The position numbers were made by a program, and so were the translations under genes. From Taenia hydatigena (lineage: Eukaryota; Platyhelminthes; Cestoda; Cyclophyllidea; Taeniidae), in contig JADWOT020000718.1 of assembly GCA_036345935.2 (NCBI GenBank), forward strand, positions 1 to 64,000: a stretch of 64,000 nucleotides of DNA, in the 5' to 3' direction. The first letter of the stretch is position 1. Every line of letters begins with the position of its first letter. This document shows, in pieces, positions 1 through 64,000 of this stretch. The notes beneath the pieces are model-generated. The model was not told where the DNA came from, did no database searches, and was given only the letters and a program-made list of their open reading frames with translations.

Positions 1-99
1 GAATTTGCGGTCCACATGGGAGCGGTCCAAGTCAGGATACCTAGTCGCGAAATCAAGCATCCTTTCTGACCGACTGGTATTAGGTTTACATTCCAAAAT

Positions 100-1830
100 T
101 TGTAGTGCTTAAAAATTCCGATTCTCATACGCCGCGGTTAAATGCTAAGAGATAAAGATACCAATATAGTCGGCTTAAAAGCCTTCACAAATAGCACTGA
201 GCTAGTCCATTACCTACGGCTCGACAATTTCAAATCGCCTTTTATTAGCTCCCAATCCACCCAACGCATTACTAAAATGTGTAGGCCTTTACAAGTATTA
301 TTGTTCAATATTTATTTTGGAAGCGTTTAAGTACTTATACAACTTATGTCACAGGCCGACTAATCATAAACATGCTTGAGCTTGTAAAGCTCCCCTTCTT
401 CTCCATATGACATGGAGACAGGCCCACTGTACCACCTCTACTAAATTGATTGCCCAATTGTTTTGCCACCTGTTGAACCAAATGCGAAAACTGTTAAATA
501 ACTTGGAAAAAGGCTCAAAGTAGAAAACACCTAGGACCTCTTACATCATTCGCATGCAGTCCAGGTTCGGGAGGAGATCCAAAGTTTGCCACATCAGGCC
601 TGTCGCAACAAGCATTTGTTCTGACGTGAGAATATCGGCAACGGGTAATCAAGATATGAAATGACACAGTTATAACTGCTCAGCTGCATAATTCCTCCTC
701 CTTCCCCGCCTTCCTCGGACCATTCACGCATGTCTAGTACGGTGCCACCTGCTGTCCTCATGAATGGATTCCACTGGTTCGGAAAGTTCGGAACATTCGT
801 AGGCACGTCTAGGACCAGACGAGTGGAGGAAGCAGAATGCAGTACTGGCAGGTCGCATTTGTAACGTTTCATCCCGCATGGTGACATTCTTGTGCAACGA
901 CATGGCGTGGTGATCAAACAGCTGATCTGAGCTTGTGCATTAGCGGGAAACTCTCCTGACGCGAGGCCACGAAGGAAATCCTCTACATTATTGCAATGCT
1001 GTCTTGCACGATCAAAGCAATGAAGGTGCCCATGCGCGTTCGTGAAGAAAAGCACCCAGCAGAGGCGTATGTCCGCCACCTCATATTCTCAGCACTGTGG
1101 TGGATACTAAGAGTTTGGATGCAAAGGGCTTGATCTAATCAGTCATTTGTTGATTTCTCCTAAAACAGAACTCTTAATAGTAAATTTCCGCAACTTATGA
1201 GGAGGACACGGATGCGAAAAGATTTAGTAAAGCTATGCAACGGGCGCACAACTAATCATACCAACCTGAGACATTACCACACAAAATCTGGTAAAACTGT
1301 TTAAGCGAACCCTCTTTTGCACAACAAGTGATCGACAACCAGTTCAAATCACTTCCCGCATCGAGCCAATCAGCAAGGCCACACGAATAACCAAAATTCT
1401 CATGTGCTACGCAGATCTGTTTGGAAGGATGTGCGCAAGTCCTGGCTGCGCGCTCTTGTTATTTATAATGGTATTGTGTTGATTTATTCATCGCTAATGG
1501 AAAGCATGCCAGATCTTAAAATGTCGTTTTGGAACATAATACATTAAACTGAAAAGGCATCTTGTGATGTGATTAGCGAATCGATGTGAAAGGGTAGTGT
1601 TGATACAACACATGACGAAGGCGACTGTAATTATGGACAGGTATGCATACACGCCTTTAATATGTTAACAAAACGAATGCAGATTGCAATGTGTGTGCCT
1701 TTGCATCGCTTTAGAAAATAGGTCAGCAGTAACTCATTTTGCTGTTGCCAGTCCGATTCGATCCAAATTGGTGGTCTTCTTCAAATGAAATAACTCGGCG
1801 TAGATGATGTGGATGTGCGTTAGTTTGCAT
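100..1830. repeat. Block A', diverged inverted copy of 7515-9290
   Basis: Read in reverse complement, this stretch follows 7515-9290 base for base with many substitutions and some indels. The similarity runs without a break across the palindrome boundary at 661, so 1-660 and the outer arm were already joined before the palindrome formed. It carries a broken family A gene. Confidence 0.88.
340..1079 (-). pseudogene. Family A gene, outer left copy, frame-broken
   Basis: The first 140 codons match the family A frame at 8264-9076 at roughly 70 percent of residues, including RARQ followed by a cysteine, the CRCT motif, G-M-x-R-Y-x-C-D and the block ending LDMREW. Many changes are conservative (K/R, D/E), which suggests past selection on the protein. 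After the segment equivalent to D-Y-D-C-V-I, about 39 bases present in the inner copy are missing and the frame ends at 594. Similarity continues, out of frame, to about 340. The gene straddles the palindrome edge at 661. No in-frame ATG occurs at its start, so the first codons may belong to another exon. The family is not recognised. Confidence 0.6.
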
Positions 1831-3349
1831 TAATATTTGATACTGTAGACTTTTCAAGCGTCTGCATGCGTGCTTGATGGAGACATACCATGACAGGTAC
1901 AATGTCGCCACCCTCGATGAAATCGCGATTTTTCGTATAACTGCATGAAGATGTCAATGGGGTGTGCTGAAGGTAGCATTGAGGAGGAATAACATTAATT
2001 TAACAATTTCGACGATTGGGACGCATCTTAAAAGATGAAAGAGTGATTGTCAGTGCTGTCTTATCACGTGATCTTTGATTCGAGCTTAGGGTCTACGCAG
2101 TAATGGTGCTAAGGAATGAAGTAATGATGTGTGTCGCCTCCAATTATTCACCATTAGGTATCTGTCTGACTACCACGATCATCATCCACTCCGACTCATG
2201 ACCATTGAATTAGGGCTGAACGACAAATACTCAGCTGGTAGTGTGATAGAACCGACTGTGTGGTGGCGGTTTCAATGTGAGTGATGGGCAAGGCACAGCT
2301 CATCTCATTTTACCGCGTACTTATATGCACGATGCAAATGTTTATCGCGCATTTGTTGACTAAGCAATGAGAGAGCTAACTTCTCTTTTACTCGGCTACT
2401 TTCTGTATATGGGTATCCAAGTTTAGAAGTGAATGAGACTTTGTTTAAAGCAAAACAATTTCAAACAGGAAGAAAATACTCTCAAAAGCCTTCATTAGAA
2501 AACCGGCATGAAGTTTTGGAATGCTGTGCGTCCTGCAGCATAAATTGTCGCATCTGAGAATGCTCGATAAACCTTAACCTGCCGTTAACGTGATCCGTTA
2601 ATCTGAGGCATCGCTGATATCGACACTTCAAAATACAGAGGAGTAGGGCCACGTATTACGGCACAATGAAATATCAGTAGACGCTAACGTATGCATGAAA
2701 GAAAATAATCGCCTCTTTTTCTTTACTACTTCATGTGCTCGGGAAGTCGCATGCACTTCGCACTGTGACTTCTTGGCCATATCCCTAGTTCACATTGTCA
2801 AATTGCACATTGGGCCTTTGCGCTGCTCTTAGAACTCCGCGGTGCTCCAAACAAGTTTTTGCTATTGTGTGTGGACTTCAGACCATTCGTGTAAAGACAA
2901 TTGTGAAGTGTCGCCAAAAGTATGTCAATGGATATCGAATACTGTGACCAGTTGAAATCGTAAGGGCTAGCTTTAAGGTGAATGGAACCCGCCAACATTC
3001 ACCAGTTAGCTGCGTTTGATTATAACCGCAATCCCAGCAAGAGCCAGGGGCAGGGTTCCGGTGCGTGTCACGCATGCAGTCTTAATTAACAAAACCCATC
3101 CAAGTTGAATTCTGCCTCAATAAATTAGCACGATTTTACTGTTATTTGCATCGCTGTGGGCAATCTTGCGGCCCTATGCATACTGCAGGCCAAATTTAAC
3201 AACTTGCCCATACCAAGTAGCTCAAACAGTACAACTCGTCCAACTGATCAAAAGGCAGTATAGAGTAACGTTGCATTCAATTAAATACTAAGGGAATAAA
3301 GTACTGGTTGGAGAGTAAGTAGGCTTGTCTTCTGCTTTAAGCGTAGCTA
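1831..3349. other. No gene recognised
   Basis: Holds two overlapping minus-strand frames of about 65 codons (2798-3075), which lie downstream of the BTB-like exon on the same strand and could be its continuation, but no splice pattern is clear. The mirror is 54679-56197. Confidence 0.4.
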
Positions 3350-3592
3350 TTACGAACTGTCTTGATACAGAATGATTTCATGCATGGTCTCCAGGGCATT
3401 TAGAGAATTTCCACTGTGATGGATGGGTGGAGGCAAAAGGAAGAAGGAGGTGAGGAAGGATGAAAATCGGCGTGCTTTGATCCATAGCCATTTGGAAATG
3501 GTGATGCAGGCATCCATCAAATCTTTTACATTAAGCAAGTTGCATATTCTGAGTTCCAACTTAGGTGGAAGGTCAGTGGTTCTTCGTTGTTT
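3350..3592 (-). CDS. Possible terminal exon with a BTB-like helix
   Basis: The exon is proposed from a pyrimidine-rich acceptor (TTTGGTTGCGCTTTAG on the minus strand) just before 3592, and it runs open for 80 codons to a stop at 3350. Near its start, L-E-L-R-I-C-N-L-L-N-V-K-D-L-M-D-A-C resembles the helix pair at the end of BTB/POZ domains, where L-x-x-A-N-x-L-x-[IM]-x-D-L-x-x-x-C is typical. No BTB core (the D-V-x-[LF] strand and H-[KR]-x-[VI]-L motif) was found upstream, so this could be a remnant or chance. The remainder is proline-rich and unrecognised. Confidence 0.28.
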   Translation of the reverse strand, partial: KQRRTTDLPPKLELRICNLLNVKDLMDACITISKWLWIKARRFSSFLTSFFLLPPPIHHSGNSLNALETMHEIILYQDSS

Positions 3593-4034
3593 CTAAAGCG
3601 CAACCAAAGCATGCCATCGTTAGCGAACCGAAAATGGGATAAAGAAATTGTAGTGGTGAAGGTGACAAAGGGATGAATTAATGAGTGTTTGTAAAGATAA
3701 AGAAATAAGAAGAAATAATTAGAGACAACTATAGCTACCATCCGAAAAGACGTAATCGTCGAGTAATTGGATGACGGAAATGACGGGGTCTAAATACTGA
3801 TAAATTACCGAAGATTGCATGTTGAGAGTCACTCAACTGCAATCACAGACTCCAAAGCTTTGCCCTGTCAATGCTTTTCAATCAAGATAGCCGCATTTAA
3901 AAAACTATTTGGTATTTTAAGTGTGTTGAGTGAAAAATGATACTTTTATCCGAGGGCCTTTTTAGAAGCGAGGACGAAGAAAACAAGAACGATGCTTTGT
4001 TTTTTGCTTGACCCTACCTGCCTGAACCTAGTTA

Positions 4035-4388
4035 GTGCACAAGCGTTTGATCTATTACATCCACTTTCGCGATCTGAACAATGTACATCGAAACTCCTCG
4101 AATCCGCTGAACACTCTATTGCTTATGGGTTTGCTCAGTGGGCTTGAAATAAATTTATCAACAACAAGCTTCAACCAGCCTTGCCAAATGAATCTACTGT
4201 TTACGATTCAATGGCATGTTGGAGATTTTAAAATAGTTAAAGTTATCATGTATAAAGGCACTGAGGTGTGCAAAGATCTACTTAGGTATCTTCAATGCCT
4301 CGTTAATCTGCTTGTCAAGAGGCGAATCGTCTTTCGTGCTAATTTTGATCATCAGCATCAAGCAGAAGGGCGTCCACTAACTTATTAG
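4035..4388 (+). CDS. Open frame, 117 codons, unrecognised
   Basis: The frame looks protein-like in its second half, with alternating hydrophobic and charged residues and a basic helix (L-L-R-Y-L-Q-C-L-V-N-L-L-V-K-R-R). It opens with GTG and has no nearby in-frame ATG, so in a eukaryote it would have to be an internal or terminal exon. It ends at a TAG. No family is recognised. The right-arm twin is 53640-53993 on the minus strand, with identical residues. Confidence 0.28.
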   Translation: MHKRLIYYIHFRDLNNVHRNSSNPLNTLLLMGLLSGLEINLSTTSFNQPCQMNLLFTIQWHVGDFKIVKVIMYKGTEVCKDLLRYLQCLVNLLVKRRIVFRANFDHQHQAEGRPLTY

Positions 4389-4753
4389 ATTTATTCCGTC
4401 TCGCAAATGCAGGCGAAGGTCCTCCAATGAAATGTACTAATGGTGTTGACATCAATTAATCAGCCAACCACGTTAGTCGGCACACCACTCTAAATAAAAC
4501 TGCTACTTCTGGTTAGCCTGCAATGTGACGCAAAAAAAAGCTGTGCTCCTCAGTGTCTGGTGCCTCAGCGCTCGACTATGGTGACCTGAGTGGCACAGCA
4601 TCCAGCCTCTTGTCAAACAAACAGCTTTCTTTGCGGCATCTCTGCATCGGATGCGCTTTAATGGAAGGAAAATGAACTCGACTCTCCTCTGTCCTTATTC
4701 TGGTTGGGTTTGGAAATGGAACGTCGACTAATTACGATTTGCACAAATACTCT

Positions 4754-4984
4754 TTAAAGTGATTCTGAACTAGTTTGGGTATCTCTGAGTGTTAGGACTT
4801 CATCCTGGATAGGGGAATCTAGGTAAAGAAATCGAAACACCACTGTTGTGATGCCATCATTTAGTGCCGTTGCGGGGACGACGTGTAAGGTGGAAGAGGT
4901 GATGGAGAGTAGGACCACGAGCACAGTCATGAACCGACCACTTGTGTGTTGACCCCAAAAAAAGAATGAGACGTTTGCACACAT
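4754..4984 (-). CDS. Small candidate secreted peptide
   Basis: A 76-codon ATG frame. An internal ATG at residue 19 is followed by a hydrophobic run (T-V-L-V-V-L-L-S-I) and small residues, which resembles a signal peptide. The rest is mildly acidic and ends S-S-E-S-L. No family is recognised, and a frame this short can occur by chance. The right-arm twin is 53044-53274 on the plus strand. Confidence 0.25.
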   Translation of the reverse strand: MCANVSFFFWGQHTSGRFMTVLVVLLSITSSTLHVVPATALNDGITTVVFRFLYLDSPIQDEVLTLRDTQTSSESL

Positions 4985-5309
4985 TAGCGGTTTTTTCGGG
5001 ACAACCTTGCTCTACATGCATGGAATCATTTCGGTTGCATGGGTGCGGTAAATCTCCTATGTCAAAGGAAATATCGGTAATATTGTTTTAATTTGTTAAT
5101 AAGAACTGTGGATTTTGGGAGCTTCAATACGAATCGCACAATCTAGATGCATGAGATAAGAAATTTGACTAAGATTTAAAAATATCAAGCTATTCTAAGG
5201 CAGAAAAACAGCAGGATACTAGATGCAGTGGCAAAAATTTAGGTTGAGTGTGAAAGAAACGGCCGGTGGTGGATAGAATAGATAGCATAACAAACTCAAT
5301 AAACCAGGC

Positions 5310-5943
5310 TTGACAGTTATTTTGCATAAACCAGTGTGCAATAGACCAAAAAAGTGCTTTCTATTAATAGTACAATTTCATTATTCAAACAATGGTGAGA
5401 ATATCTTAAAAGCAGTAGATGGAGCCAAATGGTTGCAATGTTCGCCTTTAATTTTAGCAGATTTAACCACTGAAAGCAGTTACTTCTCCCTAGGAAGATG
5501 TTTAAGTTGGATTGCTAAACAGCTATTTGGTTTCAGGTATGCATATGTCCAGTTGCAATCGAAATGACCGCATGCGTGTGCGGCAAAACGAGACCAGAAA
5601 AGTCAAGCCAAAAGCATGGTTAGGTTCTATTCGGAATGGCTTCACTAAGTGATCATCACGACGTTGCGTCATTGTGATGGCATCGCCTTCCAACAGAAGG
5701 TCAGAGACACCAAATGAAATTTTAAATATTCAAACATGGGGTACATATTTAGTGGCATCGAAAATAGCTGGGATGGAATTAGATGGTAAAGGACGTATGT
5801 TCCTAAATTTAGTGATTCTGCCCGATGAATACAGTACTGGTTGCTCATCTTGTTGCATTGATGAGCGATTTAAGCGTTTTAACAGAAAATCCCAGAATAA
5901 TTTCCTTGGAACTTCATTTATAGCGGCATATCATGGAGCATAA
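5310..5943 (+). CDS. Two-exon gene fragment, unknown protein
   Basis: Two frames join cleanly across a 160-base intron. The first ends T-T-T-C-A-G at 5536, followed by GTATGC. The second begins at 5697 after CTTCCAACAG. Splitting there gives phase 2 on both sides and restores an arginine codon, so the frame reads from Q-L-F-G-F into R-R-S-E-T-P. Together they give roughly 150 residues with D-G-A-K-W, an S-W-I-A-K-Q-L-F-G-F segment, W-G-T-Y-L-V-A-S-K, and a G-C-S-S-C-C cluster before the stop at 5943. The upstream exon probably starts at an acceptor near 5370. No start codon is visible. The family is unrecognised. Confidence 0.42.
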
Positions 5944-7098
5944 GAGAATTGACCATCATCGTTTGAATTCAGGGAAATCAGCTGGTGTCAATCCAAATGT
6001 GATCACTTCTAGACCCTAGCCTTAGCATCTCTTATTTGCGCAAATGTGTTGCACGCATTCACTCACTCGTGTGCTACGATGGCACTCAGGCTGCGTTGCG
6101 ACTAAGCGCATTCGCAGAGACATTCTCTCAGAGAGAGTAGTCCCTTTCGCTACCTAATATTAATTACATCTCACTCTGTATAAGGGTGTCCATTGCATTG
6201 AAGGCACTTTGCCTTCTCAAAAGTTGTTACTTAATCGCAGGATGTAGCCATGATTTGTCGCCGTTACCGCTAGAGGTGCCATGTTTGCAAAGTAGTTGAC
6301 GCGAGGAAACGTTAGCGTGTGTGTCAACATCTGTAACGTTCGCTGTTCCGACAACTATGCATCACTATCTCACACTCGGATTAAAGTTTACCTACTCACG
6401 GCAAGTAGAGAGGGAGATGCACAGCAAAGTATGCATGGGTTGGTGATGCGCTTGATGCCCTTGTAAAGGTTTTAAAGACATCACCACTCTCTCCCAGCAC
6501 CATCTGGTTAAAGTCGTTACACATTCAACGAGTCAGTGGTGAGTAAAGTACAAAATTTCATGCACGAATTTTATTCGAGTAGTGCACAGAGCCAAAACAA
6601 GTGTGTGAACGCAGAGTTGACGTCTCTGAAATATCTACTAGTAGAACAAGCCATCGTGTCGGGATGAAGTGGCGAAGAAGGAGTGTTATTTTTGTTAATA
6701 TTAAGACATCACTACTAAGTTGAGGAAATCAAGAGCTATCAATAAGGCATCAAATCTGGTTCAATAGGAGTAGCTAGCATCAGCAGCAGGTTACCCAATC
6801 TTGACCACGAAAAGAGCTAGAACCACCGCTTGGTCAATGTGGGCCGCATGAGATCGAGGAGATGGTAGCAACAAAGTACAAGACCACTTGCAAATGATTT
6901 GTTACTGTTTCATACTTTACTCCGTCAAGGTCTTTAAGGTAATAGACCTCGGTGCATTTGCTCGTATGCTATTACACTCAAGGCAGCAGTCATGATTTAT
7001 AAACCCGTTTCATTGCATCCAGCTTTTTAACGATCTCCAATTGATCCGACTCTAAGCTGGAACAGGAACAGCTGTAAATAAATGGAATCCTTAACGCC
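5944..7098. other. No gene recognised
   Basis: No convincing frame. A short self-complementary CTCTCTGAGAGAG-like motif lies near 6124. Single-base differences from the right arm near 6217 and 6369 make a 64-codon frame on the right only (51674-51868). Confidence 0.4.
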
Positions 7099-7566
7099 AT
7101 GAGCCATTTTGAGAATATCCGGCACTTCATCCCAAGTGGCCGATTTGGTGGTGCTGACGTCGCATGTTTTGTTGAGTGTGGAGAAATGGTGCATAATTTG
7201 CGCTCAGGTGGGAATTTCGAGACATTAATTCCTCTCAACTGCGCCTTAGCTATCAGGCCTTCTGCTGGACACCTTGAAGATTTGGTAAGGGCATTGGCGT
7301 GGATTATAAATCTGGCAGAAATTTGTGCATCTAAAATGGCAACCGCTTTTGATAGTAATGAAGTTAATGGAAGACGCGAAGGCAACAAAGCCAGAGACTG
7401 CGGTGCTAGGAGAGACAGAAAGGAAATTGAAGATCAGGACCAACGATCACATAAAGGGGTTGATTATATTGCTGGAGCACCTGATCTGATAAAAAGTGGT
7501 CCTGACGTCGCCGCAATCCTAACCACGCCCACATCCACACCATCTGCATTGCATTATTTCATTTGA
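7099..7566 (+). CDS. Open frame, 155 codons from ATG, unrecognised
   Basis: Starts with a true ATG and stays open for 155 codons, unusual here. The N-terminal half (R-F-G-G-A-D-V-A-C-F-V-E-C-G, then a helix-like run to I-C-A-S-K-M-A-T-A) looks like a folded protein. The C-terminal third is polar and charged (G-R-R-E-G-N-K-A-R-D). A GTAAGG near 7285 could be a splice donor, so the true protein might leave this frame there. The opposite strand is also open for 132 codons, which weakens the argument. No family is recognised. The end overlaps the start of block A. Confidence 0.38.
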   Translation: MSHFENIRHFIPSGRFGGADVACFVECGEMVHNLRSGGNFETLIPLNCALAIRPSAGHLEDLVRALAWIINLAEICASKMATAFDSNEVNGRREGNKARDCGARRDRKEIEDQDQRSHKGVDYIAGAPDLIKSGPDVAAILTTPTSTPSALHYFI

Positions 7567-9290
7567 AGAAGACCTTTACCAAGTTTGGTCGAATCGGGCT
7601 AGCAACAGCTAAATGCGTTACCGGTGACCTGTTTTCTAAAGCCATGCAAAGGCACGCACACTGCAATCTGCATTAGTTTAGCCAACACCTCAAAGGTGTG
7701 AATGTATACCTGCCCATGAGCATAGTCGCCCACGTCCTATTTGCTGCATCATCAACAACTTCCTCACATCTATTCGCTGATTACGTCACAAGGTGCCTCA
7801 ATTTTTAATGCATTGTGCTCCAAAAATCACTTTTTAAATCTGACAGTTTTTCTACTAATGATGAATAAATCTACATAATATCATTGTAAATCACAAGAAC
7901 GTGCAGTCAGAACTTGCACATATCCCTTCAAACAGATCTAAGTATCACCTAAGAATCTTAGTTGGTCGTTGAGCTTTGCTGATTAAGTGGATGAGAGAAG
8001 TGACTAGAACTGGATGCTGATGATCACTTGTCGCATAAAAGAGGCTTCATTAGGATAGTTTTTATCAGATTTTGCGTGGTAATGTCTCAGGTCAGTTCGA
8101 TTAACTCTGCGTTCATTGAATGACCTTATTAAATCCCTTTCGCATTTATCTCCTCTTCGGCAGTTGCTGAAATTCATCAATAAGTGTACCGTTTTAGGAG
8201 GAATCAACACGTGAGCGGCTGTATCAAGACATTCCCATCCAAACTCTTAGTATTCACCACAGTGTGAAGGATATAAAATGGCTGGACGTACACATCTGCA
8301 GAATGCTTTTCTTTACAAACGCGGAGGGGCACTCTCATTATTCTGATCGTGCAAGACAGCATTGCGACAACGTAGAGGAGTTCTTTCGTGGCCTCGCGTC
8401 GAAAGAGTTTCCTGCTAATGCACACGCTCCGATCAGCTGTTTGATCACCACACCATGTCGCTGCACGAAAACTTCGCCGTATGGGATGAGGCGCTACGAA
8501 TGCGATTTGCCAGTACTGCACTCTGCTTCCCCCACTCGTCTCTGCATGGACGTGTCTAAGGACGTTCCCAACTTTTCAGACCAGTGGAATCCATTCTTGA
8601 TGGCAGCAGGTAGCACCGTATTGGACATGCGTGAATGGTCTGACGAAGGTGAAGAAGGAAGAGAAAGGATGCAGCTGAGCGATTATGACTGTGTCATTTT
8701 ATATCTTGATCGCCCGGATTTTGAACATCGGGACTGTGGACACCTGAATGCTGTAGGCGACGTCCTCACGTCAAAGCAAACGCTTGTTGTGACAGGCTCG
8801 ATGTGGCAAACATTGGATCTCCTCCCGAACTTGGACTGCATGCAAAAGATGTTCGAGGCCGTAAATGGTTTTTACTTTCTCCCTTTTTCCAAGTTATTTG
8901 ATAGTTGTCGCATTTGGTGCAACCGGTGGCAAAACAATTGGACGATCAATTTGGTGGAGATGGTGCAGTGGGCCTGTCTCCATGTCATATGGGAAAGGAC
9001 TGGAGCTTTACACGCCCAAGAATGTTTACGACTAGTCAGTCTACGACAGCATTCAATGAAGTACCCAAAGTTTTAAAAATAAAATTCTATATACTGATGC
9101 TTGAAAAGTCCTCCGCTTTTTATTAGTGCAGTGGGTGGGTTCGGGACAAAATAGAAGTGATTTGGAATTACCAAGCCGTAGGTAATTGATTCCCTTAGTG
9201 CCAATATCGTTGTATAGGCGTTCTTGCAGGCTATAAAGGCATCATTATCTCTCAAAATTTAACCATCGCGTGTGAGAACATGGATTTATA
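7515..9290. repeat. Block A, carries the longest family A frame
   Basis: This is the inner partner of the inverted block at 100-1830. It contains the 270-codon family A frame at 8264-9076. Its first half (about 7535-8240) is the only part of the palindrome where the arms clearly differ from each other. Confidence 0.88.
8264..9076 (+). CDS. Family A protein, 270 codons, unknown function
   Basis: This is the longest frame in the window. Features in order are RARQ near residue 28, the motif C-x5-C-x-C around 60-68, G-M-R-R-Y-x-C-D near 77, a conserved block ending LDMREW near 125, then a hydrophobic stretch D-Y-D-C-V-I-L-Y-L. The last resembles the core strand of SGNH or PC-esterase domains only weakly, and no catalytic triad could be placed. 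A diverged copy at 340-1079 keeps the same frame over its first half, which supports real coding. The frame begins with GTG. The first in-frame ATG is about 13 codons in, so this may be an internal exon. From about residue 213 an overlapping frame is also open, so the C-terminal part is less certain. Confidence 0.5.
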   Translation: MKDIKWLDVHICRMLFFTNAEGHSHYSDRARQHCDNVEEFFRGLASKEFPANAHAPISCLITTPCRCTKTSPYGMRRYECDLPVLHSASPTRLCMDVSKDVPNFSDQWNPFLMAAGSTVLDMREWSDEGEEGRERMQLSDYDCVILYLDRPDFEHRDCGHLNAVGDVLTSKQTLVVTGSMWQTLDLLPNLDCMQKMFEAVNGFYFLPFSKLFDSCRIWCNRWQNNWTINLVEMVQWACLHVIWERTGALHAQECLRLVSLRQHSMKYPKF

Positions 9291-9618
9291 CAGTGCTAAT
9301 AAATCCGAAATGCAATTCGATGCATCCAAGACTGCTCACTTACATTATGTGACTTAATTAGTCTGTCAGTTAGGGTTGCTTGATTTTGCGAATGGACATT
9401 CCTAAATTAGCCTGCTTTCTTGCAGACCGCATAATCACACGCGAGAAATCTGGTGGCATGCACTCGCACGCACCAAGACGAATTTTTCCTGCCGCAACAT
9501 TTGCTGTTTACCTCTCAACATCTAATTCGAATTACGACTTTATTTGCCGCTTTACAATGGTCGGTGTACACGCTGAGTCCACGTTGCCGACTAAGGAATG
9601 TAGGTTCAAAAATTAGAC

Positions 9619-9840
9619 GGCAGCGATTTTGATTTCTTGTGACCAACCGTATGCCCACTAAATGTTGTTTAACTAAGGGGACATCAACTTGAGATCTGTG
9701 AGTGTTACGTGTTACGATCGTAATCGTAATCAGATTTCAAATCGAGGCCAAAGCCAACCTCAAACCGTGTGAGTGTCACTGAGGTGTGAATGATTTAATT
9801 ATCATGAGGTTGGGCTTTTAATGCTCAACAGGGTGACCCA
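9619..9840. repeat. Block Q, relative of the inner palindrome junction
   Basis: Related in reverse complement to 29701-30096, starting from a shared GGCAGCG and including 17 identical bases (GACATCAACTTGAGATC) near 9680. The right-arm twin is 48188-48409. The relative at the centre has an extra segment of about 190 bases. Confidence 0.75.
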
Positions 9841-10166
9841 CTCTTATCAAGAACCTGATAAGCTCGTGAAGGTGGGTTCGCCAGTTGCTTTTGCTTAAGG
9901 AGTCTAATATTTTTGCACACGCATGGCTCAACTGCCCATGCAAGTGTTGTATGCTCCACTCGCAATTAATTTTGGAGTCCATACGCCATGTTGCCACCAT
10001 GGCATCACATCATCAAGAGATCATGAGCATTGATGGCTTGAGTGAGAGTTTGGAGAGCGATAGCAGACCACTTCATTGTTCTCTCATGAACTCTAAGTTA
10101 AATCTTTAGTAAGGTGAGATGCACTTTCACAGCACCTAGTTCGTCTGCAGTCACATCAAATGGCTG

Positions 10167-10259
10167 GCTGGTCGGGATTAAATTAGCCGTCAGCCAGCGT
10201 GTAAAATGACTGATCAGCCGAATCATCAACCTGAACGGCTAATCTCCCAACTGACCAGC
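10167..10259. repeat. Imperfect stem-loop, 24-base arms
   Basis: GCTGGTC...TTAGCCGT and ACGGCTAATC...GACCAGC pair with few mismatches around a 44-base loop, which itself repeats parts of the arms (CAGCCAGCG, GATCAGCC). It could be a small non-autonomous element or a folded RNA. No target-site duplication was identified. Confidence 0.45.
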
Positions 10260-10276
10260 GACTCTCATGGGTTCAT

Positions 10277-10558
10277 TTATTGACACGGTAAGGTGTCAAC
10301 GGCAGTGCTGTCTTTTCTACGTCCTCTGAGGATACATACGCACCACCAACAGCAACAAGAATGTAGACCCAAGAACACAATTGTTTGGTCGAACCGCACC
10401 GTGGGCAAGTTTGGAAACTGGACAAGCGGTGTAAGCCTCTTAGGTGGTAGCTGTGTATGGTTTTTCTTGCAGTGAAATCCGAATCCAAATATGATGTCAA
10501 GAGCAGTAAAATGGAGCCAAATTATCTTTGGGTGCATAACATCACGTCCTGCTTTCAA
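10277..10558 (-). CDS. Open frame with F-D-Q-T-I-V-F-L-G-L-H strand
   Basis: A 93-codon frame on the minus strand. A central F-D-Q-T-I-V-F-L-G-L-H-S resembles the F-D-L-V-V-V-A-L-G-L-F-D strand of the candidate gene at 25152-27038 and, loosely, the [DF]-x-V-V-x-x-x-G-x-[HW] block of SGNH/PC-esterase domains. After it the sequence becomes a cysteine and tryptophan run that comes from GTT/GGT repeats, and a second frame takes over. It may be a decayed exon. No ATG is convincing as a start. Confidence 0.22.
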   Translation of the reverse strand: MKAGRDVMHPKIIWLHFTALDIIFGFGFHCKKNHTQLPPKRLTPLVQFPNLPTVRFDQTIVFLGLHSCCCWWCVCILRGRRKDSTAVDTLPCQ

Positions 10559-10848
10559 CAGAGCAGGTATAAAATTAGGGACACTTGAGTGATAAACAGA
10601 GAAATCGAGGAGAAAGTTGGACAGCAGCTAAAATGTTGTCTGCTTCTTACGAATTGGCAACTGTTCCTTATCTTTTTTAAATTTAACAGCTTAAGGAAAT
10701 ACCCTCATGTGCCGAACAGGAGTAAACACATGCCGATTAGTGTAAAGCATGGAAAGGTAGCTGCTCACCACTTGCCACTTTAAAATCTCCTTTCGGAACG
10801 AACGTTTCCAAAAGAAATAGGCGTAGTTGGATTAGCATATCTCATCCA

Positions 10849-11139
10849 GTGGCAACTTATATTTGTAGTCCATACACGTGTGGTTATAAGGAAGTTGTAA
10901 GCCTGTCGAATGGCCTATCTTTGGTCGCCCACACGAACACACACTCATACGGTGGAGCCACATGTTATTGGGTCGCTGGAGCGGTTGTGCTGCAGAGTCT
11001 GTTAAGCGATGTGACATTCGCTTTTAACTACGCAATGAGCTGCAATATGGAGAGTAGGCAGCATCAACAGACTCACAAGAACGTTCACGCAAGCACTAGG
11101 ACAGTGGAAGTAAATAGGTTGCAGTGCCAAAATCAATGA
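10849..11139 (+). CDS. Open frame, 96 codons, unrecognised
   Basis: The frame contains two C-x4-C spaced cysteines near its start, then a mixed hydrophobic segment (Y-W-V-A-G-A-V-V-L-Q-S-L-L) and a polar, histidine-rich tail. It opens with GTG, so it would have to be an exon, not a complete gene. No family is recognised. The right-arm twin is 46889-47179. Confidence 0.25.
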   Translation: MATYICSPYTCGYKEVVSLSNGLSLVAHTNTHSYGGATCYWVAGAVVLQSLLSDVTFAFNYAMSCNMESRQHQQTHKNVHASTRTVEVNRLQCQNQ

Positions 11140-12329
11140 ATTCGGACTACAGGCTTAAGGGTGGTTGTGAGATTACGAAAGAATTTGCCATGTTCTGTAT
11201 AAACACCTAACTATCCATCCACAAATTGTCATCCCTTAGTTACTACACTAAGAATCGCTATATCATTTGTTGAGTGTCTTAATGTCTATAGAATCACGTA
11301 GATTACATGTAGGTTTCATGCCCTTGAAGTGTATATTCTATGGACCACACTCTGTTTGAGAAACCGAATCGAAGTGGTATAAAGGATCGCAAACCACTGC
11401 AGAGCCGTTCAAGGAGTGTCACATGGAACGGTAGGCGATTTGTCTGCCATGTAGCTAAGATTTCGATTTCTCTGAATATGAACGGAACAAAAGGAACAAC
11501 AAGGCTAATGAAAACATGCATGACGGATCATCTGAGTACGCCTTCTGCGACTTATTAGTTTTACAAATAGAAGAAGGAGGGATTAAATGACCATGTGTAT
11601 AGGGTGTAGTGCCTGAGAAATAAAGGACTCAGTCTATATGGCAAAGTTCTTTTGGATCCACAAGGTCCTGAAACATTCAACAGCCACACGAAGGCTCCAC
11701 CCAAAGTGGGAAGGGCATCTAAACGCCGCTATTGCAGCCGTACATCCAGCCACTCATTAAGATGATGACCTGACGATAACGGTCTACCTTCTAGTCTCGT
11801 CTGTAGCTCAGGTTAGATTTGAAAGTGCGGAAAAGAAGGAAGGAAATAGGTTTTGGAATGCAAAGCTGTCCATTAGCAGGGTGCACCGTGATACATGCGC
11901 TAGCAAACAGCCAAATTTAACATCTATGTAAGTGACCAACTACCAAACAGGGACTTAGTTGCGATTACTCAAGTGCATATCAACTTACGATTCAACTTCA
12001 TTCTTACTCAACAATCCAATGGCAGTTAACACGACGTTGGATTGCTGATAGCGGTGCAAGTAGAAGTGAGCCTGTGGGGCCGCAGACGCACATCACCCAA
12101 GGATTCAGCTAAATCGCAATGACAATGCTTTGGTTTTTTCTTCTGTGAACTGCCGACATTGTTGCAGAGCGAGCTGCCTTCTCATGAAAACTTGGGCAAT
12201 TGTTAAAACACAAGAATCGCATCACTCCAGCAGTCAGTCCTCCATCCCATTCCAGTGTCTGCGCCCCTTATTCGTATCGCGTAGTTCAAAATTTGTATAT
12301 GGAGTCGTTCTAGTTTAAGGCTACGAATT
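11140..12329. other. No gene recognised
   Basis: Two opposed 72-codon frames at 11303-11558 are mutual shadows, and a 62-codon frame lies at 12130. None shows a motif. The mirror is 45699-46888. Confidence 0.4.
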
Positions 12330-12720
12330 GCAGTAGTTACGAGACTTCGATGGTGCTACGCCATGCGTCTGCAGCGTTCCATCCTGCGCTGTGGTCAGAG
12401 CAGGTGCCTCCGCATCCGTTGGAAGCTAGTTGAAATGCTTAGAATCGCATATAGTTGTAGCCAACGCCATGCTGGTGAGCAAACTGAGAGTGAAATTGCA
12501 ACTAAGCTTGCAGTCGCATTTGTCATTCCTCTCTATGCCATCCTCACCTACGAACCTCAGAGGACCCAGATGCCTCATACTGACAAGAAATAAGTAGCAT
12601 GGAACAATAACTTCAAATAATGAATGTTTTGTGGACTAAAAATGGGCGCTGATATAAAGCGAATGCAATGCACGAATCCTGACGAGATGAACAAATCACA
12701 CGTAGGAAACACATGCTGCA
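12330..12720 (-). pseudogene. Decayed family A fragment
   Basis: On the minus strand the region encodes G-x-E-R-x-D-K-C-D-C, matching G-M-R-R-Y-x-C-D of family A and the related piece at 15982-16350. Stops interrupt the frame afterwards. Outside the coding match, similarity to 15982-16350 continues through the bases up to 12720, so both are parts of one older duplicated segment. The plus-strand frame of 76 codons over the same bases looks like a shadow. Confidence 0.4.
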
Positions 12721-15700
12721 ATCAGTTTGACAGCAACCAAGACAAGAAATGATTGAAACACAACTGACAATCTAGATGAAAATAACAAGCTATTAGGTTA
12801 TTAAGACGAGCACGTAGTCAGTCGCAATTAGCTCTGCGGCTTCGAGGGACCCACACACAAAGCAATGACGAGTAACTTTGACTCACTATTAAATAATGAA
12901 AATGCGATTGGATTGTAGGCTGACAAATAATGAAGGTGGCCGAATCGTTACGCTTGATAAAATGCAGCAATTCTTAAAGTCCTTTCTAGCTTGATACTCG
13001 ACTTTGTTAGGACCTAGAAACGAATAGCCAGTGCAGGTTTACATCCCTTCAATAAAGGAAGGTATCGAACACACTGATTTAGACGTCACTTCCCCACCCA
13101 CGTCGCACAACAATGAGAAGGTGCATCAATGGAAACCATCATCGAAGAATTGCAAGAGCTGCGAGACATCTAAATGATTGCTCGTAGCACCATTTATTAA
13201 TGTGGTGACATTTGCAGTTGCACGTAATTCGGAGTAGCAATCATTCCTCTAGTGTATCGAATCGGTGTCCGGTCAGGGAGGCTGGAGGTGAAGGAAGGCT
13301 AAAGTTGCCTTGTGTCTTTCTAGAAGCACGTGCCTCGGCATCACATGGATGGCATCGAGGCGTTGCTGTCTCCCACCACGCCTTACCGTTCCCTTGCTTA
13401 AGTTAGATCAACCTAAGAATATTGTTTAAACGACAGTCCCTTATCTCGCCTACAATCAGCCCCCTTTAACGTATCACATAATTTAAATACATAAATCTTC
13501 TCTTTTCAGTGTCAATTACTTATACTGCTGCACTTTTGTTGGACACAGGGAGTCAGAGCAACGATGCTATGCGGTAAGCGGGAAGACGTGCGGAGGAGTA
13601 ACAACTAGGGCTGCAAACGTCGCTGCAATGTAAGCTTCAGGTTGCTTCCCATCATTGCGTTAATCTTAATCCGACTCGAACCCATGGCGTATTGTTCAGC
13701 ATCCATCAAACACGGTACAAAATGCAGTGAGCGCAATGCAAAGTTGAATGAGGCTGGCCAATCGCTATTGATTAGACTCAATAAACGTAGCAAACTCAGC
13801 TTCAATAAAACAATTTGACAACAGGCATTGCAACAGATGGTGTGGTTAGTAGGCACATGCGCTGATCATAGGGTTAACGACCGGCTGGTGGAGTGACTTT
13901 GATGTGCTGGCTACGAGATGCTGGTGTTTTACTCATTTACCATGTGGGGATACGTGCTATTAGGTCAGGGTTGGGACATTCCGCATTGTTCTAATTTCGC
14001 CTCGTTGCCTTAACCTGCCTCTTCAGTGGAGTGCAGAAGAAGTGTCGTGAATTTTACTTTCCTTTCAATCACAGCATTTCTCTAGCATCTTTTGTGTCAT
14101 CAAATATTGGTAGATGAATGATTACGCATATCTCTGCGACACAGTTTTAGTTTATTTGCATCAAGTTTCTCGGAGCGGGCTCATGCTGAACTCAGTTACT
14201 TAACGAAAGTGATTTTGCAGAAGTGCTTTTTCGAACAATTCGTTAAACACTTAAAAAATTGAGCCCTTACTGAGCCTTTTCAAAATGCGCTTTTGGGTCG
14301 GCTAATAATCACGCCAAATTCATCGTCAATCCGTCACCACAATTATTCTTGCTTGACTGCCTCACACTCAGGACCAGTCTTCTGCGAACTCCACGGGCAG
14401 GAGGACGTACCCGTATACGCAAGTTCCACCACTGTGCTAAATCGCATCTGTCCGACATTAGAAACTAATGGTCTGACTTCCTGGTGGGGCACTTGCCAGG
14501 AACGAGGACACACAGACACACAACCCGGGTCAGCAGCACGTTATAGCTAACTTTATAGCAAATGCTAAAACAGTTTCTAGCACCACGTTTGGCCTTAATG
14601 TGAATTAAGTTTGCATCCTTGGGGATGGTAGCTGCCATCTCATTGTAAATGCGACCTTTTCTTTATTAAGGAGGGCATGCTAATGGGCTAATTTTAATCA
14701 AGAGTAGTAATTATTGCATGATCAAGTAAAGTAGTGCTATAACTTAAGGGCTCGTTAGCGTAGGACGATGAGAGTGCAAGAGACGTTCACGCACAGCACT
14801 CACGGCGCTTTGGTGATGATCCTGTAAAAGTTTCTTTAATTTTTTAATGCAAACTAAGGGAGGGGAAGGCCTTGGATGAGCTTTTTCAAGCATTTTATGC
14901 TTGTTCTACCAGCTTGTTCAACCAGCCTCACTATTTGTCACTCTGCGGCGAATGCGTAGCCACCATTACTGACCACTCGGCTGTCATTAAGTGTGACCGC
15001 TTTCTGTACTAGTCAAGTGGTACCGAGTCGAAGCTTTGTGAGACCGGCTCTGTTTGCTTCATTAATACGATGCATCGAAATTCCATCTTCAGTCTTCTGT
15101 TATTAATCAAACGTGTTCCAAGGAAAACAATGATACTTAGCATTGACAGCATGGCAGTGACAGCTAAGGAGTGTGCAAAATCACAATGCCGTATAATTTG
15201 TTAAGTGATGGGGATTGCATCTTCTTGCTTTCCTCCTCGGAAATTCGCATCAGCAATCTTGGGGCTGGCAATGCACTGGAGATGTAATTCCCCATCACAT
15301 CTTTCTTGAGCAAAATTACTATTGTAAATAGCGCTCCTAAGCCCACTGTCCATTTTTACGGCGTTTACAATTAGCAACTTGAAGGAATCGGCTCTGATGT
15401 TAGACATTTTAATTGACGCGTTTCGCACCTATTGCGCTGAGGCTTACGTAACATCGTTAACTTGGCTCTGACTGTATGTCTAGTCGCGCAGAGCATTTGA
15501 AAGCAATGGATCATAAATCTACTAGGGAGTCCCTGCGCAGGTTCAAATTCTGCAATGGTGTTCTCCCTCGCATTTTCGACATTGCGCACATTCATTTAGC
15601 ACCATAATGCCAACGATTGAGTGCGTAATTACTTCTGACGTTCCTGAAGCAAAGGACGTCTAGATAGTCAGCGCGCGCACCATCGCGCTCACAGGTTTCA

Positions 15701-15981
15701 GAAATGGGTTGCAAGCTAGCGCTCTAGACTCTCGATTGCTTTGTAGCTCATCGCTCTAACGGCTCAAATATCGCTGCACGCTATCAGATACATTGCGAAC
15801 CCGGTCTACATCAACACAGCGGCATCAGCAAAATCTCGAGCATTAAGCATTGGGAGTTGATGTAGGGTGGTGTGCTGCATCGATGCCACTCCAGTAGTGG
15901 GTTGCCAAACCCATGGCTAGTACACGCACCTTTCATTCGCACCATCTGTTTACGCGGTTTATGCTTGAGGCCGTTCCAGTT
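12721..15981. other. Long stretch without a recognised gene
   Basis: Only frames under 90 codons. The one at 14293-14550 (85 codons, TTG start) and the pair near 15200-15595 look slightly protein-like, but no motif or splice pattern was found. The mirror is 42047-45307. Confidence 0.4.
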
Positions 15982-16350
15982 TTAGGCTACAAATAGCTGC
16001 ACCTCTGGGACCTCGATGCTGATGGGCCATACATCCACCACGTACCACCCTGCGCTGTTGGAAGGCAAATGAACTGCTCTGGGTTTGCATTGAATCGTAT
16101 ATAAAGCAATGTTGGTGCAAAAACCGAGGGCGGAATTACACTTACACTTGCGGTCGCATTTGTTACCCCATCGCATCCCATCCTCACTCACGAACCTCCA
16201 AGGCTGTTGGTAAAAACAAGTAGTAAGGGGTCACAGCTTAAAATAATGAGGCTTTATGGGTCAGCATTAGAATGTGGACTGCAGAGCGACACCCATTTGA
16301 AGCGAATGCAGGGCTTTCATGCTGATGATTCCGTCTGGCTAGATGAGTGA
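15982..16350 (-). pseudogene. Decayed family A fragment with GMRW and CD motifs
   Basis: The minus strand reads D-G-M-R-W-G-N-K-C-D, close to the Y-G-M-R-R-Y-E-C-D of the full-length family A frame. In a second frame it continues with a segment (Q-F-I-C-L-P-T-A-Q-G-G-T-W-W-M) that lines up at the DNA level with the block around Q-W-N-P-F-L-M-A-A-G-S-T-V-L-D-M. The match is thus split over two frames, as expected of a decayed copy. The other open frames here (69 and 66 codons) are these two halves. Confidence 0.45.
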
Positions 16351-16751
16351 AGTCGGAAATAATTGGAAATAAGTACATAGCTAGTAGAACTTTGTCTAAG
16401 GTTTTACTTTTATGCGCAAAAGAGTGTAGTAACTCAAGATCACTTTTTTAAAGTAACTAGGATGTGGATTTCTCTTAACTGCAAAGACGCATTGCAGGAG
16501 AACAGCAGTGCCAATTTTGGTTGCGACTAGTGCCAATAATAACTTGAATTGGCTAAATTGCTTAAAATCAACAAGTAAATAAGGTGGACAGTTGCGATGA
16601 ATGGTATTATCCACTTGCATCGGTTAATCAGCATGATGGCAGTGAAGCCAAAAATCCCTACACTTTTACTTGCTACTTAGCAATGTCAGAGTGAGCAATG
16701 ACATTATTGTCTCTGCCACTGCCTTCTTCGGCATTGTCATGTTCCTTCCCA

Positions 16752-16971
16752 AGGCTGCGTTTTACTGTTTAGCAAGCGTCTATTCACCTGGTTCATAGCA
16801 CTCTCTAGCAACCCCAAACCTCATCTTCCACTNNNNNNNNNNNNNNNNNNNNNNNNNNNNNNNNNNNNNNNNNNNNNNNNNNNNNNNNNNAGGCTGCGTT
16901 TTACTGTTTAGCAAGCGTCTATTCACCTGGTTCATAGCACTCTCTAGCAACCCCAAACCTCATCTTCCACT
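16752..16971. repeat. 81-base sequence duplicated across an N gap
   Basis: Positions 16752-16832 and 16891-16971 are the same 81 bases, separated only by 58 N. The right arm has the sequence once, near 41219-41300, with continuous flanks. The two contig ends therefore overlap and should have been merged, so the second copy and the N run are assembly artefacts. Confidence 0.95.
16833..16890. other. Assembly gap of 58 N
   Basis: A run of 58 unknown bases between two copies of one 81-base sequence. Comparison with the right arm predicts that nothing is missing here. Confidence 0.98.
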
Positions 16972-17797
16972 GAAGTCTTCACCCACAAGGCCAACCTATT
17001 CTGCTCGCACTAAAAATAAAATACTCACGTAACCTTCCATTTATTAACTTATACACTGATTCAAAAGCCACATCAGATGGGATGAAGGCGACCCGGTAAG
17101 GTCATATCTGAGTATACAAGCATTGACCGTAAAGCACGCGATTAGTTTCCCAAAACGGGTTGAGCATCCATAGATTGAGACTGCCCTCAGGCAACACGCA
17201 ATGGATGTGGTGATTAAAGGCGTGGACCACCATCTTGTGTCTCGATTCATGGCCAACCCTCCATAAGTTGGAGAATCTGTAGCACCGCGATTGCGTCAAT
17301 TTTTCCTTACCACTTAATGACCATCAAACATAAGCAACAAAAGATTGTTAACCAGACGCGGTAGAGCACATGAGAGAGCGAACTCCATCCTGTGCATCGA
17401 GTAGATATTTCGCCAGATAAACTAGGTCGTCAGACGATGCCATCCCGCTAAACCTCAAATCGCAACCCAATTTCATGCAGCATCAAACCATATCAACTCG
17501 TCTTAACACTTCACTTCCCCTCACAATCTCTATCCTCTATCGCCTATTCAAAAGGTCAACCCACTAAAGGGAGCAGAAAATTTGTAGTTGTAAAGCATAC
17601 GACGCTTTAAAAGGCACTAAATATTAGGAGTGCATGCTAAAATGTATCCAACCCACAACAGTAATGTTTGACCCGCCTGGTAGATATATCAGTGGAAGAT
17701 GCTTAGCTGATTGCTACATGGTGCATGAGCAACAGTCTACCTAGTGCCATTCGAGTCATTTAAGCATTAGCCCAATTCTAACAACTGAATACGTACG

Positions 17798-18070
17798 ATG
17801 AAAAGTCTGTTGACTCTCTTTTGCCCCCTACGCAATCACCGATACGGTAGACCATTTCTTATCTCATCAATGCTAGGAACAGCGCATCATCTTCAGGCGG
17901 ATGCTACTGTTTCTTTGACTGGAACCGACGAAATACGCAGTGCACTTGGAGTCGTAAGGCGACAAGTTCTGATCTCGTGGCCTGATGCTGTGGAAAGACC
18001 GGCCTTGATGAAGATGAATTGGCAGGTCAGCATCGAATTTAAAAGAAATGCGCAAACAGTTCTCGGATAA
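17798..18070 (+). CDS. Open frame, 90 codons from ATG, unrecognised
   Basis: Begins at a true ATG (ACGATGAAAAG). The C-terminal half (T-D-E-I-R-S-A-L-G-V-V-R-R-Q-V-L-I-S-W-P, then M-K-M-N-W-Q-V-S-I-E-F-K-R) has the alternation of a folded domain. Two frames on the opposite strand are also open (to 86 codons), so strand choice is a judgement. The family is unknown. The twin is 40119-40391. Confidence 0.27.
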   Translation: MKSLLTLFCPLRNHRYGRPFLISSMLGTAHHLQADATVSLTGTDEIRSALGVVRRQVLISWPDAVERPALMKMNWQVSIEFKRNAQTVLG

Positions 18071-18470
18071 AGAAGCATTTCCGCGCTATTACGAGAAGGA
18101 CATTGAGGAGGACCTGCGGACGTTGCAATGAAAAGGTGAGAACAAGCTTGCACAGGAATGCTTCACACGACTGCCTTTCAATCCAGTTTGAATGGCGGAC
18201 CCAGCGCCCACTTAACGACTGACACGAAAGGGCGATGACGTCTGCGTTTTTGCCATTTCCGCAGTTGCCACTAACGTCAGGTAGGTGAAGCATGCATGCA
18301 CACGACATAAGAAAGCGGCGCACCGTCGAGTTCCAAAACTACTAACCAACCTTTCTATCTTCCTTAGCTACTTCTGTTCGAATGTTTATTAAATTAGCAA
18401 AGTAGATCACAAGCCTCTTGCATCATTGTTATCGCTGTGGCGAGATTTCTTTTCATGATTTTATCAGACG

Positions 18471-18710
18471 TCACTCCCATCCTCCCCTCTGCAGTTCGAG
18501 TTGCACTTCACGGCTCAGTTCTGTCGAAATTACCATTTGTGTGACGGTCACAACAATTATTTTGATTTGCCCTCCCATGTTGTCAAACGATCTCTGCAAA
18601 TGAGTGAGTCCTTCAACGCTGATATGTTTAACTAATGTGAATGCAACGCAAGCTTCCCCTCGCGTGTAACCAACTCCATTCTCCTTAAGCATGGTGAAAT
18701 TGGCTCTCAT
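18471..18710 (-). CDS. Open frame, 79 codons from ATG
   Basis: A minus-strand ATG frame with strand-like and helix-like stretches (V-A-F-T-L-V-K-H-I, then Q-I-K-I-I-V-V-T-V-T-Q-M-V-I) and an acidic end. A stop directly precedes the ATG, and a possible acceptor (GTGTTGCAG) lies just upstream. It follows the helical exon at 18923-19120 on the same strand, about 210 bases downstream, so the two may belong to one gene. The family is unknown. Confidence 0.3.
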   Translation of the reverse strand: MRANFTMLKENGVGYTRGEACVAFTLVKHISVEGLTHLQRSFDNMGGQIKIIVVTVTQMVISTELSREVQLELQRGGWE

Positions 18711-18922
18711 TTAGGCCTACTGCAACACCCGCTCTACAGGCCTTCTTAGGCGGATTTGAAATCTAAGCCTACACTTCCAACCTTCGCAAGCCTTTGGAGG
18801 CAATTCACATATCAGTCGCTTCTTATCATGTGTCTGGGTGTTTAACTTCTGGTCCAGGCCACTGTCACTAACAGCGAATTATCAAAATCCATTGCCATCG
18901 TCATGTCCATTTTTAAGCATCA

Positions 18923-19120
18923 AACCTTTTTGGCCACTTCACTAACTAGGCAGGCAAATATTTGAAGGAGAGCATGGGCATTGATGTCATCAAATGATGA
19001 ATGCTCCATCTCCTTTAGTTGACTCAAAATTGCTTTTGGTGTCTCTGCTCTTACGACTTCCAGGAACGGGTGTGTATCATGCAGAGCAGGATGGATTCCA
19101 GATGCAGTCCAGGGCAGGAT
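18923..19120 (-). CDS. Candidate internal exon, helical
   Basis: A 66-codon stretch without ATG, open between stops. It encodes L-E-V-V-R-A-E-T-P-K-A-I-L-S-Q-L-K-E-M-E followed by D-I-N-A-H-A-L-L-Q-I-F-A-C-L-V-S-E-V-A-K-K, a regular amphipathic helix pattern unlike chance translation. The end (AAAAAG then GTTTGA) could be a weak splice donor. It overlaps the 3' end of a 114-codon frame in another register that looks less protein-like. The family is unknown. The twin is 39069-39266. Confidence 0.33.
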
Positions 19121-19862
19121 TCACTCAAAATATTTTGCTTTGAGATGGTGGCCGTCGAGTGGTAGTGAAGTCCTCGATTTCTATGCGCATAACGATTTTG
19201 TTGGGTTATTTTTAATAAAAAAATTCGGCAAAGCAGCTCACACGCATACAATCGCATAGTAAAAATGCAAAGATATAGGCAATCTGCATACCTTTTCCTT
19301 TTTTTCTGCATCCGTGTTGCGGGATAAGTGGGATCAGTTCCACAGGGAAAACCGGTGATCCATGAAGACTGGAATAAGTTGCACTGCCATTGCAAAGTTT
19401 CTGATCATAGAGGTCGAGAAGGCACACTTAAACTGTTTTATCCTTAATTCGGCCTCTCACACTATTACTGGATTACAAATGCTGCACGAATTAGCTTTAA
19501 AACACGAAAAGTCGTGTGATCCCAAGCATTAAATTTGAAGTAAGCGAATTTCTGATAAGTTTTGACTTATGGGACCATTCCCAGCTATTCAGATTTGTGT
19601 CCGCCCTTTCATTACCCTTGCATGTATTCATTAGATGGACAGGATTCTGCTTCGAGGCATCAAATCTAAGGGACGGGCACAGTGAATTAGGCTACCGAGG
19701 AAAGGGAGCCATGCAGTTGGTAGATTATTGATGCGAAGTGGAATTTATGTCCTCTTCATGGACCGCCAGCGCCAACTCACCCACTCGATATGCAGGCGGT
19801 CCAGCGTCTTCAGAGCAAACAACTGACAAACTTATGAGCTTCGCGTATAACTGTTTTAACTG

Positions 19863-20108
19863 ATGCACACCATTCTACGCAAAGACATTTTTTGCGACGA
19901 AGGAGATGAGCGTTTTGTGTTCCAGTGCTCCAGAAACCATCTTAAGTGTCTTATGATTGCACAGCGCTACAGCGGCACATTCGCGATTACAAACAATTGG
20001 ACAGGTGACTACGTGAATACTGCTGACCAAATATCACACTTCCATGAAAGCAGCTGTGCTCTATTGAACGGTAGGAAGTGCGATGTGCGAGATTTACCAG
20101 TTTGGTAG
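19863..20108 (+). CDS. Open frame, 81 codons from ATG, cysteine-containing
   Basis: A complete ATG-to-stop frame with five cysteines at fairly even spacing, a W-T-G-D-Y turn and an end C-A-L-L-N-G-R-K-C-D-V-R-D-L-P-V-W. The pattern could fit a small extracellular or lectin-like domain, but no family motif is firm. No signal peptide is visible, so an upstream exon would be needed for secretion. The twin is 38081-38326. Confidence 0.32.
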   Translation: MHTILRKDIFCDEGDERFVFQCSRNHLKCLMIAQRYSGTFAITNNWTGDYVNTADQISHFHESSCALLNGRKCDVRDLPVW

Positions 20109-23100
20109 CTTTCATGCATGCAATCATGCTGCCATCCCTCCTCGGACTAAGAAGGCTATGCTGAATTAATTACATGAATGCTAGCAGTTGACGTGTGAAA
20201 GTCAAAAATGCGTTGGATAAAAGGGGCCCAAGTTGTTATAAGGGTCTGCCACTGAGTCTGCAATGATTACGTTAGCAGTTCAGCTTTGCAGCCTACAGCC
20301 GCCACAATCCATGGATTTTCGTCGATTGATTCGACCACTGAAAACCCATCCACCTCTACAGTCCCAGTACTTCCATGCACCATCTTATATGTGCTGATCC
20401 GTCTTCACAGCGAAAAGACACACAACGAACATTCAGCTGCTACAGGTTAGCGCCTTTAGACACCCTAGAGTTTTCTAGGCTCACAATCAGGCTGTCTCCT
20501 CTGGCCAGCTGTAAGCGACTCATTGAGACTCTTCTTGTACACCTCCCTGCCTTGCGGAATAAACATCAGGCTGGGTGGTCAGTGAGCTTACGACAACGTA
20601 AACACAAGCCCAACTCGAATCTGTTGGCTGGTAGATATGGCAGATTTTATCTTAAATGGCAGTTATTTCCCTTAGCCTCATCATCTGAGATCGGCAGTGA
20701 ATAGAGCACAGGAAAGTTGCACCTGACACTTGCCAACTCAGAAAAGCCTCTTTCTTCCACCGCGCTTTTAGCAGTACACTATCTTACCAATATCTGCTTG
20801 GCAAAACATCGAGACCGGTCTACTAGTCGGATTTGAACTCATGATCAGTCTGCTTCGAGCATCTATTTTGGCTATGCTGTGGGTATGAACGCAGGAATCG
20901 CGTCTTTACTTCTACACCACTAAGCAAAGAAATCCAAATAATAATGCCAAATCTAATATTTACCAAATAACAATAATAATAATGCGCGGAAAACTCTGCA
21001 CTGTAGGATCGGAATCACCTCACCATGGGGCTTAGGTGTTTCTGTCAAATAACGCTCAGACAACAAGTGGAAACGATATCAGTAAACACACTGTTTTACA
21101 GGCAAAACTGCCGCTAAAAGGAGGAAACTTATTCTCTAAGTGATACACATTATGCAATCAGGCGTATTTTAAACACCACCTTGTCAACCCATTCCTTTTG
21201 GCTTTGTGGCCCTATTGAAAAGAACTAAGTAGGAGGGGTCGAAAAGGAAAAAAATTTACTGCAAATCGAGTTTAAATACAGCGCACTAGTGCGTTTGCTT
21301 GCCGTTTTGCGATCTATATCGGCCTTGCAAAACATATAAAAAAGAAACACAAGTTTTGGACGCAAGCAAGGCAGATTAGGTGTCAGTAATTTATTTCCAT
21401 TTAACACAAGTTGGACCTTTTCTGTCAAGAATGGTCTGTTTAACTTCTTGGTAAAGTTCCTCAAATGATGGCTAAAGCTCCACTTGTGCGACTTAGCAAG
21501 ATTTCATAATGCAGTAAGCTTCTGCCTCGCAGGCGTTGCTGTGATTGCAGAGAGGAGAGACGTTCGACCTCGCAAAGTAACTTATGCAAATCATTAAGCC
21601 TGCGATCTAAAGCGAATTGGGATTAATAGATTACAATGAATACAACAGGACAAAGAATTTATTGCATAAAAGAAGGTCAAAATTTCCGTTATGTACAGTA
21701 GATCGAGTCAGGCTTATCTGCAATCGCTATGTTTTTCGATTTCCCTTCTCCTTCTCAGCAAGAACCATCAGTTAGGTGAGTCTGGTTAAGGCATGTCCAG
21801 AGAAGGTGGTGAATATTTGCAACTTTAGTGTATTTATCTCCGAGTATTCTTTTTGGGTCTTATACGCAGGTTAAGGACAGCAGTAAAGATGAGTTATAAC
21901 AGCTTAAGCGTTGGATCCACTTTAAGGAGAAAAGATTATGCAAACGCATTAGCACCAATGCTTTGTGCGTTTATTTTGGCGTTTGCTTCGATACACGCAA
22001 ATTGCACGCGACTTACCACTGAGGGGAGAATCTACTGGTAAGATATAAGGATTTAAAGCTAAGGAAAGGAGGAGGGGCATTGGAACAAAGAGAGACAGAA
22101 AGAGAGAAGGCGACACGATGAATGGGGGTATAAAGAAGGGAAAAATGGAAGGAGGAAAGGAGGAAAGAGCCTCTGCTATGTCGATGAAGCGGCCAGGTCT
22201 CATCTCGCTCATGTGATTGCTTGATCTACCACTGCAAAACATCCCTGGCCAAAAAGTGGAACTTATGAGTCCAAGTCTACCTACCCCGATTAACGGCATG
22301 GGTTCCAGTTCTATACTACTCCGACGAATAACTTTGATGACGACATTAGATGTGGGATATTTGTTGTATATTATAATCAAGAATAGGGCAGAAATACACT
22401 TTACAGTCATTAGTTTTGGCATCATTTTTGACATCAGCCAATTTTTTCGCAAGCAGATATGGTCTGGACTCAACTATTCATTGTAAAGGTGTATTTCTAG
22501 AGTTTAATCTGCAATCTCGAAATCTCGTTCAGCAGCTTTCTTCTGGCATTAAAGAGAAGATGAATTGTCTTAGTTAGCATGCCATAATTGCTTAGCTTCA
22601 AATGCCCTAATCATTAAAACAGGAGAATGGGAATTGACATCACCCAAATCAAAAACAGCCTTCTGACCAATTTATTAACAGTTCACTTTAGCTTAACTCA
22701 CTGAAAGTCCTAAAATGCCACACCTCACCCACTTGAGATGAGAATAAACCAACGCCAAAGACTTCCGGTTGATGGAAATCTAAAAGAGTTTTAGAAGAAC
22801 AAAAACATCCCTCTTTTTTACAGCTATTTTAAATTTTCTGTCAACAAAAAGTGCTTTTTTTAGTTAATTTTTCCCGTCGATGTCGCCAAAAATGTGTGCC
22901 AAAATCTCTCGCGAAGAAAACCTAGTAATGTGTTGTTAATCATATAGCTACCACTGATGAGATTATTCATTTGAACATCCAAAATCAGTGCTCTACGTTT
23001 AGAACGTCAGAAGACAAAGAAGAGGTGTGCGTTATTCCTTCCTTTACCACTGAAATGCTGTTCGTACAGTAAACCATTTGCCCGACTGACCTGATTTTAA

Positions 23101-23532
23101 ACCACCAGGATGCAAACGCTGATGGCTGGGCAATATTTTTGTAAGCTGTTTAGAATTCGTTGCTTCACTCTTCACTTCCAAAAACGACGAGTAGCACGAC
23201 TATACAAATTTTATGCTCTGCTTTATAGCGTTTTGGCATTAGAGGAAGATCCTCCTCTGGTCTTGAACGGTGCGGTAAGCATTTCATCTCTGTGCAACAT
23301 CAAATCGAAATGCCAAGAATGAGGTTTCAAAAGTACAAATTAAAAAACCCGGAATCCGTTGTCATGACTTGGCTTCGGTGCTGCACAACTGGAGGTGCAC
23401 TGGTCACCCATTCGCATCGTCCTGCAAGAAGAGTAACTAGGAGGTACAAATCCTGCAGAATGCTGCCTATACCATTCGCAGAAGTCCACTTCATTCAAGA
23501 ATGTTAATAATCCATTTGCTGACATCAAATGC
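20109..23532. other. Long stretch without a firm gene
   Basis: Includes a basic ATG frame of 109 codons (20375-20704) and a TTG frame of 79 codons (21225-21464, minus). It also holds opposed frames around 21949-22486 that depend on the purine tract. A GTTCAAATCC-like box near 20830 is discussed among rejected items. The mirror is about 34657-38080. Confidence 0.35.
22062..22170. repeat. Purine-rich tract
   Basis: About 110 bases made mostly of G and A on the plus strand (GGAAAGGAGGAGGGG, AGAGAGACAGAAAGAGAGAAGG, GGAAGGAGGAAAGGAGGAAAGAG). The 174-codon minus-strand frame across it owes its hydrophobic run to this composition. Confidence 0.7.
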
Positions 23533-23871
23533 TTACCCAAGCGTTCGAAACGTGGCATCATTACTATTTACTACTTGCTTGAGAAGATGCATTTTTGAGT
23601 GCACCTGCGCTACTGGAGTGTTGGCATTGTTATTGGTATTGACACTGCGTATGGGCAATGATGATGCATGACAGTGCACTAGCCAACTGAGAAGGGTCGA
23701 TTGGTCCCTAACAAAGTAGTCGTGCCCCTTGTGCTGCAGTTTCAACCATCTTTTGTCTTCTAGGCTGCATCCAATTTTGAATCCCGATTCAAAATCCCTT
23801 CTTCTTCTTCTTGGGCCTTCTTCTGTTTTATGCGTCAACGCGCAAACAATGAAAATATATTGTCGCTTCAT
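23533..23871 (-). CDS. Open frame, 112 codons from ATG, hairpin upstream
   Basis: A minus-strand ATG frame. After a short hydrophobic start (Y-I-F-I-V-C-A-L) comes a basic patch (G-P-R-R-R-R-R-D), then a compact-looking region (G-F-K-I-G-C-S-L-E-D-K-R-W-L-K-L-Q-H-K-G-H-D-Y-F-V) and an asparagine-rich segment. The ATG lies 7 bases after a perfect 24-base hairpin. No family is recognised. A second frame of 73 codons overlaps the end. Confidence 0.38.
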   Translation of the reverse strand: MKRQYIFIVCALTHKTEEGPRRRRRDFESGFKIGCSLEDKRWLKLQHKGHDYFVRDQSTLLSWLVHCHASSLPIRSVNTNNNANTPVAQVHSKMHLLKQVVNSNDATFRTLG

Positions 23872-23878
23872 AGCACAG

Positions 23879-23902
23879 AGGTCTAAGTGACCACTTAGAC
23901 CT
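23879..23902. promoter_or_regulatory. 24-base hairpin just before an ATG
   Basis: AGGTCTAAGTG and CACTTAGACCT are perfect complements separated by two bases. On the minus strand the element ends 7 bases before the ATG at 23871. In RNA it could form a hairpin at the cap-proximal side of the start codon, or it could be a dimer binding site in DNA. Its role is unknown. Confidence 0.5.
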
Positions 23903-24267
23903 TATTTTGCTTTCAAAGACCATTCTTCTGTAAAAACTTAACTATGTTTCTTCGGCCAGGCAATGCAAATAGATTATATCTCGTGAGGTTTAACATTGTG
24001 CCCTAATTCCTCACTTCTTCGACAAATACTTATTTTGATTGCTCATCGTCATGCAGTTGAGAAGCTGAAAAGAGCTGTAAATGACCGTAATAACAGAAAT
24101 GATTCGTCATATTAATCAATTGTAAGTTGAATCGATTTTCGCCACTTTGCTTGTGTAAAAGCAAGATTAATTGTGGCTGTTAAAAAGGATTCAGTCGTCA
24201 CGCTCAAGATGATTGCGTGGTCAGGAATAATGACTTGAAAGAAAGAGATGGGATTAAATTAATTAAA

Positions 24268-24480
24268 ATGCAACCATTTGGATGCTGCGAATGCCGCAAA
24301 GTAGAACAGTTTTCAGCTGTCTGTCCATTTCATCTGCCTCTATCCAAGGTAGTGGATGCGCCGGTGAGGTTTCCCAAAATGAGACACTCGGCCAGCATCG
24401 AAAGTGATTTGAAGAAGCCCTCAAAGTTGGCCACATGTCAGCACGGTGTATCCAACTACACCATTCTCACTCTTTTCTGA
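24268..24480 (+). CDS. Zinc-finger first-exon relative
   Basis: From the ATG at 24268 the frame reads M-Q-P-F-G-C-C-E-C, then a spacer, C-P-F-H. The pattern C-x2-C-x9-C-x2-H sits at exactly the same distances from the ATG as in exon 1 of the zinc-finger gene at 60435 (M-D-N-Y-R-C-G-I-C ... C-R-A-H). A possible donor (CCAAGGTAGTGG) follows at 24349, close to the equivalent donor in that gene but four bases off in length, so the phase differs. Reading through gives 70 codons to 24480. It may be a paralogous exon or a relic, and no further fingers were found downstream. Confidence 0.38.
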   Translation: MQPFGCCECRKVEQFSAVCPFHLPLSKVVDAPVRFPKMRHSASIESDLKKPSKLATCQHGVSNYTILTLF

Positions 24481-24957
24481 AAACAATTAATCAGCACAAT
24501 CATTCGCAGAAATTTTTTCAAAAATTTGTACTTCACAATTTTTGACGCAAGTGGATATTTCCACTTTGTTTAATCATGAAGTGCATAGAGTGACGCATCT
24601 AATTTACACGTTTAATTTGGGTTGACACGTACGTCATTGAGACTAAGTATGCCATTGTAGATCATTCATCTCTTTCCTCCTCTTCCCCTCTCCCACCCTT
24701 AGTAAAGGAGAAAGTTGGTTACAAACGCTTGCAAACGCAGTTAAAGAACATAAGTTTTACAATCATATTTGATGCGTAGTTGGGTGAGGAAGGTTTGTTC
24801 TCAGAGTCTCCGTTGCGAATAGAGCTTTGTGCCGCAAAAGTGGATCAGTGCACCACAAATGCTAAAACACTTGCCAGCAATGGACTTTATTGGCAGTCCC
24901 GATTTCCGTTCACAATTTAATTATTCCGCAAAATTCAAGAAGGACATAAAATTAGTT

Positions 24958-25191
24958 CTAAGCGATTCTTCGTTTGAAATAATTCGTATTTAGCATTTTG
25001 GGAGAATTTTCAAGCAACTGTTTTAGTTCTTCGAGTTCATCGATGCCAAATAGACTGAGTGGTGGTCTGTGCATGTGAGCTGTTATTACTTCTTTTAGCG
25101 AACTCAAGAGATGCACGCGATTTTCGCATTCCTCTGAGACACGATCACACGATGGCCAGTCAAACGTGTCTAGAATTCGAAAGCGAAACAT
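24958..25191 (-). CDS. Open frame, 77 codons from ATG, acidic helix at end
   Basis: A minus-strand ATG frame with a charged helix (I-D-E-L-E-E-L-K-Q-L-L-E-N-S) and a basic end (Y-F-K-R-R-I-A). The frame can be extended upstream about 30 codons to a possible acceptor. The plus strand over part of the same bases is also open and protein-like (25152-25394). Probably only one is real, and which one cannot be decided by eye. Confidence 0.32.
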   Translation of the reverse strand: MFRFRILDTFDWPSCDRVSEECENRVHLLSSLKEVITAHMHRPPLSLFGIDELEELKQLLENSPKMLNTNYFKRRIA

Positions 25192-27038
25192 GGGATCAGG
25201 CTGACCTGAATGAAGTCCGTGCTCTCCTCCACGGATGTAGCGGTTATGTTTCGCAGCAATACCCTGCTATTCGCATTGCGAATTTAACACTGGACGACCT
25301 CCACACCCTCCTCAATCGGGTCCGGTCTTCTGCTTTTCGGATTGCCTACATTGAGCGCTGTGAGCGATGCCAGTACTTTGTTGTAATTTTTTAGTATGCC
25401 TCCTTTATATGTCTTAGAGCGAAATGCATTTATAAACTTTTAAATGCGCTAAAATTGGCTGATATATGAGGCTATAGGAATGGGATGCTCATTAGCTTAA
25501 AAGTAGACAGCAGTCGCATTGTTGTTTTGGGGCTTGACAACCTTCCAAAAGTTGCGCTTTTTTGAACATTCCACAACACCGCAAGTCGGTACTATTGGTG
25601 ATTTCCCACATTATAGCTAGCCAGTCGTGTGCTATAGATGGCCGACAGCGTTTCTACCTCGTGCTCAGAGCTGAGGCCGGCTCAGTTCACAGCGTTACGG
25701 CTGCGCATAATTTGTCGACATTGGAGTCAAGTATCCTGTCGCCTCCATTTCCTGATTACGCTGGATGGTCCAAGCACTGAAACGCAGCAAGCAACTTTTG
25801 TTATTTATCCAAGTTAATGGCGTTTGATTGGGAAAACTATATTATTTTGCTATCGGCTTTAAGAATGAAGTCTGGATTTTCGTCATCACAACTTTGGAAG
25901 CATTAGCAAGCGCGCTTTGTCTCACAGATGGGAGAATTTACAAAAAAAAGACGCAAGCAACGTATTGGAAAGGAGAAAAGACAGGCAGACTCGGCTAATA
26001 GTGGAAAACATGCGGGCCTATGAGGTAAGGCCAAAGCCGGCCCTTCAAATGCTGTTAGTAGTTGGAATCACATCCATCCGGAATAAAAACGTAGCTAGGT
26101 CTTTAAATAACCTCCTGATTGAACCAAATTGTCCATGTTCGTTCGATCTTGTCGTTGTAGCACTCGGTTTATTTGACTTGCAAATGCATTTTCGCTTTAA
26201 TGAATAATTTTTTGTGGACCACACCAATTAATCTGGCAAATTGTATAACTGATGTAAAAAATTCCAGGCAATGAAATTAATCCTAATTCGCCTCTAAAAT
26301 TTATAATTTTTGCCAACTGGATTCACCCACGACTCTATTTTCGTTGGCATACAGTGGCCATGAGAAGGCTGGATATTTCCAGCCACCGTTATTACAGCAC
26401 AGGACCGTTGTGCAGTAACAGGACCAAAGTATTAACAACTGAGGAGACTCAGGCTCAGAAGACCTACCGCGTGTGTCAACAACCAGGCCAAAATTGTTTG
26501 GAGAGCATTAGTGCTACGGTTACTGTCAGCTTTAGGAGGTCACGGGATATAACACTTAGGAAAAGGGCACTACCATCATAGGATATGTTGTGTCATATAT
26601 GTGCGGCTTCCTGTGGATCGACGAGTCCGAGGTTGAGCACGATGCTTCCCGCATATCCATGTTCCAAAAGTGTTTATTCATCTTGAAACATTGCAACCAT
26701 TTAAAGCCTGACCTAATTTTCTTTGTCAAGCATACTTTAAGGCCATGAAACTACTTCTGCGACTCCAGAACGGTGCGGATTTTATCGTGGATAGGAAAGC
26801 TTTGGTCCCGAATTCGCTGCCTTTACTACAAGTTGACACCAGTGCGGTGAATTTACAAGAATGCTGCGGTCATAACGTGCTCATAGGTCTCCTTCGATCA
26901 TGCCAAGAATGTGAATTGTGTCACCTTTCAAAATGTGCTGTATGCAACAAACCCAAACTACAAAAGTGTCCAACTTCTAGAAACTTACAGGGTCTAATGT
27001 CATTTAAACATAAGGTGATAGTAAATGCAAAATTTTAG
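25152..27038 (+). CDS. Candidate multi-exon gene, broken in the left arm
   Basis: Consecutive plus-strand frames look like exons of one gene. Positions 25152-25394 begin M-A-S-Q-T-C. Positions 25562-25780 follow, then 25917-26207 with V-V-G-I-T-S-I-R-N and S-F-D-L-V-V-V-A-L-G-L-F-D. Positions 26354-26744 encode C-G-F-L-W-I-D-E-S-E-V-E, and 26745-27038 carry paired cysteines C-Q-E-C-E-L-C. The third piece faintly recalls the GDS and V-V-x-x-x-G blocks of PC-esterase/SGNH domains, but the GDS serine context is changed. The left arm has 8 rather than 9 A in a run near 25940 and lacks one G near 26180, so its frame is damaged. The right arm reads 124 codons through. Exon borders are not resolved. 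Confidence 0.33.
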
Positions 27039-28143
27039 AGGCTACTCAATGCCTTAATTGTTTCATTAATTTTTGAAGCAGATTTAGCAACCACTACGTG
27101 GATATCGAGGGGCCAAGCTATGACGGATTGTGCCAAAGTAATGCAGATGAATGATTTGATGTGCAGAATACCTACGACATTCATGATGATGTGCATTTAT
27201 TATTTGCATACCATACAATGTGATGCCATTACAATTGGCGCTGACATCTATTAAGCACTTATGATAAAATAAATTTGTAGTGCTCCAAACACTTTAAAGC
27301 ATAAGACTTGGATACCTACAAGCATTGGTACAGGAAATTGGCTACTTGAACGAAATTGGCGACCTTGAGGATTGTAGAGTCCGTGTAGTGAGAAGTTCAG
27401 TTAAGCAGACTTCGAAGGATTACACTGCAGCACCACAACCCAGCCAAAATTGTTCCCTGTGAAGAGCACATAAATGCAGCTCGAGTGTATTTTGCTCTGC
27501 CCGTAAAATGTCAATTTCTCCCAAATTGGAGAAATGCTCTTTATTATGCCTTGCTAAGAAGTGCTGCGCCAAGTGGCTTAACTTAAAGGAATGCTGAAGC
27601 TTTGGACTAAAATATCATCAAGCATTGACCACTGACCTTAAAATGGAAAGTCTTCTTTGATTTAGTGCACTTAGTGAAAATTTGCGCAAATCTGCTGCGT
27701 CATGTGCACAACTCTAACCTTCTTAAATGAACTTATGTAAAATCGCAAAACGCTGCTTTGAAGCGCTTCTGACTGACCATCGACCTAATGGCCACCTGTT
27801 TCTGAGTATCAGGCCTTAAAAACTAATTAAAAGACGAATTGAAGTCATCGAGGAAATAGTAAAATTCAATGGGGAGTGAGATGTACGCGCTCCATAGTGA
27901 TTGACAATTTTGACTCAGCCACCATGTAAACGGGATTCCTCTTGCCTTTTGAGCACAGTTTACTTTAACTGATGTCACTCAGATCTGACTGCAGTTGAGT
28001 TGAGTTCTAATAAGATTAATGGTGGTCATGGGCAGGTCAGCTGCCTCTAGAGTTTGCGTTAAAGACTAGAGAATGTGTATTAGTGTGCTAGGCAGCGTTG
28101 ATTTTGCTTCCTAATGATTAACTTCACGATCTCTAAACGTTGA
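27039..28143. other. Inner end of left arm, no gene recognised
   Basis: Frames are all short. The last 53 bases (28091-28143) are the arm part of block Q'. A small stem (ATTTCTCC/GGAGAAAT) lies near 27516. Three mismatches to the right arm cluster in the last 75 bases. Confidence 0.45.
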
Positions 28144-28151
28144 ATTCAACG
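28138..28151. repeat. Perfect 14-base palindrome at the left inner junction
   Basis: CGTTGAATTCAACG sits exactly on the junction between left arm and spacer (28143/28144). Half comes from the arm and half from the spacer gene fragment. The right inner junction lacks it. Confidence 0.8.
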
Positions 28152-28207
28152 CCTTAATGCCAACTCGCAGCAAAGTCAGAGGATTCAGGACCAAAGCTTT
28201 CCTATCC
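28144..28207 (-). pseudogene. Third fragment of the same gene at the inner junction
   Basis: The minus strand reads M-D-R-K-A-L-V-L-N-P-L-T-L-L-R-V, matching V-D-R-K-A-L-V-P-N-S-L-P-L-L-Q-V in the frame at 26745. It is cut at the left inner palindrome junction. With the copies at 26.7 and 28.6 kb it implies that the gene had been tandemly duplicated before the palindrome formed. Confidence 0.55.
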
Positions 28208-29690
28208 ATTCTTATGCCTTAGAGACGGTTGGAGCAATACAACTTCATTTTATCATAAGTGCTTAATAGATGTCAGCGCCAATTGTAATGGCATCACATT
28301 GTATGGTATGCAAATAATAAATGCACATCATCATGAATGTCGTAGGTATTCTGCACATCAAATCATTCATCTGCATTACTTGGGCACAATCCGTCATAGC
28401 ATGGCTCAATTTTACCACACGACCGTGCATAAAAGCAGTTTACTCGGCTCGGCCATTCGATGCTCACCTGGTGGTTGCTAAATCTGCTTCAAAAATTAAT
28501 GAAACAATTAAGGCATTGAGTAGCCTTCAAAATTTCGTATTTACTATTAACTTGCGTTAAAACCGCATTAGACCTTGCAGATTTCTAGAAATTAGACAGT
28601 TTTATAATTTGGGTTCGTTCCATATAACAGATTTTGAAAGGTGGCATAATTCACATTCTTGGCATGATAGAAGGAGACTTATGAGCTCGTCATAACCGCA
28701 GCATTCCTGTAAATTAAATGCACTGTCAACTCGCAGTAAAGTCTGAGAATTTAGGATCAAATCTTTCCTATCCATGCTAAAATCCGCATCGTTCTGGAGT
28801 CGAAGAAGTAGTTTCATGGCCCTAAATATGCTTGAAAAAGAAAATTATGTCAGGCTTTAAATGGTTGTAATGTTCCGAGATGAATAAACACTTCTGAAAC
28901 ATGGATGTGCGGGAAGCATTGTGCTCAACCTCGGATTCGTCGATCCACGGGAAGCCGCACATATGTGACACAACAAATCCTGCGATGGTAGTGCCCCATT
29001 CCTCCGTGCTATATCCCATGACCTCCTAAAGCTGACAGTAACCGTAACACCTATGCTCTTCAAATGCGCTTTGTAGGCGAGAGGAGGAAAACAATTTTGG
29101 CCCAATATTTGACACACGTGGTAGGTCTCCTGAGCCTGAGTCTCCGCAGTCGTTAATACTTTGGTCTTGTCACTGCATATCTGTCCTGCGCTGTAATAAA
29201 GGTGGCTGGAAATATCCAACCTTCTCATGGCAAGGATGGAAGGAACGAATAGGAAAGCAAAGAACCGTCTGCAGCAACATCATCTGTAATTTTATTCGTG
29301 CAGTTGTATGCTGTCGAAAATAGAGTCGCGGGTAATTTCAGCTAACATGAATTATGAATTTTAGGAGGCGACTTGGGATTAGTAAGAAAACAGTCTTTCG
29401 CATCACAATATTGCCTTGACTTCATTGCCCAGAATTTTTTACATCAATTACGCGATTTCCTAAATTACTTGGTGCGGTCCGCAAAAGATACAAAGCAGTG
29501 CGTATTATTAGTGATTCACAAAACTGAAATTATTCGCTAGAACAAAAATGCATTTGTTGAGTTAAATAAACCGAGTACTACAACGACAAAATCGAGCGAA
29601 CATAAACTAATTTGGTTCAATTAGGAGGTTAGTTAAAGGCCTAACTAAGTTTTTACTCTGGATGGATGTGATTCCAACTACTCTCAGGCT
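28208..29690 (-). pseudogene. Diverged spacer copy of the 26-27 kb gene
   Basis: On the minus strand this repeats, with stops and indels, the last three pieces of the gene at 25152-27038, including Q-E-C-E-L-C (28602-28817), W-I-D-E-S-E-V-E (28822-29019) and the T-Q-A-Q-E-T-Y segment (28857-29228). It has about 28 bases that the arm copies lack and an extra stretch near 29230-29300. The L-L-I-E-P-N segment is followed by a stop. Similarity to the arms is nearly perfect at 28250-28400 and lower elsewhere, which suggests local gene conversion. Confidence 0.6.
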
Positions 29691-29700
29691 CCTGCTAAAA

Positions 29701-30096
29701 TGCGTCACTCTGTTTAGTACTTAAGAGGTCAATCTCATGGTACTTAAACCTTCCTCACCTATGCCGTCGGTGATTCCAGAAGGAAGTGTAGAGCACAAGA
29801 GACCAAAACGAATGGGCCATACTTTGTTATTCAGTTGGTTTTCGATACAGATTGCTCAAAAGTATCCAAAATACAAGGGCTCTAATATCAAAGAGTCTAA
29901 ACTATGCGCCACCTTTTGCATCCCAATGTCACTCACGGGATTTAAGTTTAGCTTTGGTCCAGAGCTGATACCTGATTTAGGTTACCACTGAGGATCATAA
30001 CTCTTAACGCTCGCTGATCTCAAGTTGATGTCAACTCATCTAATCAACGTTTGGAGATCGTGAAGTTAATCATTAGGAAGCAAAATCAACGCTGCC
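29701..30096. repeat. Block Q', spans the right inner junction
   Basis: Reverse-complement relative of 9619-9840. The alignment runs through position 30044 without interruption, so the spacer and right arm were joined here before the palindrome arose. The left arm keeps only the part that lies inside the arm (28091-28143). Confidence 0.72.
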
Positions 30097-31148
30097 TAGC
30101 ACACTAATCCACATTCCCTAGTCTTTAACGCAAACTCTAGAGGCAGCTGACCTGCCCATGACCACCATTAATCTTATTAGAACTCAACTCAACTGCAGTC
30201 AGATCTGAGTGACATCAGTTAAAGTAAACTGTGCTCAAAAGGCAAGAGGAATCCCGTTTACATGGTGGCTGAGTCAAAATTGTCAATCACTATGGAGCGC
30301 GTACATCTCACTCCCCATTGAATTTTACTATTTCCTCGATGACTTCAATTCGTCTTTTAATTAGTTTTTAAGGCCTGATACTCAGAAACAGGTGGCCATT
30401 AGGTCGATGGTCAGTCAGAAGCGCTTCAAAGCAGCGTTTTGCGATTTTACATAAGTTCATTTAAGAAGGTTAGAGTTGTGCACATGACGCAGCAGATTTG
30501 CGCAAATTTTCACTAAGTGCACTAAATCAAAGAAGACTTTCCATTTTAAGGTCAGTGGTCAATGCTTGATGATATTTTAGTCCAAAGCTTCAGCATTCCT
30601 TTAAGTTAAGCCACTTGGCGCAGCACTTCTTAGCAAGGCATAATAAAGAGCATTTCTCCAATTTGGGAGAAATTGACATTTTACGGGCAGAGCAAAATAC
30701 ACTCGAGCTGCATTTATGTGCTCTTCACAGGGAACAATTTTGGCTGGGTTGTGGTGCTGCAGTGTAATCCTTCGAAGTCTGCTTAACTGAACTTCTCACT
30801 ACACGGACTCTACAATCCTCAAGGTCGCCAATTTCGTTCAAGTAGCCAATTTCCTGTACCAATGCTTGTAGGTATCCAAGTCTTATGCTTTAAAGTGTTT
30901 GGAGCACTACAAATTTATTTTATCATAAGTGCTTAATAGATGTCAGCGCCAATTGTAATGGCATCACATTGTATGGTATGCAAATAATAAATGCACATCA
31001 TCATGAATGTCGTAGGTATTCTGCACATCAAATCATTCATCTGCATTACTTTGGCACAATCCGTCATAGCTTGGCCCCTCGATATCCACGTAGTGGTTGC
31101 TAAATCTGCTTCAAAAATTAATGAAACAATTAAGGCATTGAGTAGCCT

Positions 31149-33037
31149 CTAAAATTTTGCATTTACTATCACCTTATGTTTAAATGACATTAGACCCTGT
31201 AAGTTTCTAGAAGTTGGACACTTTTGTAGTTTGGGTTTGTTGCATACAGCACATTTTGAAAGGTGACACAATTCACATTCTTGGCATGATCGAAGGAGAC
31301 CTATGAGCACGTTATGACCGCAGCATTCTTGTAAATTCACCGCACTGGTGTCAACTTGTAGTAAAGGCAGCGAATTCGGGACCAAAGCTTTCCTATCCAC
31401 GATAAAATCCGCACCGTTCTGGAGTCGCAGAAGTAGTTTCATGGCCTTAAAGTATGCTTGACAAAGAAAATTAGGTCAGGCTTTAAATGGTTGCAATGTT
31501 TCAAGATGAATAAACACTTTTGGAACATGGATATGCGGGAAGCATCGTGCTCAACCTCGGACTCGTCGATCCACAGGAAGCCGCACATATATGACACAAC
31601 ATATCCTATGATGGTAGTGCCCTTTTCCTAAGTGTTATATCCCGTGACCTCCTAAAGCTGACAGTAACCGTAGCACTTATGCTCTCCAAACAATTTTGGC
31701 CTGGTCGTTGACACACGCGGTAGGTCTTCTGAGCCTGAGTCTCCTCAGTTGTTAATACTTTGGTCCTGTTACTGCACAACGGTCCTGTGCTGTAATAACG
31801 GTGGCTGGAAATATCCAGCCTTCTCATGGCCACTGTATGCCAACGAAAATAGAGTCGTGGGTGAATCCAGTTGGCAAAAATTATAAATTTTAGAGGCGAA
31901 TTAGGATTAATTTCATTGCCTGGAATTTTTCACATCAGTTATACAATTTGCCAGATTAATTGGTGTGGTCCACAAAAAATTATTCATTAAAGCGAAAATG
32001 CATTTGCCAAGTCAAATAAACCGAGTGCTACAACGACAAGATCGAACGAACATGGACAATTTGGTTCAATCAGGAGGTTATTTAAAGACCTAGCTACGTT
32101 TTTATTCCGGATGGATGTGATTCCAACTACTAACAGCATTTGAAGGGCCGGCTTTGGCCTTACCTCATAGGCCCGCATGTTTTCCACTATTAGCCGAGTC
32201 TGCCTGTCTTTTCTCCTTTCCAATACGTTGCTTGCGTCTTTTTTTTTGTAAATTCTCCCATCTGTGAGACAAAGCGCGCTTGCTAATGCTTCCAAAGTTG
32301 TGATGACGAAAATCCAGACTTCATTCTTAAAGCCGATAGCAAAATAATATAGTTTTCCCAATCAAACGCCATTAACTTGGATAAATAACAAAAGTTGCTT
32401 GCTGCGTTTCAGTGCTTGGACCATCCAGCGTAATCAGGAAATGGAGGCGACAGGATACTTGACTCCAATGTCGACAAATTATGCGCAGCCGTAACGCTGT
32501 GAACTGAGCCGGCCTCAGCTCTGAGCACGAGGTAGAAACGCTGTCGGCCATCTATAGCACACGACTGGCTAGCTATAATGTGGGAAATCACCAATAGTAC
32601 CGACTTGCGGTGTTGTGGAATGTTCAAAAAAGCGCAACTTTTGGAAGGTTGTCAAGCCCCAAAACAACAATGCGACTGCTGTCTACTTTTAAGCTAATGA
32701 GCATCCCATTCCTATAGCCTCATATATCAGCCAATTTTAGCGCATTTAAAAGTTTATAAATGCATTTCGCTCTAAGACATATAAAGGAGGCATACTAAAA
32801 AATTACAACAAAGTACTGGCATCGCTCACAGCGCTCAATGTAGGCAATCCGAAAAGCAGAAGACCGGACCCGATTGAGGAGGGTGTGGAGGTCGTCCAGT
32901 GTTAAATTCGCAATGCGAATAGCAGGGTATTGCTGCGAAACATAACCGCTACATCCGTGGAGGAGAGCACGGACTTCATTCAGGTCAGCCTGATCCCATG
33001 TTTCGCTTTCGAATTCTAGACACGTTTGACTGGCCAT
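31149..33037 (-). CDS. Candidate multi-exon gene, more intact right-arm copy
   Basis: Mirror of 25152-27038. Here the A run has 9 bases and the G is present, giving a single 124-codon frame (31987-32361) through the V-V-G-I-T-S-I-R-N and F-D-L-V-V-V-A-L-G-L-F-D-L-A-N segments. The spacer relative has the same length at the G site, so the right arm keeps the older state and the left arm has lost a base. Confidence 0.35.
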
Positions 33038-33231
33038 CGTGTGATCGTGTCTCAGAGGAATGCGAAAATCGCGTGCATCTCTTGAGTTCGCTAAAAGAAG
33101 TAATAACAGCTCACATGCACAGACCACCACTCAGTCTATTTGGCATCGATGAACTCGAAGAACTAAAACAGTTGCTTGAAAATTCTCCCAAAATGCTAAA
33201 TACGAATTATTTCAAACGAAGAATCGCTTAG
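32998..33231 (+). CDS. Open frame, 77 codons, right-arm twin
   Basis: Mirror of 24958-25191. Confidence 0.32.
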   Translation: MFRFRILDTFDWPSCDRVSEECENRVHLLSSLKEVITAHMHRPPLSLFGIDELEELKQLLENSPKMLNTNYFKRRIA

Positions 33232-33708
33232 AACTAATTTTATGTCCTTCTTGAATTTTGCGGAATAATTAAATTGTGAACGGAAATCGGGACTGCCAAT
33301 AAAGTCCATTGCTGGCAAGTGTTTTAGCATTTGTGGTGCACTGATCCACTTTTGCGGCACAAAGCTCTATTCGCAACGGAGACTCTGAGAACAAACCTTC
33401 CTCACCCAACTACGCATCAAATATGATTGTAAAACTTATGTTCTTTAACTGCGTTTGCAAGCGTTTGTAACCAACTTTCTCCTTTACTAAGGGTGGGAGA
33501 GGGGAAGAGGAGGAAAGAGATGAATGATCTACAATGGCATACTTAGTCTCAATGACGTACGTGTCAACCCAAATTAAACGTGTAAATTAGATGCGTCACT
33601 CTATGCACTTCATGATTAAACAAAGTGGAAATATCCACTTGCGTCAAAAATTGTGAAGTACAAATTTTTGAAAAAATTTCTGCGAATGATTGTGCTGATT
33701 AATTGTTT

Positions 33709-33921
33709 TCAGAAAAGAGTGAGAATGGTGTAGTTGGATACACCGTGCTGACATGTGGCCAACTTTGAGGGCTTCTTCAAATCACTTTCGATGCTGGCCG
33801 AGTGTCTCATTTTGGGAAACCTCACCGGCGCATCCACTACCTTGGATAGAGGCAGATGAAATGGACAGACAGCTGAAAACTGTTCTACTTTGCGGCATTC
33901 GCAGCATCCAAATGGTTGCAT
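33709..33921 (-). CDS. Zinc-finger first-exon relative, right-arm twin
   Basis: Mirror of 24268-24480. Confidence 0.38.
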   Translation of the reverse strand: MQPFGCCECRKVEQFSAVCPFHLPLSKVVDAPVRFPKMRHSASIESDLKKPSKLATCQHGVSNYTILTLF

Positions 33922-34286
33922 TTTAATTAATTTAATCCCATCTCTTTCTTTCAAGTCATTATTCCTGACCACGCAATCATCTTGAGCGTGACGACTGAAT
34001 CCTTTTTAACAGCCACAATTAATCTTGCTTTTACACAAGCAAAGTGGCGAAAATCGATTCAACTTACAATTGATTAATATGACGAATCATTTCTGTTATT
34101 ACGGTCATTTACAGCTCTTTTCAGCTTCTCAACTGCATGACGATGAGCAATCAAAATAAGTATTTGTCGAAGAAGTGAGGAATTAGGGCACAATGTTAAA
34201 CCTCACGAGATATAATCTATTTGCATTGCCTGGCCGAAGAAACATAGTTAAGTTTTTACAGAAGAATGGTCTTTGAAAGCAAAATA

Positions 34287-34310
34287 AGGTCTAAGTGGTC
34301 ACTTAGACCT
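34287..34310. promoter_or_regulatory. 24-base hairpin, right-arm twin
   Basis: Mirror of 23879-23902, 7 bases before the ATG at 34318. Confidence 0.5.
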
Positions 34311-34317
34311 CTGTGCT

Positions 34318-34656
34318 ATGAAGCGACAATATATTTTCATTGTTTGCGCGTTGACGCATAAAACAGAAGAAGGCCCAAGAAGAAGAAGAAGGGATTTTGA
34401 ATCGGGATTCAAAATTGGATGCAGCCTAGAAGACAAAAGATGGTTGAAACTGCAGCACAAGGGGCACGACTACTTTGTTAGGGACCAATCGACCCTTCTC
34501 AGTTGGCTAGTGCACTGTCATGCATCATCATTGCCCATACGCAGTGTCAATACCAATAACAATGCCAACACTCCAGTAGCGCAGGTGCACTCAAAAATGC
34601 ATCTTCTCAAGCAAGTAGTAAATAGTAATGATGCCACGTTTCGAACGCTTGGGTAA
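34318..34656 (+). CDS. Open frame, 112 codons, right-arm twin
   Basis: Mirror of 23533-23871, identical in residues. Confidence 0.38.
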   Translation: MKRQYIFIVCALTHKTEEGPRRRRRDFESGFKIGCSLEDKRWLKLQHKGHDYFVRDQSTLLSWLVHCHASSLPIRSVNTNNNANTPVAQVHSKMHLLKQVVNSNDATFRTLG

Positions 34657-36018
34657 GCATTTGATGTCAGCAAATGGATTATTAACATTCTTGAATGAAG
34701 TGGACTTCTGCGAATGGTATAGGCAGCATTCTGCAGGATTTGTACCTCCTAGTTACTCTTCTTGCAGGACGATGCGAATGGGTGACCAGTGCACCTCCAG
34801 TTGTGCAGCACCGAAGCCAAGTCATGACAACGGATTCCGGGTTTTTTAATTTGTACTTTTGAAACCTCATTCTTGGCATTTCGATTTGATGTTGCACAGA
34901 GATGAAATGCTTACCGCACCGTTCAAGACCAGAGGAGGATCTTCCTCTAATGCCAAAACGCTATAAAGCAGAGCATAAAATTTGTATAGTCGTGCTACTC
35001 GTCGTTTTTGGAAGTGAAGAGTGAAGCAACGAATTCTAAACAGCTTACAAAAATATTGCCCAGCCATCAGCGTTTGCATCCTGGTGGTTTAAAATCAGGT
35101 CAGTCGGGCAAATGGTTTACTGTACGAACAGCATTTCAGTGGTAAAGGAAGGAATAACGCACACCTCTTCTTTGTCTTCTGACGTTCTAAACGTAGAGCA
35201 CTGATTTTGGATGTTCAAATGAATAATCTCATCAGTGGTAGCTATATGATTAACAACACATTACTAGGTTTTCTTCGCGAGAGATTTTGGCACACATTTT
35301 TGGCGACATCGACGGGAAAAATTAACTAAAAAAAGCACTTTTTGTTGACAGAAAATTTAAAATAGCTGTAAAAAAGAGGGATGTTTTTGTTCTTCTAAAA
35401 CTCTTTTAGATTTCCATCAACCGGAAGTCTTTGGCGTTGGTTTATTCTCATCTCAAGTGGGTGAGGTGTGGCATTTTAGGACTTTCAGTGAGTTAAGCTA
35501 AAGTGAACTGTTAATAAATTGGTCAGAAGGCTGTTTTTGATTTGGGTGATGTCAATTCCCATTCTCCTGTTTTAATGATTAGGGCATTTGAAGCTAAGCA
35601 ATTATGGCATGCTAACTAAGACAATTCATCTTCTCTTTAATGCCAGAAGAAAGCTGCTGAACGAGATTTCGAGATTGCAGATTAAACTCTAGAAATACAC
35701 CTTTACAATGAATAGTTGAGTCCAGACCATATCTGCTTGCGAAAAAATTGGCTGATGTCAAAAATGATGCCAAAACTAATGACTGTAAAGTGTATTTCTG
35801 CCCTATTCTTGATTATAATATACAACAAATATCCCACATCTAATGTCGTCATCAAAGTTATTCGTCGGAGTAGTATAGAACTGGAACCCATGCCGTTAAT
35901 CGGGGTAGGTAGACTTGGACTCATAAGTTCCACTTTTTGGCCAGGGATGTTTTGCAGTGGTAGATCAAGCAATCACATGAGCGAGATGAGACCTGGCCGC
36001 TTCATCGACATAGCAGAG

Positions 36019-36127
36019 GCTCTTTCCTCCTTTCCTCCTTCCATTTTTCCCTTCTTTATACCCCCATTCATCGTGTCGCCTTCTCTCTTTCTGTCTCTCT
36101 TTGTTCCAATGCCCCTCCTCCTTTCCT
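36019..36127. repeat. Pyrimidine-rich tract, right-arm twin
   Basis: Mirror of 22062-22170. Confidence 0.7.
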
Positions 36128-38080
36128 TAGCTTTAAATCCTTATATCTTACCAGTAGATTCTCCCCTCAGTGGTAAGTCGCGTGCAATTTGCGTGTATCG
36201 AAGCAAACGCCAAAATAAACGCACAAAGCATTGGTGCTAATGCGTTTGCATAATCTTTTCTCCTTAAAGTGGATCCAACGCTTAAGCTGTTATAACTCAT
36301 CTTTACTGCTGTCCTTAACCTGCGTATAAGACCCAAAAAGAATACTCGGAGATAAATACACTAAAGTTGCAAATATTCACCACCTTCTCTGGACATGCCT
36401 TAACCAGACTCACCTAACTGATGGTTCTTGCTGAGAAGGAGAAGGGAAATCGAAAAACATAGCGATTGCAGATAAGCCTGACTCGATCTACTGTACATAA
36501 CGGAAATTTTGACCTTCTTTTATGCAATAAATTCTTTGTCCTGTTGTATTCATTGTAATCTATTAATCCCAATTCGCTTTAGATCGCAGGCTTAATGATT
36601 TGCATAAGTTACTTTGCGAGGTCGAACGTCTCTCCTCTCTGCAATCACAGCAACGCCTGCGAGGCAGAAGCTTACTGCATTATGAAATCTTGCTAAGTCG
36701 CACAAGTGGAGCTTTAGCCATCATTTGAGGAACTTTACCAAGAAGTTAAACAGACCATTCTTGACAGAAAAGGTCCAACTTGTGTTAAATGGAAATAAAT
36801 TACTGACACCTAATCTGCCTTGCTTGCGTCCAAAACTTGTGTTTCTTTTTTATATGTTTTGCAAGGCCGATATAGATCGCAAAACGGCAAGCAAACGCAC
36901 TAGTGCGCTGTATTTAAACTCGATTTGCAGTAAATTTTTTTCCTTTTCGACCCCTCCTACTTAGTTCTTTTCAATAGGGCCACAAAGCCAAAAGGAATGG
37001 GTTGACAAGGTGGTGTTTAAAATACGCCTGATTGCATAATGTGTATCACTTAGAGAATAAGTTTCCTCCTTTTAGCGGCAGTTTTGCCTGTAAAACAGTG
37101 TGTTTACTGATATCGTTTCCACTTGTTGTCTGAGCGTTATTTGACAGAAACACCTAAGCCCCATGGTGAGGTGATTCCGATCCTACAGTGCAGAGTTTTC
37201 CGCGCATTATTATTATTGTTATTTGGTAAATATTAGATTTGGCATTATTATTTGGATTTCTTTGCTTAGTGGTGTAGAAGTAAAGACGCGATTCCTGCGT
37301 TCATACCCACAGCATAGCCAAAATAGATGCTCGAAGCAGACTGATCATGAGTTCAAATCCGACTAGTAGACCGGTCTCGATGTTTTGCCAAGCAGATATT
37401 GGTAAGATAGTGTACTGCTAAAAGCGCGGTGGAAGAAAGAGGCTTTTCTGAGTTGGCAAGTGTCAGGTGCAACTTTCCTGTGCTCTATTCACTGCCGATC
37501 TCAGATGATGAGGCTAAGGGAAATAACTGCCATTTAAGATAAAATCTGCCATATCTACCAGCCAACAGATTCGAGTTGGGCTTGTGTTTACGTTGTCGTA
37601 AGCTCACTGACCACCCAGCCTGATGTTTATTCCGCAAGGCAGGGAGGTGTACAAGAAGAGTCTCAATGAGTCGCTTACAGCTGGCCAGAGGAGACAGCCT
37701 GATTGTGAGCCTAGAAAACTCTAGGGTGTCTAAAGGCGCTAACCTGTAGCAGCTGAATGTTCGTTGTGTGTCTTTTCGCTGTGAAGACGGATCAGCACAT
37801 ATAAGATGGTGCATGGAAGTACTGGGACTGTAGAGGTGGATGGGTTTTCAGTGGTCGAATCAATCGACGAAAATCCATGGATTGTGGCGGCTGTAGGCTG
37901 CAAAGCTGAACTGCTAACGTAATCATTGCAGACTCAGTGGCAGACCCTTATAACAACTTGGGCCCCTTTTATCCAACGCATTTTTGACTTTCACACGTCA
38001 ACTGCTAGCATTCATGTAATTAATTCAGCATAGCCTTCTTAGTCCGAGGAGGGATGGCAGCATGATTGCATGCATGAAAG

Positions 38081-38326
38081 CTACCAAACTGGTAAATCTC
38101 GCACATCGCACTTCCTACCGTTCAATAGAGCACAGCTGCTTTCATGGAAGTGTGATATTTGGTCAGCAGTATTCACGTAGTCACCTGTCCAATTGTTTGT
38201 AATCGCGAATGTGCCGCTGTAGCGCTGTGCAATCATAAGACACTTAAGATGGTTTCTGGAGCACTGGAACACAAAACGCTCATCTCCTTCGTCGCAAAAA
38301 ATGTCTTTGCGTAGAATGGTGTGCAT
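38081..38326 (-). CDS. Open frame, 81 codons, right-arm twin
   Basis: Mirror of 19863-20108. Confidence 0.32.
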   Translation of the reverse strand: MHTILRKDIFCDEGDERFVFQCSRNHLKCLMIAQRYSGTFAITNNWTGDYVNTADQISHFHESSCALLNGRKCDVRDLPVW

Positions 38327-39068
38327 CAGTTAAAACAGTTATACGCGAAGCTCATAAGTTTGTCAGTTGTTTGCTCTGAAGACGCTGGACCGCCTGCATA
38401 TCGAGTGGGTGAGTTGGCGCTGGCGGTCCATGAAGAGGACATAAATTCCACTTCGCATCAATAATCTACCAACTGCATGGCTCCCTTTCCTCGGTAGCCT
38501 AATTCACTGTGCCCGTCCCTTAGATTTGATGCCTCGAAGCAGAATCCTGTCCATCTAATGAATACATGCAAGGGTAATGAAAGGGCGGACACAAATCTGA
38601 ATAGCTGGGAATGGTCCCATAAGTCAAAACTTATCAGAAATTCGCTTACTTCAAATTTAATGCTTGGGATCACACGACTTTTCGTGTTTTAAAGCTAATT
38701 CGTGCAGCATTTGTAATCCAGTAATAGTGTGAGAGGCCGAATTAAGGATAAAACAGTTTAAGTGTGCCTTCTCGACCTCTATGATCAGAAACTTTGCAAT
38801 GGCAGTGCAACTTATTCCAGTCTTCATGGATCACCGGTTTTCCCTGTGGAACTGATCCCACTTATCCCGCAACACGGATGCAGAAAAAAAGGAAAAGGTA
38901 TGCAGATTGCCTATATCTTTGCATTTTTACTATGCGATTGTATGCGTGTGAGCTGCTTTGCCGAATTTTTTTATTAAAAATAACCCAACAAAATCGTTAT
39001 GCGCATAGAAATCGAGGACTTCACTACCACTCGACGGCCACCATCTCAAAGCAAAATATTTTGAGTGA

Positions 39069-39266
39069 ATCCTGCCCTGGACTGCATCTGGAATCCATCC
39101 TGCTCTGCATGATACACACCCGTTCCTGGAAGTCGTAAGAGCAGAGACACCAAAAGCAATTTTGAGTCAACTAAAGGAGATGGAGCATTCATCATTTGAT
39201 GACATCAATGCCCATGCTCTCCTTCAAATATTTGCCTGCCTAGTTAGTGAAGTGGCCAAAAAGGTT
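39069..39266 (+). CDS. Candidate internal exon, right-arm twin
   Basis: Mirror of 18923-19120. Confidence 0.33.
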
Positions 39267-39478
39267 TGATGCTTAAAAATGGACATGACGATGGCAATGG
39301 ATTTTGATAATTCGCTGTTAGTGACAGTGGCCTGGACCAGAAGTTAAACACCCAGACACATGATAAGAAGCGACTGATATGTGAATTGCCTCCAAAGGCT
39401 TGCGAAGGTTGGAAGTGTAGGCTTAGATTTCAAATCCGCCTAAGAAGGCCTGTAGAGCGGGTGTTGCAGTAGGCCTAA

Positions 39479-39718
39479 ATGAGAGCCAATTTCACCATGC
39501 TTAAGGAGAATGGAGTTGGTTACACGCGAGGGGAAGCTTGCGTTGCATTCACATTAGTTAAACATATCAGCGTTGAAGGACTCACTCATTTGCAGAGATC
39601 GTTTGACAACATGGGAGGGCAAATCAAAATAATTGTTGTGACCGTCACACAAATGGTAATTTCGACAGAACTGAGCCGTGAAGTGCAACTCGAACTGCAG
39701 AGGGGAGGATGGGAGTGA
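39479..39718 (+). CDS. Open frame, 79 codons, right-arm twin
   Basis: Mirror of 18471-18710. Confidence 0.3.
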   Translation: MRANFTMLKENGVGYTRGEACVAFTLVKHISVEGLTHLQRSFDNMGGQIKIIVVTVTQMVISTELSREVQLELQRGGWE

Positions 39719-40118
39719 CGTCTGATAAAATCATGAAAAGAAATCTCGCCACAGCGATAACAATGATGCAAGAGGCTTGTGATCTACTTTGCTAATTTAA
39801 TAAACATTCGAACAGAAGTAGCTAAGGAAGATAGAAAGGTTGGTTAGTAGTTTTGGAACTCGACGGTGCGCCGCTTTCTTATGTCGTGTGCATGCATGCT
39901 TCACCTACCTGACGTTAGTGGCAACTGCGGAAATGGCAAAAACGCAGACGTCATCGCCCTTTCGTGTCAGTCGTTAAGTGGGCGCTGGGTCCGCCATTCA
40001 AACTGGATTGAAAGGCAGTCGTGTGAAGCATTCCTGTGCAAGCTTGTTCTCACCTTTTCATTGCAACGTCCGCAGGTCCTCCTCAATGTCCTTCTCGTAA
40101 TAGCGCGGAAATGCTTCT

Positions 40119-40391
40119 TTATCCGAGAACTGTTTGCGCATTTCTTTTAAATTCGATGCTGACCTGCCAATTCATCTTCATCAAGGCCGGTCTTTCCACA
40201 GCATCAGGCCACGAGATCAGAACTTGTCGCCTTACGACTCCAAGTGCACTGCGTATTTCGTCGGTTCCAGTCAAAGAAACAGTAGCATCCGCCTGAAGAT
40301 GATGCGCTGTTCCTAGCATTGATGAGATAAGAAATGGTCTACCGTATCGGTGATTGCGTAGGGGGCAAAAGAGAGTCAACAGACTTTTCAT
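40119..40391 (-). CDS. Open frame, 90 codons, right-arm twin
   Basis: Mirror of 17798-18070. Confidence 0.27.
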   Translation of the reverse strand: MKSLLTLFCPLRNHRYGRPFLISSMLGTAHHLQADATVSLTGTDEIRSALGVVRRQVLISWPDAVERPALMKMNWQVSIEFKRNAQTVLG

Positions 40392-41677
40392 CGTACGTAT
40401 TCAGTTGTTAGAATTGGGCTAATGCTTAAATGACTCGAATGGCACTAGGTAGACTGTTGCTCATGCACCATGTAGCAATCAGCTAAGCATCTTCCACTGA
40501 TATATCTACCAGGCGGGTCAAACATTACTGTTGTGGGTTGGATACATTTTAGCATGCACTCCTAATATTTAGTGCCTTTTAAAGCGTCGTATGCTTTACA
40601 ACTACAAATTTTCTGCTCCCTTTAGTGGGTTGACCTTTTGAATAGGCGATAGAGGATAGAGATTGTGAGGGGAAGTGAAGTGTTAAGACGAGTTGATATG
40701 GTTTGATGCTGCATGAAATTGGGTTGCGATTTGAGGTTTAGCGGGATGGCATCGTCTGACGACCTAGTTTATCTGGCGAAATATCTACTCGATGCACAGG
40801 ATGGAGTTCGCTCTCTCATGTGCTCTACCGCGTCTGGTTAACAATCTTTTGTTGCTTATGTTTGATGGTCATTAAGTGGTAAGGAAAAATTGACGCAATC
40901 GCGGTGCTACAGATTCTCCAACTTATGGAGGGTTGGCCATGAATCGAGACACAAGATGGTGGTCCACGCCTTTAATCACCACATCCATTGCGTGTTGCCT
41001 GAGGGCAGTCTCAATCTATGGATGCTCAACCCGTTTTGGGAAACTAATCGCGTGCTTTACGGTCAATGCTTGTATACTCAGATATGACCTTACCGGGTCG
41101 CCTTCATCCCATCTGATGTGGCTTTTGAATCAGTGTATAAGTTAATAAATGGAAGGTTACGTGAGTATCTTATTTTTAGTGCGAGCAGAATAGGTTGGCC
41201 TTGTGGGTGAAGACTTCAGTGGAAGATGAGGTTTGGGGTTGCTAGAGAGTGCTATGAACCAGGTGAATAGACGCTTGCTAAACAGTAAAACGCAGCCTTG
41301 GGAAGGAACATGACAATGCCGAAGAAGGCAGTGGCAGAGACAATAATGTCATTGCTCACTCTGACATTGCTAAGTAGCAAGTAAAAGTGTAGGGATTTTT
41401 GGCTTCACTGCCATCATGCTGATTAACCGATGCAAGTGGATAATACCATTCATCGCAACTGTCCACCTTATTTACTTGTTGATTTTAAGCAATTTAGCCA
41501 ATTCAAGCTATTATTGGCACTGCTGTTCTCCTGCAATGCGTCTTTGCAGTTAAGAGAAATCCACATCCTAGTTACTTTAAAAAAGTGATCTTGAGTTACT
41601 ACACTCTTTTGCGCATAAAAGTAAAACCTTAGACAAAGTTCTACTAGCTATGTACTTATTTCCAATTATTTCCGACT

Positions 41678-42046
41678 TCACTCATCTAGCCAGACGGAAT
41701 CATCAGCATGAAAGCCCTGCATTCGCTTCAAATGGGTGTCGCTCTGCAGTCCACATTCTAATGCTGACCCATAAAGCCTCATTATTTTAAGCTGTGACCC
41801 CTTACTACTTGTTTTTACCAACAGCCTTGGAGGTTCGTGAGTGAGGATGGGATGCGATGGGGTAACAAATGCGACCGCAAGTGTAAGTGTAATTCCGCCC
41901 TCGGTTTTTGCACCAACATTGCTTTATATACGATTCAATGCAAACCCAGAGCAGTTCATTTGCCTTCCAACAGCGCAGGGTGGTACGTGGTGGATGTATG
42001 GCCCATCAGCATCGAGGTCCCAGAGGTGCAGCTATTTGTAGCCTAA
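41678..42046 (+). pseudogene. Decayed family A fragment, right-arm twin
   Basis: Mirror of 15982-16350. Confidence 0.45.
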
Positions 42047-45000
42047 AACTGGAACGGCCTCAAGCATAAACCGCGTAAACAGATGGTGCGAATGAAAGGT
42101 GCGTGTACTAGCCATGGGTTTGGCAACCCACTACTGGAGTGGCATCGATGCAGCACACCACCCTACATCAACTCCCAATGCTTAATGCTCGAGATTTTGC
42201 TGATGCCGCTGTGTTGATGTAGACCGGGTTCGCAATGTATCTGATAGCGTGCAGCGATATTTGAGCCGTTAGAGCGATGAGCTACAAAGCAATCGAGAGT
42301 CTAGAGCGCTAGCTTGCAACCCATTTCTGAAACCTGTGAGCGCGATGGTGCGCGCGCTGACTATCTAGACGTCCTTTGCTTCAGGAACGTCAGAAGTAAT
42401 TACGCACTCAATCGTTGGCATTATGGTGCTAAATGAATGTGCGCAATGTCGAAAATGCGAGGGAGAACACCATTGCAGAATTCGAACCTGCGCAGGGACT
42501 CCCTAGTAGATTTATGATCCATTGCTTTCAAATGCTCTGCGCGACTAGACATACAGTCAGAGCCAAGTTAACGATGTTACGTAAGCCTCAGCGCAATAGG
42601 TGCGAAACGCGTCAATTAAAATGTCTAACATCAGAGCCGATTCCTTCAAGTTGCTAATTGTAAACGCCGTAAAAATGGACAGTGGGTTTAGGAGCGCTAT
42701 TTACAATAGTAATTTTGCTCAAGAAAGATGTGATGGGGAATTACATCTCCAGTGCATTGCCAGCCCCAAGATTGCTGATGCGAATTTCCGAGGAGGAAAG
42801 CAAGAAGATGCAATCCCCATCACTTAACAAATTATACGGCATTGTGATTTTGCACACTCCTTAGCTGTCACTGCCATGCTGTCAATGCTAAGTATCATTG
42901 TTTTCCTTGGAACACGTTTGATTAATAACAGAAGACTGAAGATGGAATTTCGATGCATCGTATTAATGAAGCAAACAGAGCCGGTCTCACAAAGCTTCGA
43001 CTCGGTACCACTTGACTAGTACAGAAAGCGGTCACACTTAATGACAGCCGAGTGGTCAGTAATGGTGGCTACGCATTCGCCGCAGAGTGACAAATAGTGA
43101 GGCTGGTTGAACAAGCTGGTAGAACAAGCATAAAATGCTTGAAAAAGCTCATCCAAGGCCTTCCCCTCCCTTAGTTTGCATTAAAAAATTAAAGAAACTT
43201 TTACAGGATCATCACCAAAGCGCCGTGAGTGCTGTGCGTGAACGTCTCTTGCACTCTCATCGTCCTACGCTAACGAGCCCTTAAGTTATAGCACTACTTT
43301 ACTTGATCATGCAATAATTACTACTCTTGATTAAAATTAGCCCATTAGCATGCCCTCCTTAATAAAGAAAAGGTCGCATTTACAATGAGATGGCAGCTAC
43401 CATCCCCAAGGATGCAAACTTAATTCACATTAAGGCCAAACGTGGTGCTAGAAACTGTTTTAGCATTTGCTATAAAGTTAGCTATAACGTGCTGCTGACC
43501 CGGGTTGTGTGTCTGTGTGTCCTCGTTCCTGGCAAGTGCCCCACCAGGAAGTCAGACCATTAGTTTCTAATGTCGGACAGATGCGATTTAGCACAGTGGT
43601 GGAACTTGCGTATACGGGTACGTCCTCCTGCCCGTGGAGTTCGCAGAAGACTGGTCCTGAGTGTGAGGCAGTCAAGCAAGAATAATTGTGGTGACGGATT
43701 GACGATGAATTTGGCGTGATTATTAGCCGACCCAAAAGCGCATTTTGAAAAGGCTCAGTAAGGGCTCAATTTTTTAAGTGTTTAACGAATTGTTCGAAAA
43801 AGCACTTCTGCAAAATCACTTTCGTTAAGTAACTGAGTTCAGCATGAGCCCGCTCCGAGAAACTTGATGCAAATAAACTAAAACTGTGTCGCAGAGATAT
43901 GCGTAATCATTCATCTACCAATATTTGATGACACAAAAGATGCTAGAGAAATGCTGTGATTGAAAGGAAAGTAAAATTCACGACACTTCTTCTGCACTCC
44001 ACTGAAGAGGCAGGTTAAGGCAACGAGGCGAAATTAGAACAATGCGGAATGTCCCAACCCTGACCTAATAGCACGTATCCCCACATGGTAAATGAGTAAA
44101 ACACCAGCATCTCGTAGCCAGCACATCAAAGTCACTCCACCAGCCGGTCGTTAACCCTATGATCAGCGCATGTGCCTACTAACCACACCATCTGTTGCAA
44201 TGCCTGTTGTCAAATTGTTTTATTGAAGCTGAGTTTGCTACGTTTATTGAGTCTAATCAATAGCGATTGGCCAGCCTCATTCAACTTTGCATTGCGCTCA
44301 CTGCATTTTGTACCGTGTTTGATGGATGCTGAACAATACGCCATGGGTTCGAGTCGGATTAAGATTAACGCAATGATGGGAAGCAACCTGAAGCTTACAT
44401 TGCAGCGACGTTTGCAGCCCTAGTTGTTACTCCTCCGCACGTCTTCCCGCTTACCGCATAGCATCGTTGCTCTGACTCCCTGTGTCCAACAAAAGTGCAG
44501 CAGTATAAGTAATTGACACTGAAAAGAGAAGATTTATGTATTTAAATTATGTGATACGTTAAAGGGGGCTGATTGTAGGCGAGATAAGGGACTGTCGTTT
44601 AAACAATATTCTTAGGTTGATCTAACTTAAGCAAGGGAACGGTAAGGCGTGGTGGGAGACAGCAACGCCTCGATGCCATCCATGTGATGCCGAGGCACGT
44701 GCTTCTAGAAAGACACAAGGCAACTTTAGCCTTCCTTCACCTCCAGCCTCCCTGACCGGACACCGATTCGATACACTAGAGGAATGATTGCTACTCCGAA
44801 TTACGTGCAACTGCAAATGTCACCACATTAATAAATGGTGCTACGAGCAATCATTTAGATGTCTCGCAGCTCTTGCAATTCTTCGATGATGGTTTCCATT
44901 GATGCACCTTCTCATTGTTGTGCGACGTGGGTGGGGAAGTGACGTCTAAATCAGTGTGTTCGATACCTTCCTTTATTGAAGGGATGTAAACCTGCACTGG

Positions 45001-45307
45001 CTATTCGTTTCTAGGTCCTAACAAAGTCGAGTATCAAGCTAGAAAGGACTTTAAGAATTGCTGCATTTTATCAAGCGTAACGATTCGGCCACCTTCATTA
45101 TTTGTCAGCCTACAATCCAATCGCATTTTCATTATTTAATAGTGAGTCAAAGTTACTCGTCATTGCTTTGTGTGTGGGTCCCTCGAAGCCGCAGAGCTAA
45201 TTGCGACTGACTACGTGCTCGTCTTAATAACCTAATAGCTTGTTATTTTCATCTAGATTGTCAGTTGTGTTTCAATCATTTCTTGTCTTGGTTGCTGTCA
45301 AACTGAT

Positions 45308-45698
45308 TGCAGCATGTGTTTCCTACGTGTGATTTGTTCATCTCGTCAGGATTCGTGCATTGCATTCGCTTTATATCAGCGCCCATTTTTAGTCCACAAA
45401 ACATTCATTATTTGAAGTTATTGTTCCATGCTACTTATTTCTTGTCAGTATGAGGCATCTGGGTCCTCTGAGGTTCGTAGGTGAGGATGGCATAGAGAGG
45501 AATGACAAATGCGACTGCAAGCTTAGTTGCAATTTCACTCTCAGTTTGCTCACCAGCATGGCGTTGGCTACAACTATATGCGATTCTAAGCATTTCAACT
45601 AGCTTCCAACGGATGCGGAGGCACCTGCTCTGACCACAGCGCAGGATGGAACGCTGCAGACGCATGGCGTAGCACCATCGAAGTCTCGTAACTACTGC
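45308..45698 (+). pseudogene. Decayed family A fragment, right-arm twin
   Basis: Mirror of 12330-12720 with the same stops. Confidence 0.4.
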
Positions 45699-46888
45699 AA
45701 TTCGTAGCCTTAAACTAGAACGACTCCATATACAAATTTTGAACTACGCGATACGAATAAGGGGCGCAGACACTGGAATGGGATGGAGGACTGACTGCTG
45801 GAGTGATGCGATTCTTGTGTTTTAACAATTGCCCAAGTTTTCATGAGAAGGCAGCTCGCTCTGCAACAATGTCGGCAGTTCACAGAAGAAAAAACCAAAG
45901 CATTGTCATTGCGATTTAGCTGAATCCTTGGGTGATGTGCGTCTGCGGCCCCACAGGCTCACTTCTACTTGCACCGCTATCAGCAATCCAACGTCGTGTT
46001 AACTGCCATTGGATTGTTGAGTAAGAATGAAGTTGAATCGTAAGTTGATATGCACTTGAGTAATCGCAACTAAGTCCCTGTTTGGTAGTTGGTCACTTAC
46101 ATAGATGTTAAATTTGGCTGTTTGCTAGCGCATGTATCACGGTGCACCCTGCTAATGGACAGCTTTGCATTCCAAAACCTATTTCCTTCCTTCTTTTCCG
46201 CACTTTCAAATCTAACCTGAGCTACAGACGAGACTAGAAGGTAGACCGTTATCGTCAGGTCATCATCTTAATGAGTGGCTGGATGTACGGCTGCAATAGC
46301 GGCGTTTAGATGCCCTTCCCACTTTGGGTGGAGCCTTCGTGTGGCTGTTGAATGTTTCAGGACCTTGTGGATCCAAAAGAACTTTGCCATATAGACTGAG
46401 TCCTTTATTTCTCAGGCACTACACCCTATACACATGGTCATTTAATCCCTCCTTCTTCTATTTGTAAAACTAATAAGTCGCAGAAGGCGTACTCAGATGA
46501 TCCGTCATGCATGTTTTCATTAGCCTTGTTGTTCCTTTTGTTCCGTTCATATTCAGAGAAATCGAAATCTTAGCTACATGGCAGACAAATCGCCTACCGT
46601 TCCATGTGACACTCCTTGAACGGCTCTGCAGTGGTTTGCGATCCTTTATACCACTTCGATTCGGTTTCTCAAACAGAGTGTGGTCCATAGAATATACACT
46701 TCAAGGGCATGAAACCTACATGTAATCTACGTGATTCTATAGACATTAAGACACTCAACAAATGATATAGCGATTCTTAGTGTAGTAACTAAGGGATGAC
46801 AATTTGTGGATGGATAGTTAGGTGTTTATACAGAACATGGCAAATTCTTTCGTAATCTCACAACCACCCTTAAGCCTGTAGTCCGAAT

Positions 46889-47179
46889 TCATTGATTTTG
46901 GCACTGCAACCTATTTACTTCCACTGTCCTAGTGCTTGCGTGAACGTTCTTGTGAGTCTGTTGATGCTGCCTACTCTCCATATTGCAGCTCATTGCGTAG
47001 TTAAAAGCGAATGTCACATCGCTTAACAGACTCTGCAGCACAACCGCTCCAGCGACCCAATAACATGTGGCTCCACCGTATGAGTGTGTGTTCGTGTGGG
47101 CGACCAAAGATAGGCCATTCGACAGGCTTACAACTTCCTTATAACCACACGTGTATGGACTACAAATATAAGTTGCCAC
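46889..47179 (-). CDS. Open frame, 96 codons, right-arm twin
   Basis: Mirror of 10849-11139. Confidence 0.25.
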   Translation of the reverse strand: MATYICSPYTCGYKEVVSLSNGLSLVAHTNTHSYGGATCYWVAGAVVLQSLLSDVTFAFNYAMSCNMESRQHQQTHKNVHASTRTVEVNRLQCQNQ

Positions 47180-47469
47180 TGGATGAGATATGCTAATCCA
47201 ACTACGCCTATTTCTTTTGGAAACGTTCGTTCCGAAAGGAGATTTTAAAGTGGCAAGTGGTGAGCAGCTACCTTTCCATGCTTTACACTAATCGGCATGT
47301 GTTTACTCCTGTTCGGCACATGAGGGTATTTCCTTAAGCTGTTAAATTTAAAAAAGATAAGGAACAGTTGCCAATTCGTAAGAAGCAGACAACATTTTAG
47401 CTGCTGTCCAACTTTCTCCTCGATTTCTCTGTTTATCACTCAAGTGTCCCTAATTTTATACCTGCTCTG

Positions 47470-47751
47470 TTGAAAGCAGGACGTGATGTTATGCACCCAA
47501 AGATAATTTGGCTCCATTTTACTGCTCTTGACATCATATTTGGATTCGGATTTCACTGCAAGAAAAACCATACACAGCTACCACCTAAGAGGCTTACACC
47601 GCTTGTCCAGTTTCCAAACTTGCCCACGGTGCGGTTCGACCAAACAATTGTGTTCTTGGGTCTACATTCTTGTTGCTGTTGGTGGTGCGTATGTATCCTC
47701 AGAGGACGTAGAAAAGACAGCACTGCCGTTGACACCTTACCGTGTCAATAA
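47470..47751 (+). CDS. Open frame with F-D-Q-T-I-V-F-L-G-L-H, twin
   Basis: Mirror of 10277-10558. Confidence 0.22.
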   Translation: MKAGRDVMHPKIIWLHFTALDIIFGFGFHCKKNHTQLPPKRLTPLVQFPNLPTVRFDQTIVFLGLHSCCCWWCVCILRGRRKDSTAVDTLPCQ

Positions 47752-47768
47752 ATGAACCCATGAGAGTC

Positions 47769-47861
47769 GCTGGTCAGTTGGGAGATTAGCCGTTCAGGTT
47801 GATGATTCGGCTGATCAGTCATTTTACACGCTGGCTGACGGCTAATTTAATCCCGACCAGC
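47769..47861. repeat. Imperfect stem-loop, right-arm twin
   Basis: Mirror of 10167-10259. Confidence 0.45.
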
Positions 47862-48187
47862 CAGCCATTTGATGTGACTGCAGACGAACTAGGTGCTGTG
47901 AAAGTGCATCTCACCTTACTAAAGATTTAACTTAGAGTTCATGAGAGAACAATGAAGTGGTCTGCTATCGCTCTCCAAACTCTCACTCAAGCCATCAATG
48001 CTCATGATCTCTTGATGATGTGATGCCATGGTGGCAACATGGCGTATGGACTCCAAAATTAATTGCGAGTGGAGCATACAACACTTGCATGGGCAGTTGA
48101 GCCATGCGTGTGCAAAAATATTAGACTCCTTAAGCAAAAGCAACTGGCGAACCCACCTTCACGAGCTTATCAGGTTCTTGATAAGAG

Positions 48188-48409
48188 TGGGTCACCCTGT
48201 TGAGCATTAAAAGCCCAACCTCATGATAATTAAATCATTCACACCTCAGTGACACTCACACGGTTTGAGGTTGGCTTTGGCCTCGATTTGAAATCTGATT
48301 ACGATTACGATCGTAACACGTAACACTCACAGATCTCAAGTTGATGTCCCCTTAGTTAAACAACATTTAGTGGGCATACGGTTGGTCACAAGAAATCAAA
48401 ATCGCTGCC
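48188..48409. repeat. Block Q, right-arm copy
   Basis: Mirror of 9619-9840. Confidence 0.75.
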
Positions 48410-48737
48410 GTCTAATTTTTGAACCTACATTCCTTAGTCGGCAACGTGGACTCAGCGTGTACACCGACCATTGTAAAGCGGCAAATAAAGTCGTAATTCG
48501 AATTAGATGTTGAGAGGTAAACAGCAAATGTTGCGGCAGGAAAAATTCGTCTTGGTGCGTGCGAGTGCATGCCACCAGATTTCTCGCGTGTGATTATGCG
48601 GTCTGCAAGAAAGCAGGCTAATTTAGGAATGTCCATTCGCAAAATCAAGCAACCCTAACTGACAGACTAATTAAGTCACATAATGTAAGTGAGCAGTCTT
48701 GGATGCATCGAATTGCATTTCGGATTTATTAGCACTG

Positions 48738-50513
48738 TATAAATCCATGTTCTCACACGCGATGGTTAAATTTTGAGAGATAATGATGCCTTTATAGCCT
48801 GCAAGAACGCCTATACAACGATATTGGCACTAAGGGAATCAATTACCTACGGCTTGGTAATTCCAAATCACTTCTATTTTGTCCCGAACCCACCCACTGC
48901 ACTAATAAAAAGCGGAGGACTTTTCAAGCATCAGTATATAGAATTTTATTTTTAAAACTTTGGGTACTTCATTGAATGCTGTCGTAGACTGACTAGTCGT
49001 AAACATTCTTGGGCGTGTAAAGCTCCAGTCCTTTCCCATATGACATGGAGACAGGCCCACTGCACCATCTCCACCAAATTGATCGTCCAATTGTTTTGCC
49101 ACCGGTTGCACCAAATGCGACAACTATCAAATAACTTGGAAAAAGGGAGAAAGTAAAAACCATTTACGGCCTCGAACATCTTTTGCATGCAGTCCAAGTT
49201 CGGGAGGAGATCCAATGTTTGCCACATCGAGCCTGTCACAACAAGCGTTTGCTTTGACGTGAGGACGTCGCCTACAGCATTCAGGTGTCCACAGTCCCGA
49301 TGTTCAAAATCCGGGCGATCAAGATATAAAATGACACAGTCATAATCGCTCAGCTGCATCCTTTCTCTTCCTTCTTCACCTTCGTCAGACCATTCACGCA
49401 TGTCCAATACGGTGCTACCTGCTGCCATCAAGAATGGATTCCACTGGTCTGAAAAGTTGGGAACGTCCTTAGACACGTCCATGCAGAGACGAGTGGGGGA
49501 AGCAGAGTGCAGTACTGGCAAATCGCATTCGTAGCGCCTCATCCCATACGGCGAAGTTTTCGTGCAGCGACATGGTGTGGTGATCAAACAGCTGATCGGA
49601 GCGTGTGCATTAGCAGGAAACTCTTTCGACGCGAGGCCACGAAAGAACTCCTCTACGTTGTCGCAATGCTGTCTTGCACGATCAGAATAATGAGAGTGCC
49701 CCTCCGCGTTTGTAAAGAAAAGCATTCTGCAGATGTGTACGTCCAGCCATTTTATATCCTTCACACTGTGGTGGATACTAAGAGTTTGGATGGGAATGTC
49801 TTGATACAGCCGCTCACGTGTTGATTCCTCCTAAAACGGTACACTTAATGGTGAATTTCAGCAACTGCCGGAGAGGAGATAAATGCGAAAGGGATTTAAT
49901 AAGATCATTCAATGAACGCAGAGTTAATCGAACTGACCTGAGACATTACCACGCAAAATCTGATGAAAACTATCCTACTGAAGCCTCTTTTATGCGACAA
50001 GTGATCATCAGCATCCAGTTCTAGTCACTTCTCTCATCCACTTAATCAGCAAAGCTCAACGACCAACTAAGATTCTCAGGCGATACTTAGATCTGTTTGA
50101 AGGGATATGTGCAAGTTCTGGCTGCACGCTCTTGTAATTTACAATGATATTATGTAGATTTATTCATCATTAGTAGAAAACCTGTCAGATTGTAAAAAGT
50201 GATTTTTGGAGCACAATGCATTAAAATTGAGGCACCTTGTGACGTAATCAGCGAATAGATGTGAGGAAGTTTTTATTGATGCAGCAAATAGGACGTGGGC
50301 GACTATGCTCATGGACAGGTATGCATTCACACCTTCGAGGTGTTGGCCAATCTAATGCAGATTGCAGTGTGCGTGCCTTTGCATGGCTTTAGAAAATAGA
50401 TCACCGGTAACGCATTTAGCCGTTGCTAGCCCGATTCGACCAAGCTTGGTAAAGGTCTTCTTCAAATGAAATAATGCGATGCGGATGGTGTGGATGTGGG
50501 CGTGGTTAGGATT
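48738..50513. repeat. Block A, right-arm copy
   Basis: Mirror of 7515-9290. It includes the right side of the divergence island (about 49788-50493), where nearly 30 differences from the left arm fall within 0.7 kb. Confidence 0.88.
48952..49764 (-). CDS. Family A protein, right-arm twin
   Basis: Identical in all 270 residues to the frame at 8264-9076, although the DNA just upstream differs at several percent between the arms. The abrupt change from several-percent difference to identity at the gene start suggests that recent gene conversion covers the gene but not its upstream region. Confidence 0.5.
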   Translation of the reverse strand: MKDIKWLDVHICRMLFFTNAEGHSHYSDRARQHCDNVEEFFRGLASKEFPANAHAPISCLITTPCRCTKTSPYGMRRYECDLPVLHSASPTRLCMDVSKDVPNFSDQWNPFLMAAGSTVLDMREWSDEGEEGRERMQLSDYDCVILYLDRPDFEHRDCGHLNAVGDVLTSKQTLVVTGSMWQTLDLLPNLDCMQKMFEAVNGFYFLPFSKLFDSCRIWCNRWQNNWTINLVEMVQWACLHVIWERTGALHAQECLRLVSLRQHSMKYPKF

Positions 50514-50929
50514 GCGGCGACGTCAGGACCACTTTTTATCAGATCAGGTGCTCCAGCAATATAATCAACCCCTTTATGTGATCGTTGGTCCTGATCTTCA
50601 ATTTCCTTTCTGTCTCTCCTAGCACCGCAGTCTCTGGCTTTGTTGCCTTCGCGTCTTCCATTAACTTCATTACTATCAAAAGCGGTTGCCATTTTAGATG
50701 CACAAATTTCTGCCAGATTTATAATCCACGCCAATGCCCTTACCAAATCTTCAAGGTGTCCAGCAGAAGGCCTGATAGCTAAGGCGCAGTTGAGAGGAAT
50801 TAATGTCTCGAAATTCCCACCTGAGCGCAAATTATGCACCATTTCTCCACACTCAACAAAACATGCGACGTCAGCACCACCAAATCGGCCACTTGGGATG
50901 AAGTGCCGGATATTCTCAAAATGGCTCAT
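50462..50929 (-). CDS. Open frame, 155 codons, right-arm twin
   Basis: Mirror of 7099-7566. It differs by one residue near the end (serine for leucine), at the edge of the divergence island. Confidence 0.38.
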   Translation of the reverse strand: MSHFENIRHFIPSGRFGGADVACFVECGEMVHNLRSGGNFETLIPLNCALAIRPSAGHLEDLVRALAWIINLAEICASKMATAFDSNEVNGRREGNKARDCGARRDRKEIEDQDQRSHKGVDYIAGAPDLIKSGPDVAAILTTPTSTPSASHYFI

Positions 50930-52084
50930 GGCGTTAAGGATTCCATTTATTTACAGCTGTTCCTGTTCCAGCTTAGAGTCGGATCAATTGGAGATCGTTA
51001 AAAAGCTGGATGCAATGAAACGGGTTTATAAATCATGACTGCTGCCTTGAGTGTAATAGCATACGAGCAAATGCACCGAGGTCTATTACCTTAAAGACCT
51101 TGACGGAGTAAAGTATGAAACAGTAACAAATCATTTGCAAGTGGTCTTGTACTTTGTTGCTACCATCTCCTCGATCTCATGCGGCCCACATTGACCAAGC
51201 GGTGGTTCTAGCTCTTTTCGTGGTCAAGATTGGGTAACCTGCTGCTGATGCTAGCTACTCCTATTGAACCAGATTTGATGCCTTATTGATAGCTCTTGAT
51301 TTCCTCAACTTAGTAGTGATGTCTTAATATTAACAAAAATAACACTCCTTCTTCGCCACTTCATCCCGACACGATGGCTTGTTCTACTAGTAGATATTTC
51401 AGAGACGTCAACTCTGCGTTCACACACTTGTTTTGGCTCTGTGCACTACTCGAATAAAATTCGTGCATGAAATTTTGTACTTTACTCACCACTGACTCGT
51501 TGAATGTGTAACGACTTTAACCAGATGGTGCTGGGAGAGAGTGGTGATGTCTTTAAAACCTTTACAAGGGCATCAAGCGCATCACCAACCCATGCATACT
51601 TTGCTGTGCATCTCCCTCTCTACTTGCCGTGAGTAGGTAAACTTTAATCCGAGTGTGAGACAGTGATGCATAGTTGTCGGAACAGCGAACGTTACAGATG
51701 TTGACACACACGCTAACGTTTCCTCACGTCAACTACTTTGCAAACATGGCACCTCTAGCGGTAACGGCGACAAATCATGGCTACATCCTGCGATTAAGTA
51801 ACAACTTTTGCGAAGGCAAAGTGCTTTCAATGCAATGGACACCCTTATACAGAGTGAGATGTAATTAATATTAGGTAGCGAAAGGGACTACTCTCTCTGA
51901 GAGAATGTCTCTGCGAATGCGCTTAGTCGCAACGCAGCCTGAGTGCCATCGTAGCACACGAGTGAGTGAATGCGTGCAACACATTTGCGCAAATAAGAGA
52001 TGCTAAGGCTAGGGTCTAGAAGTGATCACATTTGGATTGACACCAGCTGATTTCCCTGAATTCAAACGATGATGGTCAATTCTC

Positions 52085-52718
52085 TTATGCTCCATGATAT
52101 GCCGCTATAAATGAAGTTCCAAGGAAATTATTCTGGGATTTTCTGTTAAAACGCTTAAATCGCTCATCAATGCAACAAGATGAGCAACCAGTACTGTATT
52201 CATCGGGCAGAATCACTAAATTTAGGAACATACGTCCTTTACCATCTAATTCCATCCCAGCTATTTTCGATGCCACTAAATATGTACCCCATGTTTGAAT
52301 ATTTAAAATTTCATTTGGTGTCTCTGACCTTCTGTTGGAAGGCGATGCCATCACAATGACGCAACGTCGTGATGATCACTTAGTGAAGCCATTCCGAATA
52401 GAACCTAACCATGCTTTTGGCTTGACTTTTCTGGTCTCGTTTTGCCGCACACGCATGCGGTCATTTCGATTGCAACTGGACATATGCATACCTGAAACCA
52501 AATAGCTGTTTAGCAATCCAACTTAAACATCTTCCTAGGGAGAAGTAACTGCTTTCAGTGGTTAAATCTGCTAAAATTAAAGGCGAACATTGCAACCATT
52601 TGGCTCCATCTACTGCTTTTAAGATATTCTCACCATTGTTTGAATAATGAAATTGTACTATTAATAGAAAGCACTTTTTTGGTCTATTGCACACTGGTTT
52701 ATGCAAAATAACTGTCAA
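52085..52718 (-). CDS. Two-exon gene fragment, right-arm twin
   Basis: Mirror of 5310-5943, with the same splice signals and the same residues. Confidence 0.42.
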
Positions 52719-53043
52719 GCCTGGTTTATTGAGTTTGTTATGCTATCTATTCTATCCACCACCGGCCGTTTCTTTCACACTCAACCTAAATTTTTGCCAC
52801 TGCATCTAGTATCCTGCTGTTTTTCTGCCTTAGAATAGCTTGATATTTTTAAATCTTAGTCAAATTTCTTATCTCATGCATCTAGATTGTGCGATTCGTA
52901 TTGAAGCTCCCAAAATCCACAGTTCTTATTAACAAATTAAAACAATATTACCGATATTTCCTTTGACATAGGAGATTTACCGCACCCATGCAACCGAAAT
53001 GATTCCATGCATGTAGAGCAAGGTTGTCCCGAAAAAACCGCTA

Positions 53044-53274
53044 ATGTGTGCAAACGTCTCATTCTTTTTTTGGGGTCAACACACAAGTGGTCGGTTCATG
53101 ACTGTGCTCGTGGTCCTACTCTCCATCACCTCTTCCACCTTACACGTCGTCCCCGCAACGGCACTAAATGATGGCATCACAACAGTGGTGTTTCGATTTC
53201 TTTACCTAGATTCCCCTATCCAGGATGAAGTCCTAACACTCAGAGATACCCAAACTAGTTCAGAATCACTTTAA
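53044..53274 (+). CDS. Small candidate secreted peptide, twin
   Basis: Mirror of 4754-4984. Confidence 0.25.
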   Translation: MCANVSFFFWGQHTSGRFMTVLVVLLSITSSTLHVVPATALNDGITTVVFRFLYLDSPIQDEVLTLRDTQTSSESL

Positions 53275-53639
53275 AGAGTATTTGTGCAAATCGTAATTAG
53301 TCGACGTTCCATTTCCAAACCCAACCAGAATAAGGACAGAGGAGAGTCGAGTTCATTTTCCTTCCATTAAAGCGCATCCGATGCAGAGATGCCGCAAAGA
53401 AAGCTGTTTGTTTGACAAGAGGCTGGATGCTGTGCCACTCAGGTCACCATAGTCGAGCGCTGAGGCACCAGACACTGAGGAGCACAGCTTTTTTTTGCGT
53501 CACATTGCAGGCTAACCAGAAGTAGCAGTTTTATTTAGAGTGGTGTGCCGACTAACGTGGTTGGCTGATTAATTGATGTCAACACCATTAGTACATTTCA
53601 TTGGAGGACCTTCGCCTGCATTTGCGAGACGGAATAAAT

Positions 53640-53993
53640 CTAATAAGTTAGTGGACGCCCTTCTGCTTGATGCTGATGATCAAAATTAGCACGAAAGACG
53701 ATTCGCCTCTTGACAAGCAGATTAACGAGGCATTGAAGATACCTAAGTAGATCTTTGCACACCTCAGTGCCTTTATACATGATAACTTTAACTATTTTAA
53801 AATCTCCAACATGCCATTGAATCGTAAACAGTAGATTCATTTGGCAAGGCTGGTTGAAGCTTGTTGTTGATAAATTTATTTCAAGCCCACTGAGCAAACC
53901 CATAAGCAATAGAGTGTTCAGCGGATTCGAGGAGTTTCGATGTACATTGTTCAGATCGCGAAAGTGGATGTAATAGATCAAACGCTTGTGCAC
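53640..53993 (-). CDS. Open frame, 117 codons, right-arm twin
   Basis: Mirror of 4035-4388. Confidence 0.28.
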   Translation of the reverse strand: MHKRLIYYIHFRDLNNVHRNSSNPLNTLLLMGLLSGLEINLSTTSFNQPCQMNLLFTIQWHVGDFKIVKVIMYKGTEVCKDLLRYLQCLVNLLVKRRIVFRANFDHQHQAEGRPLTY

Positions 53994-54435
53994 TAACTAG
54001 GTTCAGGCAGGTAGGGTCAAGCAAAAAACAAAGCATCGTTCTTGTTTTCTTCGTCCTCGCTTCTAAAAAGGCCCTCGGATAAAAGTATCATTTTTCACTC
54101 AACACACTTAAAATACCAAATAGTTTTTTAAATGCGGCTATCTTGATTGAAAAGCATTGACAGGGCAAAGCTTTGGAGTCTGTGATTGCAGTTGAGTGAC
54201 TCTCAACATGCAATCTTCGGTAATTTATCAGTATTTAGACCCCGTCATTTCCGTCATCCAATTACTCGACGATTACGTCTTTTCGGATGGTAGCTATAGT
54301 TGTCTCTAATTATTTCTTCTTATTTCTTTATCTTTACAAACACTCATTAATTCATCCCTTTGTCACCTTCACCACTACAATTTCTTTATCCCATTTTCGG
54401 TTCGCTAACGATGGCATGCTTTGGTTGCGCTTTAG

Positions 54436-54678
54436 AAACAACGAAGAACCACTGACCTTCCACCTAAGTTGGAACTCAGAATATGCAACTTGCTTAATGT
54501 AAAAGATTTGATGGATGCCTGCATCACCATTTCCAAATGGCTATGGATCAAAGCACGCCGATTTTCATCCTTCCTCACCTCCTTCTTCCTTTTGCCTCCA
54601 CCCATCCATCACAGTGGAAATTCTCTAAATGCCCTGGAGACCATGCATGAAATCATTCTGTATCAAGACAGTTCGTAA
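54436..54678 (+). CDS. Possible terminal exon with a BTB-like helix, twin
   Basis: Mirror of 3350-3592, identical in sequence as far as read. Confidence 0.28.
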   Translation, partial: KQRRTTDLPPKLELRICNLLNVKDLMDACITISKWLWIKARRFSSFLTSFFLLPPPIHHSGNSLNALETMHEIILYQDSS

Positions 54679-56197
54679 TAGCTACGCTTAAAGCAGAAGA
54701 CAAGCCTACTTACTCTCCAACCAGTACTTTATTCCCTTAGTATTTAATTGAATGCAACGTTACTCTATACTGCCTTTTGATCAGTTGGACGAGTTGTACT
54801 GTTTGAGCTACTTGGTATGGGCAAGTTGTTAAATTTGGCCTGCAGTATGCATAGGGCCGCAAGATTGCCCACAGCGATGCAAATAACAGTAAAATCGTGC
54901 TAATTTATTGAGGCAGAATTCAACTTGGATGGGTTTTGTTAATTAAGACTGCATGCGTGACACGCACCGGAACCCTGCCCCTGGCTCTTGCTGGGATTGC
55001 GGTTATAATCAAACGCAGCTAACTGGTGAATGTTGGCGGGTTCCATTCACCTTAAAGCTAGCCCTTACGATTTCAACTGGTCACAGTATTCGATATCCAT
55101 TGACATACTTTTGGCGACACTTCACAATTGTCTTTACACGAATGGTCTGAAGTCCACACACAATAGCAAAAACTTGTTTGGAGCACCGCGGAGTTCTAAG
55201 AGCAGCGCAAAGGCCCAATGTGCAATTTGACAATGTGAACTAGGGATATGGCCAAGAAGTCACAGTGCGAAGTGCATGCGACTTCCCGAGCACATGAAGT
55301 AGTAAAGAAAAAGAGGCGATTATTTTCTTTCATGCATACGTTAGCGTCTACTGATATTTCATTGTGCCGTAATACGTGGCCCTACTCCTCTGTATTTTGA
55401 AGTGTCGATATCAGCGATGCCTCAGATTAACGGATCACGTTAACGGCAGGTTAAGGTTTATCGAGCATTCTCAGATGCGACAATTTATGCTGCAGGACGC
55501 ACAGCATTCCAAAACTTCATGCCGGTTTTCTAATGAAGGCTTTTGAGAGTATTTTCTTCCTGTTTGAAATTGTTTTGCTTTAAACAAAGTCTCATTCACT
55601 TCTAAACTTGGATACCCATATACAGAAAGTAGCCGAGTAAAAGAGAAGTTAGCTCTCTCATTGCTTAGTCAACAAATGCGCGATAAACATTTGCATCGTG
55701 CATATAAGTACGCGGTAAAATGAGATGAGCTGTGCCTTGCCCATCACTCACATTGAAACCGCCACCACACAGTCGGTTCTATCACACTACCAGCTGAGTA
55801 TTTGTCGTTCAGCCCTAATTCAATGGTCATGAGTCGGAGTGGATGATGATCGTGGTAGTCAGACAGATACCTAATGGTGAATAATTGGAGGCGACACACA
55901 TCATTACTTCATTCCTTAGCACCATTACTGCGTAGACCCTAAGCTCGAATCAAAGATCACGTGATAAGACAGCACTGACAATCACTCTTTCATCTTTTAA
56001 GATGCGTCCCAATCGTCGAAATTGTTAAATTAATGTTATTCCTCCTCAATGCTACCTTCAGCACACCCCATTGACATCTTCATGCAGTTATACGAAAAAT
56101 CGCGATTTCATCGAGGGTGGCGACATTGTACCTGTCATGGTATGTCTCCATCAAGCACGCATGCAGACGCTTGAAAAGTCTACAGTATCAAATATTA

Positions 56198-57367
56198 ATG
56201 CAAACTAACGCACATCCACATCATCTACGCCGAGTTATTTCATTTGAAGAAGACCACCAATTTGGATCGAATCGGACTGGCAACAGCAAAATGAGTTACT
56301 GCTGACCTATTTTCTAAAGCGATGCAAAGGCACACACATTGCAATCTGCATTCGTTTTGTTAACATATTAAAGGCGTGTATGCATACCTGTCCATAATTA
56401 CAGTCGCCTTCGTCATGTGTTGTATCAACACTACCCTTTCACATCGATTCGCTAATCACATCACAAGATGCCTTTTCAGTTTAATGTATTATGTTCCAAA
56501 ACGACATTTTAAGATCTGGCATGCTTTCCATTAGCGATGAATAAATCAACACAATACCATTATAAATAACAAGAGCGCGCAGCCAGGACTTGCGCACATC
56601 CTTCCAAACAGATCTGCGTAGCACATGAGAATTTTGGTTATTCGTGTGGCCTTGCTGATTGGCTCGATGCGGGAAGTGATTTGAACTGGTTGTCGATCAC
56701 TTGTTGTGCAAAAGAGGGTTCGCTTAAACAGTTTTACCAGATTTTGTGTGGTAATGTCTCAGGTTGGTATGATTAGTTGTGCGCCCGTTGCATAGCTTTA
56801 CTAAATCTTTTCGCATCCGTGTCCTCCTCATAAGTTGCGGAAATTTACTATTAAGAGTTCTGTTTTAGGAGAAATCAACAAATGACTGATTAGATCAAGC
56901 CCTTTGCATCCAAACTCTTAGTATCCACCACAGTGCTGAGAATATGAGGTGGCGGACATACGCCTCTGCTGGGTGCTTTTCTTCACGAACGCGCATGGGC
57001 ACCTTCATTGCTTTGATCGTGCAAGACAGCATTGCAATAATGTAGAGGATTTCCTTCGTGGCCTCGCGTCAGGAGAGTTTCCCGCTAATGCACAAGCTCA
57101 GATCAGCTGTTTGATCACCACGCCATGTCGTTGCACAAGAATGTCACCATGCGGGATGAAACGTTACAAATGCGACCTGCCAGTACTGCATTCTGCTTCC
57201 TCCACTCGTCTGGTCCTAGACGTGCCTACGAATGTTCCGAACTTTCCGAACCAGTGGAATCCATTCATGAGGACAGCAGGTGGCACCGTACTAGACATGC
57301 GTGAATGGTCCGAGGAAGGCGGGGAAGGAGGAGGAATTATGCAGCTGAGCAGTTATAACTGTGTCAT
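56198..57367. repeat. Block A', right-arm copy cut by the palindrome edge
   Basis: Mirror of 661-1830. The similarity to block A stops abruptly at 57367, whereas on the left it continues to about position 100. This copy is therefore truncated. Confidence 0.88.
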
Positions 57368-57482
57368 AGGTTCTTTTATGCTTCATGCATGGTGGATGGT
57401 GGATTACTTCCATTGCAGTGCTATTCGTGCCTGTAAAGCATGTATCGAGGGCACGGGAGACTGCGATTTCATTGTTAATTAA
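56949..57482 (+). CDS. Chimeric frame: truncated family A gene plus new tail
   Basis: A 177-codon frame. About 140 codons are the right-arm copy of the broken gene at 340-1079. From 57368 the palindrome ends and the frame reads on for 38 codons into unrelated flank, ending near 57482. The tail begins G-S-F-M-L-H and contains three cysteines. The frame opens with GTG rather than ATG and a stop lies a few codons upstream, so translation is doubtful. It marks the exact right-hand breakpoint of the palindrome. It is more likely a fossil of the duplication than a new gene, but it is the one family A frame that differs between the two sides. Confidence 0.4.
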   Translation: MADIRLCWVLFFTNAHGHLHCFDRARQHCNNVEDFLRGLASGEFPANAQAQISCLITTPCRCTRMSPCGMKRYKCDLPVLHSASSTRLVLDVPTNVPNFPNQWNPFMRTAGGTVLDMREWSEEGGEGGGIMQLSSYNCVIGSFMLHAWWMVDYFHCSAIRACKACIEGTGDCDFIVN

Positions 57483-57708
57483 TTTCGCGACTCTGATTTA
57501 GTGTTAATATCATCTTCCCGAAATGTGTTACACAGGGCCTCAATAATAGCCCAGCCGTTAGTTCAACTTTGATATGGGTCGGTGTTTGGGGTGGAAACAG
57601 AAGCAAAAGACTGGCTACTTGGAGGCCTGTTATTGGTTGCCCGGAAATATTTGCACCCTGTTGCGATCTTGAATGTTTGCTTTTTGAGGTATTATTTGTT
57701 GCTTACGC

Positions 57709-58035
57709 ATGCATGTTTTAGCTCTGCAGTGTGTTGTGCTTTCACCCCTTGACCTATTTTTCTTTAACGATGTCATGGGCTTACAATGGCTGCGGACAAG
57801 CATTTGCCAAACCTGTGGGATAATGGAAAATGGGGTGCCTCCTTGGTCTTGTGATGTGCATCACGCCATGGACAATGCCCGCGTGGTTAATGGCCTCGTT
57901 TGGCATGAGCAGTGGACAATCACATGGACGCAAAATAAATTGATGCGACAAATGCGAGATGAGATTTGCATGATAAGAAAGCTTGTTGTGTCGTCGGAGA
58001 AAGGATGGGGAATTGCGGCGGTTTGTCAACTCTGA
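57709..58035 (+). CDS. Open frame, 108 codons from ATG, single-copy flank
   Basis: The first sizeable frame beyond the palindrome, starting at a true ATG. It contains C-Q-T-C, then C-D-V-H-H eleven residues on, and later a tryptophan-rich segment (W-H-E-Q-W-T-I-T-W-T) and a basic helix. The C-x2-C with later C-x2-H recalls the zinc-finger exon of 60435 but spacing differs by two, so kinship is not claimed. An acceptor-like TTTTAG lies inside the first codons. The opposite strand is open for 101 codons. Confidence 0.3.
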   Translation: MHVLALQCVVLSPLDLFFFNDVMGLQWLRTSICQTCGIMENGVPPWSCDVHHAMDNARVVNGLVWHEQWTITWTQNKLMRQMRDEICMIRKLVVSSEKGWGIAAVCQL

Positions 58036-58467
58036 AAAGAGGAAAATGAGGGTAGGGACTACAGAGCTTTTCGAGATATAGTTCAAGCACTTATCGACAT
58101 CGGGATTAATATTTCTTTTTTTGTTTTACCATTTATTTCTTATGATGTACAGGTGCATTTTATGTTGTTTTCAGGTGATCCATTTGTAACGCATGAAACT
58201 TTTTTTGTTTGTGTATGCACGAAGTTTTTCTTTCTGTTGGATGAGATTCACGAAAACATATTGGGCAAGTTTTCGTTTTTTCAGTGTTTTAAGCGTGTAA
58301 CCTAATAAATACAGAAACTAAACATTAAATACTCAGCGTTTTGCTCTTAAAAGGGAGACAAATTTGAAGATTGTTAGCAAGAGCCTCAAAGTGTTCCAAG
58401 TTCAGTCAACATTATTTGTAAAATTTGAAGAAACGGTATGATGACCGTGCCAATGCATTGCTGCCAA

Positions 58468-58680
58468 CTAGGCTACCAAAGTCTGGTGAATGCTAATGGG
58501 TGAAATTGCTCTACTAAACCACTCGTAGATGCCAGATGGCAATCGTGGAAAGACGTACGATCTAACGGCAGGATCTAATAAATTCGGTTGGTCTAAGCTT
58601 GTTAACCATGATGAACGCATACCATTATGCAGCCGCATGTTTGAAATGCTCCGTCCAACTAGGTGTTTATGTTTCCTCAT
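58468..58680 (-). CDS. Open frame, 70 codons from ATG
   Basis: A minus-strand ATG frame, basic at the N-terminus (M-R-K-H-K-H-L-V-G-R), with P-R-L-P-S-G-I-Y-E-W-F near the middle of its second half. It ends in a stop. No family is recognised and no exon partner was found. Confidence 0.28.
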   Translation of the reverse strand: MRKHKHLVGRSISNMRLHNGMRSSWLTSLDQPNLLDPAVRSYVFPRLPSGIYEWFSRAISPISIHQTLVA

Positions 58681-58965
58681 TGAGTAGACGTCATCGAAGC
58701 TCGTGGGCTGAAGTCAATTCACATTTGTAGTGGTGATGCGAATTCTCCATCTGTGTGGGCCGCCTGAAAGGGGAGGATCGTCTAGAAGGTCTGCTTCATT
58801 GCACCTATTAGATATGAAGCGACCAGTGATCGCAAATCTCTTTGCGGGGTAGCTTTCGTCAATTTTTCATGTGAAAAAGGCGAACTCTGCTTTTTGCTCT
58901 GTGCTCAATAAAGTGCAAATAAGTTATGACTCTATTCAATCACTTCATTAGTTCTGGGGGTATAA

Positions 58966-59259
58966 ATGCCGAGGATGGAAAGACTAATCCCGTGTCGTTT
59001 GCACTCGGGTCTGCTGCGTGCACGACAGGCACAAGCCAGTGAATGTGACCAACTCATTCCAACAATTTCATTAACTGCCTTCATTGCCCCAAATGTTTAC
59101 GTGCCAATGTGTATGTGCGCAGTTTGTCCAGCTTCAAGTGTATGCACCTGTAAAATGAGGTTGATTTTAGGAAGGCTTAACTCACCACACTTCGCGCAAG
59201 CCGCGGCAAATTATGATTTGGTTGGCTTTGTTTTAGTGGCCCATTTGATCAGTATTTAG
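58966..59259 (+). CDS. Cysteine-rich frame, possible remote family A member
   Basis: A 97-codon ATG frame. It shows R-A-R-Q, then a cysteine, then P-N-V-Y-V-P-M-C-M-C and C-P-A-S-S-V-C-T-C-K. Family A at 8264 shows R-A-R-Q, a cysteine, A-N-A-H-A-P-I-S-C and C-L-I-T-T-P-C-R-C-T in the same order with the same C-x5-C-x-C spacing. Overall residue identity is low, so shared ancestry is only a suggestion. The C-terminal part is hydrophobic. A stop at 59259 separates it from the similar frame at 59271. Confidence 0.3.
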   Translation: MPRMERLIPCRLHSGLLRARQAQASECDQLIPTISLTAFIAPNVYVPMCMCAVCPASSVCTCKMRLILGRLNSPHFAQAAANYDLVGFVLVAHLISI

Positions 59260-59270
59260 AGACCACCAAC

Positions 59271-59471
59271 ATGTTGTCTCAGCCGTGTTTTCACCCTGTT
59301 GTCCATATATGTGTTGGGTGCTTGGTCGATGGAACATCTGAATGTAGATGCATTGCACAGCATATGTGGAGTGAAATGGATACATTGAACTTGTCACGGT
59401 TTGCGCATGCCTTGCCTTTCGTGAACGTAGGGCTCTTGAATTTCGCTAGAGTACTCGTGAGCCATTCCTAA
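59271..59471 (+). CDS. Second cysteine-rich frame
   Basis: A 66-codon ATG frame directly after 58966-59259. V-V-H-I-C-V-G-C, then C-R-C seven residues on, then L-N-L-S-R-F-A-H-A parallel the C-A-V-C, C-T-C and L-N-S-P-H-F-A-Q-A of the preceding frame. The two may be tandem exons or duplicated relics. No family is recognised. Confidence 0.28.
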   Translation: MLSQPCFHPVVHICVGCLVDGTSECRCIAQHMWSEMDTLNLSRFAHALPFVNVGLLNFARVLVSHS

Positions 59472-59551
59472 GCAGTTTGAGATAGTGAGATATTTTGTCA
59501 GCGATTTGATTAAGCAAGGTAGTATTTGCGCATCCGTTCGAGTTCTGAACT

Positions 59552-59737
59552 ATGATGACAGGTCTTAAGCGGCGAAGAGTGAAGTATTTAACGGGATGCA
59601 GTGACAATCGCTCGTGTATCTGTCAGACCGATGCGAAGGAAGGTAGATGCATGAAAGTCGGTCAGAGGTGGCACAGCATGTCGAACGGTAGTAGCAATAG
59701 GAGGCAGAGAGGCGCATTCATGAATCTGATGCTCTAA
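59552..59737 (+). CDS. Third small frame with C-x5-C-x-C
   Basis: A 61-codon ATG frame containing C-S-D-N-R-S-C-I-C and a basic, serine and asparagine-rich tail. It shares only the cysteine spacing with the two frames upstream. Chance is likely, and the opposite strand is open over the same bases. Confidence 0.18.
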   Translation: MMTGLKRRRVKYLTGCSDNRSCICQTDAKEGRCMKVGQRWHSMSNGSSNRRQRGAFMNLML

Positions 59738-60434
59738 CAGCATCGCATTTGTTTGAGATGAAGATGACAAAGTGAGATTGCGTAGCAGTGTGTTATAGAT
59801 TATAGGAATGAAGGGAGAAAGATAGCAACCAAAAGAGGGATACATCTGCTAGAAGAGTGATTCATTATTCGTCCTCAGTCTGGTGTTGGATCTTACCTAA
59901 GTAGCCATCCCTGATTGAAGCATTCCCACCACAATAGTAGTTTAATGAGCCGAAGGGGGTGGTGCGATGATGTGCCGACACGGAGTCTATTTAACTCGGC
60001 CATACATTCAGAGGAACCGTCAATACTGCTTAAGACACTCCTGTAAGATTATTTTCTATTGTGCTTAGTCAATAAAAGACCAAAAGTAAGTGCATTGCCT
60101 TCTTGCATAGACTTTTTTATCCATAGATAGCGACTTTGGCCCCAATGGAGTGAAAACGAGAAGAGAGACCATTAGGAGATGGCAGTGATGTGGAGTTTAC
60201 CTGCACTCACTTCCCATAGCCACAGCAAGTGACATTTTAGATAAATTTGGAGCAGAGCAACCACAAATCCTAATTTCTTAATTAGGGTTTCAAAACATTG
60301 TCTAGCTAGCCATCTGCCTCTAGCCATTTGTTTTAATCAAGTTGTCTCTTTCCGATTGGCGCCTTTGCTTTGCATTATATGTACCATAGGCTCTTTTACT
60401 GAGCACCGCGTATCTCATCTTCATCTCTGCTAAA

Positions 60435-61318
60435 ATGGATAACTACAGATGTGGAATTTGCTTCGCTCAATTCAGGACCATCAACTCGTGCAGAGCACAT
60501 ATGTTTCGAGAGCAGCAAGGTAGGTGCCCTTCAGTTTTTACATACAGTTTCATTTTCGCTTCATCAAAACTGAGCAAAGTGTGTGTAAGTTAATTAATGA
60601 TGCATATTCATGCGAATTTTAAATTTGGTTGCTGATTGATGAGCCATATTAAGCATACTAACCGTTGCTCTGATCCAAATGACACCATCTTATCTGACTA
60701 GAGATTAGACTAAGCACAATTTTAGCACCGTATTTCGCATATTTCACATTTTAGCTGACTTAAATGCACATTGTCCAGTATGCTCAGTGAAGTGCAGAAC
60801 CATTGCAACGATCTTGCAACATCAAAAAGGTAAAGACGTCTGCAAAATCTCTCCTTTATTCTTGTCTAATATCTTTTGCGAAAGCTCCTTCTTTTGAATT
60901 TAAAATTAGCCTCGAATCACAATACGTGCTGTGTGTGCTCTAAACCATTTACTCAATTTGAGGAATACAGCAGCCACTTTATTGCAGCCCACATGAGTGA
61001 GTTTGCGTCTGTCTAATTCTAATTACATCTGATGGGCCCTGTCTTTCTGTAATGGTCTTAATATTTTTCGTGAAAAACCCTCGACTCCATGCCTTGTTGT
61101 ACCTTGCTGCAGCTCAGAAAACGGCGGATTCAGAAATGTGTCTTTGCTGCACAGAATGTAACGCAGGATATCTGAAGTTCGAGAAAATGAAAGAACATTT
61201 GCTAATGCATCATTTATGTAAGTATTTTCTTGTCCGTCAGGCGCATTTTGTGTGGTTATGGTTTCACCGCGGTCAATTTTAAATTTGCATACTTGCGCGA
61301 TGTTTTGTTTGGGTAGAA
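60435..61318 (+). CDS. C2H2 zinc-finger protein, five exons
   Basis: Exons are 60435-60519, 60755-60829, 60910-60996, 61113-61217 and 61317-61318. Introns of 235, 80, 116 and 99 bases all have GT-AG ends (GTAGGT, GTAAAG, GTGAGT, GTAAGT donors; TTTTAG, ATTAG, CTGCAG, GGTAG acceptors) and all are phase 1. The ATG lies in AAAATGG. The spliced frame has 117 codons. Exon 1 carries C-x2-C-x12-H without a clear last histidine. Finger 2 spans exons 2 and 3 (C-x2-C-x12-H-x5-H). Exon 3 has C-x2-C-x12-H-x4-H with the usual aromatic residues, and exon 4 has C-x2-C-x12-H-x3-H. The stop codon is formed across the last junction. Such proteins usually bind DNA or RNA in the nucleus. The gene could run on if the last acceptor is wrong. 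Confidence 0.65.
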
Positions 61319-61798
61319 TGCGGCATTGGACTATCACGCCAGCAAAACTTGTAAGTTTTCTGTATGTCTTATGTCATTTCCACGCTTTCGCGTTACGAAT
61401 GTTGACCTCATAGGATAATGACATCCAATGAGTAGAGGTTGTAGTTGTTTTACTGAAATAGAACCAAAGAAGCACTGATGAGCAAGGCTCTGCCCCTGCA
61501 TAATTAGCTGAGGATTATTTGTTGAGATAATAAGGCAAGCGTTGTGCGTCACACCAGGTCAGATGGCAGTTTTACGTGCAACCAATTTTTACATGGATTA
61601 TAGCGTAAAACAATCGTGATAATCATGCGTTTGTTTACCTGTGATACAGGACCACCGACAAGCTGCTCCAACTCACCCCTGCGGATATATACTTTGCTAT
61701 ATGCTATAAGAACAAAAGCGTGTTCAATGTAAAAGAGGGTTACACATTTACTGTCATCTTCTACCTCAAACCTTGTTGCTACCTTAGAATACTTTACA

Positions 61799-62080
61799 TT
61801 AAAACCTAAGAGACCAGAGGAAGGAGCCGAAAATTGAGTAACAGTGGAGTGAATACAGCGTAGACGACGCAGATATTGTTATATTCACAGCTCCATTTAA
61901 ATTACGAGTAGTGTACAGGAAAGAGTTGCCACTTTGATGAAATTTAATTTGAAAGTAAAAGCAGTTGCATATTGAAACGAAATTCGACATTTGTCCTTTA
62001 GCAAAAGGAAGTCTTTCCGCAAGGAAATTATTAGGCATCTTGATTAATACACAAATTGCGCTATTTCTGTTTGCTGTCAA
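61799..62080 (-). CDS. Open frame, 93 codons, strand-rich
   Basis: A minus-strand frame with alternating residues suggesting beta strands (F-Y-F-Q-I-K-F-H-Q-S-G, then G-A-V-N-I-T-I-S-A-S). It begins with TTG, so an internal ATG or upstream exon would be needed. The plus strand is also partly open. The family is unknown. Confidence 0.2.
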   Translation of the reverse strand: MTANRNSAICVLIKMPNNFLAERLPFAKGQMSNFVSICNCFYFQIKFHQSGNSFLYTTRNLNGAVNITISASSTLYSLHCYSIFGSFLWSLRF

Positions 62081-62314
62081 ATCCTTGCCGTCATCTTTAA
62101 TCTTGCAATTAAGAGTTGTGAGGATGAAACAGATAAATCCTTTAAAGTAATAAATACATGGTTCATTGATGAAAAGAGGTCATTAGAGAACTCTTCACCA
62201 CCTAAGAGAGCCCTTAAGATAAGTTACAGCAGTTAGTTTTGAATGTGACAGTCATTTACCTAGTGCCGTCCCTGTAGGCATTTCAATCATTTATTTTGGT
62301 AAGAAAGCAAAAAA

Positions 62315-62425
62315 ATGGCGTTGGATTACGCGTATTGGTGCTCGGTAGTTATGAATAAGCATGCAGAGGAGAAAGATGGCAAGTTAAATGCAGAGCTGAA
62401 CAGAGGAATTAGGGGTAATTGCTGA
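62315..62425 (+). CDS. Very small frame, 36 codons
   Basis: ATG frame M-A-L-D-Y-A-Y-W-C-S followed by a charged tail. Its start resembles the bases just after the last zinc-finger intron (N-A-A-L-D-Y-H-A-S in one frame). It could be an exon relic but is short enough to be chance. Confidence 0.15.
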   Translation: MALDYAYWCSVVMNKHAEEKDGKLNAELNRGIRGNC

Positions 62426-63788
62426 CCACGAGAATAATTGCGTTACTTCTACTTTATCGGGCTTTCTTTGAGCAAGTAAGATTGATAAAACTAAATGTTT
62501 TAGGCTGTAAAGATCAAGAAGCTGCAATTACCATGTTACACGAAGACATTGGCACATGTCAAGGAGTGAGATAGTATTTTACACTCAGACCTCAAGTGCG
62601 ACTAAAAGCATTTACGGCCGTAGGACTTCGGTGAAGACACGTTATATTGAAGTAAAGCATTATCATTTTAGACATTTTACGGCACGCGGCAAAAAAGTTA
62701 TAAGGATAAAATTCTAATCCTCAATTTCACTTTGATTATTGAAATAAACCAGCTATTGCAATGTTTGCGGTTAAATGCTATGAAATTTCAGGCATTAATA
62801 TTGTCAGTCAATTGCCTCAAACACAATAAATAGGAGCGCCTAGTTCTTATCCCAGTGCAATTAGGATGATGGGGTTTGGATTGCCTTGCCTCTTTTCCCT
62901 TTCAGTGTAGTCGTGACTGCTAAGATACACTTTTATTGGGTTAGTTGACACCTGAGAAGATTAGACTGCTGGCTTCAATTTAGGCAGATTGATGTAGGTA
63001 AAAGCTTTACGAAAATTCCGCAAATGCTACAATCAAAAATTCAGCGCTGTGAAGTTGTGGCTTACTGAGTTACGACCTGCAGGACTCCTGATGCACGTCT
63101 CATTCATTGCGTCTTTGGCGAGAAGATTAGATTCGCTTGCCTCCGAAAAAATTCCACTTAGGCTGTGAGTGCTCTTGTTTTGCCCATCCGTAGCGTCATT
63201 AAATTAAGTATCTATTGACCATTCTCTGTTATTCTAATAGCCGCCCCTTCTTAATATTTAGTAGTTTTTCTGCATGCAATCATTACATTCGATTTAATCT
63301 GTGCTATGTTTGAACCCGCCCTTAGCCGCCAGGAGGTAAATCTATCCAGCATATCGCAGCCTCTTAACATGCAGTGTATATGAGTAAATTACAAACGAAT
63401 AATGGGTAAAGAGCTGTTAGTAAGACTGATCCCATCTATAATGCAAACTAAATTGTGGTGACTCAGGAAAGGCAGCTTGTTGCTCCTTCAAATCACGGCC
63501 ATTCTTTGTAGGGTGCAAAAAATTTTTGCTCTCCAAAATCGCTAGTATTTTACAAGTCTTTATTGGCAAGCAGCTTCTCATCCTGCACTAAGGAAAGCTA
63601 ATTCAGAAGTAACTCATCATGTGGAGGACTACGAGGAGGGAAGTAAAATATGGCGAACTCTGACACGGGTTTCTGTTGCCCAAAGGTATGGCTAAATGCG
63701 CGACTGCTGATCATCTGCTCTGCAGCCACTGTAGGCACTGTAATTTCTGTTGCAAGATCTCGTCCAACTCGATACGCTCTTTACCAAA
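62426..63788. other. No gene recognised in the right flank
   Basis: One exon-like piece near 62506-62563 (TTTTAG, then C-K-D-Q-E-A-A-I-T-M-L-H-E-D-I-G-T-C) lacks a proper donor. Otherwise no frame or repeat stands out. Confidence 0.35.
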
Positions 63789-63872
63789 ATGGATTTCTAC
63801 AAATGCGCGATGCGCTCTTTGACGTTTAGGAACGTCACCTTAGGCCAAGAGCTCATGTTTTGTAATCAAAAT
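63789..63872 (+). pseudogene. Decayed copy of the zinc-finger first exon
   Basis: Reads M-D-F-Y-K-C-A-M-R, then T-F-R-N and Q-E-L-M-F, matching M-D-N-Y-R-C-G-I-C, Q-F-R-T and R-A-H-M-F of exon 1 at 60435 without gaps. The second cysteine is arginine (TGC to CGC) and the histidine is leucine, so the finger cannot bind zinc. The bases before the ATG (CAAAATGG against TAAAATGG) also match. No downstream finger exons lie within the remaining 130 bases of the window. Confidence 0.5.
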
Positions 63873-64000
63873 GGCGGGCCTTTTTCCATTTTAAGGTGAT
63901 CTTTTAACTTCCGTTTATATCTAGGCAAATAAATGTACATACATTTATGTAGGCGAATGCTCGGACTAAGGGGTTAAATCAGTTCAATTTCGGTTTATAT

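Follow-up and report, generated by a model that had tools for sequence, protein, structure and literature searches.

How does a tapeworm genome come to hold two 27 kb stretches that are almost perfect reverse complements of one another, and what might keep them so alike? This is the question raised by the window, by which we mean the whole stretch of 64,000 nucleotides analysed here, the leading 64 kb of the 92 kb contig C1243 in a Taenia hydatigena assembly of 306,030,797 bases and 1354 contigs. A sequence-only reading had described a 55 kb palindrome with 27 kb arms and a 1.9 kb spacer, and self-BLAST confirms it: together with a base-by-base list, it sets the left arm at 661..28143 (plus strand, with a gap of 58 Ns inside) and the right arm, its reverse complement, at 30044..57367 (minus strand), on either side of an asymmetric spacer of 1,900 bases (28144..30043). 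By self-BLAST, the outer block (661-16832 against 57367-41218) is 99.64% identical, with 34 mismatches and 5 gap openings, and the inner block (16891-28143 against 41298-30044) 99.92%, with 7 mismatches and 2 gap openings; leaving out the Ns and a duplicated segment, the left arm measures 27,344 bases and the right 27,324. What we have, then, is inverted arms of many kilobases, more than 99% alike, flanking a shorter spacer, and an inverted match of 27 kb at more than 99.6% lies far beyond chance. The left flank (1..660) occurs on that side only and belongs to a repeat unit that carries on through 661-1900, while the right flank (57368..64000) is unrelated to it and holds a further dispersed repeat from near 58282. 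This last repeat, whose start lies in 58282-59500, has about 39 other copies at 84-88% among those scored. Known from assembled sequence, the palindrome is a genuine feature of the assembly and, at least for its inner 24 kb, very likely exists as such in the worm.

Might the outer part nevertheless be a product of scaffolding? Of the two arms, just the left is interrupted by the 58-N gap (16833..16890), and the 81 bases that precede the gap (16752..16832, plus strand) are repeated exactly just past it, at 16891-16971, while being single in the right arm; this repeat is an unmerged contig overlap, and the left arm was therefore put together from two pieces. In the published account, the genome was assembled with Canu from 33x PacBio data, polished with Pilon and scaffolded with mate pairs of up to 15 kb insert, with a later Hi-C version (PMC8384839), and such inserts are unable to place 27 kb arms uniquely. 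Positions 1-16832 could accordingly be another copy or haplotype, wrongly joined to the piece from 16891, so that the true palindrome would be smaller (with arms of about 11 kb) or would end elsewhere. The contig also stops just 660 bases beyond the arm, the one divergent island between the arms (see below) sits within this outer-left piece, and 7 of the 18 smaller contigs checked have lengths exactly divisible by 1,000 bases, which implies a step at which contigs were cut. Against all this, the gap-free stretch 16891-64000 holds by itself a palindrome with arms of 11.25 kb (24 kb of gap-free inner part), the left end resembles a natural repeat copy rather than a chimera, and similar palindromes free of Ns are present on the large contig C8 and on C1039, C1067, C407 and C1242. 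We thus regard a wrong join as unlikely, if well short of negligible. The contigs with such round lengths are C1243, C1066, C1043, C350, C681, C383 and C730, and they look as if cut by Hi-C correction.

A second technical source of palindromes would be missed hairpin adapters or amplification chimeras, and indeed 0.5% of unamplified PacBio reads have been reported to carry palindromes, mixed with missed adapters (PMC6218980). Missed adapters, however, yield no spacer, and the close palindromes found here have asymmetric spacers of 1 to 16.6 kb, arms that differ by up to 1.4% (C1242) and, in two loci, a spacer in common; we find this origin very improbable.

The differences between the arms are few and most unevenly spread. 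A base-by-base comparison counts 41 substitutions, 31 of them, with two 1-base indels, inside an island at 6203..8254, and the 10 elsewhere bear out the earlier estimate of about ten differences outside one island. Those 10 fall in roughly 25 kb (0.04%), accompanied by two 1-base indels and one 22-base indel at 16517-16542, and there are no differences at all across 661-6202 and 8255-15340. Within the island, 27 of the 31 substitutions crowd into 7545-8254 (3.8%), and the bulk of the island falls within the dispersed repeat beginning at 7530. When the alleles at 7545-8254 are set against 15 other copies of this repeat, those copies show the right arm's allele alone at 11 sites, the left arm's alone at 6 and a mixture at 13, so that each arm has private changes; none of the 15 matches either arm as a gene-conversion donor, the best reaching 96.05%. 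The pattern would fit arm-to-arm exchange in the window's palindrome, and the island itself may have escaped homogenisation, or one arm may have acquired it from a copy outside the sample, or the outer left piece may be the other copy or haplotype of the scaffolding alternative.

What are the arms made of? They are mosaics of dispersed repeats, with at least 55 matches elsewhere at 73-97% for 10000-22000 (best 23 of 1021 candidates scored), at least 42 for 6100-9300 (best 40 of 753), at least 52 for 1-1900 (best 40 of 679) and at least 41 for the spacer (best 40 of 550). The spacer contains a dispersed repeat at 28203..29682 (plus strand) that is an inverted relative, at 86-94%, of 26057-27314 in the arm and has at least 38 other copies at 80-89%. 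Of the copies used for the neighbour count described below, few are on contigs C1-C10, namely 4/39, 1/13, 3/31, 0/9 and 8/36, against 35/52 for HSP70. The window contains no Rfam family at gathering score, no tRNA and no tandem array. A relative of 7530-9278, inverted, older and about 78% alike, occupies 122..1817 on the minus strand and spans the outer left boundary; the two form an older inverted pair within the outer part of the large palindrome. All this sits in a genome described as 308.54 Mb with 43.02% GC and 63.4% repeats, mostly unclassified (46.68% of the genome), for whose size its authors credit retrotransposable elements and not large segmental duplications (PMC8384839); palindromes of the kind described here bear on the question of why this genome is large, and in the main text of that paper neither 'palindrom' nor 'inverted' occurs.

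Is the locus one of a kind? Taking as neighbour pairs those copies, among the copies scored, that lie within 60 kb of each other, we counted 23 inverted pairs and 1 direct pair (C732), or 19 inverted of 20 once 4 inverted loci seen with two queries are removed. HSP70, with at least 54 matches in this assembly (best 52 of 866 candidates scored) and, like HSP90, described as expanded in T. hydatigena (PMC8384839), served as a control under the same 60 kb rule and gave 7 inverted of 13 pairs; the excess has a Fisher p of 0.008, a rough value since the loci are partly related by duplication. One HSP70 of this assembly has its best tapeworm match, among those listed, in Echinococcus granulosus at 96%; a search for COX1 in the assembly gave no match. 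For the right-flank repeat, by eye, there are inverted pairs on C994 and C7 and a direct pair on C525. Seven other inverted pairs were compared at the sequence level and have arms that are 98.6-99.97% alike: C8 (at least 16.3 kb, 99.93%), C407 (5.5 kb, 99.5%), C1242 (8.1 kb, 98.6%), C9 (3.5 kb, 99.97%), C1282 (1.5 kb, 99.8%), C1039 (at least 4.6 kb, 99.96%) and C1067 (7.5 kb, 99.64%). The C8 arms contain, in their interior, sequence that matches the spacer of C1242, and the blocks shared with C407 run there in the opposite order to C8 and C1242; these different centres mean that inverted duplication arose more than once in these repeats.

With this in mind, we lean, a little beyond an even bet, towards the window showing an inverted duplication, either young or homogenised, within repeat-rich taeniid DNA, one of several palindromes of the same repeat families. 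Inverted duplications would form repeatedly where such repeats already sit inverted to each other, by template switching or foldback repair; the arms would then swap sequence through gene conversion, and an occasional arm-to-arm crossover would flip the spacer. Both the mode of origin and the crossover are what we infer from the arrangement of the copies.

The competing idea is a transposon of the foldback type whose terminal inverted repeats are very long; each palindrome would be one copy of it, with the arms as its ends. Foldback and other transposons with long terminal inverted repeats form dispersed families of inverted pairs, as these loci do, and a spacer is common to the tapeworm loci C1039 and C1067; moreover, the dispersed repeat at 7530..11495 (plus strand, mirrored in the right arm) contains a unit, 7530-9300, whose 7530 ends face each other in every one of the 7 neighbour pairs found at other loci, so that a smaller family does share an inner edge. 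In the large palindromes, however, inner and outer ends vary, with no common termini among C8, C1242, C407 and the window, as the opposite block order of C407 and the position of the C1242 spacer already illustrate; the tapeworm arms reach 27 kb, and no transposase or other domain was seen among the ORFs scanned in the window and the related loci. On balance we hold a transposon origin to be rather improbable.

Does anything keep the arms alike once they have formed? The best answer comes from C1039 and C1067, which have one spacer in common, in the same orientation (90.9% identity over 2,130 sites, and 48.6% if one is reversed). In this comparison the arms are 99.92% alike within C1039 and 99.73% within C1067, and only 94.7-94.9% between the two loci, so that arms are closer within a locus than between loci sharing the palindrome. 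The shared spacer indicates that the palindrome is older than both copies, and the arms must then have been made alike within each locus since; we conclude from the assembled copies that the palindrome arms of C1039 and C1067 evolve in concert. Near-identical arms can be made more alike by short-read polishing, such as the Pilon step described for this genome (PMC8384839), and polishing could mask a few arm differences, but not 5%. A 760-base tract behaves in the same way, with both arms grouping by locus in C383 (99.87%) and in C730 (100%). For the window's own palindrome, high arm identity can be obtained from recent duplication alone, without gene conversion, and the homogenisation that we infer there is inseparable from a recent inverted duplication. 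The arm-to-arm homogenisation proposed in the sequence-only reading is thereby upheld for the related palindromes C1039 and C1067. What is new here is that palindrome arms evolve in concert in a tapeworm that is probably a hermaphrodite, and the clearest case of this lies outside the window.

The ends of the arms offer some hints as to how the palindrome was put together. Copies of the family run unbroken across the outer left junction (660/661) over 1-1900, at C23 (89%), C2 (87%), C1 (81%) and C732 (79%), which makes this end the older arrangement and leaves the right end, 57367/57368, to be taken as the breakpoint; in a search with 57000-59500 (best 40 of 887 candidates scored) the left arm itself is absent from the matches listed, so the absence of spanning copies there is uninformative. 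At the inner left end, matches at other loci end at 28141-28143, from both sides, which marks it as a new join. The only perfect palindrome of at least 14 bases in the window lies right here, at 28138..28151, an observation made after the fact; none of 6 other palindromes has a perfect palindrome of at least 10 bases touching an inner junction. At the inner right end, the similarity of the spacer to C8 and C9 carries on for 46-55 bases of the arm, at 71-77%; random placements stay under 64% in 95% of cases but reach 85% at most, and this end may therefore be an older arrangement too. Among the matches listed, no other spacer copy reaches either inner junction, all lying within 28190-29682, and among the copies scored no second locus has the same centre or both inner junctions. 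An older outer-left end combined with an older inner-right end would fit a single arm-to-arm crossover that flipped the middle; the junctions would look no different had the pieces been wrongly joined at the N gap.

Large palindromes with such arms inevitably bring sex chromosomes to mind. Taenia tapeworms are hermaphrodites, so that the sex-chromosome setting suggested earlier does not fit and the male-female depth test proposed with it is inapplicable. The general anatomy, with arms above 99% and a small spacer, is certainly that of an ampliconic palindrome carrying testis genes, but the species is probably a hermaphrodite, the arms hold no recognisable genes among the ORFs scanned, and related palindromes are found on the large contigs C8 and C9 as well; that interpretation seems to us exceedingly unlikely.

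The arms had also been credited with several candidate genes in two copies each. The left arm, spacer and flanks contain 202 ORFs of at least 55 aa, and a Pfam scan of 150 of these (at least 61 aa) gave a best E-value of 0.0046, the chance level for 150 scans, with introns and short exons outside its scope; weak zinc-finger matches occurred, none beyond chance. Related loci gave 0.0043 at best in 94 of 201 ORFs of at least 85 aa, and 25 ORFs of C1039 and C1067 gave 0.0026. What does survive of the claim is one mirrored frame that behaves like coding sequence, though borne on a repeat and broken in some copies: an ORF of 292 codons at 8198..9076 (plus strand, mirrored at 48952-49830), lying within a dispersed repeat and with copies on C1067, C1039, C9 and C8. 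Against the C1067 copy, which is also open, pN is 0.027 and pS 0.093, with amino-acid changes at 19 of 694 sites and silent changes at 17 of 182 (Fisher p 0.0004), a signal of purifying selection; on C1039 and C9 the frame is broken. It looks like a recently coding sequence inside a dispersed repeat. Its 292-aa product had no Pfam match and no match in the PDB at E 1, its one relative found is an unnamed 175-aa protein (P0001), and its predicted structure, at a mean pLDDT of 33.4, is uninformative. By eye, a right-flank ORF at 61001-61279 (plus strand) carries a C2H2-like zinc-finger pattern.

Why should any of this matter? Palindromes undergoing gene conversion have been studied mainly on sex chromosomes, whose lack of a partner to pair with is taken to promote them. 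Large palindromes are also present in the bdelloid rotifer Adineta vaga, another animal genome without sex chromosomes, where they join allelic or gene-bearing blocks, whereas those of the tapeworm are built of repeats. The human Y palindromes P1-P8 share with the tapeworm case their inverted arms of more than 99% and short spacers, and would also resemble it in homogenisation by gene conversion and in an occasional spacer-inverting crossover; they differ in belonging to a sex chromosome and in having genes within the arms, where the tapeworm has repeat DNA, no recognised genes and a family spread across many contigs (PMC3723533). Willow sex chromosomes likewise carry convergent, complex palindromic repeats outside mammals, tied in their case to the sex-determining region (PMC7023750). 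Dispersed conversion palindromes in the repeat DNA of a hermaphrodite would free the mechanism of its tie to sex chromosomes, and a single genome would then offer numerous replicate loci at which to measure conversion. We might also speculate, at long odds, that self-homogenising repeat palindromes in these worms, described as having no canonical piRNA pathway (PMC4558846, PMC6880638), would be transcribed (hypothetically) as long hairpins that feed siRNAs against the same repeats; if so, palindromes would do the work of piRNA clusters, and conversion between the arms would preserve a perfect hairpin.

As for the HSP70 genes themselves, six of them (L029-L034) are mirrored in C5:19014019-19711491, in two groups of three that flank a point near 19.36 Mb, with L029 and L032 identical across 4,824 bases; this arrangement is possibly an inverted duplication of hundreds of kilobases, or possibly a haplotype duplicated in the assembly.
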